Shown piece by piece: positions 1 to 64,000 of a stretch of 64,000 nucleotides of DNA. Below the pieces are notes generated by a model that worked only from the letters and a program-made list of their open reading frames with translations, made no database searches and had not been told where the DNA came from. Source of the stretch: Escallonia rubra (Eukaryota; Streptophyta; Magnoliopsida; Escalloniales; Escalloniaceae). The stretch is taken from assembly GCA_033065855.1 (NCBI GenBank), contig JAVXUO010002369.1, positions 1-64,000 on the forward strand, read 5' to 3'. Position numbers and translations under genes: made by a program. Position 1 is the stretch's first letter; every line of letters begins with the position of its first letter.

Positions 1-1407
1 GAAGACTGGCCTAGCTCACCTATGAAAATTGCGGTAAAAGTTTTAACCTAGACAACGTATAGATGGGGGATTGAAAAATCAAAGAAGAGGATAAATCCAA
101 GGTATGGTCATGGATAATTACCTAACCTAAAACTCATGGATAAATGCAGCCATGAAGCACTGCATAGAGAAAATCTCTAATGTACATCTCAACATGCATC
201 AACAATGTACTTTGGAACACCATCGTCCATTTTCTACTTCCGCTCTGCCACCCATTTTGTACTTGTAATAATAATGGCAATCCCTATCACTTATCTTTTA
301 ATACTTTGGCTGTTAATCAGTTTTACAATTTGTGCATGTGTGTGCACTTTTTAGATATGTGAAGCAGGGGTGTGAAGGTGCAGGGTGTGCTCTGTGTGTG
401 AGTTCAATGTGTATGAACAAAGGCGCGTGTAATTATGCAATACTGTGTAATCACATAGTGTGTGTGCGTGCGCGCGCGCACCTTGGGGGTGTGCGTAACA
501 GGGCAGAATAGGCTGGTCTCAGTGAATTCATATGAGTTGACTTGACTTTACTGAACCAAGTTATTGTGAAGGTGTCTAGTGTGTGCGAGTAGAAGCATGT
601 GTAATTTGTGCAGCTGTGTGTGTGTGTCTCTATGTGTGTGTGTGTCTGTGTGCGGGTGCGCTTTGTAGATATGTGAAGCAAGGGTGTGAAAGTGCAGAGT
701 GTGCTATGTGTGTGAGTTCAGTGCTTGCGACCATAGGCATGTGTAATTTATGCAGTTGTTTGTAATTAGACATCGTGTGTGTGCACGCGCGAGCGCATGT
801 GTGGGAGAAGGAGGATTCAGTGCAAGGGGAAGGAGACGAGATAGTTTATTCATGTGCAGGTGTGTAAGTGTTTTGGTGAGTGTGAATAAAATTTCTAGAT
901 GTGTAAGCGAAGGCCTTAGCTAAACTATTTCACATAAACAAGCTTTCATAACATATAACTTGTGAAACACTTTCATGCTAAGCTCATGGAAGTAGGAGCT
1001 ACAGTCACTGTGTACAAGATATGGGGTGAACAAAATGCCAGAATCTTCAAGTAGCAAAATCAATCCATGAAAAGCCTATCTCAGGTGACCAAGCAGTGGA
1101 TACATTGGATTATTAGGAGCTAGAAAAAGCTGCTAATACAAAGCAATAAGAAACATTGTGCTAATTAACTGGGGACTAGATGTAGGGATATTACTAGACT
1201 GATTTTGTTTTGTAAACTGAACCTTAAGTTGGGAATGTATAGCTTAGGGATAAACTTACTAGTGTACATCTGATCTGGAAGGGATTAATTCAACTAACTT
1301 TAAAGCAAAAAATTTTAAAAAATAAAAGGCTATAGGACATCAATAGGCAGGTAGGTGTATCTACGCAAACACTCAGGAAGATATTAAGGGGGAATCGAAA
1401 GGAACCT
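1..1407. other. No gene seen; GT-rich repeats in CACTA 3' flank
   Basis: I see no convincing coding region here. The stretch holds GT/GC dinucleotide runs (about 455-480, 605-660, 772-800) and an imperfect direct repeat of roughly 140 bp with a spacing near 315 bp: the block around 331-480 (ATATGTGAAGCAGGGGTGTG and onward) recurs around 645-795. The short open frames over it come from low-complexity sequence. It lies downstream of the two minus-strand CACTA genes and is probably still inside that element, but no CACTA terminus is visible, so the element's other end should be to the left of the window. Confidence 0.5.
331..795. repeat. Imperfect GT-rich direct repeat, period about 315 bp
   Basis: Two copies (about 331-480 and 645-795) share the order: GT-rich run, TAGATATGTGAAGCA, GTGTGAA-GTGCAG-GTGTGCT, GTGTGTGAGTTCA, then TGTGTAATT and another GT/GC run. 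The copies differ at many sites, so the duplication is old. Slippage-prone GT runs at the borders offer a simple origin. Confidence 0.6.
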
Positions 1408-3329
1408 CTAAGTATTCGTGGATGAGTGAAAAGATGGTGGTTGAGCCATTTGGAGATTCATCATAGCTTCCATCCGGTCAAGTCGGGCTTGTTGTTCTTG
1501 CATGAGTGACTTGTACGTTGTTACCTCTAATTTCTGAGAATTGAGCTCCAATTGTTGCTCATGCATAAGAGCCTTGTACGCTTGTAGCTCATCTTCCAAA
1601 GCAGCACGACGCCGGGCTTCCTCCAAAACTGATTGTTGAGACAGGGACGTGGGCGGTCTTGGCCTAAACACGAGACCCTTTATACGACTTGGCTTTTTTC
1701 TCCTGTCTAGAACGGTCTTTGCGATCTCCGCTGTGTCCATTTGTATCTTTTCTGATACCAGTTCTTCCATTTGTTTCTGAAATTGATAGTCAAATTAATC
1801 AAATAATGTGTGGCTTCTAACACGGAAAATTATCTCACGTGGCAGTTTGTTACCTGGTTTGACTCGACTTCATCCGTGATATACTTATTGTGTTTCTTAG
1901 AGAAATATGTACGCTTGTGAAACACAATCTGATCTGGTTGTTTCTGAGTTTCAGGATCTTTCTGCAAATAATAAGATGATCTACATTCACATTAAGATGA
2001 TTTAAACATTAAACCAAAAAGCTAAGGCTTAATCAAGTACCATCTCCGAGCGAGCAACCACAAACGACTGTGAACCAGTGACATGATGTGTCTTGAGTTC
2101 ATCTCTGTTTTGTTTATTTTTACGACATCTATCCTGAATTTTAATAAACAATTAGATGGCATTTAATTGGACACTCAAAGTTTCCCTTCAAGCATCATTG
2201 TAAATAGCAAAATGCAGTCAAACATACCGCATAATCTTCACGTTCCCATAAGTCACAGTACATCTCCCAATCTTTGACTTCCATCCCTTCAGGAGGGTGA
2301 AGACGTGCCTGTGTGGCATGAAAAAGAAACCAAGTAAGGCCAATGAGGCAATGGTGGCATGGAAAGATATATGCATACCTAGATAGGAAGGTGGTTTAGG
2401 ACTTACAATGTGAGGGATGTAAAAGTGTAAACAATTGTGTTGACTATGAAATGAAACACGACATTCCACCAAAAGCAAAAAATAATATGTGCCTGTGCAG
2501 GTGTCAAACATATGTTCAAGGGGCCTTTTCCTTCAATTAGTTCATTCCACTTTGCCTTTAAAGAAAACTTGAAGTTCCTTAAGGAAGTCTTAAGTAGTGT
2601 TTCGGTGTATCTCTTCACATAAGGACCATCATTAATCACTTCAAATTTGTCCTGCAAGTTAATGCCCATTTTATTCATACAAGTTGTATTTACATACTAC
2701 AAAATTTTGATTGAACAAGCTGTGAAATGATTGTTACCCCAAGCCGCTCATGGATTAAATCTATCTGACTTTGTGGAATGGACTGCCATGACTTTACCCC
2801 AGCAGGGATAAAACTCCTAACTATAATACCTATCTCATTAGCATACTTAGCTGATGCGAGTCGATCAACAGGTCTTCCCTTCTCAGCATCCACAACTAAC
2901 TGAATTTTTCCTATGGTTTCGACCATCTTTGAGGTTCCTATTCCATTAGTCTTACCGCGTACGTTCTTTATAGGAGCAGATCCTGCACTTACAAAACCAT
3001 GTGACTTTAGGTAGCATTTAACATGTGGGCAAGGCTATTGTTAAAGGTAGACCATCTCAATTGCATATGATCATACCAACACTACTAGCAGGAGATTCGA
3101 CTTGTGGGCTGATAGGTGCACGTGCCACATCGCCGGGGGAAGCCATTTGAGCTGAAGTGATTGATCTAGCATTGATGCTGGTAGGTGTGGCTTCTCCCTG
3201 TACATCGACTGTTGAAGCGGCTCAAGGTGGAATGACTACCTCATTTGGCATTTGTGATGCCAATCGCTTCCGTAAACGCGTTAGATTTCCTGGTCCACCG
3301 CTCTGGGGGACTCTGTTTGAGGAATTCAT
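1408..3329 (-). CDS. CACTA second gene, Ptta/En-Spm (Transposase_24-like) protein
   Basis: This resembles the plant Ptta/En-Spm protein family (Transposase_24), the TNPA-like partner of TNP2 in CACTA elements. I read seven minus-strand exons: 3329 to about 3060, 2982-2738, 2651-about 2505, 2308-2228, 2133-2041, 1971-1854 and 1776-1408. Most borders are clean GT-AG sites. Family hallmarks are RGKTNGIGTSKMVETIGKIQ in exon 2, VKSWQSIP, KDWEMYCDLWEREDYA in exon 4, and NKQNRDELKTHHVTGSQSF in exon 5. The last exon encodes a Glu/Gln-rich coiled coil of about 75 residues, probably for oligomerisation. The start at 3329 is chosen because that frame gives a Ser/Pro-rich N-terminus. One in-frame TGA (3224-3222) interrupts exon 1 unless splicing avoids it; it may be a decayed CGA. 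The third exon's donor is uncertain. Confidence 0.72.
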
Positions 3330-3573
3330 GCCAGCTACTCACCTGCTTACTTGACATATCAATGTAATGCAGCGTAAATGTAAAAGTCCGGCAGTCATTA
3401 TGCGTGTAGCATTGAAGGTTAGGTTACCTTAAATGTCATAATTTAGACTAGGAGCTACGGTTAGAAGAGAAATTAAAGCAACACTTAACATATATAGTAG
3501 TTTCACACGCAAAAAACACAGAGCATATACAACAGTTTCACATGTTCATTGTTGTATTTGCAATATAAGAAGT

Positions 3574-6500
3574 TTATATATCTTCTGCATCACTATCATC
3601 ATCCTCACTACATAATATGTCTTCTTCATCACCAGAATACTCGATAAGTGTATCATCCTCTTCGTCGTCTCTGATCTCTTGAGGACCCTCAACAGGCTCT
3701 GTGACTCTCTCAACAATGATCGGTTCAGCATCGTGCCTAAGCAACTCACCCACTTCATTCTGATCAATCTGAACACTTCGTCGTACTGTTGGTGAGCCAT
3801 TTTCTTGATAAACTTCTTCACTTTCAATGACCATGTCAATAGGCTCAGTTTCCGGTATATCCCACAAGTGTCCGTGTTTAAACCTTTGCACCACTTGCCA
3901 ATTTGCCCCTAACTTTGTGTCATTAACATAATAGACCTGGTTTGCCTGACTCGCTAACACATATGGCTGACTTTGGTACCAATGACCAGTAATTTTAATG
4001 CTTGTGAAACCCTCAGTGATGTATATTCCTGTTTTAGGATTAGTGTTGAACCATTCACACTTAAATAAAACAACTCTTTTGTCTCTAATGTATTTCAGCT
4101 CAATCACATCAGTCAAGACACCATAGTAGTCAATCACCACTCCCTCGTGCTCACCTTCAACAACCAGGCCACTATTTTGAGTCTTACGATGACTATCACG
4201 ATCTTTTGTGTGAAACCTAACATTATTTACAATACAAGCAGGATATCGCTTCCACCGTACGTCAGGCCCGCATGCTAGTGCATATATAACATCGGTAGCT
4301 TCAGGTAGTTTCTCATTGTATGACTTCATTATCTAAACAAATGACATGAAACACTATAAGAAAATAAACTAGAGATCCTCGAAAGAAATAAAAAGGCAAC
4401 CTGTTCAATAACTTACACGGTTCTTAAACCAGTTTGGAAACTCCTCTTGATGCCTCCTAGTTACATTAAGAGAACATTGGTTCTCTAACTCTGCCTTGTG
4501 CTCACTAAGCATTAAACATACAAGTATGAGGCACCAAAGCAATAAAAAAATAGAATACTTACTGAAATGAATTGGTAAAATAACACCCAAAGTTGTGGAC
4601 TTACGCTTTAAAGTCATCAACTTCCTCACAGTTATTAAGGATAAACCACTACATTTTTTCTAGTTCTTCGGATGGTATGAATTCAAGCTTTGAAGCGCCA
4701 AATGGACGAACCATTTGTGTGAAAGGAAATGTTTCGTCCTGCTGATCCACTTCCCCGCCATCATAATTGCGCTCTTCTTGATTGAACCTAGTCTCCACAT
4801 CATTAAGATACATCGAACAAAATGTTAAGCATTCGGTAATGGAGACGGCCTCTGCAATTGAGCCTTCGGGACGGGCTTTATTGCTTACATACTGCTTCAA
4901 AGAGCCCAGGTGCCTCTCAATTGGATACATCCAACGGCAAGAAATTGGCCCCCCAAGTAAGGCCTCACGTGGCAAGTGAACTACTAGGTGGACCATGACA
5001 TCAAAAAATGCAGGTGGGAATATCCTTTCCAACTTACAGCGGATAAAGACGATGTCTTTCTCTAGCCTTTCTACCTCTTCCACTTCCAATGTCTTAGAGC
5101 ATAAAGACTTGAAAAACTCTCCCAATTCAACCAATGGACCATGGACATCCTTGGGCAAGTATCCACGCATACCAACTGGGATCAACCGTTGTAGCATAAC
5201 ATGGCAATCATGACTTTTCATGCCGGATACCTTGCCATCACCAACATTTGCACATCGTGATATGTTAGATGCATATCCGTCTGGAAATTTCATTGCCTTT
5301 AAGCACTCACAATACCCTTTCTTTTCTTTCTTTGTCAAGGTGTGACGCGCAGGCGGCATTGTATACGTACCATTACTATTTGCATGTAGATGTAATTCCT
5401 TCCTTATATTCATGTCCTTTAGATCCTCTCTTGCCTTCACAGTATCCTTTGTTTTCCCCTCAATATCAAGTAAAGTCCCCAACACATTATCACAAACATT
5501 TTTCTCGATGTGCATAACATCGAGATTATGTCTTAACTTTAGAGTTGGCCAATAAGGCAAATCAAAAAATATACTCCTCTTAATCCAATTTAGTTCATCA
5601 GCTGTACGCTTTCTTTTCTTATTGCTTGGATGCTTCCCCAGTCTGTGATCTGGAACATGTACCAACTACTCTAGTACATCATCGCCTGAATACTCCCTAG
5701 GTCTCTTTCTTTTCTCAAGCTTACCATTGAATTCCTTGCTCATCCGCCATGGATGATTCTCATATAAGAGTCGACGATGTCCTGTGTAACCTATCTTACT
5801 CCTCAATTTCTGTGAACTTGTATCCTCATTGCATGTGGGACAAGCTAAGTACCCTTTCGTACTCCACGATGAAAAGTATGAATATGCCGAAAAGTCAGTT
5901 ATAGTCCAAATCACAGCTGCATGCATCTGAAAATACTCTTTAGTAGAAGCATCATATGTTGGGAGCCCGTATTCCCAAAGCTCTTTTAACTCATCTATAA
6001 GTGGCTGCATGTAGACATCAAAGTCTTTCCCTGGCGCCTTAGGACCAGGAATAAGTAACGGCATCATCATGTATTGCTCCTTCACGAGCATCCAAGGGGG
6101 CAGATTGTATGGTATCACAATTACCGTCCACATGCTATAAGATGTACTCATGTTACCAAATGGATTAAAACCATCAGTTGCTAGTCCAAGCCTAATATTT
6201 CGAGCCTCTTGTGCGAACAACTCATGCTCTTTGTCAAATTCCTTCCATGTTATGCCATCGGCTGGGTGCCTTAAGACTTTCCCATCATCTAGCCGTTTAT
6301 CTTTATGCCAGTTCATGTTAGCAGTTGTTTCCTTAGACATGTAGAATCTTTGGAGCCTAGGTTTAATTGGAAAATGGCAAAGAGTTTTGTGGGGAACTTT
6401 CTTGCCCTTACCATTGTCAGCTTGCCATCTAGATTCCCCACATTTTGGGCACTTATCTTTGTTAGCATTATGCTTCCAAAACAGAACACAATCATATTTG

Positions 6501-7784
6501 CACGCGTGGATCCTTGTATATGACAATCCAAGTCCCCGCAACATGTTTTTAGCCTCATAATAGGACTTAGGAAGCTTTTTGCAATTGGGAAAAGCCACAC
6601 TCAATAACCCTAGCATCATGGTAACTGATTTCTGGCTCCATTTGTGTAAAACTTTTAAGTGAAGCATGTGAATGATAAAGGATAATGTTGTAAAAGAGGT
6701 GCAGCCAGGATATAGCTCACACTGTGCTTCCCTTAAGAGTTTATAGAACTTTTCTGCTTCATCTTCATTTAAGTTATATGTATTACTTTCACTTTCATCC
6801 CTTGGTTCAGTTCCTTCTTGAGGTTTCGTTTCAATAAAGTTTCCCCTGCATACATTATTAATCAGCTCATCTATCCTATCACATTCTTGTTGACCATTGT
6901 CTCTGATGTCTTCATTATCGCCATTCCCATTCTCATTATCATTATTATCAGAGGTCCTATATGATCTATTATCATATCTTTCCTCGTGATATACCCAATG
7001 TGTGTAACTCTGCTAAATCCCATTATCAAAAAGATGTTCCCTAACCACTGATGGATATAATCTGTTAACGTTCAAGCATTTGCGACAAGGACACACTAGC
7101 ATATCATTACTACCCATATTAGACACAACAAACTGCATAAACTGGTTTACTCCAAGCTTGTACTCTTCACAATAACCCTAGCATCATGGTAACTGATTTC
7201 TGGCTCCATTTGTGTAAAACCTTTAAGTGAAGCATGTGAATGATAAAGGATGATGTTGTAAAAGAGGTGCAGCCAGGATATAGCTCACACTGTGCTTCCC
7301 TTAAAAGTTTATAGAACTTTTCTGCTTCATCTTCATTTAAGTTATATGTATTACTTTCACTTTCATCCCTTGGTTCAGTTCCTTCTTGAGGTTCTGTTTC
7401 AATAAAGTTTCCCCTGCATACATTATTAATCAGCTCATCTATCCTATCACCTTCTTGTTGACCATTGTCTCTGATGTCTTCATTACCGCCATTCCCATTC
7501 TCATTATCATTATTATCAGAGGTCCTATATGATCTACTATCATATCTTTCTCCGTGATATACCCAATGTGTGTAACTCTGCTGAATCCCATTATCAAAAA
7601 GATGTTCCCTAACCACTGATGGATATAATCTGTTAACGTTCAAGCATTTGCGACAAGGACACACTAGCATAGCATTACAACCCATATTAGACACAGCAAA
7701 CTGCATAAACTGGTTTACTCCAAGCTTGTACTCTTCACAATATCTAAAATTCACTGACATCCAAGTCCTATCCATCTTTAACAC
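3574..7784 (-). pseudogene. TNP2-like CACTA transposase, broken
   Basis: TNP2 is the catalytic transposase of CACTA elements. In order on the minus strand: a transposase-associated N-terminal domain from 7784 (MDRTWM, then a Cys pair CPCRKC), the Transposase_21 core (6667-about 5250; CPKCGESRW, GLATDGFNPFGNMS, LPYWPTLKLRHNLDVMHIEK), a DUF4218 domain (about 5250-4650; SHDCHVMLQRLIP, CRWMYPIERHLG), two spliced joins (4605/4504 and 4417/4332, both GT-AG and in phase), and a DUF4216 domain with an acidic tail (4332-3574). Breaks: a 568 bp tandem duplication (6602-7737) shifts the frame and gives a stop right after MMLGLL; TAG at 5668-5666; TAG at 4651-4649. The rest of the frame is well kept, so inactivation is fairly recent. 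Confidence 0.9.
6602..7737. repeat. 568 bp tandem duplication inside TNP2
   Basis: Copies run 6602-7169 and 7170-7737, offset exactly 568 bp. The pentamer CAATA occurs at 6602, 7170 and 7738, that is at both outer borders and the junction, which fits a microhomology-guided duplication. I count about 14 mismatches (near 2.5 percent), so this is not an assembly repeat. Since 568 is not a multiple of three, the duplication destroys the reading frame. The left copy has TAG where the right copy has CAG in the IQQSYTHW stretch. Confidence 0.92.
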
Positions 7785-8559
7785 CCTATCACAATTTCAC
7801 CATAAAATAAGAGAAAAGCAAAGTACAGGGAAGAACTAAGACATTTCAAAAAGCAAATCAGTTTCATGTCATGACCAATAAGTGAAATGACCTATATCTT
7901 TCTAGCATTTTCATGTCACACACAATCAATAAGATCAGACACATATCAAAATGCACAAGGTCTCTCATAAATACAAAGACAATCTCACCATCCCTAATAA
8001 GGAAGTCTAGTAAGGAATAGAGAAAGAGGGTGAAAGAAAGCATACCGTTTATAGTTTTGCTTCAAAGAAGTGCAATTCTGGAGAGGGTCAGAAGCCCTAT
8101 GCTTTTGATAATTTTTATAAACCTGAACAAACTAAAAACCACATTATTCCCAGATATTAAGACAGTATCACCAATGCAACATGAACCCTAATTAGTGATA
8201 GTGTAGAATCTTTTTAGATCAAGTTTTTTCTAATTTTACTTTTCAAGCATTGCAACAGTTGGAGATATTCAAGACAATAATCAATGGCATTTGCCACAGG
8301 CCAGATCACAAGCAATCAGGCTATGGCAGGAAGCAAATAAAACTTATGCTCAACCTCATGGTGACAGGGAAGATAAAATCGTTAGGAAAGAGTTTGGGGA
8401 ATTCTAAAAATGTAATTGAGAATGAAACAAATGTTAAAGGTCCCGCACTAGTAGGTACTTTGGAGGATGTACAAAATGAATTCAGAATAAAAAAGGACAG
8501 AGGACTGATAAGACAAAACATATTGCCATGAAGTACCACTACAGAGGACTGATAAGATA
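7785..8559. other. TNP2 upstream region, no gene seen
   Basis: AT-rich sequence upstream of the TNP2 N-terminal exon. On the minus strand an acceptor-like TGATAG precedes the exon, so part of this is probably 5' intron. The 93-residue plus-strand open frame at 8250-8531 shows no motif I recognise and has a comparable open frame on the other strand; I do not call it a gene. Confidence 0.5.
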
Positions 8560-9424
8560 AAACATATTGTCAGACTTGGATTTGGTTAGATAATTGGCTA
8601 CTTAATGGCCCTTTTGTACAAAAATATGGGCTCAGAATTGTGTATGATGCTGCTAGTGCTTTGAATCTGAAAGTGAATGAAGCAGAGGAACAAGGGGGAT
8701 GAAACATCCCTACAAGATCTTCAAGCTTAAGACTGTTGAACAACCAGCTCTCAGCATATCATATTGTGGGTGGAAGTGAAGATTACACAAAATGGTTGCC
8801 TAACCCTAATGGCAAGTTCAACATTAATTCAGCTTGGAATGCATTAAGAACCAAAAGCCCTGCAGTGAAATGGTGGAAAATGGTATGGTTTTCTGGACAC
8901 ATACCAAAATGTGCCTTTATACTATGGCTTCTATGCAAAAGGAAATTAAGGACCAAGGACAAACTTAAAGCCTGGAATGTGGTGACTGAAGATCATTGCA
9001 GTGTATGCTCTAAGACTAGTGAAACAATTGAGCGCCTCTTTATGGAATGCACTATGGCAAAGGATATATGGAATCAGCTATGTAGGAAGCTACATACCTG
9101 ATTGAGTAAACTAGCATTGGCTGTTACAGCTTACAGCATTTGGGAAAAGAAAAATCAGAGAATTTTCAGTGGCAATCAACAAAGGAGCTCTGAAATTATT
9201 GCAAAAATACAGAAATGGATGTTCTACAGAATCTTGAGCTGGCTAAAAGCTGTAGCAACTCAAACCAATAAGCAGCTGTGCTACAATTGGGAGCTACCAT
9301 TAACAGTGTTACAATCTTAAGCATTGTTGATGTAATTCTTTTAAAAAGCATAAAAACACACTGATGAAGATGTACGATGATGTTGGTTTTCATTGGTAAT
9401 AGAATGACCTGTTACTAAAAAAAA
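8560..9424 (+). pseudogene. 5'-truncated L1-type LINE tail (zf-RVT region)
   Basis: The plus strand encodes the C-terminal part of a plant L1-type LINE ORF2: a WIWLDNW-like segment near 8575, then the reverse-transcriptase-associated zinc-binding domain (zf-RVT) in the frame 8736-9101, with KWWKMVWFSGHIPKCAFILW, the RTKDKLKAW stretch, and CSVC followed by ETIERLFMEC. It continues past a stop at 9100 into AYSIWEKKNQRIF (9102-9320), the usual LINE ending. A short A-run near 9417-9424 may be the old poly(A) tail. The endonuclease and reverse transcriptase are missing, as expected for a 5'-truncated insertion. It is nested in the CACTA upstream intron, in the opposite orientation to the CACTA genes. 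An in-frame stop near 8701 adds to the decay. Confidence 0.8.
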
Positions 9425-11336
9425 GGGAAGTACACTACATTCGGAGAATGGTGAAAAAATGTAAACTCGTCGTTGAATATCTTTCAACTAAGTTAAACTG
9501 CTAGCATGTGGAAAAATATTAAAGACCACGAGACAAATGAGATTATTACCGATAATTTGAGGTCAATATGGTTTCATTTCTAGTGCAATAAAATCTGGAA
9601 CTAGTGGGGGTTATCTACCCAATTACTAACAAAATTCCATCGCTAATTAGCAATGTTGCTTTTGGCAATAGAGTAAGGCTGGACTATTTGTTATTAATGA
9701 ACCCTTAGCAATTAGTGAAGCAAGAAGGAGATGTTGCAAAAGCTTCTAATGGCTTTTCCTTTACAAACGTGGAAGTCAAGGTCGCTTCCCACGAACAAGT
9801 TCTAGAGTATTTGCTAATCTAGGATAAGCAAATGACCTATAATGTGGTGCCTTAAAAGAGCCAATGAATTTGTATACAATGTGAGCAATATTCATGGAGT
9901 GTCATAACCTCAAGGTTTTATCTCCTCTGCCTTTATTTTGGATTTTGCTCACCATAGGTTCAGGATATCCATATATGCAATATGTTGTACATATTGCCAT
10001 GTTCTTTAGGTTTTCATATTCAATATTTAGAAAATATTGGGGAATGTTATTAATAATCAAATTAATTTATTTTTCTTACTTACATTGTACGTATTAGGCT
10101 GAGTAGCTGTGTTGTAGTCCTAACTGTTACAAATTGATATTGGTACCTCTTGGAAACTCTCTTCATGAGACACATTTCTTCATAGGCAGCATCCATTTGG
10201 GTTCTACATAAATTCCAACTTCTAACCTGCTACTAATACATCGATACTTCATCATATTTTCTATTAAATTTTTTTGCTTTTATAAAAAAACAACAGAGTT
10301 CTAATTTGGTTGGCAAACATCAGAGTTCTAATTTGGTTGGCAAACATCAGAGTTCTAATTTGGTTCTTCTTTCTCTTCGTACGCAGACTTAAGATAGAGA
10401 ATTATAGTCAGGCATTGTATCCTAGAGTCAATTTTTGGAGGAACAAGCCTATTGTTTCAGGGTTACGATGCAAGCGAAAATCACTGTCTGTAAGATAGTA
10501 TTATGAATACACCTTGCTCATTATTGTTCTCCTTTTGTTTTAACTTTGTCATGTCAATTGCACACGAGGGTACCTGAATACTAACATTGTACATGTCTAC
10601 GATAAGTGAGCATACTAAAGGCATGCAACATTACAACACTTTTAAAGGCCTTTGAATCAAGGGGACCAAAATGTTACCAAATGCGGCTTTAATTTTTATC
10701 TGGAAAAAGACTAGAAAGTAACTCCCGATTGTGAGAGTTACAATCCCAGCTAGCCAATGCTTTCTAGAAGTCAACTAATTAATCGAGTACAACTCTTAAT
10801 TTACTGAGTTCAATATGGTAAAGTGAATGTTTACATAAAGGAAGGCATGCATAATCCAGCAAGTATGTATAAAAAAGACAGTAAAATCTACCTGTTCAAC
10901 TTGAAATTGAAATCATGTTGTCATCTGTCTTCATATAAGGTACCCTGTAACGATGTGTATTTCAGGGTTAGCAAGATTTAGAGCCAAGGTCAAAGGAGAA
11001 AAACTCCTACAGCTTTCGAACTACAGAAAAAAATTATAAAATATGCACACAGAGTTTCAAAGAAAGAATTACCTTCTGGTGCTTCAGAGATTCTTTAGTT
11101 TTTTATTTTCCCTAAAACATCAAACTGAAAAGATTTAGGGCTTTGTTGGGTCAATATAATAATCGTGGGAATCCTAGCTATGATGGCACCACAGAGCTTG
11201 TTCAATTTTCAGTGAAATCGTGAGATTAAAGTGATGAAAATGATAAGAGTGGGAATATAAGCTGAACTTACCAAGAAAGTAACTTTAATCTTCTTTTCGT
11301 TGCCCCAAACTATGACAATTTTGGTGTAGAAATGTC
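9425..11336. other. CACTA 5' intron-like region, no gene seen
   Basis: AT-rich, no supported coding region. It lies between the CACTA leader-like tract (minus strand, near 11.4 kb) and the TNP2 first recognisable exon, so I infer it is mostly a long 5' intron of that transposase gene, enlarged by the LINE insertion. The only structure is a short tandem repeat near 10.3 kb. The phrase ACTCGTCGTTGA near 9465 resembles the subterminal motif found at 11.5 kb. Confidence 0.45.
10294..10365. repeat. 27 bp tandem repeat, 2.7 copies
   Basis: The unit CAGAGTTCTAATTTGGTTGG plus CAAACAT repeats exactly at 10294, 10321 and 10348, the last copy partial. Copies are identical where they overlap, so the array is young or gene-converted. 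Confidence 0.95.
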
Positions 11337-11339
11337 TGC

Positions 11340-11446
11340 CCTTAGCGAGTAAGAGAGTGAGAGTTATAGAGAAGAGAGTGAGGGAGTGAGAGTTACAGAG
11401 AGACGAAGACAGAGATATGGAGAGAGAGAGAGAGAGAGAAATGAGG
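11340..11446 (-). other. CT-rich leader-like tract of CACTA transposase
   Basis: Read on the minus strand this is a CTCTC-rich, purine-free-leaning tract with a pure (CT)n core (plus strand GAGAGAGAG near 11420-11440). CT-rich 5' untranslated leaders just inside the subterminal block are common in plant transposase genes, and TNP2 points the same way. I infer, but cannot prove, that transcription of TNP2 starts near here. Confidence 0.4.
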
Positions 11447-11483
11447 CGCGAAATTAAACATATTGCATGTCTTAATTTTTTTT

Positions 11484-11766
11484 GGCCTTTCTTGACGAAG
11501 TAAATTCGTCGTTGATGGTTAAAATTACTTCCAACCCCCCGCCAAAATCAATTTTCACTCCCGCGCCACTGTGCATTGAATATCTTGCGACGGAAATTTT
11601 TGTTCGTCTACAAAAATTTAGTTTTGTTGACGAATAATAGAACTTGTCAAGAAATATAATACTATTCTCGACGAACTTCGTATTAGTCGACATTTATCAG
11701 TCTTTGTTGACGAACTATTGTTCGTCGAGAAAGTGTTTGTCACTAAATGGCAAATTTCTTGTAGTG
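11484..11766 (-). repeat. CACTA subterminal inverted motifs and terminus
   Basis: The motif GACGAA and its complement TTCGTC occur repeatedly in both orientations (for example about 11492, 11505, 11600, 11630, 11663, 11708 and 11722), often as close inverted pairs. The block ends at 11766 with TTTCTTGTAGTG, the CACTA terminus read from inside. Such clusters are TNPA-type binding arrays in the En/Spm family; the binding itself is inferred. Confidence 0.75.
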
Positions 11767-11960
11767 AGGCCTTTTTAGCGACGGAGCTAAAAGCCACCTA
11801 ATCCGATGGAATTTGGGGACACAATTATGTTCTGTCACTATTATAGCTCCAAAAATGCTAGAGGGAAAAAAATCCGTGGGAAGCAAAAAGGGCGACGGAA
11901 TTCTCGGTCACAAATGATTTAGCGAGGGAAAGTTAGTGACGGATTTTAATAACAAGATTA
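11767..11960. repeat. Second CACTA-like subterminal block (GACGGA motifs)
   Basis: Directly outside the first terminus the sequence changes to a different motif set: AGCGACGGAG, CCGATGGAATTT, GGCGACGGAATT and GTGACGGATTTT. GACGGA-rich stretches of this kind are also typical of CACTA ends. It may be what is left of the 5' end of another, plus-strand CACTA element whose decayed TNP2 lies at 15.5 kb. No second CACTA terminus is preserved, so this is tentative. Confidence 0.4.
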
Positions 11961-12784
11961 TGTTACCAAGGAAAGGGGTTTGTTGCCACGTGGAGGTGCC
12001 ACAAAGGATGCAATCTGAGTCAGCTTCCAGGTAGGCAAAGTGAGAGACAACAAGGATGGAGTAAGGGCTGAGAGCGAGGCTCCCCAGACAGGCCGCGAGG
12101 GCTGGCAATGCCGTGCAGGCAAGGCGGCGAGGAACAGGGCCGGCGGTCGACAGTCCGAGTCAAAGGTGAAGCGTCAAGGGTCCGGAGTCAGGAGTCCAAA
12201 GGTGTTTCTATCACTAGAATTCCAGAGAGGATAGGTTTTAAAGAGAGAAAATGAAAATGTAAAATGAGAGAGAAGTCCTAGAATAAGCTCCAAAGTTCAC
12301 TATTTATAGGAAAAAATGTGCATGTGTCATCAGCTGCCACGTGTCGTCCCCTGGGAGTGACACGTCACCAGGGGTCCTAAAGTACCGATTCTCCGTTGGA
12401 CTACCGGTCCCTGAGTTCGTGCTGCCCTGCCCTTGCAGTAACTCTCTGCCCATCTAAGGATACTGACCATACCGCGGTAGCATGGTCAGAGTAGCCCGTT
12501 GCCCCAGCCACCGGTCCAAGCCCTTACTGAATCCCACAAGATACGTCGAGAGACGCGCGAAGATCCTGACAGCGGCGAGGGTGGCCCCTGTAGCCAACTG
12601 CTAGGCGGACTAGGTGGGATGCCCTCCAAAGACCTGCTCCCGTCCCGGAATGACCCGGGGGTCATTGCCCTGGTGGTGTTGACGATCAATGGCAACATGA
12701 GTGGACATGCTTGTAGCTCAGTGCTCAGAGTCCGTGGCGAGGGGTCCTCATGTCGGAGCACTACGAGCATAGCCCCCATGATTA
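11961..12784. other. GC-rich stretch of unknown origin, no gene supported
   Basis: GC content rises sharply at about 12.0 kb and stays high to 13.6 kb, unlike its surroundings. Open frames on both strands (for example 12486-12821 minus and 12499-12810 plus) are a by-product of base composition; neither shows a recognisable domain. A TATA-like box on the minus strand and G-box motifs suggest a promoter-containing repeat such as part of an LTR, but I cannot define its ends. Confidence 0.4.
12299..12355 (-). promoter_or_regulatory. TATA box and G-box, minus strand
   Basis: On the minus strand CCTATAAATAGTG (12311-12299) is a strong TATA box. Upstream of it, near 12338-12346, is CCACGTG-type G-box sequence, and further up a short hairpin made of CCCCTGG and CCAGGGG arms (about 12349-12375). 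No reading frame I trust starts downstream. It could be the promoter of a degraded LTR or MULE. Confidence 0.45.
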
Positions 12785-12980
12785 TGTCGGTGATGGCTTT
12801 AAGGTTGTGAGCCCATCCCACCGCAAGGGTCGGAGCCCCTCCCGGTGATTGTGCCGGCGATGGCCTTAGGGTTGTGAGCCCATCCCACTGCGAGGGCCGG
12901 AGCCCCCTGGTGATTGTGCCGGCGATGGTTTCAAGGTTGTGAGCTCATCCCGCAGCGAGGGCCAGAGCCCCGGGGTGATT
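12785..12980. repeat. About 66 bp tandem repeat, three copies
   Basis: The phrase GGTTGTGAGCCCATCCC occurs at about 12803, 12870 and 12935 (the last with one change), each followed by a GAGGGCCGGAGCCCC-type segment and a GGTGATTGTGCCGGCGATGG-type spacer. Spacing is 65-67 bp. Function unknown. Confidence 0.85.
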
Positions 12981-13207
12981 TCCAGGCCAGACAATACTTG
13001 GTGCCGGGGCATGTATTATGAGAACGCCGTACGAGAGTGACGACGAGTGTTACGGAATGATACCTAGATGATGATGTGCGTCCGCGAGCGATGATTATTA
13101 CGATGATGACGTGCGGGCGACAATGGGCATCGTGCGACCCATGGTGGTGAGTGAGCATTGCAGAGTGCATTGAGTGAGATGTCAGCAGCGGTAAGCAGGT
13201 TCCCCTC

Positions 13208-13457
13208 CAAAGACAGGGGTGGCCGACCCCCTTCTAAAGGGGGTGGCCGACCCCCTTCCAAAAAGGATAGCCGACCCCCTTCTGAAGAGGGTGGCCGACC
13301 CCCTTCTAAAGAGGGTGGCCGACCCCCCTTCAAGGAGAGTGGCCGTCCCCTCTTAAAATGAGGTGGCCGACCCCCCTTCCAAAAAAAAGGTGGCCGACCC
13401 CCCTTTAAAGAGGGTGGCCGACCCCCCCCCTCTGGGGGAGGTGGCCGACCCCTTGGG
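13208..13457. repeat. 24 bp GGCCGACCCCC tandem array, ten units
   Basis: GGTGGCCGACCCCC recurs about every 24 bp at roughly 13221, 13245, 13269, 13293, 13317, 13341, 13365, 13392, 13416 and 13443; two units are 27 bp. All spacings are multiples of three, so the array stays open in several frames and on both strands; on the minus strand it would encode an EGGRPPSL-like repeat. The unit is palindromic in part (GGCC) and strongly strand-biased. I do not call a protein from it. Confidence 0.9.
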
Positions 13458-13671
13458 GGGAGCTGCACTTGGGAGTTCGATTACCGTCCGGATGTTCGAA
13501 GTACGAAGTGCTTTGACCGGCCGATGGCGTCGAGCAATTTGACTGACAAACGGGTGATGTGTTGCGCAACATGGGTCCCTTAGCAAACCCTGGGGTGCGG
13601 TCCGGATAGGTTCTGAACAGATTATTTCCATTATAAATGTAATAACCAAAAATTGCTTTTACTAGTTAATG

Positions 13672-13674
<3 letters not shown>

Positions 13675-13708
<34 letters not shown>
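13675..13708. repeat. (TA)n microsatellite
   Basis: Perfect TA dinucleotide run of about 30 bp. Marks a change from the GC-rich block back to AT-rich sequence. Confidence 0.95.
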
Positions 13709-13720
<12 letters not shown>

Positions 13721-15545
13721 CCAAAAACAAAACATAAAACAAAAAGACTTCTACAGGTGGCCAAAAGAACAAATATGAGAGCTGCAGTTGTGACGGCAAC
13801 CCTTGGTGCCACCATCCCTCCCATCCCCATTGCCGTTGTGAAGGCAACCATGCTCTGAAGGTTTATTCGAAGCCCCTTTGTTCACCGATGGAATTTTTTA
13901 ATGTAATCCCACTAACTATTAGGGCTTTGATTTTGCTATAATCAAATTAGGGTTATTTGAATCGTTTGGGTCTTCAATCTGTCGATCTTCTTATGACTGG
14001 CATCTTCTTACCAAGTAATCTCCTTTTTCCTCTTCCTTTCACTCTCACATCTCAATCTCTCTCTCTAGTTTTAATTCTTCTCTATGCAATTATATTTAAT
14101 TAGGACACTGATTTCATAACCTAGGATTGCAATTTAGTAGTTAATGTATGCATATGTGTGTTTCCTTTTTGGTGTTTGTTTGACGAGACTCTAGCTTTTT
14201 CTTTCTAAGAACCTATTTTTGTATGTTTAGCTTTAGCATAAGTTTGTGTCGATCCAACAAATATATGGACATCTCATTCAAGAGTGGGAGTATCTGGTGT
14301 TGCTTTTTCTTATAAGAATCATACCCTTTGAAAAATAGAAAAAAGGAAAAAAAATACATTATCTCTACTAGATACAATGCTTGGTCATTATAATTCTCAT
14401 ATAATTATATAGTACATTGGCAACTGAAGTCTCCGACTGCCCCTGGCTGGATTTTTCGCTGCGAGTGCTGGCGCCTCCACCACGTTACAACAGTTGTTGG
14501 CTTGGACACGTAGAAGTTTATCATGGTTTCTACAGTGTGCACTCAATGGAAACTTCTTTTGCAATCTTAGCACCCCTTCCTTTCGCCATATAGAGACCAC
14601 CGTGGTGCATCAGCTCTTGCAATAAGCCTTATTAGAAGGGGAAAGAAGGTGGTCTATAACTGATGCAGTGTTGTATCAAATTATTCAAGCACTCAAAATA
14701 CATGGTGAATCTTAGTGAGTTCTTATTTAGCAGCTTACACTTCACACACACATAAGACTTCTCTATTAGGATAAGAAACCTTACATTACACTACACTACC
14801 ATCAATTGTAGTACTTCTCGAGACTCTTGAATTTCAGTGTGTTGCTCTGCTTGTTGAATTAAGTTCACCCTATAATTCTCTCCCCCTCTCTCTTGGTACA
14901 TTAGAGCTGCAAATTACTAGTTTTATTAGCGGCATGGCGATTTTGTATTATGAAATATTACTGGAGATTTTGCAAATTGATTTTTTTTAGACTCAAAATT
15001 AGTATACGACTCTGTATGATTTTAGTAATTTATATATACTATTTATAATCTTTTTTGGCTCATTCATAAAGGAAAATGATCAGAGCCATACAAAATTGTG
15101 TTTAGTTCTGATAATAGAAGTTCGATGAAACTTAATGGTAATGCCATTGGGCTTGAATGCTCTTACTGAGCCCATTCAATTTGCATAGACAACCAAAATT
15201 TGCACAAAAATTATTTGTTGATAAATATCTATGTTAACTATGGGTTTTGCTAGTTTTAAGACTTCTATCAGTACCCTTATAACCTTAGTAGGAAATTAAG
15301 GGACTGGATCAGGTGTATCCTCATATTAAATGGTAAAGCAAACCAAACTCAGATTGTTTTTTTCTATAGAATTCTCCTACATGAAATAGAATGCGTAAAG
15401 GATAGCAACAAGAGTTAGTGTTTCTACTGCATATGTTCTTCGTGCATCTCATGCCTTGAACTTTGCCTTGGGAAAATTGCCTTTTACTGTGTATTTTTTC
15501 TAATCTCTAATTTGCACTTTGGAAACAATCCCGGGAGTTTTGAGA
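13709..15545. other. No gene seen; possible CACTA leader/intron
   Basis: AT-rich sequence without a supported coding region. Around 13880-14080 it has a CT-rich, leader-like character, followed by long AT-rich sequence running up to the TNP2 ruin at 15546. I infer it may be the 5' leader and intron of that decayed plus-strand transposase, mirroring the layout of the first CACTA element. Confidence 0.35.
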
Positions 15546-16578
15546 ATGTCGATTGATCGTAGTTGGATGGAAAAAAGATTGGATGGTCGTAGGAGGCTAA
15601 GTGATGAGTTTCGAGCCGGAGTGGGAGTATTTCTTGAATTTGCTTTTTCAGAACAAAGCATTTGTAGCTAATCAAAGGATAAAGTGCCCGCGTAAAGACA
15701 GCAACTTATTGCACTGGGGAGAGGCTGATGAGGTAAAATTGCATCTTTTTCGTAAAGGATTTATGCATAATTACAAAATATGGACTTAATTGATTTGTCA
15801 TCCTCCATAGTTAGGCAATGTAATGCTTCGTGATATCGTAATATAGTAATAGTCACCGGGCATACAGAGTTTGACATGGACGATTATCGTGATGATCCTG
15901 ACATTGATCTTCCAAAAGAGCCTAACTTGAAAGCTCAGAAGTTTTATGAGCTGTTAATGCACACCGACGATGCACTGTGGGATGCACAAAGAAGCACATC
16001 AGGTTGTCTTTCGTGACACAGCTGTTACACTTGAAGTCGAAACATGGGGTAAGCGATATAGGATTTGATAGTTTTTTAACGCTTATTAAAGAGTTATTAT
16101 CAAATAGAGAAAAGTTGCCAGGTGATGAAACTCGGGTTAGATTATGTGAAGATAGATGCGTGTAATAATGATTGTGTGTTATTTTGGAAGGAAAATAAAG
16201 ATAAGTTGAAATGTCCTATTTGTGATCATTCGAGGTACTAGTCAAGAAAAGGGAGCAAGAAGAACGTGGCTTGGAAGACATTGAGATACTTTCTGATAAC
16301 ACCAAGGCTTCAAGGACTGTATTACTCAACAAAGACAGGCGAAGATATATATGACATACTATAACACTCATCCCATAGAAGATTGTGTGATGAGAGACCT
16401 CTCTGACGGAGAGGCATGGAAGGACTTTGATCTGAAACACCCAGACTTTGCTCAAGAAGTTCAGAATGTTAGATGAGGGTTGGCGACTAATGGTTACAAT
16501 CCATTTAGTCACTCCAGCACCCCATACTCCATATGGCCCTTAATTGTTGTCCCCTATAATCTCCCTCCCAACATGTGT
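15546..16578 (+). pseudogene. Second, decayed and truncated TNP2-like transposase
   Basis: Homology to CACTA TNP2 is clear but scattered over frames. It opens with MSIDRSWMEKRLDGRR and the SDEFRAGVGVFLEFAFS stretch of the transposase-associated domain, then HLFRKGFMHNYKIWT. From about 15875 it reads DLPKEPNLKAQKFYELL, then LSFVTQLLHLKSKHGVSD, then a CPICDHSR-type cysteine motif near 16215. It ends with SDGEAWKDFDLKHPDFAQEV and YNLPPNMC near 16575. There are several frameshifts and stops. The DUF4218 and DUF4216 parts are absent: sequence after 16580 belongs to something else. It belongs to a different CACTA subfamily from the 3.5-7.8 kb gene, judging by its different N-terminal domain. Confidence 0.82.
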
Positions 16579-16589
16579 AATATCATTGA

Positions 16590-17109
16590 TTAAATAAAAA
16601 TTTTAATTATTATTATTTTTAAAAAACTTTGCTTGATTTCGTGGCTGCCAAAGGCAGCTACAAACATAAGGGAATGACACCTCAAAATACTAAAAGGTGG
16701 AGTGTGTGCATGCATGAGAAGTTAAGTGGAGAATGAGTTGGACTTGAAGGGGGTATATAGGTAGCTGTTTGAGGGAGAATTGTGAAAAATCTAGAAGGAA
16801 TTTCAGGAAGTTTTCAACTGAGAAGTTATAGAGGGAAAGGATAGGAAGAAAACCCAAGAAACAAAAGACAATTTGGTAACGAATTGGAGGAGTTATCGAC
16901 CATCAAATTCAAGCAAAAATCAACCTTTAGTGTGTGGACCAACTATTTGAGGGGAAAATTGAAGAAAATCCAAGCAGAATTTTGCGAGTGACTAAACCTA
17001 GAAGTTACAGAAGGAAGAGAAAGGAAGAATTTGCAAGAAACAAAAAGTGTTTTCATGAAAACTTAGGCGTTCCATCAGACACTTCTAAAGTCAACAGAAT
17101 CATATCCAT
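16590..17109 (-). other. Retroelement leader fragment next to primer site
   Basis: This stretch lies 3' of the primer-binding site on the minus strand, so it should be the untranslated leader and possibly first gag codons of the LTR element to its right. I see no gag motif. It stops against the decayed TNP2, which means the rest of the retroelement has been lost or the fragment arose by recombination. Confidence 0.4.
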
Positions 17110-17123
17110 GAGCTCTGATACCA
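17110..17123 (-). promoter_or_regulatory. Primer-binding site, tRNA-iMet type
   Basis: On the minus strand TGGTATCAGAGCTC, whose first 12 bases match the complement of the 3' end of plant initiator-Met tRNA. It sits 3 bp from the LTR edge at 17127, the usual arrangement for Ty3/gypsy elements of the Tekay/Del type. Confidence 0.75.
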
Positions 17124-17126
17124 ACT

Positions 17127-18552
17127 TGCAACACCCTCAACCCTGGTGACAACACCCGAGCTGAGTTGTCTATCATAATCACCTCTTAACCCTGTGGGGA
17201 ACATAAAGCAACTAAAACATCCACGACCATTTACTACAATGCTATCAACGTGTTGTGCAGTCATATAGAGCAACTACACCTTAATGCATCATTAATAGAC
17301 ACTCCAAAAAGGCATCCTTACAAAAAAAATTTCTTAAAACAAACATCATTCCTGCAGCGGAGGACTTTCAACTTTTTAAAAAACATAAACATTTACAATG
17401 CAATACACGACTGTAGTCATGTAGCTCCTTTCAACGTACCATGCGGCTCAATCTTTGCCCTATCTTTTATAGCTTGTCTCATTTTCCTTCCTAGAGGGTT
17501 CTCCTTGGTCAATCTCATAACCTGCAACAACACAACATAAGGAATGAGCGCAAATAGCCCAGTAAAGACAACACGCAGAGTATCGTGTACAAGTGATTCG
17601 AGAGTCTCAGAGGACCAATGATCATCTCAACGATAACAACAAATCAAGAGTTTAATAACAAATTCAACATCAACTTAATTCGTCAAATGATCTTTTTCTT
17701 TTGTGAGACTGAGCGGCTTCAAGGCCCAACAGAACAACATTATTGAGACATTTTCATGGGCAAGACTGATTGACTGACTGACTATGCAAGTGGACACTAA
17801 ATCAATACATATAAAAGTAAACATCCATAAAATACAAGTAGTTAAATCTTTAACTTCGGATAAAATCAATTATGATGCAGACTTAGACGCGATAGACTAG
17901 ACTCAACCAGACACGACATACTCTAGCGCGCTTCATTTGTTTGTCAGTTACTTTATTTTCACAGATTACCAGTTACTCCACTTTCAATGGCCTTCTACTT
18001 ATTGATGCCCCATTGTACGGGTTATTCATCTCAGTCTCAAGTAATTTAAATGATACATTGTCATCAAAAAGGGAACTCACATAGAGTGTCTGTCCCTAAC
18101 CGCGTTACAGCTAAACAACATGGCTTCATCAACAGAGGGAGTAAGGGAGAATTCTTCCACCTTATGTCCTCAATAGCACAACCTAAACAAGAAATATCGG
18201 GTCCCAAGATCAACCGGTATTCAAACACATAACAAAAGTTCAGCATAAGCATCGCCAACATGACAGACTTGGGAGAACTTAACCACCAGTCTTCAACATC
18301 ATTCTTAACTAATACCCACCTTGCTTATTCTTGGCTTGTTTCATTCTTCCTCTTCTACATCTCTTCTTATTCCTTTGGGTTTCTTTCCTCTCTCTTTATG
18401 ATTTTCTTTTTCCTCCACCCGAAAGATCACCAAACCCCGCCCTACACACCCCCCCCCCCAACAACTCTATTTTTTCCAAGCTACCAGGTCACCTTGTAAC
18501 TCCACCTCATGCTTCCACCTCCTCATTTCATTCCATGCATGTCATGCTTGTT

Positions 18553-18590
<38 letters not shown>

Positions 18591-18851
18591 TGTCATTCCG
18601 TTGAGTCCACTCCTTCCCCCTTAATACCTTTATAACTAATTACCACTTTCAAAATTATAATTTAGCCCCCGTAAATTTTTTCATAATTACACTTTGACCC
18701 CTTAACTTTCACCAAATTGCACTTTGGCCCCAAAACCAAATTAGCTTCTCATTTTATTCTAATTGCTCGATTATCGACAAAAATAAGGTTATCGATAAAA
18801 CTACGCCCTTAATTAATCTAACTAATAATTTGATTAAGTTAAGGTATTACA
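17127..18851 (-). mobile_element. Single LTR of a Ty3/gypsy element, minus strand
   Basis: On the minus strand the sequence starts with TGTAATACCTTAAC at 18851 and ends with GAGGGTGTTGCA at 17127, giving TG...CA ends and a length of 1725 bp, directly followed by a tRNA-iMet primer site. A TATAAAGG-like box lies near 18630 and a (CT)n run near 18558-18585. LTRs of this length and with this end sequence are typical of plant Tekay/Del chromoviruses. The second LTR and all coding parts are missing, so it is a truncated 5' end; no target duplication can be tested. Confidence 0.6.
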
Positions 18852-21800
18852 ATTACTTCCATCTGGCACGCACGATTAAGGGGAATTCGTGACCTACGAC
18901 ACGCAAAACAAGACCAACCAACCAAGGATCTGTACCAATTTCACATTAAACAAAGCATGAATTCTCTTGGCCAAGTGACACGCGCGGGTCAGCAACCAAG
19001 GGAATGGCTTCACAATGTTTCTACAAATATATATATGATGACAAAGGACCATGATTTCAAGATAAATGTGGCATGCAATTCAAAGATGAAGTCTTTGACA
19101 ATGAAGAACACAAGTAACTAATCAAAAGCAGATAAATCACGTCATAAGAATAAACCTAGCACGGCACATTTTGGACAAAAAAAATGAAAAGCAACAAACA
19201 GCTTGGGGATTTAGTTGGCAAACGGATTTGAATCTATGTCAATCCCAATGTAACTTTTAATTGGAGGAAGGTTTCTGACAGAGGATTACAAATTTTTTAA
19301 AAATAAAAATAAATCAGTCCACCAAGATTTCAGATTTCAAAAGAAATTAAACCTTTACCTCTAATTGCGCAAAGCAACTTTAAGTGTTGATCTTCTCAAA
19401 CTAATTACATCGAAAATCCTAATATAAATATATCAAAACTTCAATTAGGCTCTAACGATCATAGAAATTTATGTGGTTCTTACCATAAAAGTCAATCGAA
19501 TATCAAATAACCTCTTACCTCAAAGTAATGACCAAAATCTTAAGAGGTCTCTTCCTAAAGATTCTTTTGAAGCTCTTCTGAATTCGTTGTGCTCCTAGAG
19601 AACATATTGTAAAATAATTACATACACGTAACAATAAAATACCCATTACGTCCCAAAATTCTCTATCTCTCTACCTTAAAAGTGTAATGTGTTTAACCAT
19701 GTTTCTACACATTTTCATTACCAAAATGCCCTCTTGAGATACTCCATATTACAGCGATACCCACCTGTTTTCAAAATTGATGCACCCTCCTGCCATCCGC
19801 TTACGCAACCTTGAATCGGCACCATAATTAAACAAATAAGGAAAACTAGTCGTTGCTTCTCTTATTCCAACCGACCTCCCTCCTTACAGACTCTCCTATG
19901 TTGCCTCATGAAGGATATGCAAACAAAAGAAGTACCATACTGTTAAACGGTGAATTGCCTTTCATAATTCTGGAATTTATTAACAGAATCGCATGCAATA
20001 TTTCATCTGCAGGAGGCATAATTAACAGACTTTATTCTTCTTTTTTATTCTTCTCTGCATAGATTCTATTATTTCATGTCATGTCCAATATGCATTCGAT
20101 CTATTTATCGCACATGCTATTAATTCCCTTGTAACTACCATCAGTCCCTCAAGCACAGCCAAAGATAATGATTCACATGTGTGACGAACTTGAAATTCGA
20201 CTATAAGAAGGCGCCTACTTTCCTGCACATTCCACGAGTAATTGTTTGTATCGAAGTGATACACCATTTGACTACCCTTTTCAAAATAACTGCCATTTAG
20301 TGCCTTTAGACAGATAACAGTGCCCGCTTCTATCATGGCCCCTGTCCCACCAATTTTCCCACGGCCGTGGTCCATGTCTGTTTCTTTTAATATTTACGGA
20401 GGTCAAACACACACATACATGCATGTAAGACTTCTCATATTTGAATAGATAATTTTGTCTTCTGTTTTTTTATTTTGATGCTTTGGATTTTTGTGTTGAA
20501 ATGTTGAATTATCGTAACTTCTTAAACTCAATGCACTTGTTGGCACACTATGCCATTTTTTGCAACAAAATAGTAGATTGTTATTAATTAATTTTTCTCG
20601 GGGTATACTTTATTAAGTGCACACCACGTGCTCGACCATTTTCCGAAATGATCTCCCTATGCTGTATTTAGTACAAGTTCTCCGTAGCCAGAATGCGTCC
20701 AAAATTTCCACTCAGGTTAGGATACCACAATTGCACGTTTCTTTTCTTTTCATCTTTTTACTTCTTTGACCTAAGAAATCCCTTTGGATATCTCTTCGCC
20801 CTTAGTTGATGAACAATCATGGACTGTTCTTACTCAGGACTTGAAGGAAACGATTGCAATTTGACTGTTCCTACGAGCATATTTTTTTTAGTATAACACC
20901 ATATGTAACTTTCTCAATTAGCGCTTATGTTAGCCTCTTCTAAATTAGAGCCATATAGGGGTATTTTTTGCTTTTTCATGTCAATATTACAAAGTGAGAC
21001 ATATGTGCCACGTCTAATGGAAAATTTAATTATTACTAAAGGCATTACTTTTCTGCTAATCAATAGTATTTTAGGTTAGATCAAAGGTCATCTATATATC
21101 ATGAAATATATAGTTGTAGAGAACACATGCCAAAAAGATATGAGTTTATTACCAAACACAATATCGTACTCTCATTTTTAGAGAGGTGTGATGTAATAGA
21201 AAGAAGACAAACATGAAGAGATATAAGTAAGGGGAGACAATAAAAAAGAAAGGGACACGTGTATGTTTTGAGTACTTAGGCATAAACTAAACCAGGTATA
21301 AACAAAAGTGATACACATTAGGTAGAAAAGCTAGCAAGAAGATAAAAGTAAGGCATGTTATCATTTGGAATAAGGTTTCGTAGGTCGAGGATTGTCATAG
21401 TTAATCTTATAAGGCTTTGCTAGAGTCCATTTGCCCTTGTTCAGCTGGTTTCATTGAGTTGACATTTGAGAAAAATAGATCATATACGTCTAATATAATT
21501 AGGAACTGACCATGATAATAAGAAAGAAACAACTAAGTAAATTGAGAGACAACCTTTTTTGTCGTTCATCTTACTATCCCTACACCCTTCAATGGTAGCA
21601 GACATATGATTAACCTCAAAGAAAGGACAAAGAGGAGTTACATAGACATAAACTAGATAAGAAAAAAAATAAACACAAGATCCCAAAGCACATATATCTT
21701 ATCATTCCCCGCAAAATACAAACTTTAGTTACTTTAAGATACTTACTTTTAGATATTGGTTGTATTCATGTTGTCATTACGTAATATGATTATGAAATGG

Positions 21801-22665
21801 CAAGTAAATTAGAAAATTGTGAATGGAAGGTAACTCTAGATGCATGCCATGTAATCCTTGAAAACAAGATTATGTTGCAGCAAACAAAAGCACATGTTGG
21901 GATGCTACCAAGCTAAGGAAAACGACATAGTACTCATAGGAAAGGACCCGTGAAAATGTGTCTTTAGCTGGAAGTTCTCAATACCATGCGGAGTTACATG
22001 TCATAAGCCAGTGGTACAAAAAAAAAAAAAAAGGAAAGAAAAAGGAATTCACTATCTGAAAGGGCATTTATTTTCTTAACCATGAGCCTGAACTCACAGT
22101 ACCTTATATCTATACAGGTATAGAAGATTGACGCGAAAGTGGTATTCATTGTAGTCTTAATATTTTCTTTAGTTAATTTAAGATAATGACAAATATATGA
22201 GCGTATGGATTAAGGTGTTGCTTCTGATTAATTATTATTAAGAAGTGTCTTTGGCCCTTGCAATCTCTTACTTTAAGACTTTGTGTTTCGTTATCTATTC
22301 TTTTTTACGCTCGCCAATATAGAGAAATGAATTTTTGAATACTTGTGGGTGAGCATAATGGATAACGAGGTGTTTAAAAATGCCGTCTAGTCATGTTTTC
22401 ATGTTACGTAATGGATAGCAAGGTTTTCAAAAGTATCGTGTAATTAATGTTACTTATGAGGCTCGCCAATATAGAGAAATGAATCTTTGAACACTAATTA
22501 GTGTTGGAAGTACCACCCTAATAGGTGCCACCCTAATAGCTCAAGATATATAAAGCTGAATATATGTATCATATAGCCATGCACAAATGAAGATCCAAAC
22601 ACCTGGATCTTGTTCTCCTCTTATTTTTCTGAGACAAATATTCTATAAGATTAGCTACTTACAAA
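18852..22665. other. 3.8 kb without a supported gene
   Basis: AT-rich sequence with no recognisable protein homology. The one frame worth noting is 20375-20079 on the minus strand (98 residues, starting MDHGRGKIGGTGAMIEAGT). Its composition is protein-like, and it could be an isolated exon or captured fragment, but I do not recognise the family. Nothing else stands out apart from an A-run at 22019-22032. Confidence 0.4.
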
Positions 22666-22674
22666 TTACTTTAA
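22666..22674. repeat. Target-site duplication TTACTTTAA (left)
   Basis: The 9 bp TTACTTTAA directly precedes the left inverted repeat and recurs exactly at 23855-23863. Nine bp is the hallmark of Mutator-like elements. Confidence 0.95.
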
Positions 22675-23854
22675 GGGTTAATTACACTTATGTCCCTGAG
22701 ATTTGGGTGAAATTACAGTCAAGGACACTAACTTTCAAAAGGTAACAAACCGTGACCACAAACGTTAAAAAGGTAACACTTATGTCCATCCGTCAAGTAT
22801 CCGTCCAAAAAGTGCAATTTTTGTGATGTCATCAGTACATATTTTCATAATATGACAATCCTACCCCTAGATTACTGTTACCTATCTTCTCACTCTTCCA
22901 TTTTCTCTTTCACGAGCCTCTTCTCTCTTCCCCTTATCTCTCTCTTCTTCCATCAGACACATCCAGCCACCATGCGGCAGCCCCCAACATTTCAGCACGC
23001 CGCTGCTCCCACCGCCCACCACCACGCCGCTGCCCCCACCATCCTACCACCAAGTCGCTACTCCCACCAGTCACCACCATGCTGCTGCCCCCACTGTACC
23101 ACCACCACCACACCGCTGCCTACTGCCGACCACCAAGTCGATGCCCACCGCCGCCCACCACGCCTGTTGCGCCCACCGCCCACCAACACGTCGCTGCTCC
23201 CCCTCCCCCGCTGTCGTCCCCCTCCCTTCCCCTACCTCGCCGCCTTCCACTTCGCTCCACCCCATCCATTTGTCCCCCGCACATCCTTCCCCTTCCCCTC
23301 ACCCCATCCCGACATCCCCCGCCCTCGTTTCCCCTACCCCGCCGCTTTCCCCTTCCCCCTACCCCCACCACGTCATGGCTTCGTCCCCCGCCCCACTGCC
23401 TTCCTTTCCCCCACCCTACCATGCACCGTCCCCCTCCCTTCCCCTACCCCATGCCTTCTGATTTCTTGAAATTTTGGATAATAAGTGTTGGAATTGCAAG
23501 AATTGAAACCCTAATTTGAAAAATAGGGAGAAAAAAAGAATGACTTGAAACCCTAATTTTCAAATTAGGGTTTCAAATGAAAAAGAATTGAAACCCTAAT
23601 TTGAAAATTAGGGAGATAAAGGAATGACTTGAAACCCTAATTTGGAAATTAGGGTTTCAATTCTTTTTGAACCCTAATTTGAATGGCATGGTAAACAATT
23701 TACCTTTCAAGTCACGGACAATATGGTCATTTTGACCATTCCGTTATGTATATGGGTATTCTGTTAGGTCAAAGGACATAAGTGCCTATTTTCCAAACTT
23801 ATGGACACTCGTGTAATTTCACCCAAATCTCAGGGACATAAGTGTAATTAACCC
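22675..23854. mobile_element. MULE-like non-autonomous element, 1180 bp
   Basis: The element has 43 bp perfect terminal inverted repeats starting GGGTTAATTACACTTATGTC and a perfect 9 bp target duplication, which places it in the Mutator superfamily. It has no transposase. The interior includes a very C-rich block (about 22975-23455) and a cluster of AAACCCTAA motifs (23503-23690). The C-rich block is open in several frames; the longest (22852-23469, 205 residues, His/Pro/Ser/Thr-rich) begins with an FSFTSLFSLPLISLFF-like hydrophobic run. This may be a captured, drifted gene piece (Pack-MULE style) or an expanded low-complexity tract; no domain is recognisable, so I do not call a gene. Confidence 0.9.
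23503..23690. repeat. Telomere-like AAACCCTAA motif cluster, alternating orientation
   Basis: At least five GAAACCCTAATTTG-type motifs and several TTAGGGTTTC complements alternate within 190 bp, forming nested inverted repeats inside the MULE. AAACCCTA is the plant telomere unit, but here units are spaced by GAAAAAGAATTG-like sequence, so this is not a telomeric array. Confidence 0.85.
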
Positions 23855-23863
23855 TTACTTTAA

Positions 23864-24334
23864 AAATCAGCGCACGTGCAACAACCACTAGTTTTTATAA
23901 ATGGGTCAAGTGGAAACCTAAATTCAAATTGGTTCATCTAACGCCAAAAGTATGAGCCACCTGTCTAAAAAAAAAATTAGGCTCAACTGTAACGGACAAA
24001 ATTACAACAACAACAAAAAAAAAGTCCCTAATGACAAAATTAGAAACTTTTTTTTTTAATTTTACCGTATTTAAAAATTTGGGATATAACACTCTCAGTA
24101 GTAAATGCATATGATTTCAAGGAAACCGTCTCTCACGGTCTCATTGTTCACTTTCTTATAAATTATCCAGCTTGTCCTTGTATTGGTGGTGCAATACTCT
24201 TATGACCGTGCTCCTTTCCCCCCAGCTTAGTCCCTCCATACTTCAGTGGATTTTGGCCTTAATTTTTGTTACAAATCGGGGTCTAAACTTGGTGGTGGTC
24301 ATGATGGGGTTGTGGATGAAGGCGATGAGGGTGG
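23864..24334. other. Between MULE and hAT, no gene seen
   Basis: About 470 bp of AT-rich sequence. Its last 40 bases, (GATGAAGGCGATGAGG...), are the host sequence into which the hAT element inserted, and continue at 29488. Confidence 0.5.
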
Positions 24335-24342
24335 TGCAGGTT
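24335..24342. repeat. Target-site duplication TGCAGGTT (left)
   Basis: Eight bp before the hAT terminus; the same TGCAGGTT follows the other end at 29480-29487. Eight bp is the diagnostic length for hAT insertions. Confidence 0.97.
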
Positions 24343-24533
24343 TAGAGTTGTCAAAAGGGCCGGGCGGCCCGCAGGCTGGCCCGACCCGGCCCGTTTTTGG
24401 CCCGGGCTGGCCCGGCCCGGTATGTGAACAGTAGCGGCCCTAATGAAGTGGGCCTAGGGCCTGGGCTTGGACCAGGCCAAGATTTCTCAGAAAAAAGCCC
24501 GGGCCAGGCCCGGCCCGGAAAAGCCCGGTTCTG

Positions 24534-24998
24534 AGCTCATGAATATACCCTCGGGGGTTTGACGGAACTTAAGAGTTTTCGTCGTACGCGCCCTCGGGGG
24601 GAATGGAGCTCAAAGCTCATGAATATACCCTCGGGGGTTTGACGGAACTTAAGAGTTCTCGTCGTACGCACCCTCGGGGGCGGACGGAGCGCAAAGCTCA
24701 TGAATATACCCTCGAGGGTTTGACGGAACTTAGAGTTCTCATCATACGCGCCCTCGGGAGCAGATGGATCGCAAAGTTCGTGAATATACCCTCGAGGGTT
24801 TGACGAAACTTAAGAGCTCTCGCTGTACGCGCCCTCGGGGGCGGATGGAGCTCGGAGCTCATGCAGATACCCTCGCGGGTTTGACGGAACTTAAGAGTTC
24901 TCGTCGTACGCGCCCTCGGGGGCGGATGGAGCTCGTAAAAATACCCTTGAGGGTTTCGGTCGAAGTAACGCGCCCTCGGGGGCGGATGGCGCTGAATA
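24534..24998. repeat. 81 bp tandem array inside hAT, nearly six units
   Basis: Units start with AGCTCATGAATATACCCTCG at 24534, 24614, 24695, 24775 and 24856, and a shortened one near 24922, giving a period of 80-81 bp. Each ends with CGCCCTCGGGGGCGGATGG. Copies differ at several positions. Since it lies just inside a hAT end, it may carry transposase-binding or promoter-modulating sites, but that is a guess. Confidence 0.93.
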
Positions 24999-25420
24999 AG
25001 AAGGCGTGGGACATTGAGCCGGTAATATGGCCGCTACTATGAAGCCCCCCTGTCTGAGAAGGCACATGGCATTAAGCTCGTAATATTGCTGACATCATAA
25101 GATATGAAACTCCCCGCGCCCGGCCAGGAAAATGGCCCGGGTTCGGCCCGGTTTTAGGCCCGGTTCTGGCCCGGTTCAGCAGGCCCCACCTGGTTGATTT
25201 TCCCCCCCTTTTCCCCCCAACGGATTTATTCCCCATTACTTCCCTAAATTTCACTTTTACCCCCCCCCCCCCAACAGCAATATAACGGCTAGTTTGGGGG
25301 ATATTTTGGTCTAACTTAATTTTTTCAATTCTTTTAAAGGTTTTTACACTCTTACCCTCCCCAACAACAATAAACGGATAGTTTTTAGGGGTATTTTGGT
25401 CTTTTGTGAAGTTTCCAAAA

Positions 25421-25431
25421 TCTATAAATTC
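25421..25431 (+). promoter_or_regulatory. TATA box of hAT transposase gene
   Basis: TCTATAAATTC lies about 440 bp upstream of the transposase start codon on the same strand, followed by CT-rich leader sequence (25440-25500). Position and sequence fit a plant core promoter. Confidence 0.5.
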
Positions 25432-25870
25432 ACACTAGTTCTCTCTAATTTTTCACACCAATCTTCTTACTCTCTCTTATCTAAACATTCTACATTTCTA
25501 CAAGCTTTGCTACTATTTCCCTCTCCAATTACTACTCTTGCTAATTACTACTATTATTTTACTAATTAGTGGCCTTGATAATTATTATTCTTGTTTACTA
25601 ATTACTACTCTTGCTAAATTGTAATTACTAACTACTCCTCTTATTAATTTGTTATTCTCTAATTCTTTTGTCTAGTAATTAGTAATTAGTGAATTTTTAT
25701 TTATTAATTACTATTACTAAATGCTTTTTAATTACTAACTCTCTCCACATTGGATCAGAATTACCCTCAGTGATTAATATTTGTTACTCGTTCATTCTTT
25801 TAATTGTTATTTTTTATTACTACTCTTATACTTGTGTATTTAGTTACTCTTACAAAGTTTAGCGTGAAAT

Positions 25871-27821
25871 ATGGCTGGATTATTGAAGAAAATGAGGCGT
25901 GTATCGTCATCACGAAAAACATCATCATCATCGCAAGCACCACCACCAGCACAAGCGCCAGCGCCACGGCCATCACAAACACCAATCCAAGCACCAACAC
26001 AACCATTCGTTCCTGGACGAATGAGTACAGGCTGTATGATAGATACCCAAGCCAATTGGGAGTTCAATCAAAACATTCCAGATTTTGAATACACGCCTGA
26101 TGAAGACCCCCCGCATTATAGTCAAGGACGCAGCTCGGTTGGCGAAGCTACTACTCCGTGGCATAATCTCAACCATATGCCTGGTCATGATGAAGAAGGG
26201 CCGAGCAATGCCTCCGGTAACGTGCCAGAAGTCCAAAAGGGGAAAAAAAGAAAGCCGAGTGTTGGAATCATTTTGATGTAGTTACGGTGGACGGCATCCG
26301 AAAAGCTCGATGTAAGTACTGCGCTAAATTATTTTCATCTGGTAGTGGTAATGGACATCTTAACAGGCATTACCCTCAGTGTGCACCTCGACAAGGCCAC
26401 GTCGAACCTACCCAAACGCATTTATCTTTTGACGGTAAGTTATTTGTTTATAATCAGGGAGAGCAAAGAGACGGTCTCGCTGAATTTGTTATTCATGATG
26501 AACAAGCCTTTTCTTTTGCCGATAATCCTAAGCACTCTAGATATATGAACACATACGTTCAACCTTTGTACAAAAAGGTTCATAGAAACACAACTAGATC
26601 CGATGCACTCCGACAGTACAATGCTGCCAAAGCACGCCTTATCGATTATTTCGATAAATTTGACGGTAAAGTTAGTCTTACTTCTGACATTTGGCAATCT
26701 CCTTATACTTTTGTTAGTTATTCTTGTGTGACCACTCATTGGATTGATGCAGATTGGGTTATGCACAATCTAAAACGTTGTGTGTTCAATATAATATGCC
26801 TCGCAGGAGAGCAGTTACAGATGTGGTCCACAGGTGGAACTCTACATACCACATGCTTTTACACATTCTGGCATACCGAGAAGTCTATACGCATTTTCTA
26901 CTAACCCAGTTCCCAGCCGGCTTGCCAACTCAAGAGGAATGGTAGATGGCCACATACCTAGCTGATTTTTTAAAGGTATTCTACACGTCTACCAATTTAT
27001 TGTCTGGTACGTACTATCCCACCTCTCCTCTCGCTGTAATAGAAATTCTCAAGATGGCTACAATGTTAACAAAATGGAGATATATAGGACCCTTTAGGAA
27101 AATAGTAAAAGTGATGGATGAAAAGTTTAATAAATATTGGAGTAAACTGCCTGTTATTTTTACTGTGGCTACTTGTTTAGATCCTAGGTTAAAGTTGCAT
27201 GGCGTGAACGTCTCGATACAAGAGATATCGAAATTAATGTGCTACACAGCAGAGGAGACAACCGCACTCACAGCAAAAGTGAGCAAGAGGTTTGAGGACT
27301 TGTTCAACCTCTATCGTAATTCTGCTGACGTGCGCGGGCGAGCTACATCATCATCCACTGTTGAGAGGTATTATGCGCCATACCTTCAGGGCTTTGAACA
27401 TCTAGTAGCAAGACAACTACCAGGTGAAGGTACTTCTAATTCGGCAGGTTCGAATACTTTTTCCTCTTTTAATGAGATTGGTGTATATGCAAATACTGAT
27501 CATTATTCTGATTTATCAAGGCAAGAACAGGTTAATTTTAATTTGTTAAATTTTTGGAAACAAAATCAAAACATGTATAAAACTTTATCCCAAATTGCAC
27601 GGGATGTACTACCAGTGCAAGCCTCCACGGTTGCTTCAGAATCGGCATTTTCAGCCAGCGGGAGGGTTTTGGATGACAGGAGGAGTCGTCTTAACCCCGA
27701 GTCGCTCGAGCTATGTGTATGTTGGAAGGATTATCTTGATGCAAAATACTGCGAGCAGGATAAACCGATTGATGATAGGAAGAGCAGTGACTCGGATATT
27801 GAAGTACTTCCGGATGATTAG
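25871..27821 (+). pseudogene. hAT transposase with BED finger, internally deleted
   Basis: The gene would encode the Ac-type transposase. From 25871 there is a Ser/Pro/Gln-rich disordered N-terminus of about 130 residues. A BED zinc finger follows (CKYC at about residues 9-12 of the 26287 frame, HLNRHYPQC further on), then the start of the RNase H-like domain (SLTSDIWQSPYTFVSYSCVT near 26680). The end holds the hAT dimerisation domain (ARDVLPVQASTVASESAFSA, then SGRVLDDRRSRLNPESLE, near 27600-27720). Breaks: a one-base frameshift near 26262; a large internal deletion near 26765-26790, removing most of the catalytic core and shifting frame into RWNSTYHMLLHIL; and TAG at 26943-26945. The final 291-residue frame (26946-27821) is intact. 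Confidence 0.9.
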
Positions 27822-28259
27822 GTAATTTCTTTTTATTTTCCTTCTCTTAAATTTTAAGAATAAATTTTTTCACAAAATATACTTTTTTTCCATATATATA
27901 AAATAAATTTTTACAAGCAAGATATATATTTTTTCGTATATATAAAAAAATAGGTAACTTCGCCTGTTTGTTTACAAGCAGCCGGTCCCAAGCCCGGATA
28001 AAAGGAGGAGGGCCTATGAACACATTTATTTTTCTATACTTATTACTTAAGATCGTCTCGGGAATTAACATGTATCAATCCCGGGTTTTCGGCCAATTAG
28101 TTTGAAGTAAAATATCAAATAGTAGAAACAGTCTCTCTTAAATAGTAATAATTGTTATGTGTTCAGATTTTATTAATAAAGATCACCAAGAAGAGTAAGA
28201 AAAGATTTAACATATAGCAAAAAATAAAATGAGAGACAAATAAATATATCTATACATAC

Positions 28260-28295
<36 letters not shown>

Positions 28296-29299
28296 GAATA
28301 TTACAATCTGAATACATATATGAATATATCATTTCTCTTCTCTGTTTCTTGTTTTCTTGTTTTCTGCTGGTTCTTCTTTTTTTCCCCAAAGGGAAAGGTT
28401 TCCCCCCCCCCCCCCCCCTTTTTTTCCTTCATTATCTTCCACCAAATGCATCCATTATCCACATATCCCATATTTTAACATTTAACTAACTTAGTCATTG
28501 TAACAAGGAGGAGGTGGCAAGACTATAAAACATGATTTTTTTTTTTTTTTTTATAAAATTACACAAATGTCCCTAAACTTTACGTATTTATAAAAGCACC
28601 CCAAACTTTGAGAGTCATGATGATATTATTGAGAAACGTCTCTATAAGAATATTGTTGCTCCGCACTTCGGATAATTAGTAATCATTTTTCAGTAGACTT
28701 TCGGACAAAGAAACATAATCTTGGGACATATTTTGAGATCGAGATTTGTGTACTATTCGAATTATACTTACAAGATTTTCTTTGATTGCACGATTTTGAC
28801 AAATCCCATATTCACGTCTCTTACGAAAACAACAAGAATTGGCACACAAAAAGAAAACATTTTTTTGCTTCTCGCTTTTGCTCTAGTTCTTTTTTAGTAT
28901 TGAGGAATGATAATGGTAAAATATAAGAGCGCATCAACAATAAAGTTTTTCGAGCCTCAACCCATTATTAAAAGTAAAAGTAGCCTACAACAGTTTGCTC
29001 TATATAACGATCATTGTCGCTAAATGTTATTAGTGTCATTTTGCATGCATTCTTTTAACAATTGTTTTAGCATTACAATCGTTTTGCATACGTTCTTTTA
29101 AGAATTGTTTTAGCGTTACAAAATAAAAGTTACTAGACATATTTAAAAGGAAATACTCATGTAGTAACCAATTCTTTTTTCCCAATTCAAGATAAATTCA
29201 TGAGGAAGTGGTATCTCTAATAAAAACAACATTATGAGTAAAGAGGGATAATTATAGCCAATTAAAGAAAGAAATTACACAAAACAAAAAAAAAAAAAA
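27822..29299. other. hAT 3' region, low-complexity, no gene
   Basis: AT-rich tail of the hAT element. It contains an (ACAT)n(AT)n run at about 28252-28294, a C16 run followed by T8 near 28403-28428, a T20 run near 28530-28552 and an imperfect 60 bp direct repeat around 29040-29115 (GCAT-CTTTTAACAATTGTTTTAGC). No coding region. Confidence 0.6.
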
Positions 29300-29479
29300 T
29301 GGGCCCGGGCCCGGCCCAAGCCCGGCCCTAAATATTGGGCCTAGGGCCAGGGCTTGGACTGGGCCTAGCATTTCTCCTCAGTCGGCCCGGCCCGGATTGG
29401 CAGCCCCTTGGCCCGGCCTCGCTTCAAGCCCGATGGGCCCGGGCCGGGTGGCCCAAGCCCGGCCCGTTTGACATCTCTA

Positions 29480-29487
29480 TGCAGGTT
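29480..29487. repeat. Target-site duplication TGCAGGTT (right)
   Basis: Exact copy of 24335-24342. Confidence 0.97.
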
Positions 29488-31220
29488 GGTTTGCGACAGC
29501 GGTTGGCGTGATGATGGTTGGGGGGTGATTGTGGTGTTGATGATGAAGGAGAATGGAATATCCTTTTTACACCGACCTGATAATTTAAGACTTTGTATGT
29601 ATTAATTAACTCCACACTGCTTAAAAGCTAGTGAACGGTAGTAACTCCTATAAAAAAAAAAAAAAAAAAGAAGAAAGAAAGAATGACACTCCATTCTATA
29701 TTGATTTACCTTTTAGCTCAAAGACTTGAGGTTTCGTGACTTTGCTTTGATTTGGCACGTAATACCCTCTGTTGGCTTAACTTCAATGTTTGATCATGAT
29801 GAGGCTTGTCTTTTTCCTTGGAACGAGAAGTCTCATAGGACATCCTGCTTTTGTCACCAAAAAATCCTCGTATTTGGGATCTGATTACTAAAGAAATTAT
29901 CTACAAGTAGAAGAATCCTGGGCTTATAAGAAAGCAGCTCTGCCCGATTCAGACAATCTGCAATGGTGAATCTAAAAACTTCCAATTGATGTCACGTAAC
30001 GTTTCAACGACTCTGGATACTTATTGCAATTGATCTTGCAGCTTTTATAATGACTTTATGGAATCCTCAATAATTTCTAAGGCCTTCAATTCACACATAT
30101 AACAGAAATTCACATCTGAATCTCTAGACCATTGAGCTATGGAAATGGATTCAACAACTCATCTTTGGTTTGTTCTTGGTTCATGGGTCGGTGAAAGGAG
30201 TGGTCAGATATCTAGGGAAGAGGAAATATGAGAGAGGGGAGAGGGAAGACACTGTCATCGGATTTCTGCCGGTGTGGCGATGAAGAAAGAGAGACTCTTC
30301 AAGTCCGAAGGGCAAAATGGTCAATCACATTCAAAACATACTTTTTGAAAGTGGCAATGTCAGTGGCCCTACGTATTGGTGGTTAAATTGTTCACAATTA
30401 TACTTCGACACAGACCCCACGAGATTGATACGGTGGTCAAGATTTGGTCTCTTCCTTCACTTCTCGAGTTCGAACCTTGATACCAACACCCGGAGAAAAA
30501 CTACTCATCTGTATGCACCAAGCTAATGTAGGTCCGCATCCTTAAAACCGGCATATGTATAAAACCTTTCAACGAGATAGCACAATTAACACTAAAGCAG
30601 TACCTAATATACCCCTTGTTGTTCAATTAAAAAAAAACGCATACGCAGACATATATTTTGTCTTTACTAAGGGTTGGTTGCAAGGTTTTGAGTCTAGATT
30701 CAGAATAAATGGATTAAGGAACTTTAATAGGTAGAAATCCATATATAGATTAACAAAATTTTAGCTGCTACTTGTGTTGTAAGAATCTCCCGCCAACCAC
30801 TTAACGACAATTACCAGTCGCCAAATGTTCATAGTGACTTTTCTGCTAACACTTTCAGCGACAATTAACTGTCGCTACGAATTATAAAAAATTTCTCACC
30901 ATTGGACTAAAGGAATAAAGAGAGGGTATTCTTATTATAAACCAAAAAAAAAAAAACACGAACCTATATACATGAGTATTTACATCATATATGGCTAGAG
31001 AAAATGGCCATTGCGAAAAAGATATTCCTGAATTTGAACGAAAGTACCCAACTTTGCAAGTATAAACCTCTAAGTTCCACTTTGCGTATCTTGTTTCTTG
31101 TGTCTTCCATGTAACGGATGAACCACTTCACCATGTACTAAAAGTGACATTCTGTACCTGTTCAACAGTTTCTATCAATATTTGATGCTGATGCTGGTAT
31201 TTCCCGTTGCTGGCAGCAGT
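29488..31220. other. Downstream of protease gene, no gene seen
   Basis: AT-rich sequence between the hAT element and the protease stop codon. Since the protease runs on the minus strand, its 3' untranslated region should occupy the right end of this stretch, below 31220. A-runs are present at 29651-29669 and 30944-30957. Small open frames show no recognisable domain. Confidence 0.45.
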
Positions 31221-31369
31221 TCAGCGTATAAAAATATGGAGTAACGCAACAACTAAATATAGTACTATAGCCCTCTGAGAATTTAGACCGCAAGCAAAAG
31301 ACAAATAGTGAGCCCCTACTAAATGTACTGATCCCGTCAACTCATCCCTCAATTTAATGCTGGAAGAGC
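31221..31369 (-). CDS. Protease last coding exon with hydrophobic C-terminus
   Basis: After the acceptor CTATCAG the exon completes the Cys codon and encodes [20 protein letters not shown], then [12 protein letters not shown] and the apolar tail [16 protein letters not shown], ending with TGA at 31223-31221. A short polar stretch with small residues followed by a terminal hydrophobic run is the usual layout of GPI-anchor signals, so attachment to the outer plasma membrane is inferred. Confidence 0.9.
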
Positions 31370-34300
31370 CTGATAGATGAACCAAAAAAACAAAAACTAG
31401 TCAACACGAAAGAGCTTGTCCCCAAGTTAGTATACTTCCACAGACAAAAATGCCAATCATATGCTTAATTGATAGGAGAGCCAAATTGCATAATACTATC
31501 GCAAGAAGATTGAAACGAAAACTAGACATTGACAATCAACCACGACATAACCACTTTGGTGCCCCACCTGACGTTGGTGCCAGGAATAGATCATTACTAG
31601 ACTGACAGTAATTGCATACTTCTAGTACTAGAAATTACAAATACGACTAGACGCGTTGGAGTTACATAAAAGTTAACTTACGAGCCCTTCATACGAGCTG
31701 AACACCAGAGGCGCCATTTCTATCAACTTACAGTCTTGCCGCCCTTGTGACTTAAAAAATGGATGCACACGACAACGAGCATTCTAAAGTATTTTCACTT
31801 CCCACTAGTCGAGTCTAAGCATAAAAGATGCTTCAACCAAAGGCTGACCATCGTTATCGACTTCGAAGCTACCAAATATTCTGACCGGAGGACTTTCTGA
31901 TTTGGTGATCTCTTTTGATCCTTAAACATGTAGGAAAGAGGACGACATTTCTATATCTTTCAGAATAATCTTACGCCCATTTGCTTAAAATTGCGTCAAA
32001 CCTTAGTTGCACAAAGCGGGGGCGGGGGCGGGAGCGGGAACGGGGGAGGGGGAGCATAAGCACCAAGAAGAATTTGAGGTTGGGAGCGGTTTGAATAAAT
32101 AAATGCATAAAAAGTATTATCATTTGTTTAGTATAATTTACATAGCCAGCAACAACAGACAAGGAGGTTTTAAGGACTTGAAAGAAGAGAGAAACAAGGA
32201 ATTGAGTTGAAAAGGGCTTGATTTTCATGTACTCTCTCATTTGTTCCATGCATTTCTATCCAGCTAACGGGATCGAGTTCCCATATTAGCTTGGGACGAG
32301 ATCCCATGGAACTCCTAACTTGGGATCGCAAAAGCGAGTTTCCGAGAGAGAAACGTCACTATATTAGGAGTTTCCTGCAAGTAAGCGTCAAACATTTACG
32401 TTTGACATTCACCACTTCTCGACACGTATCCCCTTTCTGTTGTCCACACTCCATCTTACAACAAAACACCTAATCCTTAAGAACACGGTTTTACTACATT
32501 CAACATTCTAAAATTCTACCTATACTAATCTATTATGACTTAATATTGACATTTATATCACCAGAAACACTCCATAATATGAAAACCAAAAGCTATATAT
32601 CTCAAAAACGAAAATAACATAAATAACTTAAGGAAAAAAGATACAAAATATCAAATTATCTGTAAGCACCTAAACAGCCAACCTTCAAGACAACTAATCT
32701 TATTTTTGCTATTTTAAGGGAGCGAAGAAAAAATAGATGAGAGCAAGCACAATAACATCAACGTACAACCCATTAGGATAATAGGACATTTGTCATCTTC
32801 CATGTCTTTAAGCCAGTAAGATTATATGCTCTAAATCTTGTCAAAGCCACACAAAAACAGTTAAAAGCATATGCATTGTCATATTGCATTTGTGTCAAAA
32901 CTTGAATGAGATGATATGATTGAACTCTACAATTTATAATTCTATAATCTCAGCTTTTGCGAGACTATTAAACTAAGAGAGTCAACTATATGTGGATAAT
33001 TTTCCACGCCCATTTGTCTTTGGACTTGGATATCATAAAATAGCCAGCCCTTAAACCCAGATTAGAACCTGACATTAGTACTCCATGCAACATGGTTTTG
33101 ACCATATATAGTTGACCGACCCCCTGTCAAAAGCTTTCAAGATGAGAACTTTCCAATTCAAAGGCAGTGGAACTAGGTAAGATATTCGTTGTAGGTATAA
33201 AGATGTGGAAGCAGCCATCTCATGGTTTAAGGCCATTGCTTTCAAGGGCATGAGGAGATCCTAGAGCAATAAGGTCAACCAAAGCTTGAGGCGAGAGGCA
33301 AGGCCCCGCCCGAGTGCAGCAAGTAGCTCCTTGTATGAAATCACGTGGAAATTGTTGAGGCTATATTATCTGGTTGACAAATTTTGGTCTTTTCCTTCTG
33401 TTAGGCTACTTTCCTCATCAGTCATTTTCATTGTAAAGCTCATACTATAAAAGTCATAGGCTATTTAGCAAAAGAGAACCTACACAAAAGTAAAATTAAA
33501 CTAACTCACAGTTATATTCAGTCCACCCAATGGCTTGGTTTTCAAGATCGTACAAGACCAGCTTATTTGATAGCACCAAATCTGCAAGTTTCAGAAGAAT
33601 AATCATGTCATTTAGGAAATCAAGATACCCAAGTTATGAACCAAAAGAAACACTGATGTGGTCCTTCAGAGTAATAATGTATCGGAAAGATTTGTTTTTT
33701 TTTTTTTTTTCCGGGGGGGGCGTTGTTGGGTTGTTTGCAATCCACATACAAGAAAAGCCAGAAACAATTCTACCCAAAAAACCACAACCATAAAAACCTC
33801 TACCAGACCAATTATAAAACAGAATCTATTCTATCAGAAGATCCTGGGAACTCGAATTTGAAAAGAAGAATGCAGCAGGTGAAAAGGAGTGTCAATTTCA
33901 TCAAAAGCTGGGGAAGCCCTCTCTCTCTAAACAGACCACAAAAGACAAAAGTGCTAGCTTCCACATCTTACGCATATCCTGCGTCAACCTGGTCCCTATC
34001 TGATAAAGTTCTCTAACCTAGGAGTGGAGAAAGAGGATCCCCTTCCCTACAACCTCTCAAGTGGAGAAAAACCACGCCAAGGAGAATCATTAACCATAAG
34101 AGAGACCACGAACCGAAGATGTGCAAGCTGATACCCACCCCCTACACATTTCACCAAATCCATCCAATACGTGTTAACATGTCTAACAAAACCTTCCAAT
34201 TAATGCAGCCAGGAGCCTACTCAATATCCAGCTTGCACACGACACCTGCTGTACGTTTCCACACTAATCCTCCAAACATTCTTTAGCAATACCACATCTA

Positions 34301-37300
34301 GGATTTGCCTATATACCAGGAAAGCATTTTGTCTGTGCAATAATACCATCGAACATCGTACACAGCCGAATCAACAAAAATTTAGCCAATAATTTATACA
34401 CAGTATGCACCAGACTAATTTGACCAAAATCTCAAATATCCTTTTCTGTACACAGCCAAATCGACAAAAATTTAACCAATAATTTATACACACTATGCAC
34501 CAGACTAATTTGTCCAAAATCTCAAATATCTCTTTCTCACCTTTCTTCGGCATCAAAGTGATAAAAGAAGCATTAAAACTCTGCTTGAAAGTCCCAAACT
34601 CAAAGGATTCCTGAAACACTGCCATCACACCTTCCTTCAACACATGCCAGTAATGCTGAAAAAGTGCCATGTTGAAGCCACTAGGTCCTAAAGCCTTATT
34701 ACCACTTCAAGCTACCTAAAGCCTCTAACACCTCTTCCTTTGAAAAAAGGTCTCTCCAACCACACTTTATCTTCCACACCAAGAGTCGAAAGTTGCGTAG
34801 CATCTTGAACTGACCTCCAGCCTCCTATTCCTTCTACATTTCTCATAAAAGCGAACAATGTCCACGCTAATCTCCCCATCCTCTGCTAAAGTAGTGTCTT
34901 CAGTCACCACTCGGCCCAAAAGATTGCCTCTCCTATAGCAGAGTTGGTCTCCCATTCTTTCGTCTGTCAGAGAGTAAAAAAGAGGACATCTAATGCCTAG
35001 TGGACCACTTCAGCCACTTGATGTTCCACAGTTGAAGTGGGAGCATGAAACCACTAATGTTGTGGGAGGCTTACTGAGGACAGTCAGGGTTTTGATACTA
35101 TTTGGATGGTTGTTGATAGATTGACAAAGACTGCACACATCCTTTCAATCAGAGCTAGAGGACCACTATATGAGCTACTTAGATTGTTTATGGATGAGAT
35201 AGTGAGGTTACATGGGGTACCACTACCTATAGTGTCAGTTCGAGATCCACATTTTACTTCGCAATTCTACAGTAGTTTCCAGAATTCTATGGGCACCGAT
35301 CTGTGCTTTAGCACAGCTTATCATACACAGGCAGATGGACAGTCCTAATGTACCATTCAAACGTTGGAGGATATGATCAGGGCTTGCACACTAGACCTCG
35401 GTGGTAGTAGGCATAGTCATTTACCTTTAGTTGACTTTGCCTATAATAATAGCTATCAAGCCTGTATGAAGATGGCACCGTTTGAGGCATTGTATGGACA
35501 AAGGAGCAAGACTCCACTATGTTGGGATGAGGTTTGAGAGAGGGGGTTATTTGGACCACAATTGGTATAGTTGACTACTCAGAAAGTTGATTTGATTTGA
35601 GAACGCGTCAGAGCTGCCCAAGACAAACCGCCATCACAAACTTGAGTTTGAGGCAGGTGATCACGTGTTTCTGACAGTTCACCTCGGAAGCTTAACCGTA
35701 GGTTTGTTGGGTCATCCAAGATTGTGGAGAGGACTTGGTCTGGTGGCTTACAGAGTTGCATTAAGCACCAAAAAAGAAAATAGAGTTACATTGCCGCCAA
35801 AGCTTCGCACGGTCCATAATGTTTTCCATGTTTCGTATTGGGATAATACCATTTTAGTCCCCTGAACTATCCCCGATTTGTTATTTTGGTCCCTGTACTT
35901 TAAAATTCGTTAAATCAGTCCCTGTACTTTGTGCCGTCATCAAATAGATCCCTCCGTTGGGATTTCCCGTCCAAAAAGACCACGTGACAGGCACGGGTCG
36001 TTTTTTGAGGGGTATTTCCGGCAAGCGAAGAAGGTATTCTCGGGGTTGACCACCGCCTGCCGCTTGGCAATCTGCCCGACCAGCCGGTCCCCGTTCTTGG
36101 TCCACGCCACGACGGACGGCGTCGTACGCTGCCCCTCGACGTTGGTGATAATCACCGGCTTGCCGCCCTCCATGGCCCCAACGGCCGAGTTGGTGGTCCC
36201 TAGATCGATCCCCACCACCCGGAGCGGGCCCGTGGCGCCGCATCCCTGTCGACCAAAACCTTTAACGACATCATCAACCAATCGTAGTCACCACTGTCAT
36301 CAGCCTGTCAAGCCCTCCTTAATCACCACTACCAACCAACCCAAACCCCCAACTGTCGGCACTTCTACGTCAACCGTTCGGGGCGCGCGGCTTGATCCAC
36401 GAGACGGTGGTCCATGCCCACCCCTGCCCTTTCTTCGGCCACCCTTCCCCACCCGCCCCCTACCCCTGCCCCCTCCGCTAGGTCTGGGGTAGCCTCGACG
36501 CCCTCATCGGCTGCCTCCGCGCCCCTTCGAGGAGAACGGAGGCAAGCCCGAGTCGAACCCGTTCGGGGCGCGCGGCTTTACCTTCTCGAAATTCGCGATT
36601 CGCAGTCCAAAGCACCGGGGGTCAGCTACGAGAAGAAGAAGCGGAAGCGGTCGACTCAGCTGCAGCAACAGCCTCCACAGTTGCCGCCTCCGAGTCGAGG
36701 ATCTCAACTTTCTCGAGATCCGGGTTACTCAAAGGGAGAGGCAGAGAAACAAGCAGAGAGAGAGAGAAGGGGGGGGGAAAATTACTGGGTGGGACTGTCC
36801 ATTTCCGGAAATACCCCTCAAAAAACGACCTGTGCCTATCACGTGGTCTTTTTTGACGGGAAATGCTAACGGAGGGACTAAATTGATGACGGCACAAAGT
36901 ACGGGGACTGATTTAACGAATTTTAAAGTTCAGGGACCAAAATAACAAAACAGGAATAGTTCAGGGGAGTAAAATGGTATTATCCCTTTCGTATTTGAGG
37001 AAGTACGTTCACTATCCGCCACACATTATTCTTTATAAGCCTTTACCTGTTGAGAGGACCTTTATTGTGAGGAGCAACTAGTTAAGATTCTTGACCATTG
37101 TGATCTGGTTTAAGGACGAAAGTCATTCCCTTTTAAGGCAGAACCACGACTTCGGAGAGGCCACTTGGGAGTATTAGAATTCAATGTGACGTGCTTATCC
37201 ACACCTTTTTGACGCATCAAGTACAATTTTAATTCTGAGGATGGAACTTTTATTTTGGGAGGGGAGGATGTTAGACGTCATATATTTAATGCGTTAAATC

Positions 37301-40300
37301 CCAAAAAAAAATTTTACTTTGGTGATTAAGGGCATTTTTTGTAGTTTTTTCTCTTAGTGCATGGCCTAGGAAACAATTCAGAGTTTTTCCCGAATAGTGG
37401 GTAATACTTTTGGAATTAGATGACCCATTTTTATTTGGGGCTATAGTTTGACCAATTTAAAGTAAGTAACGGCAGCAAGTGATTGAGTTCGACTCAGGAC
37501 GAAAAGAGATCTTCGTGAGGTCCTTATACTCATTATGCCTAGCAAGTTCTTACAGGTAAATAATCAACCACCAAGTAGGCTTACAAAGTTGGTCGTGATA
37601 TGATCAAGGGTTTTCTGGGTCGTCTCATCCCTAAACACCATGACGGTCCTAAGGTAGCAAACTTCCTTTTCGGGTATTCCAACTAGGAGTGTTTTATTTG
37701 CATCATTTATATTAGGATCTTCACTTTCATTGGAAAAGCTACATCTAGTACCTGACCAATAAGTTGGGAGAAAGTTAGAGAATTTAGACGTAAAGGGTTT
37801 TGGACAATGCCAGGTGGGTTGTTTATTATCTCAATAGCTAAGATAATAAACAACCCACTTGGCATTGAACCCCAGTAGTGGAAAGTCTATACATTTCACA
37901 GGGCCAAGTGTAACGTATCAGAGTTTGAGTTTCGCGGTTCAATGCCAAGCGAGCTGTTTATTATCTCAGCCATTGCGGCTCGTAGTTTGCTTTGTAAGGG
38001 CTATAAGGGTTACAGTGCACATGTCCTTAACCTAAGCATAAAGGTCTCGAGATATTAAACAATACCAGGAGCATGCAACTTCCCCGAGGTATTTCCTGAG
38101 GAGTTGCCAGGAAAACTCATCGATCGTGAGGTTGAATTCATTTCCAGAGCTTTGTATCAAATGGTGCCTGCAGAGATGAAGGAATTAAAGGAACAGCTTC
38201 AAGAGCTACTTCATAAGGGGTTTATATGCCCTAGCGTGTCACATTGGGGTGCCCCTGTCTTATTTGTCAAGAAGAAGGATGACACTTTGAGACTTTGCAA
38301 CGACTACCGTGAGTTGAATAGGATGACCATCCGTAACAAGTATCCATTGTCACGCATAGATCGTTTGTTTAACAAACTTCCAGGAGCAATGTTCTTCTCC
38401 GAGATAGGTTTGCATACTGAATACCATCAGCTGAATGTTAGGATAGAAAATGTGCCAAATGCGAAGGATAATCAAATGCGAGTTTTGGCTTGACCGAGTT
38501 ACATTATGGAACATGTGGGGTCCAAGGATGGAAGAGTTGTTGACCCTCTTGGCAAAGGCCTAGCACTGCTACAAAACTACGAAGCTTTTTGAGATTAACG
38601 GGTTACTACCGTCGATTTGTAGAAGATTTTTTTGAGAATACCTACGCCTTTAAGACAATTGACTAAGAAGAACACCCGACTTGTTTGGAGCAAGGAGTGT
38701 GAGGCCAGTTTTCAAGAACTGAAGAAGAAATTGGTGTCTACACCTGTGTTGACCTTACCATCTGGTTTTGAAGGTTTTGTAATATGCAGTGATGCCTCAA
38801 AGAGATGCTTAGGTTGTGTTGTGATGCAACATGGTAAGGTGATTGTGTATATTTCTAGACAGCTTAAGCCTTACGAGCAGAACTACCCAACCCATGATCT
38901 CAAGTTAGTAGCTGTGATTTTTGCTTTGAAGATATAGAGGCATTACTTGTATGGTGAGTTATACACTTATTATAAAAGTCTGAAGTATATTTATACCCAG
39001 AAGGAGCTCAACATGAGACAGGAGCGTTGGTTGAAGCTTTTAAAAGACTAGGACTGCACCATTCACTAACACCTTGGTAAAGTGAATATGGAAGATGCAC
39101 TTAGTAGGAAGAGCACTAGAAACTTAGCAGCGTTGATCACTTGTCAACCTCAATTGTTGGTAGGGATGATGAACTTGGATCTCAAGATCAGATGGCAAGA
39201 TTCTTGAGAGTACTTGGCAGCACTACAGGTAGAACCTACCTCAATCATCAGGATCTAGGAATCTCAAAAAGGAAATTCAGGCATAGCTCATATCATCTGA
39301 AACATTAGGAAAAGGAAAAAATCTAGTTGACGAGCAAGGTGTGGTTTGATTTTGAAAGAGGCGTTGTATGCCAACTGATATGTCCATGAGGAGAGAGTTA
39401 TTGTCAGAGGCCCATAGCTCTAGTTTCTTCGTCCACCCAAGAGGAGTAAAGATGTATTATAACCTTAAGGAGCATTTTGGTGGAGCAACACGAAGTCAGA
39501 TATAGTAGAGTTTGTCTTCCATTCATTGGTCCGTTCGACAGTGACGACGAAACATCAGAAGCCTAGCGTAACTTCAGCCACTTGAGATTCCGCAGTAGAA
39601 GTCGGAGCATGTAACCACTGATTTTGTAGGAGGCTTACGGAGGACAAGGGTTTGTACTAATTGAATTCTTCTTGATGGATTGATAAGCTACACATTTCCT
39701 TCCGATCAGAGCTACACCACCACTTTCTGAGCTAGTTAGATTGTATATTGATGAGATAGTGAAGTTGCATGCGATATCCACATTCTACTTCGCAATTTTG
39801 GAAGAGCTTTCAGAATTCTATGGGCACCGACCTCTGTTTCAGGACCGCTTATCACCAACATATAGATGGGCAATTCGAACCTCCCATATAGACATTAGAA
39901 GATATGTTGAGGGCTTGCACACTAGACCTCTGTGGTAGTTGGCATAGTCTTTTACCTTTAGCTAATTTGCCCATAATAATAGCTATCAGGCCAGTATTAA
40001 GACGGCTTCGTTTGAAGCATTGTATGGACAGAGGTGCAAGACTTCAATATGCTGGACGAGGTAGGAGAGAGACGGTTATTTAGACCCGACTCAGTACTGT
40101 TGACTAGTCGGGAAGTTGATTTGATTACGAGATGTCTCAGAGCTGCCCATGACAGACAATGCAGCTATACATCTCACTGTCGTCGCAAACTTGAGTTTGA
40201 GGTAGGTGATCACGTGTTTTTTACAGTTTCACCTTGGAAGGGCGTGACGGTTATGGTAAGAAGGCAAGTCAGCCCTAGGTTTGTTGGGCCATTCGAGATT

Positions 40301-43300
40301 TTGGAGAGTATCAGTTCGATAGCATGCATAGAGCTTTCGCACGTTCATAACGTTTTCCTTGTTTGTATCTAAGGAAGTACTTTCACGATCCGACACTAGT
40401 TATTTTGTATGAGCCTTTACCGGTGCAGGAGGACCTTTCCTATATAGAGCAACCAGTTGAGATTCTAGACCATCGAGATTAGGTGTTAAGGATGAAAGTC
40501 ATTCCTTTGGTTAAGGTTTTATGGCAAAACAGTAAAATCAAGGAGGCAACTTAGGACCCTGAGGATTCTATGAGACATGCTTATTCGCACCTTTCTGACA
40601 CCTCAGTTACGTTTTAATTTCGAGGATGGAACATTTATTTTAGTGGGAGGAGGACGTTAGACCCCGAATATTAAATGCATTAAATCTGGGGGAAAATTAA
40701 CTTTGGTCATTTAGGGCGTTTGGGATTAGATGACCCAATTTAAATTTGAGCTTTAGTTTAACCCATGTAAAAAAAATTGGATAATCTTGAACATAATGAA
40801 TATTTTACAATTCTAATAGTTTTAGAATTATAAATATATATAATTAAGGTTTCTAATACTTCACGTACAATATATTGGTTTGCCCTATAAGCACAACCAA
40901 CTACTCAGGAGCCTCCAAATGATATCTAGGAAGAGACCACTTGGGATTCTATTCATTGCTTTGAGGTATGAACTTATTTTCGTTGAATTGCGGCTTATAG
41001 TAAGAACCCTACGAATCTTTTTAACGGTTAAAACCCTAATTGGAACTTTTGGGTATATTTATGACTTTTGATATAATTTAACTAGGAAGATCAAGGCTTT
41101 GGTATGAGCTCCAGGTGGGACTGTGTGTCATGAGCATCTAATTCATCTAGCTGAAGTCATAAAAATATCCACTATCCTAAGTGACGGATTACAATATCCT
41201 TCACTAAGTGCATATCGGTCGACTCCACCTAAGAAAGTAGACAGATCAGACCAAAGATTCTCAAAGTTTGTATCAGATTCCTCCGTCTTTTAGTGGAAAA
41301 TTCTATTTGCATATAATAATGTGTGCTTGCCCATTTCATGTCTGTAATCATACAATGTGACATCACATCTCATGTGTGGGAGAGTGGTGTGATTGCGTAT
41401 AAGACCATGTCCATGAACTCATAAGTACCTACTTAGCTAACTCTTTTGAGGGACGGGTTGCCCCGTGGTGGGGCTCTTGAAGGTGTAGCTCTCTCTATCT
41501 CTGTCTACATTAAAGTCAAAGCCAACTTGCAACACTTTGAAAAGAGTAACAAAGGGATATTTGCTACATCTAAGAAGCACGAATTGTTGATCAAAGTACT
41601 AAGCAAAACTGACCCACCATCAAGCACATGGTGTAAGGATGGCATGACGGCACCTACCAAGCTAACAATGCTAAAGAGCACAAGGTGCAGATCAGAGAAC
41701 TGAACAATAGTGACTCACCACCAAACACGAGGTCTAACAGATGACTTGTTACAAGCATGATGATGCTCAAGCAAGCACGAGGTGGCAAATGTTTAAAAAA
41801 AAGCAGGACATACACTAAGCCATAGTGAGGACGCTACAGGTTTACTGTCTTGGAGTCCCAAAGCTAAGCGCCAAATACTACCTCCACCAGGGAACCAAAA
41901 GACTCACTTTGACCCAAACTATGGAAGGATTGTTCACAAGCTAAGGTTCCATCACACAAGCCACCGTTTGTTGCAGCCAAACCTTTCTCCAAGGCAAATA
42001 CCTCTCACAGTTGTGCGAGAAGGATTTTATCGGAAAGAACGGGGAGATTCCATCCCACATCTTACGGGATAAACTTGTAAGCACCTACTTGGCCAGTGGC
42101 TTTAAGGGAGGCATTACCCTTTGTTGGGGCTGTGGATCGGCGTTTCTGCACCGCGTCAACTCACTTCACAAATTTCTCTGTCAGTCTTATATCAGTTACT
42201 TAAACTCATCACCCTTTCTCTCTCTAAGCTTTAGTGAGTTCACGCACTACTTCCCGTCGTCAACCAACGTCAACCCCATGGCAACAAACCCACCACCACC
42301 ATCTCAATGAAAGTATGAACTCTGGGAGATCTCCCAGCATTATCTAATATCAAAACCAAGACCTAGTATTATCCAGAGTAAATATTTACCACGTACCCGT
42401 CAAGGAAATCTTGTGTTCCTCTTCGTCGTTCTACATTTCTACAACAAAACTAGGGTTCTCAAACTCCAAGAATAACCCACATCACAAGCGCCCATAAGAT
42501 GCACAAGCAAAGCACCCCCCTTTAAATCCACGCAGCCAGTCTGAACAACAGATAATAACACAGCCTAATCATACCCTGGCAACGGAACTCGTTGCGGCAT
42601 CAGTCATGGTCTAATATCAAAACCAAGACCTAGTATTATCCAGAGTAAATATTTACCACGTACCCGTCAAGGAAATCTTGTGTTCCTCTTCGTAGTTCTA
42701 CATTTCTACAACAAAACTAGGGTTCTCAAACTCCAAGAATAACCCACATCACAAGCGCCCATAAGATGCACAAGCAAAGCACCCCCCTTTAAATCCACGC
42801 AGCCAGTCTGAACAACAGATAATAACACAGCCTAATCATACCCTGGCAACGGAACTCGTTGCGGCATCAGTCATGGTCGTCGCAATGCTCCGCCACCAAG
42901 AAAAGTTGAACGAAACACCTCTAAGCGCAGAGCTGATATAACTTTCTTTCGTTTTTACCCACGGCCAATGGCAACAAAGCTCGCGGCCACAGCCAATGGC
43001 AACAAAGCTCGCGGCCACGGCCTTTTATGGCATTCTAATATTTCTAGTTCTTTTGTCAGATCATTATGCATACTTCAAAGGTAAAAGCTCATTTACACTT
43101 CTAAACTGGCCAAGAAATCAACTTTTATAAATTTTACGTTACATCAACAATGTTATAGGGCACCAGAGAAAACTAATTCTAGTCAGATATATCGATCAAG
43201 AAATATCAGTATAACCATAAATTTAAAAGAAAAGTTATAGCCCAAAAAGGCATATTACATAGAAAGGACTCAATATGACATTGGACGGACCAACATGTTC

Positions 43301-46300
43301 TGTATGAAATTCCAATTTTCTTGAAAGCACATTCTCATTTAGCCGGGCTAGACATAATAGACTTGAAAATAGTAGTACCAGTAACAAGAAATTAAATGAT
43401 CATCATGAAACATAATATGGCTGAAGACGGAAAGAAATGCATAAAAGTAGCCTGAGTAGTTTATACCACCCAGTGGACTGAAAGGAAGTCTTCTCTAGCA
43501 CCAATGCTGATATTGTGAAAATCAATTAGATTTAATAACTTAAAACATTTGTGCTAATCAGGTGCACACCTCCCAATAGAGTCATATCCTTTTTGTCCCT
43601 TGATTCCACTCCGTTGTTTTGCCAGCCTATACATAATAATTCTTCCTGTAAAAAATTTCATAAAGTATATAGTTTGTAAGAGAGAACGAGGAAATACAAG
43701 ACAAAAATAGATAGACGAAATGAGGGACCTATTGAAGAAACAAAAACAGCCAAGAAGAAAACTTCTACATAAGAAAAACTGATACTGGAACAAGCACTAG
43801 TAGCAACATAAAAGGGATAACCCTTGACGTCTCTCCACTGATTCCTTTCCTTCAGCTTTCAAAAGCTAAGAGCATATTGGAGAAAAGAAATGTTAGCCAC
43901 CATGAGCCAGAAGTCTTAGAAGCTAGAACTCTCAAGAAACAATCAGCTCACTGCCACTAAGGGTGGAAAGTTTTGCCCCACGCATTTTATGGTCTCTGTG
44001 GGCTTCAGAGCTCCTCTAACGTGTATTTCCCTTTTATGGAGTACCCTTAACAGCATTTTCAAGATTAATAAACCGAAAGTGGAGACAGATTGTTTTCCGT
44101 GCATGTTGCATGTGTTTGAGGGCAAAGGATACACTAAACAGTCTCCTACTTCTCTGTCTTTGTGTTTCTGAAATTTGGTCTTTCTTTTGTTTGCCTTTCT
44201 CAAGGTTGGTTGGACTCTGCCCCTCGTCAGTTGAATTTGTGAGCAGCCGGAGAAGTGGGTAATTCTGTGCCCTTCTTCAGCTTCATAAGGATCTTATAAG
44301 GCTATGTTTAGCCTTTTTTCTGTCTTTGTTTTCACATTTTCAAACAAACAAAAGACGACTTCTTTGCCAAAGATGAAAACACGTGTAACATTGTCTGGTT
44401 ACCACTATCGAATACATGAAAACAGTATAATAAGTAAGAGATTACCTTCAAAATTATCATAATATTTGTGCTTTCTGGTATCACTTGTAAACACATTTTA
44501 ATTTCAAATAGTTGGAGAGAATTTTCCTCTTCTTTTTTTTTATATTTGAGACGTCAATAGCATTGGAGAGTGTAATTAGAATGAGGTGATGAATAGTCTT
44601 CTTACAAATGTAAATATTGATGCTTCCGAAAAGAAAATCCACAATATGGAAAGCAAACAAGATTTTGCTGGCAATGCAGAAGTGAGAGACAACAAAAAGA
44701 CTATCCAAACATGGCCTATATACTTGGATGATGGCTCGCTACATCATTGGGTATTTAACTTGAGCGCCATATTGTACCTTTGAAGGTGCTTTTATTTCCA
44801 CGATAGACGAGGCAAGGAGGAAAAAAATCTTCAGGATAATCATATAGGGCTTTTTCGTGGGAACTCTTTTATGTCAGAGGCTAAATGTGCAGACACTAAT
44901 GAAGGAAAGAAAAGAAGAACAAAGCAACAAACTTAGGCATCACATCTATTGTTCTTAGGCATTAGTCCTAAGATTCTTGAGCATCACACCCAAGACAATG
45001 ATAGGTCACACATCAAAAGATTACTTATTAGCAGTCACCCCTTTTCAAAACGAAGCTACTGCATATCTTAAAGTAAACACTATAGCAGAAAGCTACTGAG
45101 GCTGATGTAACTCCCCACAGTTATATACAGAAATCAATTTTATAAATTGGTGATATAAACCGCAAAGGTTAATTATAATTGAATCCTAGTACGGTAAGTT
45201 TGATTTTGGTGAGCCTTAGACTTGTGGCCGAAGTGTAGGTGCACCACTTTTCAGTTCCTTTCAACCGGCTCTGGTTAGCTGAAGGAAGAAAAAACTAAAA
45301 ACCATGCAGCTCTATTGTGTTTTTAATAAAAATATGAACAAGAAATGTAAAACAGAAAACTGGTTATTTTCTCTTCAGAGCGTTGTTAAACGTGGGAGAG
45401 AGACCGTCAAACCCTTTTGAGATTCCAAGCAGATTTCGAAGGAGAAAGGTCTGGCTGTATTCCATATGTTTAGGTTTTGATTTTGGGCATATGATTAGTA
45501 ACAGTAAGGTTATGTAAGTTGCATATTGATCCATTTTTCAAACTGAGGGAACTTGATTAATGATGATGAACCTTAGGTTTGGCTTACATCTTAATTAGAA
45601 AGGAAAACTTTGTGTGGTATGTTTGCTGTTTGAGGTAAGGGATTTACCCTGCAATCTTAAACTCAAGATTTTGCCTTTGAACGTCAATGTCTCATTCTTT
45701 GATATGCTTGATCCTTTTAAGTCCGATTCATGTTTCTTAATTAGTAACTTTCTTACTGTCGAGTACATATAATTACAACTTTTTCTTGCCAATTTTTTGG
45801 CTAAGTTTGATTGTCAATATTCCTTTTGCTATTCTTCCGTGTTATGCGTTCTTGAACTTTCTGGAAACATCATAACATTTTATTGAACTCAATAGTTTTA
45901 CTATCCCAAAATCCCACTGCTTCATACTGATTATTTTGAAATATGACTGTAAAGTTGCTTGCTTGCTTAGAAGTCAAGAAGTTGCTGCTTCTGGCAGCCC
46001 GCTTAAATTTGCTACAGAATCTTCATTCCTTAGCAGCTATGAGTGAGACTTGTCTCTGTGAAAACCTTGAAAAGTCTTCTTCAACTTCCAATTTTTCAGA
46101 TCTCATAAATTCCTCTTATTTCTTCGTCAAAACTGCCATCGAGTAAAACTAGTCTCAGCAGTAATGTGTTGTTTCAGGCACACATCAGCCCAGTTCAACT
46201 TGTTAGATAATTTTCGTTATTTTGTCGCTCTTTTATGATCCCTGACAAGATGAATAACTTTCACACGTCTTTTTTGACCTGCATGATATGAGTTTTCCCA

Positions 46301-49300
46301 AAATCTGTCTGTTTCTAGGACAAAACTCCCATCGAATGAACTTTGTCAATGCAGAATTGTTCAAGTAAAGATGGACCTTGTCAACTTCGTTCTCTTTCAT
46401 ATCTTATTCGATTTTTGCAATCTTAACTATTCTGGAAAGCTGTGATTGCTACTTTGGACTCCAATGGTGTTAGAAGTTTTAGTTCCAATTACTATTGCAT
46501 CATGTACCATTGATCCGGTGCCGTTCTTAGACTAGTGTCGCTGATTTAGTGTGAGCTTTTTTACCCTAAATCTGTGTTGTAAAATCCAAAGGGCAAAGTC
46601 AAATATGACTAAACGGTCATAGTTACTTATTAAATAAAAATTGTTCTGACTAGATTCGTATTTCTGAAACTATTTTGGTAACGAGAAATTTGTGCCTAGT
46701 GTGTGATATTTGAATGGTGAAAGTCACCTTAAGTAGCGTGACTTTAATGTGATGCTCCCAATGTGATCTACCGTGACTTATATGTGATGCTCTGGATGTG
46801 ATATATGACATGGTTAATAACCATGATTTTCGACATGGTTAATATCCAATAATATCTGAAATGAGATTATACAATATAACACTGTTCAAATGTGTATGGA
46901 TTGAAGAGTAGTTATGGATTGTCCATATTTCAACTACACCACATGCCATTGAATTGGGCTATCGATTGTCCTTATTTCAACTACACCTGATGCCTAACTG
47001 AATTTGATCTTATAGTCTTTGGCTTTTAAAGCTCTATCATAGAGTCCTGTTAGTTTTGATACCAAATCTGTTGTTATTAAACTTTTGTGTCTGTTCAGAC
47101 TTGGTGATTGAACTCTTCTGTAGAGTAATATCATCACTGATATACATTCCCTCTTCTATTAAGGAAATTTTTTGGCGAACAAGGTCCCGTAAACATTGTG
47201 ATTTGTTCGCCTTTGTTTCGATAAGCCATACTTCTTCTTTTTTTTTTTTTTAATTTGAACGACGTACTTCCTTAGCAAATTCATTGGCTCTATTAAAAGC
47301 TTCGATTGTGTATTAGTATTTTGGCCCTTCATGTGTGGGTAAGTTCCTTGTTGGGAAATTTGTACCCCCTTGCTTCTCCTTTCAGGTTGGTAGAAGCCTT
47401 AAAGAATGGCTAAGGCTTTTTAATGATGGGAGATGACAGCAAACATATATATAACCGTCTAATTAGCTAAAATGTTGATTTATTTCCATAAAGTACTATG
47501 GACTGAAACAGTAACTATAAAGTTTGTACTTGTGGTACATGATTTTCATTTTGTGGTAATTCTGAATTGGAATGTATCAAGTTTTTACAGGGAATTACTT
47601 TGGCACTTAGTTTCTCTGCTCTACCTTTTTACGATGTCTATGGTCTAAAAAGCACCGACACCTCATATAGGCCAAGGTATGTTGTCTGATACCTACCGAC
47701 ACCTCCAGACACGTGTCCGACACCTCTCAGCGGTGTCTGAATTTATTGATTTATTTTTTAATTACCGGACACAGTGTCGGACACCTCTTGAAAAGATGTC
47801 GGACACCTCTTGAAGAAGTGTCCACACATATAGGGCCACAATATGATATTTCGGGGATTTTTTTTAGAAATGAACTTTGAAGCCCAACTAATAAGATTAA
47901 CTGGGAAAAAGGTATCCTTCTTCTTTCTCTCTCATTCTTTTCCTTCGTTTTGTTAATGAGAGCACCGAAGCTAACCAGTTCATAGGAAGATACATCAGCA
48001 TATCTGACCTCATTTACAGACCCCTCTAGCTATATATGACATCTCCTTGATCCTTTTGTCCCATATTATTCTCTCTTGTTACTGTTGAGACTCTAACCTT
48101 GTTACTCTTCAGACACCCATCCTATTATCTTTCTTTCTCATCCGTTTTGAACGAAATTCAGCTACTCAAATTGATGTTTATTCTTATTATGTGCATATTT
48201 AATACATATATATACATGTGTGTATATTATATAAATATAAATATATACAGAAATAAAATAAAAATATATTAGAAAATTCAGCGGTGTCTTGCGGTGTCCA
48301 AAATCTGGTTTTTTGAAGATTGCGGTGTCCGATGTCGCGGTCAGTGTCGGTGTCCAACGCGGTGTCCGTGTCCGTGCTACCTAGTCTATGGTAAGATGAG
48401 AAAGGTAAGGATCGTCTAAGTGCTTGGCCTCTCAGATTTTGGGTAGTTACAGTTGGGTAGTTACAGTTGGTACCAGAGATTAGGGTTTGATATTCTGTAG
48501 ACTCGCGTCCTAGGTTAAATTTGATTGTAGTTAGTTAATCAAATCTTGAGATGATGGGTGTGGCTATGATTTTGCAAGCTGCTTTTTCATGTGGAAGTAC
48601 ATTTTTGTGGTGAAATCTTCTAGTAAATTCCTGTTTAAGGAACTTAATGTGAACTTTCTCGACTATCCAATTTCAATGTGAATATGTGACTAGAAGGAAG
48701 TAAGTTTGATTTTCCTTTTAGTCCAAAAGTAAATGATGTGGGACGTTGTAAGAGGATTGGAATGTTGGGTTGGAAAAATCAATTTCAGGAAACAAACTTT
48801 GATGAGATTATTTAAGGGTCTATGACCTCTAGTTTTTGGCTTTACTCTGGGTAGTGTTCGAAGTCAACATTTTGGAAGGAAACGGGAAGTTCTGAATTTT
48901 TAGTTCGCTCAAGCAAAAAAGAGAACACCTTTGACTGAAGATAAGCAATAAGGTATGTGATTATGATTTGTTTATCGACAAACTGCTACAATTCTGAGTT
49001 TGAAGGACCCTCTGTAGTGGGGCCTGGACATGGTAGTAACATGATATGTTTATATGTCACAAATTGCAACATCTTAACAGCCCAAAGAGTGACAATATTT
49101 GTAACTAAACCAATAAAAAGGGCAACACAACTTAGGCCAATGCTTACACTAGCAAGTAAAATCAAACGACTGTGTAAAGAGTACTTTGCCAGAAAACAGA
49201 TGATCATGGTAGTAATGAGTTCCGTAGAGATGGATGCTTACAAAAGGGAATAGATACTCGTGGGGATAAACCTTCAGCAAAAGTGAATTCTCAAAATGAA

Positions 49301-50886
49301 AAGTGACTGGGGGGAATCCATCATCAACACTGCAGTAGAGAGCAGCAAATATTTCAGACTTAAAACACTTACAACAATTCATCTGAATACTAAGCTAAAA
49401 AGAACAAAGCATCAGGGAGACAATAGGTAAATAGAAGTCTTTTGCTCAAGACGTGTTTATGTTAAGTTCATGCTTTCGAGCAGGAGCAGAAACACATTTA
49501 ATATGATCAGTTCTTACTTTAATAGTGAAAAAGATTGGAGCAGCACACATTGTCTTTCTATACTTCAGAAATGGAACACCTAGAAAATGTCGTCCTGTTC
49601 AGCACAGACAAGTTTGCTAACCACTTATGGAATAGAAAAGCATTCAGCAGTTCATTCAATTGATAAAAGCACACCAAAGACGGTCATTTCTCATCACGCT
49701 AAATCACCAAAGCTTTGAAGGTTAAAATCATGTTGCAGAGAAAACTAGACTAAACCAACACTACAGTAACACCATTCCCAGTGATACTTCTAGAATATTG
49801 TGTCTAACACTTCCGCTCTAACTCATGGCAGTTTGACTATAACTTATGATGAGTTCTGCAACAAAATGGAACCAAAATAAATGATATTAAATCCACACAG
49901 AAGACATCAAGATCCCTTGAAAGGACAACGCTATAGAAAGGTGACCATCACACCGCTACAAAGCAATCCAAATGCTTTTCAGGAACTAGACACCGTCTTA
50001 AGGTCATCAATGAATGTAGAGGAATGGCATAAAACAAGGAACACGTCCTGGAGCAAAAGAAAACCTAGAATCCAATAGGCAAAGGAGACAACCTAGAATT
50101 CACTAGGTAAGAAATCTCAGGAAAAAAAAAAAAGGAGCAAACCTACATATATTGTCCCAAAATAGAATTAATAGAGGCCTTTATACAGGCTACTAGAAAA
50201 TCTACCATAAATGAGAAGATCAAAATGGCTAACCTACAAGCCAGAATCGTGCAAAGCAATTCTGGATATTTATTGAAGTAAATGAGAATGATGTGACATG
50301 TGTGATTGCTATTTTTTGTAAGTATGGATTGTATTTAAGAAACCCCACAGGGGAGGCCAACCCGAGAACAATAATAAAAATTGCAACAAAAAAGGAAACC
50401 CTCCAAAGGCGTACACCTCACGGAAACCACTCAGAAATTGCAAAGCTGGTCCTATGCAGATATCCTCCACAAAATCAATCAATGCACAACCCCATCTAGG
50501 TGCTTCCTCCTTAAGCCAGAAGAAAAGAAGAGACAGGAAAACGAAAGAAACGATTATTAGAAATCTCCACCCCATTAAAAGCATGCTTAATTCTTTCCCG
50601 CCAAATGGACCACAAAAGACACGGCGGCGGTGCTGACCTCCACCTTTTCCTTGAACTCTTTGGCATCCTCAGCCCTATCTTGGTCTACGAAAGATTCTTA
50701 TAGATCTCGGTATCACCCTAGCCACACCAAACAAGGAAAACTTACTACCTTCTTTGCCACCTTTCTAGCCTATCCATACTTAATCACACGTTCTCCTCAT
50801 TCCTGCCCCTGTGCAGCCCCTTATAACATTTCCTCTTTAGCTTAATAGAGTCACAGTGTAACCGCGCTTGGTTGAATTTCTTCACT

Positions 50887-50920
<34 letters not shown>

Positions 50921-53900
50921 CATTAGCATCCGCAGGGACCATCGCAATGCTTTGTTGTAATTAAACAGTCAGATTCCCCTTGCCCGTAGCAGTTCTGAAT
51001 CGACTGTTCGACGCCCCGGGAAGGCCCCCGACGGGGCCGTTCCCAGTCCATCCCCCGGCCGGCACGCGGCAACCCCCTCTCGCCACAAGAGGGGCTCGAG
51101 CAGTGCACCGACAGCCGACAGGTTCGGTACTGGGACCACCGTGTCCAGCCCTCAGAGCCAATCCTTTTCCGAAGGTTACAAATCCATTTTGCCGACTTCC
51201 CTTGCCTACATTGTTTCATTGACCAAAGGCTGTTCACCTTGGAGACCTAATGCAGTTATGAGTATGACTGGGCATGGGAGGCACTCGGTCCTCCAGATTT
51301 TCAAGGGCCACCAAGAGCGCACCTGACACCACAATCCTTCTCTAATCAACATATCCTTAAAAGTGCTTGACCATTTCCTATCCAAATTCCAACACCTAGT
51401 TAGAGGATGTCTCTCACCTTTAACGATTTTATTTCGACACTTGGTATGTCCAGCACTGTCAACCTAGGTTGTATAGTAAGACACTAACCAGGAATGCCCT
51501 TACAATCCTTACATAATACTCGATCCTCCCTCATAGTTAGGAAGAATTATATCTGGCTACAATGAGACCCACCACTAAAGGTAATCATATGCAAGTACTT
51601 AAAGGTGTTTGCTATCATCAATTCACATGCCACTGCAAAATCAAGGACATCTTCTCCTGAATCATTCTTTATCTCCAAAACAAAATCCTTTGTGTACCCT
51701 CTCACAGCCTCAACTAGTTATTCTGACATGCCCATTTCAATGTCCTCCTATAGCAACCTCTCCTCATGGGATATTTGCTACAACTCCATTTACATCCTCG
51801 TAAATTATCTTGATAGAGTCTGCTGGTCCTACCAAAGGAACATGCGTGCTAATTATATTAATAATTGCCTCTCCCATTACTGATTTAATTTATATGATTC
51901 AATCGCCCTTCCTCTCAACGTCTACAACCTCATGTCTTAAACCTTTATCTACTGTAAACCTTTTAAAAATAGAACGCCTAACCGCCATAGTCGCACGAGT
52001 AAACCTAGACCTGATAAAAGGAATGACGCGGTCCTTTATAGTAACCCAGCTAAGAATGAAACAGGTATAGGTAAAATTTACACTCAATCCTACTCGTAGC
52101 CGTTTCCTCGGCCCATACCCACTCATCTGGGTTAGGAAATAACCACAAGTAATCTGTCAATTTGTCATTTTTTTTTTTAATCATCCCATTTTTCCTCTCA
52201 GATTCAATCTTAAAAAGTCAAGTAGCTAACTTAATGGCGCAAATAACGACAAAAAGTAAGGGTTGATGACATTGACCACCCCCGAGGCTTGCCGTTCTAA
52301 AGTAGCAGTGCCTGTTTCCCACACCTCTGCTGCCATTGTCTGTTTCAAAACCTCCTTAGGGTAATTGAAAATTGTCTACAAAACCCTTGTTATAATCAGG
52401 ACTCCCCAATATAAAATGCAAAATGAGAAAATTGTCTTTACTTTTCTTCTCTTACTCGGTTAATGAATGTTTCTATCTCCCTCTACACGCATTCTAGTGC
52501 CACACTATCGCCAACGCCCACAACCTTCATCACCCTGACTCCAGCTTTCAAACCACCAACATCCTCAAGCATCCTATGCGCCCCTCTCTATGGTCCTGAA
52601 AAGAGCCCCTAAGACCTGCATATATGCCCCCAATCATTGTCGATCACTCGATCCTCTCTTTCCACCCATCTCGCCCCCCTTTTTGCACCAGTCCCTCCTT
52701 GCGAATCCCAACTTGATGCAAAGTCATGTAAATATGTACAGCTTCTAAGGAGTTTTTATTTCAAGTATTTTCTGTAGTATTTATGTCAGGGGTAGTATTG
52801 TCTTTTCAGTTTGGTCTCTAATCTGAGTCAACTCTGAACTTTTGGGGTCTTTTGTAAAAATACTTGTATGCTTGGGGAGCTAGAAAAGTCTGAAATTAGT
52901 GGGAGGGGTTTGTGTGCAAAGTTCTAGCTTCTCTTGGAAGATTAGAGTTGGCTTCTCAAGGAAGCTTTGGGGTTGGTATAAAAGAAGGCAAGTCTGCCTT
53001 CTCTAGGGGACTTTTGAAGAAACAGAAAAAGAAGACTATTAAGATTGAGCTCAGCTCCACCCCAGCTAGGGTTCTCAAGCATTGGAGGCTTGGGTTTTGA
53101 GGATTCAACCCCGTGGCGCCTTCCGATCCCTCTACCGCTGCTATATGCGCGAGAGGCCAGCATAAAGCCACTGTTTCCTGTGCTATTCTCTGCTGCTCAG
53201 ATCTAAAGGGTGTTGTTTGAAGGAACTCAGCCTATGTAATCTAAGTATGCGCATATCTTTGCATCCTTAATTGCATCAACTGGTATCTAGAGCAAGTTCT
53301 TTCTTTGGGGCTGCTTGTTTCCTTACTTTGGGTGGTTTGAGCTGCGAAAAGCATGGCTGCAAGAGGTGGAAGAGGCGGAAGAGGTGGAAGGGGTCGTAGG
53401 GGCAGAAATGTAACCGTAGACATGTTTGAAGAGTTGAAAGATCAAGTTCAAAATCTCACCCAACTGGTTACTCAGTTAATTAATAACCCTAACCATGGAA
53501 ATGACAGTGATAATGAATCTGATCGTGTTCGAGATGCTGCAAATGAACCGAATCACTCAACTGAGGAAGAAAGTGATAATTCAAGTGATGGCAGAAGGCC
53601 TGAATTGCATAGGGGTGCTCGAAATAATAGAGGACATCAAGGATGGGAAGATCGCATAGTACATGCTCTACAGAATTCGAAAGAGTATGGCGTCCAAGTG
53701 CATATTGCTGAATTTGATGGTGACATGGAACCAGAGGGTTTCTTAGATTGGATGGACAGCATTGAAAGTTATTTTGATTGGAAAGAAGTACCTGAAGGGA
53801 GGAAGGTGAAACTTGTAGGAGCAAAGCTAAGAGGTCCAGCTTCTACGTGGTGGAAGCATTACCAAAATGATAGAGATTCAAGGAGAAAAGCAAAAATTCA

Positions 53901-56900
53901 GAGGTGGGATAAAATGAAGGAGAAGTTGAAAGCTCAGTTCTTGCCTCGGGATTATGACCAAACTCTGTACCAAAGGGTGCAAAATTTATGGCAGCATGAG
54001 AAGACGGTGAAGGAGTACACTCAAGAATTCCATAAATTGTCATTGCGGAGCAATCTTGCTGAAACGGAGAGCCAAAAGGTTGGTCGTTATGTGAATGGCC
54101 TTCGACTAGCCATTCAAGATCAAGTGAGCCTGCAACGCCCTTATAAAGTCAGTGATGCTTATCAGCTTGCATTGAAAGTTGAAATCCAGCTCACTTGTAG
54201 TTCCTCTAGAAAGCTTGCTTACGAGCGCAACAACAATGCTTCAACTAGTAGAGCAAATAACACCACTCGCGGTGGCCGTACAATTGCTCCTATGCGTCCT
54301 CAACAACAAGCAAACACCAATGGTGGGAGAGTCGTCCAAGGGCGACCCAATAATCAGGTTGAAATTGCTGGAAAATGTTTCAGGTGTTTTGAGTTTGGGC
54401 ATAAGTCTAACCAATGTCCAAAAAGAGCTGATATTCGGGTTAATCTTTCTGAGGACCAAGAGGCTCGATTCGAGGAAAACTTTGCTAATTTTGAAGGTGA
54501 AGACCTCGTGGATGCATGTGAGTCAAATGTTTTTGACGAAGAGGGAATTGAAGGTGATGTCATTGGAGAAGCACTTGTTATTCGACATTCTATGCTTGCA
54601 CCACCAGCTAACAACAACCAAGATGATTGGCTGCGAAAGAATATTTTTCGCACACGTTGTACGGCGGAGGGGAAGCTTTGCAATCTAATTATAGACAGTG
54701 GCAGTAGCGAAAATCTGATTTCTCAAGAGATGGTTGACAAGTTAAAGCTTAAAACCGGGAGACATCCGCAGCCATATCGCATCCTTTGGTTCAATAAGGG
54801 AAACGAGGTAATGGTTTCATCAAAGAGGCGGTGTATTGTGATGTCGTTCCCATGGATGCATGCCATATTTTACTTGGTCGACCTTGGCAATATGATCGAA
54901 AAACGATGCATGATGGTGTTCAAAACACTTATTCTTTCTTCGTAAAAGATGGCGAAAGAAAAAAGAAGCTTGTTCTAAAGCCAATGAAGGATGATATAGC
55001 AAAGAAGGGAAAGGGCTGCTCTGCTACACTTCTGAATATTCGTGACTTTTTGGAAGAAAGTAAAGAGAGTGGGATTGTGTTTGTTCTTTTTGGGAAGGAG
55101 GAGATGCAGCCACAAGTGGTGCCAGCAAGTGTGAGGGAACTCCTAGAGGAATTTAAGGATGTTATGCCTGATGAGTTGCCGGAAGGATTACCACCAATGA
55201 GGGATATACAACACCACATTGATTTGGTGCCTGGAGCTGTCCTACCAAACCTACCGCACTATAGGATGTGTCCCAAGGAACATGAGGAGCTGCAGAAGCA
55301 AGTTTCAGATTTACTCAAGAAGGGGTTCATCCAAGAAAGTCTAAGTCCTTGTGCTGTGCCAGCTTTACTCACACCAAAGAGGGATGGGACTTGGAGAATG
55401 TGTGTGGACAGCAGGGCTATAAATAAGATAACCATCAAGTACCGGTTCCCTATACCAAGATTAGATGATATGCTTGATATGTTGTCTGGTTCAAAAGTTT
55501 TTTCAAAGATTGACTTAAAGAGTGGTTATCACCAAATAAGAATCCGGGGAGGAGATGAATGGAAAACTGCATTTATGACCAAGGAGGGGCTCTACGAATG
55601 GTTGGTTATGCCGTTTGGGCTATCAAATGCTCCGAGTACATTCATGAGATTCATGAATCAAGTGCTCAAGCCTTATATTGGGAAGTTTGTAGTTGTGTAC
55701 TTCGATGATATCTTGATTTATAGCAAAGATCGTGCAACCCATGCAGGAAACATAAGGGCTGTTCTACAACTTTTGAGGCAAAATCAGCTTTACGCCAATT
55801 TCAAAAAGTGTTTTATGGTAGACCGATTGGAGTTCTTGGGATTTGTTGTGTCAGCCCAAGGAGTAGAGGTTGATCCTGTAAAGATTCAAGCAATTACAAG
55901 CTGGCTTTCCCCAAGGACAATAACTGAAGTCAGAAGTTTCCATGGATTAGCTACATTTTACAGGTGGTTCATCAAAAACTTCAGCACTATAATGGCTCCA
56001 ATTACTGAATGTATGAAGGGTGGAAAGTTTACTTGGAGCTTAGAGGCTGAAAACAGTTTTCAAGAGATAAAGAGGAGAATGACTCAAGCACCTATACTAA
56101 CTCTACCAGACTTTGAAAAGATTTTTGAGGTGGATTGTGATGCTTCTAAGGTAGGAGTTGGTGCTGTTTTAAGTCAAGCGGGGCGTCCAATCGCGTACTT
56201 CAGTGAAAAGCTCAATCAAGCTCGGCAAAATTATTCCACGTATGACGTTGAGTTTTATGCTATTGTTCAAGCATTGAAATTTTGGCGACATTATCTGATC
56301 CAAAGAGAGTTTATCTTGCATTCGGATCACGAAGCTTTGCGCTACCTCAACTCTCAAAAGAAGCTAACTCGGAGGCATGCAAAGTGGGTGGCATTTCTAC
56401 AAGAATATACATTTTCTCTTCGACACAAGGCTGGTTTCCAAAACAAAGTTGCCGATGCTTTGAGTAGAAGAGTTTATTTGTTAAAAGCCATGTCAGCTAG
56501 AGTTGTTGGGTTGGAAGTGATCAAAGAGCAATACAAAGAAGATTCTTATTTTCAAGAGATATTAGAGAAACATGCAGCTCGGGACAGCAATGTATGTTCT
56601 GCCTTTGTTGTTAACGATGGTTATTTGTTCAAAGGCGTGAAGTTATGTATACCAGAAAGTTCGTTAAGGGAGCTTTTGATTGCTGAACTGCATGGAGGGG
56701 GCCTTGGTGGTCATTTTGGCAGGGATAAGACGCTGAATTTGGTGTCTGAAAGGTACTTTTGGCCTACAATACGGAGAGATGTGTATCGCTATGTCACTAG
56801 GTGTTATACGTGCCAAGTATCTAAAGGACAACAACAGAATACAGGTTTGTACACTCCACTACCAATTCCTATGGTTCCATGGGTTGACGTTTCTATGGAT

Positions 56901-59900
56901 TTTGTATTGGGGCTACCACGGACAGCAAGAGGGGTTGATTCCATTTTCGTCATAGTTGATCGATTTTCAAAGATGGCTCATTTCATAGCATGTAAGAAGA
57001 CTTTAGATGCAACCCATGTGGCAACTCTTTTCTTCAGAGAAGTGGTTAAATTACATGGTTTGCCCAAAACCATCACATCTGATCGAGACACTAAGTTTCT
57101 TAGCCAGTTTTGGAGGACCTTGTGGAGATTATTGGCCACTAAATTGCAATATAGCAGTGCATATCACCCTCAAACAGATGGGCAAACAGAAGTAGTAAAC
57201 CGTAGTTTGGGAAATTTGTTAAGATGCCTGGCCAAGGACAACATTAAGCAATGGGATTTGATCTTGCCTCAAGCTGAATTTGCTTATAATAGTACTGTGA
57301 ATAGGTCTACCGGAAAGAGCCCTTTCCAGTCCATCTACGGGCGAAACCCCAACCAGGTTGTCGACCTTATGGATGTGTCAAATCTGTCACAAGCTAGTGA
57401 CGATGCTCTGGCCTATGCTGAAAATCTAAAGGAGGTTCAAGAAGAAGTTCGAGAGAAGTTGGCTGAGATGAATCAACGCTACAAAGAAGCAGCTGATCGC
57501 CACCGGAGGTTCAAAGAGTTCAAGGTTGGGGACTTCGTTATGGTTTTCCTCCGAAAAGAAAGGCTTCCAACGGGTACTTATCACAAATTAAAAAGCAAAA
57601 AGGTTGGTCCATGCAAGATATTATGGAAATTTGGTGATAATGCCTATGAAGTAGAACTCCCTCGTGGTCTAGTCATATCCCCCATCTTTAATGTGGCAGA
57701 TATTTACACCTTTCATGGTGATACACATGATGAATTAGGGGCTGTTGGAGTTAAAACATCAAGTGAGGTTTCCACAAAACAAAAGGACAGGGTTGAAAGA
57801 GTGATTGATATCGGAGAAATTAAGACAAGAGCAGGTGCATATTTAAGGTTTCTCGTGAAATGGGCGGGACAACCAGACTATGAGAACTCATGGTTAAGCG
57901 AGGAGGAGTTTATGAAGATCAACCCTGAGATGTGCCAAGTCACAAAAATGGCAACTCGCACGGAGGCGAGTTCTTTCTAACAGGGAGAGAATGATGCAAA
58001 GTCATGTAAATATGTACAGCTTCTAAGGAGTTTTTATTTCAAGTATTTTCTGTAGTATTTATGTCAGGGGTAGTATTGTCTTTTCAGTTTGGTCTCTAAT
58101 CTGAGTCAACTCTGAACTTTTGGGGTCTTTTGTAAAAATACTTGTATGCTTGGGGAGCTAGAAAAGTCTGAAATTAGTGGGAGGGTTTTGTGTGCAAAGT
58201 TCTAGCTTCTCTTGGAAGATTAGAGTTGGCTTCTCAAGGAAGCTTTGGGGTTGGTATAAAAGAAGGCAAGTCTGCCTTCTCTAGGGGACTTTTGAAGAAA
58301 CAGAAAAAGAAGACTATTAAGATTGAGCTCAGCTCCACCCCAGCTAGGGTTCTCAAGCATTGGAGGCTTGGGTTTTGAGGATTCAACCCCGTGGCGCCTT
58401 CCGATCCCTCTACCGCTGCTATATGCGCGAGAGGCCAGCATAAAGCCACTGTTTCCTGTGCTATTCTCTGCTGCTTAGATCTAAAGGGTGTTGTTTGAAG
58501 GAACTCAGCCTATGTAATCTAAGTATGCGCATATCTTTGCATCCTTAATTGCATCACAACTCCATCATAGCCAACAAACAGATTTGCCACTCAAGATTGA
58601 AGCACGTCAACCAAATTGCAACATGACCAATTTTTATGAAAACCCCAAATTCCACTAATGATTCATAATTACACCAAATTTGGTTCTTGGTGTAAACTTG
58701 CAACAACTTCTACCTGCATACTCATCACGCCATCATGACATTCAGTCGTCACCATAACCAAATTCTTGCCTCCATACCTTAAACCTACCAAAAGACCCGA
58801 TGTCAACAGCACAAGAACAGAAGAGGGAGTTGAGGTTCAGGGGATTGGAGTTTAAGATGGTCTGAAATTAGATTACTTAGAACTCTGAATTTGCATTTTG
58901 GGATGTGATTTATAGCTCAAGTGGAGGGGAGATGGAGCGGCTGTTTATGTGCTCAGTACGAAGTATGCCATTGCAGAATCTGCTAACTTTTACGGCACTG
59001 GACATCGAAGGTCCCTCATGGTGGTGGTGGCTGTTTCTGTGAGAGCTCAGGGAGCTCAAGGAAGGTTAAGATGGTGAATAAGCAGAGCTGGAGTAATGAA
59101 GAGGTCAGACAGATGTTATTAGACCAGCAACGCCCTTATTTTCCCGAATAACTACAGCTAACCAGGGGACCAGATCCGAGACAACGCAAACATACTAGGT
59201 AAACAAGATCATATAACACACGCAAGACGAGCAAGATCATGCAAGCAAGGAGGCCCTGTCTCATACATCCTGAAGATCTTAACTGATTCCTCGCTATTAC
59301 GTCGATCAACCAAATACCCTGATCAACACGAACTAAACCTTAGCCAGGCACACGCTAAAAACCCTCGTGGTCAGATAACTACAAATACCAGCCCGCACAA
59401 CTCTTGAACAAGGGGGACCAGAACAAGCACATTTAGCACATGTAACCTCAACTCAAATTACTTTTACGCAAGTGTATGCAAGTGCTAAGTGTTTAATTCA
59501 TACAACCTCGGATTTTAAGAACAAGTAATCAATTGCAACTCATCTTTAACAATGCAATAGACTGATATGCCAGGCAACTAGGCCCTGCCACTACCACCAC
59601 ATATACTCTATGCGAACACTGATTCATCACACGGTGAGGTAGGCAAATTACTAAACAGTTAACAAAGTCCTCCGTACTCTCATTATCCACCGTCGAATCC
59701 TCTGTGCAACAGACATGACATGAAAGGACATAGTGTAACCTTCTCCATCATGGAACCACAAAACCCCAGTTTTCCTGCCTCCAACACACCACCATGACAT
59801 GTACGTCACGTATTAATGTTTCCATTTACCACCATGGCATGTAATAAGTTCAACGGTTAAAGCATATAGAAGCTTAAAAGAAGAAGTTGAAGAACCATGT

Positions 59901-61302
59901 GCGAACGTTGGGTTATACTCTCTCAATAGGATGAGATACTTATTCCACGGAGCTCTCGTCAATAACTGATTTCAACAAGAATCCCATTTTAAAGTCTACC
60001 AATATTTCATCCTTTGATTTCATAGTTATATATGTATGAAATGAGGCTACAAGGAAATGTTATATCGTCAACTTGTACAACTCTATCTAATTGAAAAATT
60101 CTTTTCCAATTTCGAGTGATGAAAAGGGAAGCAAGGAAGAAGATATCCCTTGCCTACATGATTAATCCATTTGACTGAAACCGAACAGAAAAACTTCCAA
60201 GAAGTCCCTTCATAATCGAAGCTGCCACATTTACTAACAGGAAAATTATTACCTCTCCAAAATTATCACCTACACAGACGAAGATAATCTGCGAAGGACT
60301 CAAATCAGCAGTTGATTGCACAATCTATGAATACCCCGCTTATTTTTTATTTTTTTTATGACAAACTATATTTTTTTTAATAAGTATCTTCTGTTATGTT
60401 TGTAGCTTATTATAAGATACATATCATGTGTGCTATAGTTTTTAAAGAACTAAAGGGGTGCTAAGGTTGCATTAAACCCAACTGATTATTGAACCAGTAG
60501 GGATAAATTTGGAAAGTCAGCACTAAGAGGAGGAGAGACAGAAACAAGAAAACAGCTCTCAAAATATGGAGACACAGTAACCAGAATACAAATACGACTG
60601 AATGATTATTTTTTCAACAACCGATTATTTCATTACATCCAAGGTCCTTTCATAGGACAAGCTGAACAAATCAATTCATAATTAACGGGACTTCTGAATC
60701 AATCTCTGGTCAATTTAATAAAATCACCTAAAATAAAGAGAATTAAACCATAAAACATCTTGAGCGACTGCACTTGCGCCTACCTCGCCGTGGGAGCGTA
60801 ACCTCTTTCAAGGCGCATAAATCCCATCTGGATTCCCATCACTAACTTAAGGATTTAAGAATACAATCGCATTCCACAAAACCTGATTATCGACATTTTT
60901 TTATAACAGAAACTAATACCATTATCAAACAGAACCATGAAATATGATCAATTATTCACCATACCTTCCAGCGTACTCAAAGCATGTATATTGGTCATGA
61001 AGAGTACGCAATTTCAAATCAGACTGCCAGGAGAGTATCTAAAAAAATTAAGGAAATAGATAAAACATGTAAGTTCACGAAACAGCGGATCTCCAACTTA
61101 ATCTTTGCTAAAGTAAATCAATGCAAAAATAAAGGTTACCTGTTTAAGTAATGCTTCGTAAATCACTTCTGGAAGGTAAGCTAAGGTTGTACCACTGTCG
61201 AGTATTGTCCCTTTCTTATCTCCAACCCCAAACACATCTGTCGTAAGATTTAGAAAATCACGACCAACTTCAACTGCCGTCATATTGACACTGTAATGTG
61301 GC
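31221..61302 (-). CDS. A1 (pepsin-type) aspartyl protease, 3' half, giant introns
   Basis: Six minus-strand exons join in phase through GT-AG sites: 61302-61140, 61038-60965, 49329-49242, 43645-43570, 33581-33510 and 31369-31221 (stop TGA). Together they give 206 residues of a plant A1 aspartyl protease, a secreted or cell-surface endopeptidase. The second catalytic motif is [10 protein letters not shown] in the first exon seen. Later family marks are [42 protein letters not shown] and [13 protein letters not shown], then a hydrophobic tail ([16 protein letters not shown]) that fits GPI anchoring. Introns are 101, 11635, 5596, 9988 and 2140 bp and hold nearly all transposons of the right half. 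The N-terminal half with the first DTG must lie past 64000. No stop or frameshift is visible in these exons, so the gene may be functional. Confidence 0.9.
31370..33509 (-). other. Protease intron (2.1 kb), no other gene seen
   Basis: AT-rich intron sequence. A G-rich run at 32018-32056 (GGGGGCGGGGGCGGGAGCGG and onward) could form a G-quadruplex. No mobile-element protein is recognisable in it. Confidence 0.55.
33510..33581 (-). CDS. Protease exon, [15 protein letters not shown] segment
   Basis: This 72 bp exon follows AACTTGCAG. Its first two bases complete an Asp codon (LLG-D), then it encodes [20 protein letters not shown] and EYN, and ends with the first base of a Cys codon at a GTGAGT donor. 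The segment is almost invariant among plant A1 proteases of this type. It lies 10 kb from the preceding exon. Confidence 0.92.
33692..34990 (-). pseudogene. Decayed L1-type LINE (RT fragments, C-terminal piece)
   Basis: Read on the minus strand from 34990 there are reverse-transcriptase scraps in broken frames: a [20 protein letters not shown] run and [14 protein letters not shown] (34670-34540), VVCKLDIE and [17 protein letters not shown] (about 34200-34140), and GDPLSPL near 34030. A WRER-type C-terminal piece lies around 33950-33850. The plus-strand T16 run at 33692-33707 is the expected poly(A) tail of the element. Much of the middle is missing and stops are frequent. A 90 bp tandem duplication (34361-34540) lies within it. 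It sits inside a protease intron in sense orientation with the gene. Confidence 0.8.
34361..34540. repeat. 90 bp tandem duplication in LINE ruin
   Basis: CACAGCC-AATC-ACAAAAATTTA recurs at 34361 and 34451 with a 90 bp offset and a handful of mismatches. It is a local duplication after LINE insertion. Confidence 0.9.
34975..35839 (+). pseudogene. Degenerate Ty3/gypsy integrase (copy A, first part)
   Basis: Plus-strand remains of a gypsy integrase: [15 protein letters not shown] near 35010, the [10 protein letters not shown] stretch near 35105, an [10 protein letters not shown]-like run near 35200, a [11 protein letters not shown] motif near 35310-35348, and the HNVFHVS motif that follows the integrase core (35816-35835). 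Several stops and frameshifts break it. It is cut at 35839 by the Pack-MULE insertion and continues at 36987 with LRKYVH. The first integrase aspartate and zinc-binding region are not recognisable. Confidence 0.8.
35831..35839. repeat. Target-site duplication TTTCGTATT (left)
   Basis: The 9 bp TTTCGTATT flanks the Pack-MULE on both sides (again at 36987-36995). Confidence 0.97.
35840..36986. mobile_element. Pack-MULE, 1147 bp, with captured gene fragments
   Basis: Terminal inverted repeats are 182 bp each (35840-36021 and 36805-36986), start GGGATAATACCATTTTAGTC or near-identical, and differ at roughly 14 sites. A perfect 9 bp target duplication marks it as a Mutator-like element. It has no transposase; instead the GC-rich interior carries a chloroplast-type HSP70 fragment and at least one other protein-like piece (36504-36707, minus; contains [20 protein letters not shown]). 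The string CGTTCGGGGCGCGCGGCTT occurs twice inside (near 36380 and 36559). It split an older gypsy integrase, so it is the younger insertion. Confidence 0.93.
36022..36224 (-). pseudogene. Captured N-terminal fragment of chloroplast-type HSP70
   Basis: The minus strand encodes the start of an HSP70 ATPase domain: [20 protein letters not shown], then [20 protein letters not shown] and [16 protein letters not shown]. The phosphate-binding loop GIDLGTTNS is intact. The SAV-AMEGGKP and [23 protein letters not shown] versions match stromal (chloroplast) HSP70s rather than cytosolic or mitochondrial ones. Only about 65 residues are present, ending at the MULE inverted repeat, so it cannot make a chaperone. 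The capture probably took one exon from the parental gene. Confidence 0.88.
36987..37268 (+). pseudogene. Gypsy copy A, region after integrase
   Basis: The sequence resumes the interrupted frame with [20 protein letters not shown] (36999-37058), a typical post-integrase stretch, and continues with eroded chromodomain-region sequence to a purine tract GGGAGGGGAGGA just before an LTR-like start at 37269. Confidence 0.7.
37269..37560 (+). other. Probable 3' LTR start of gypsy copy A
   Basis: TGTTAGACGTC directly follows a polypurine tract, as expected for a 3' LTR. The opening resembles that of copy B at 40655 (CGTTAGACCCC, then TTAAATGCATTAAATC). Its end is not clear, so the right coordinate is nominal. 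Confidence 0.5.
37641..37684 (+). other. 23S rRNA-like fragment (bacterial/organellar type)
   Basis: ACGGTCCTAAGGTAGC is identical to the highly conserved core around helix 69-71 of bacterial and chloroplast 23S rRNA, and the next 25 bases match it with about five changes. Nuclear 25S rRNA differs at this place, so the source looks organellar. Flanking sequence on both sides does not match rRNA. It is far too short to function. Confidence 0.5.
37805..37968. repeat. Long hairpin plus a third copy
   Basis: CAATGCCAGGTGGGTTGTTT at 37805 and its inverse complement ending at 37867 form a hairpin of about 27 bp with one mismatch and a loop near 10 bases. A third, more divergent direct copy lies at 37940-37968. 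It is located between gypsy copies A and B. Confidence 0.9.
38050..40654 (+). pseudogene. Degenerate Ty3/gypsy pol (copy B)
   Basis: The plus strand holds RT palm scraps: [20 protein letters not shown] and the [17 protein letters not shown] stretch (about 38254-38370). The DD catalytic region is deleted, so RT jumps to [10 protein letters not shown] near 38600. RNase H follows ([20 protein letters not shown], 38775-38835; [13 protein letters not shown]), then integrase remnants (39545-40060) and [15 protein letters not shown] and [15 protein letters not shown] (40180-40300), ending with VHNVFL. Many stops. It ends at a purine tract and LTR-like start at 40655. It is related to copy A but not a close duplicate. 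Confidence 0.85.
40655..42342. other. Gypsy copy B LTR start and unassigned intron sequence
   Basis: The first 300 bp (CGTTAGACCCCGAATATTAA onward) look like a decayed 3' LTR. The rest is unassigned; two stretches around 41420-41500 and 42050-42140 resemble each other loosely (TAAG-ACCTACTT, then GTGG-GGGGCT), perhaps old retroelement sequence. No gene supported. Confidence 0.4.
42343..42876. repeat. 267 bp tandem duplication, nearly identical
   Basis: Copies 42343-42609 and 42610-42876 differ at only one position that I can find (CTTCGTCGTT against CTTCGTAGTT). The unit holds no recognised gene. A smaller 30 bp repeat (CCAATGGCAACAAAGCTCGC) follows at 42965-43020. Confidence 0.95.
43021..43569 (-). 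other. Protease intron, no other feature seen
   Basis: AT-rich intron sequence running up to the CIGWQN exon. Confidence 0.5.
43570..43645 (-). CDS. Protease exon, CIGWQNNG segment
   Basis: This 76 bp exon begins with GAA after TTTTTTACAG and ends before GTGTGC. It encodes [20 protein letters not shown] and MTLLG plus one base of the next codon. The frame follows directly on FPF of the previous exon. The longest open frame over this spot is a different, meaningless frame, so the exon is easy to miss. Confidence 0.9.
43646..47636 (-). other. Protease intron (first 4 kb), no gene seen
   Basis: AT-rich. Small repeats occur: GATTGTCC-ATTTCAACTACACC at 46918 and 46966, and TGTGATGCTC at 46747 and 46783. 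Open frames such as 45943-46146 plus carry no recognised domain. Confidence 0.5.
47645..48384. mobile_element. Short terminal-inverted-repeat element, 740 bp
   Basis: The ends read CTAAAAAGCACCGACACC on the left and, inverted, CTAGGTAGCACGGACACG on the right. The 8 bp TCTATGGT flanks both sides (47637-47644 and 48385-48392). Inside, GGTGTC/GACACC motifs are clustered near both ends (TCCGACACCTCTC, GTGTCGGACACC and so on), like subterminal binding sites. There is no coding capacity. The 8 bp duplication and the C-TA-G start favour a hAT-related non-autonomous family; a shared extra G could make the duplication 9 bp. A second copy begins at 63955. Confidence 0.8.
48393..49241 (-). other. Protease intron, possible LTR/primer-site remnant
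   Basis: TAGTTACAGTTGG is repeated near 48443 and 48458 and followed by GGTACCAGAGATTAGGG, which resembles an LTR end and a decayed tRNA-iMet primer site in plus orientation. No coding parts follow. Otherwise unremarkable. Confidence 0.35.
49242..49329 (-). CDS. Protease exon, [14 protein letters not shown] segment
   Basis: This 88 bp exon is bounded by CTACTGCAG and GTAAGC. Its first base completes the Ser codon left open by the exon at 60965, although 11.6 kb of intron with a whole retrotransposon separates them. It then encodes 29 residues ([20 protein letters not shown] and YPHEYLFPF), a canonical stretch of the family, and ends in phase 0. Confidence 0.92.
49330..50305 (-). other. Protease intron, no feature seen
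   Basis: Unassigned AT-rich intron sequence. Confidence 0.5.
50306..50837 (-). pseudogene. L1-type LINE C-terminal fragment
   Basis: Read on the minus strand from about 50640, a [20 protein letters not shown] stretch shifts frame into [20 protein letters not shown] and FVEDI, the typical end of plant L1-type ORF2 (W--WRERN---F, then FW---------DFVD). Sequence from 50837 to 50640 looks like eroded LINE sequence upstream of that. A short T6 run near 50313 could be the remains of the poly(A) tail. It abuts the rDNA fragment in the same orientation. Confidence 0.65.
50838..51333 (-). rRNA. 25S (large-subunit) nuclear rDNA fragment, decayed
   Basis: The minus strand matches about 500 nt of plant nuclear 25S rRNA, in sense order from GGTGTCAGGTGCGC (51333) to GTGACTCTATTAAG (about 50840). 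Strong segments are CACTTTGACATTCAGAGCAC (plus strand, 50883), CAGCCCTCAGAGCCAATCCT (51148), CCATTTTGCCGACTTCCCTT (51184) and CTCGGTCCTCCAGATTTTCA (51283). Most differences I can see from the conserved sequence are C-to-T or G-to-A, as expected for a methylated, non-functional copy; a block of about 12 nt is missing near 50857. It is not part of an rDNA array. Confidence 0.9.
51420..52126 (-). pseudogene. LINE endonuclease domain (RTE-like), decayed
   Basis: On the minus strand from 52126 an apurinic-endonuclease-like domain can be followed through stops: [20 protein letters not shown]-type start, [20 protein letters not shown] (about 51870-51810), GGH-NGHV near 51740, [18 protein letters not shown] near 51595-51545, then [15 protein letters not shown] near 51520. 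The last motifs (a CK-CK-IPG run) are like those of plant RTE-type LINE endonucleases. No reverse transcriptase follows; the next sequence is rDNA. Confidence 0.72.
52127..52708 (-). other. Protease intron upstream of gypsy insertion, no gene
   Basis: Unassigned sequence; moderately C/T-rich near 52480-52700. Confidence 0.5.
52709..52713. repeat. Target-site duplication CAACT (left)
   Basis: The 5 bp CAACT borders the 5' LTR and recurs at 58557-58561. Confidence 0.97.
52714..53278 (+). repeat. 5' LTR, 565 bp
   Basis: Starts TGATGCAA and ends TTGCATCA, an 8 bp perfect inverted repeat. A TATA box (TATAAAAG) lies at 52977-52984. Differs from the 3' LTR at 52908 (G against T) and 53198 (C against T). 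No clear AATAAA signal is visible. Confidence 0.98.
52977..52984 (+). promoter_or_regulatory. LTR TATA box
   Basis: TATAAAAG about two fifths into the LTR; the same box is at 58255-58262 in the 3' LTR. It should drive the genomic RNA, with R/U5 downstream. Confidence 0.7.
53281..53297 (+). promoter_or_regulatory. Primer-binding site, tRNA-iMet type with one inserted base
   Basis: TGGTATCTAGAGC begins two bases after the LTR. It matches the complement of the initiator-Met tRNA 3' end (TGGTATCAGAGC) except for one extra T. Seven bases of perfect pairing remain at the 3' end of the tRNA. Confidence 0.8.
53353..54945 (+). CDS. gag: Gypsy gag with start of protease (530 codons)
   Basis: The protein would package the element RNA. 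It starts with an Arg/Gly-rich run ([18 protein letters not shown]), then a coiled-coil-like stretch, an acidic region, and the retrotransposon gag core at about residues 110-275 ([48 protein letters not shown]). A CCHC zinc knuckle lies at C342, C345, H350 and C355. The aspartic protease motif [13 protein letters not shown] has its active site at D448. From about residue 490 the translation loses protease homology and runs to an unrelated stop, because the protease continues in another frame at about 54831. The start codon is the first ATG after the leader and gives a normal gag length. Confidence 0.9.
54831..57980 (+). CDS. pol: Gypsy pol: RT, RNase H, integrase, chromodomain-like tail
   Basis: This frame (1049 codons, -1 relative to gag) opens with the protease end ([13 protein letters not shown]). 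Reverse transcriptase spans about 150-340, with the active-site FDD at 291-293. RNase H lies at about 425-550, with D435, E474 and D499 as candidate acidic residues. Integrase has its zinc site at H621, H628, C658 and C661, and the core D690, D751 and E787 with the usual 35-residue gap. A GPY-like module reads VGPCKI near 925 with Cys in place of Tyr/Phe. A chromodomain-like tail ([20 protein letters not shown]) lies at about 1007-1026, so the element is a chromovirus; the clade is uncertain. No stop interrupts this frame. The nominal Met at 54831 is probably not a real start: pol is normally made as one protein with gag. Confidence 0.95.
57981..57991 (+). promoter_or_regulatory. Polypurine tract
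   Basis: CAGGGAGAGAA directly precedes the 3' LTR, one codon after the pol stop, and would prime plus-strand DNA synthesis. Confidence 0.85.
57992..58556 (+). repeat. 3' LTR, 565 bp
   Basis: Same length and ends as the 5' LTR (offset 5278 bp), with two substitutions. Followed by the CAACT target duplication at 58557-58561. Confidence 0.98.
58562..60964 (-). other. Protease intron right of gypsy insertion, no gene
   Basis: AT-rich intron sequence up to the exon at 60965. Nothing recognisable as a gene or mobile-element protein. Confidence 0.5.
60965..61038 (-). CDS. Protease exon, [17 protein letters not shown] segment
   Basis: This 74 bp exon lies 101 bp downstream of the previous one, between TTTTTTTAG and GTATGG. 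It encodes [20 protein letters not shown] and four more residues, and ends two bases into a codon. The Cys is one of the conserved disulfide cysteines of the C-terminal lobe. Confidence 0.92.
61140..61302 (-). CDS. Protease exon with second catalytic Asp (DSGTT)
   Basis: The exon is preceded by an acceptor ATCATAG and starts with one base of a split codon, then [17 protein letters not shown] and [20 protein letters not shown]. The catalytic Asp codon GAC is at 61199-61197. It ends in frame with CAG before GTAACC. The PHY-VNMTAV-VG and [10 protein letters not shown] strings are characteristic of the plant membrane-linked A1 proteases. Confidence 0.93.
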
Positions 61303-63954
61303 CTATGATTTTATTATAGCAAGGTTTAGTTTTATGCATCTATTTTCAATCCACATTAAAAATGATTCCAACAAGTAAATGCAATAACGAAGAAACTGCA
61401 TGCAAAAAAAAATGCTAAGAAAAAACAGCAACATCTAGTTTAACCCATTGCATGCCCCATATTAGCAATACACCTTAAATCAGGATACACACTTATATAT
61501 AGACATATTTACATACCCATATGTATGTGTGTGTACAAGATTCGCATTGTTAGTAAGAGGAAACATATACAAAGCTCCGAATTCTCCTTTCGCCACATCA
61601 CATAATAAGGTGATGAACTTCAAAGAGACATGATATGAGTCGAAGTCCCATACTGCCTTATATAAGCTTCCAAGTTTTTGCATAATTTTTTAAAGGCCAG
61701 AACTAACTTCTAATATTAGTAATCAAATGATCAATACTAATTCCAAACCCAATGTGGGAAAATGCAGCGAGAAAACTATGTACGCCCAATCAGAAACCTA
61801 GAATGCCATCACATTCTACCTATTTTACTTTCTCTTTCATGTTCATTTGCTTCCCCTTTTCTCCCTTCTAAGTCTAAAATAAGGTCTATCATGAAAGCAC
61901 CAAATGGAGTTCGACTAGAAAGGATCTATGCTATACAAAGCTCAAAAACTCAAACAAAGAAACCGTGGAGAGCATTCAGCACGCTACCAGTCAAAAGAGA
62001 CCGTACCCAATAACACAAAGATCTCGGACACGACCACCTGACACCCTGAATAGCATTTAGCAGTCAGGATGACCCTTAAGTACACCACCACAGACAATTC
62101 TTAGCAAACACGCACACCAATGCTTAAAGGTATAACCTTTAACAAAGAGATCAAAATTTTTAAAAAGCTCAATGGACTAACCACACCAGTCAAAAGAATG
62201 AAAATAAAAACCGTATGACTCGCCTGAAAATGGAGAATACACACAACCGCAGACCGCAGTTAACAATACATCTTCCTCTTCTTAATATACCCAGCCAGAA
62301 TGCTCTCTAACAAAGAGCACCATGGAATAAAAGCTACCTTAAGACGAGTAAACAAATTAACAATGGATAATTGGATATGGATATTTTTTCATGTCCCATG
62401 TGTGGGGTCCAAACGATAGACGAATCTGAGGCTTAGACACATGTCCGGCCCCGACAGTTGTACAGATTCCACATAACATAGGCTTGACCCTCCAAAACTC
62501 TGAACAAGTCCTAAGCAATATTTGAGCGTTCCACAATTCTGAACAAATCCTAAGACAAATATTACAACCTTGGATGCCAGTCACCTCAAACGACCTCATA
62601 TTTACTGACCAAAATTTGCAACCCCTGGGAAGTAATTTTATGATCTACAAAAACAGAAGCCATAAGGGAAAGGGAGAATTAAGAATAGCCGCTCATGTAG
62701 AATCAGGGCGGAGAAGATATAAAATCGCATCTCCTGGAGAAATGTCTAAAGGAACAAAAGCCCTATCTTGTAACTAAATGGGAGCAAGCCTTCTTTCAAA
62801 ATACCAACTGATATTTGCTCCTATCACCATTCACCTCTGTACCACAGAAGCTTATTCAAGTTTATTTCTCAACTACACCAAGAAATAGGAGAGATGGATA
62901 TAAACATGTCAGAAGACCTTTTGATCAATGTCAACTTTTCACTCTTATGCCAGTCAATTCGTTCATCCCAGATCGCCTCGAGGACCATTCACTGATACAA
63001 ATTAGGAGATAGTCCTAGTTGCAATGGCTGCACCAGTTATTGATCCTGGGTACAATGTCAGAAGAAATTCATGAGCGAAATTCTCCAGTGAAAGATCTTA
63101 TATGAGCCCAGACCTAGTTCTGTAACGATTAATGAAGATTGATCTAATCTGGGCTGCATCAGTTTGGTATTAAAGCAACTCAGATGCATGTAAATTCTTC
63201 TATGTAGTGAGCAACATCGAATGTTAATATTAAACTCCATCTTTAAAAGAACTAATACAATTGCTGAGAAATAAGATGACCATTCACTTGAAGAACGACT
63301 CAACCAGATATCAAAGGCACAAGGTTGAAGATCTAGGGGTTCTAATAGACGCAGTATGAAACGGTGTTATTGCACCCATGAAAGACAGAAAATGTGACAA
63401 CAACTCAGTTTCGTAAATCAAAATGTCAAATAACAGGATGTGGGCCATGATGACTTCATCATCCTCAGAGTTGCGATGTAGAGGGAAAGACATCAGATGA
63501 TGGTGCGACACAAAATGAATGGGGTAGGGAGGGGGATTCAAGAGGAAAGTTTTAGAAGGAACTTCTCTTATTTTCATATTCCAGGATAAGTTATTTTTCT
63601 GGCTCCTTCTATCAGTGTTATATCGGGTTTATAATATGGTTATTAACAGTTTCCTCCTCTATAAAACTTTCTAATAAATGTAGCAAGATAGTTCCCTCAA
63701 TGAGTAACCTTTGAGAAATTAGTATGAATTGTGTTCCAAGCCAGAGGCCATGGCTCCTTTCTCTTTTTCTTACTTCCTGTGTCCAGCATCATGTTACGCC
63801 TGAACTTTGTTGTAACCAAGGCTTGAAATTATTTATACCCTGTTTCATTCACGTGTACGAATATTTATAGGAACAAAATAGGGCATATCATATTCTCACA
63901 AGAGAACGTAGAACTTCATGATTAGATGATGTTCTCAACATCCTCAATACACAC
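61303..63954 (-). other. Protease intron or upstream region, no exon found
   Basis: I searched the minus strand for the protease segments that should come before PHYSVNM (for example a GGGIFAIG-type motif and the flap and DTG regions) and found none. This stretch is therefore probably another long intron, at least 2.65 kb. Open frames here (61480-61683, 63058-63303 and 63311-63577 minus) show no protease motif. Confidence 0.5.
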
Positions 63955-64000
63955 CTAGGAAGCACGGACACCTCTTATAGGATGAGGTATGGTGTCCGAC
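63955..64000. mobile_element. Second copy of the short inverted-repeat element, cut by window end
   Basis: CTAGGAAGCACGGACACCTC and the bases after it match the left end of the element at 47645 (CTAAAAAGCACCGACACCTC, then ATATAGG and GAGGTATG-type sequence). Only the first 46 bp are in the window, so length and target duplication are unknown. Confidence 0.8.

Follow-up and report, generated by a model that had tools for sequence, protein, structure and literature searches.

Judged from its sequence, a protease gene of Escallonia rubra with transposon-filled introns is, with high probability, a single and probably functional nuclear A1 aspartic protease gene, in a plant where at least some introns are very long. 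The DNA analysed (hereafter the window) comprises 64,000 bases, i.e. bases 1-64000 of contig C1483 (192,132 bp), from an assembly of 566 Mb in 3,222 contigs, and holds the C-terminal half of the gene. The first-pass annotation had proposed a single host A1 protease gene running through very long, transposon-holding introns; on these points the proposal is supported, and no intact close copy was found in the assembly.

Exon-intron structure and protein product

Six exons and five introns had been proposed on the minus strand. All their coordinates and lengths are confirmed, and every intron is GT-AG (Table 1). The codons split as AG+T, G+AT and T+GC are restored as claimed, and the 206 joined residues read without a stop. 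Compared with Pfam, these residues match TAXi_C at 6.1e-17 (profile positions 1-160 of 161), and chance joining is dismissed on this ground and on that of the similarly built paralogue described below. Upstream exons had been suspected past position 64000, and four were indeed found on the same contig, between 66636 and 72814, by a TAXi_N search of the genome followed by reading of the sequence; the gene has ten exons, the window containing exons 5-10. Together, the ten exons (72-365 bp) give 1,590 nt of coding sequence and 529 stop-free residues, counted from a putative start codon chosen as the first in-frame ATG. Their order and orientation are correct, GT-AG sites bound them throughout, nine of the nine junctions close in phase, and no damage, either stop or frame change, was seen in any of them. 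The gene spans 41,594 bp because six of its nine introns are longer than 2 kb, to which transposons contribute a good part (introns 1-4 measure 227, 82, 4,902 and 5,333 bp). That a list of open reading frames would miss the exons, as had also been stated, is true and unremarkable: the stop-to-stop frames of the six exons are 31-81 codons long, and only that of exon 7 reaches 80.

Table 1. Features of the gene and of the window (positions on contig C1483, identical to those of the window up to 64000)
Feature	Position	Strand	Remarks
Exon 1	72450-72814	-	beyond window
Exon 2	72093-72222	-	beyond window; VDTGSD motif
Exon 3	71763-72010	-	beyond window
Exon 4	66636-66860	-	beyond window
Exon 5	61140-61302	-	163 bp; LDSGTT, second catalytic motif; placed by splice sites and phase; equal-length paralogue exon
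Intron 5	61039-61139	-	101 bp, GT-AG; paralogue 100 bp
Exon 6	60965-61038	-	74 bp
Intron 6	49330-60964	-	11,635 bp, GT-AG; paralogue 4,042 bp
Exon 7	49242-49329	-	88 bp
Intron 7	43646-49241	-	5,596 bp, GT-AG; paralogue 1,342 bp
Exon 8	43570-43645	-	76 bp
Intron 8	33582-43569	-	9,988 bp, GT-AG; paralogue 3,695 bp
Exon 9	33510-33581	-	72 bp
Intron 9	31370-33509	-	2,140 bp, GT-AG; paralogue 3,407 bp
Exon 10	31221-31369	-	149 bp; TGA at end; hydrophobic C-terminus encoded
Full-length young Ty3/gypsy chromovirus	52714-58556	+	intron 6; antisense to gene; LTRs 52714-53278 and 57992-58556
28S rRNA fragment	50776-51199	-	intron 6; Rfam RF02543, 203.4 bits
Interspersed repeat	47695-48371		intron 7; intron 4 has related pieces at 63956-65720, in part past window end
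Tandem duplication	42343-42878		intron 8; 267 bp, 99.6% identical
Gypsy fragment 2 (part of RT, RNase H, integrase)	38059-40686	+	intron 8; stops and frame changes
Gypsy fragment 1 (integrase end)	34934-37300	+	intron 8; interrupted by Pack-MULE
Pack-MULE	35840-36986		1,147 bp; TIRs 185 bp (91%); 9-bp TSD TTTCGTATT
Open frame within Pack-MULE	35943-36287	-	Pfam HSP70 2.6e-26, profile positions 1-67 of 599
hAT transposase remnant	26287-27821	+	second of two frames: Dimer_Tnp_hAT and hAT-like RNase H
Tandem repeat	24534-24934		81-bp unit, five copies, 87% matches
CACTA (tnp2-type) element	3574-7784	-	Transposase_21, Transpos_assoc, DUF4218 and DUF4216 frames; 573-bp tandem duplication, 97.6% (6602-7174, 7170-7742)

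By Pfam, the 529-residue product is a complete TAXi_N plus TAXi_C aspartic protease (E-values for the whole protein: TAXi_N 8.5e-39, TAXi_C 3.9e-16, Asp 1.3e-24). PF14543 is covered over positions 1-175 of 176 and PF14541 over 1-160 of 161, so both xylanase-inhibitor-type halves are present; with both catalytic aspartate motifs in place as well, the protein is recognisable as an A1 (pepsin-like) plant aspartic protease. A hydrophobic N-terminal stretch and a hydrophobic C-terminal tail were noted by eye, and the tail, also on visual judgement, may be a GPI signal. When solved structures were searched with the whole protein, only two sequences were returned at E up to 1e-12, both plasmepsin V. 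With the C-terminal half, 65 sequences passed 0.001, plasmepsin V at the top and beta-secretase making up most of the best 60. The protease is likely of the membrane-anchored A36/A39 type. Enzymes of this type belong to A1, carry both halves of the TAXi type and end in a hydrophobic stretch, features that the present product would have in common with them; its placement among these GPI-anchored proteases is putative. In Arabidopsis, A36 (At5g36260) and A39 (At1g65240) are listed as GPI-anchored aspartic proteases (PMC6726743).

Insertions in the introns

Intron 6 contains a full-length chromovirus. Its two LTRs, of 565 bp each, differ by two mismatches, and the 5-bp TSD CAACT is present at both sides. 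It encodes gag, RT, RNase H, integrase (zinc and core) and a chromodomain, in the RT-RNase H-integrase order; the integrase core, at 31.9 bits, falls slightly below its cut-off of 32.6, the other domains being above theirs. Taking 1.3e-8 and 7e-9 substitutions per site and year as rates, the insertion dates to about 0.14-0.25 million years ago. At least 39 further copies of the LTR family were found elsewhere in the genome (best 40 of 95 candidates scored), at least four of them 99-100% identical over 514 of the 565 bases, and the family has therefore probably been active recently.

The two gypsy fragments of intron 8 are also antisense to the gene. Fragment 1 has kept the integrase end alone, in which a 91-residue stretch is stop-free, while the clear matches of fragment 2 contain three stops and two or more frame changes; decay is thus documented in one of the two only. 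Undamaged exons beside this decayed fragment argue that coding function outlived its insertion, which favours a working gene. The stretches 34934-37300 and 39501-40686, 75-76% identical, were also considered as the LTRs of one element, and this reading was rejected because both encode integrase (35070-35342 and 39651-39873).

The element that interrupts fragment 1 has the long TIRs, the 9-bp TSD and the captured gene fragment of a Pack-MULE. Two other frames in it, scanned against Pfam, matched no family and contained no transposase domain. Pack-MULEs with this HSP70 fragment have been amplified in the genome. Among the best 150 of 439 candidates scored, at least 20 other places match the frame from residue 1-9 to 105-115, a span that covers the HSP70 part and enters the inverted repeat, and at least 10 more match it from residue 30-60 to 113. 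Eight copies, compared over their longest match, contain the HSP70 part and one terminal repeat at roughly 92-94% nucleotide identity. In seven of them the HSP70 stretch is an open frame; the eighth is shorter and has one stop. For the fragment, pN/pS pooled over nine sequences is 0.55.

The 28S rRNA fragment of intron 6 has its best-scoring other copies in the genome at 86-87% identity, with one 112-base piece at 94%. On three other contigs (C312, C1359 and C1478) its flanks are only about 150-165 bases apart, so that the fragment sits within another interspersed repeat. Further 28S-like fragments are scattered elsewhere in the genome. The interspersed repeat of intron 7 is related to a piece in intron 4 of the gene's paralogue (described below) as well as to the intron 4 pieces of Table 1. 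A repeat common to intron 4 of both genes could suggest an ancestral insertion; this was rejected because the copies are oppositely oriented relative to the gene. The tandem duplication of intron 8 is probably recent.

In total, about 14 of about 40 kb of intron are assigned to elements, a rough lower bound in which 34934-40686 is counted whole. Introns 3, 4, 7 and 9 lay outside the genome-wide repeat search, and further elements may be there. The earlier count of at least eight mobile elements within the gene could not be reproduced: those named here comprise three gypsy elements (one of full length, two as fragments), a Pack-MULE, a repeat containing the 28S piece, and an interspersed repeat that occurs in two introns. 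Both the CACTA element and the hAT remnant are downstream of the gene, outside the introns; the first of the two hAT frames matched no Pfam family.

Paralogue, constraint and alternative readings

The nearest gene, a paralogue on C1881 (1501772-1521086, 19,315 bp), has the same ten exons and shares all intron positions. Exon lengths are equal at seven of ten (exons 2, 3, 4, 5, 6, 8 and 9), the paralogue's exon ends having been placed by hand with the C1483 gene as guide. Introns above 1 kb form the same set in both genes (3, 4, 6, 7, 8 and 9), and five of these six are longer in C1483; introns 1-4 of the paralogue measure 805, 130, 1,017 and 3,322 bp. Two further relatives, on C1016 and C2465, extend over about 6.8 and 4.9 kb from exon 2 to exon 9, against 38.7 kb here, part of their exons being found; the former has one intron near 3.8 kb. 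A fourth, on C582, matched in one stretch only (exons 6-7 region) and was not included when introns were compared. A search of the 566-Mb assembly with the 206 residues found no second close copy: among the 39 matches listed, six are the exons themselves and 33 are other family members, none of which exceeds 72% identity (a value seen over 32 residues). Separately, TAXi-type protease or inhibitor matches are densely clustered at positions 104835-193633 of C3004, and several of them lie in open frames longer than 400 codons.

Between the C1483 gene and its paralogue, identity is 58% over 479 aligned residues, with dN 0.32, dS 1.83 and a ratio of 0.17; dS is near saturation, and the ratio for such old paralogues carries little information on the recent past. 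Lineage-specific differences number 26 in C1483 versus 13 in the paralogue with C1016 as outgroup (283 sites), and 27 versus 8 with C2465 (277 sites). The C1483 protein thus changes faster than its paralogue, and constraint on it may therefore be relaxed; this is a result against simple strong constraint.

Such faster evolution would fit a recently silenced allele, i.e. a gene that functioned before the chromovirus inserted into intron 6, where transcription would now end or be silenced. With 2 of 565 LTR sites differing, the insertion is so young that exon decay would not show yet. Nevertheless, we regard this reading as improbable: the frame and the splice sites are intact, the chromovirus is antisense to the gene, and LTR elements are reported to be widespread in long introns of Chloranthus (PMC8626473) and grapevine (PMC3058033) genes. 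Separate pseudogene fragments merely appearing joined might be suspected from exons so small and so far apart, but this was rejected, and we give it hardly any credence, since ten exons lie in order with nine in-phase junctions and canonical splice sites, intron positions are common to the paralogue, and no intact parent copy turned up in the assembly. An assembly artefact joining unrelated pieces, and so making introns look long, is just as implausible: the assembly is indeed a draft, in which some contig pairs resemble allelic duplicates (identical matches), but the matching TSDs at both ends of the LTR element (5 bp) and of the Pack-MULE (9 bp) mean that the sequence is consistent across these two inserts, and in the paralogue, too, the same six introns are long (1.0-4.0 kb).

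We favour a working gene, in which the introns of a normal gene would have collected insertions that are spliced out of the transcript, the spliceosome presumably joining the ten exons as written. Tolerance of the antisense LTR element would follow from its termination signals pointing away from the gene, and an ordinary plant pathway of the IBM2/ASI1-EDM2 type would deal with heterochromatin, if there is any, on the introns. The chromodomain of a chromovirus is expected to favour H3K9-methylated chromatin. A stronger version, which we consider possible but unlikely, is that this conserved protease has kept working despite a recently active chromovirus newly placed in its largest intron, and that its expression depends on anti-silencing machinery; if so, plants with and without the insertion would show this dependence in one natural locus. 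All three named gypsy elements are antisense to the gene, an orientation in which their termination signals would leave its transcript uncut. Three is a number too small for testing orientation bias; an antisense bias of intronic LTR elements has been reported for human endogenous retroviruses (PMC1794541).

Comparison with other long-intron genes

Grapevine has 2,697 large introns made of more than 80% repeats, LTR pairs more than 99% identical make up about 30% of the pairs, and prediction programs split the genes that contain such introns (PMC3058033). Transposon-enlarged introns with young LTR pairs are common to that system and to ours, whereas Copia exceeds Gypsy by about 6.5 to 1 in grapevine large introns and the LTR elements identified here are gypsy (PMC3058033). 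In Chloranthus, 876 of 2,184 orthologues exceed 20 kb, and LTR elements are named as the main contributor to the long genes of Chloranthus and magnoliids, where exon lengths are conserved and introns stretched, as seen here at one locus (PMC8626473). Among its 2,184 high-confidence orthologues, that study counts no Arabidopsis gene above 20 kb, against 41.6 kb for the present gene (PMC8626473). In Arabidopsis and rice, heterochromatic introns are reported to be transcribed through with the help of IBM2, and more than 10% of rice genes contain intronic heterochromatin (PMC7145194); the IBM2-dependent genes resemble ours in having TE-bearing introns.

By these comparisons, the length of the gene is unexceptional relative to published long-intron plant genomes. 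The locus is new, the phenomenon (TE-enlarged introns and read-through machinery) has already been described, and the gene is ordinary in kind; the picture of plant gene structure is left unchanged by it. What the locus offers is a clean worked example: insertions of different ages sit in the introns of a gene that might be split or overlooked by simple annotation.
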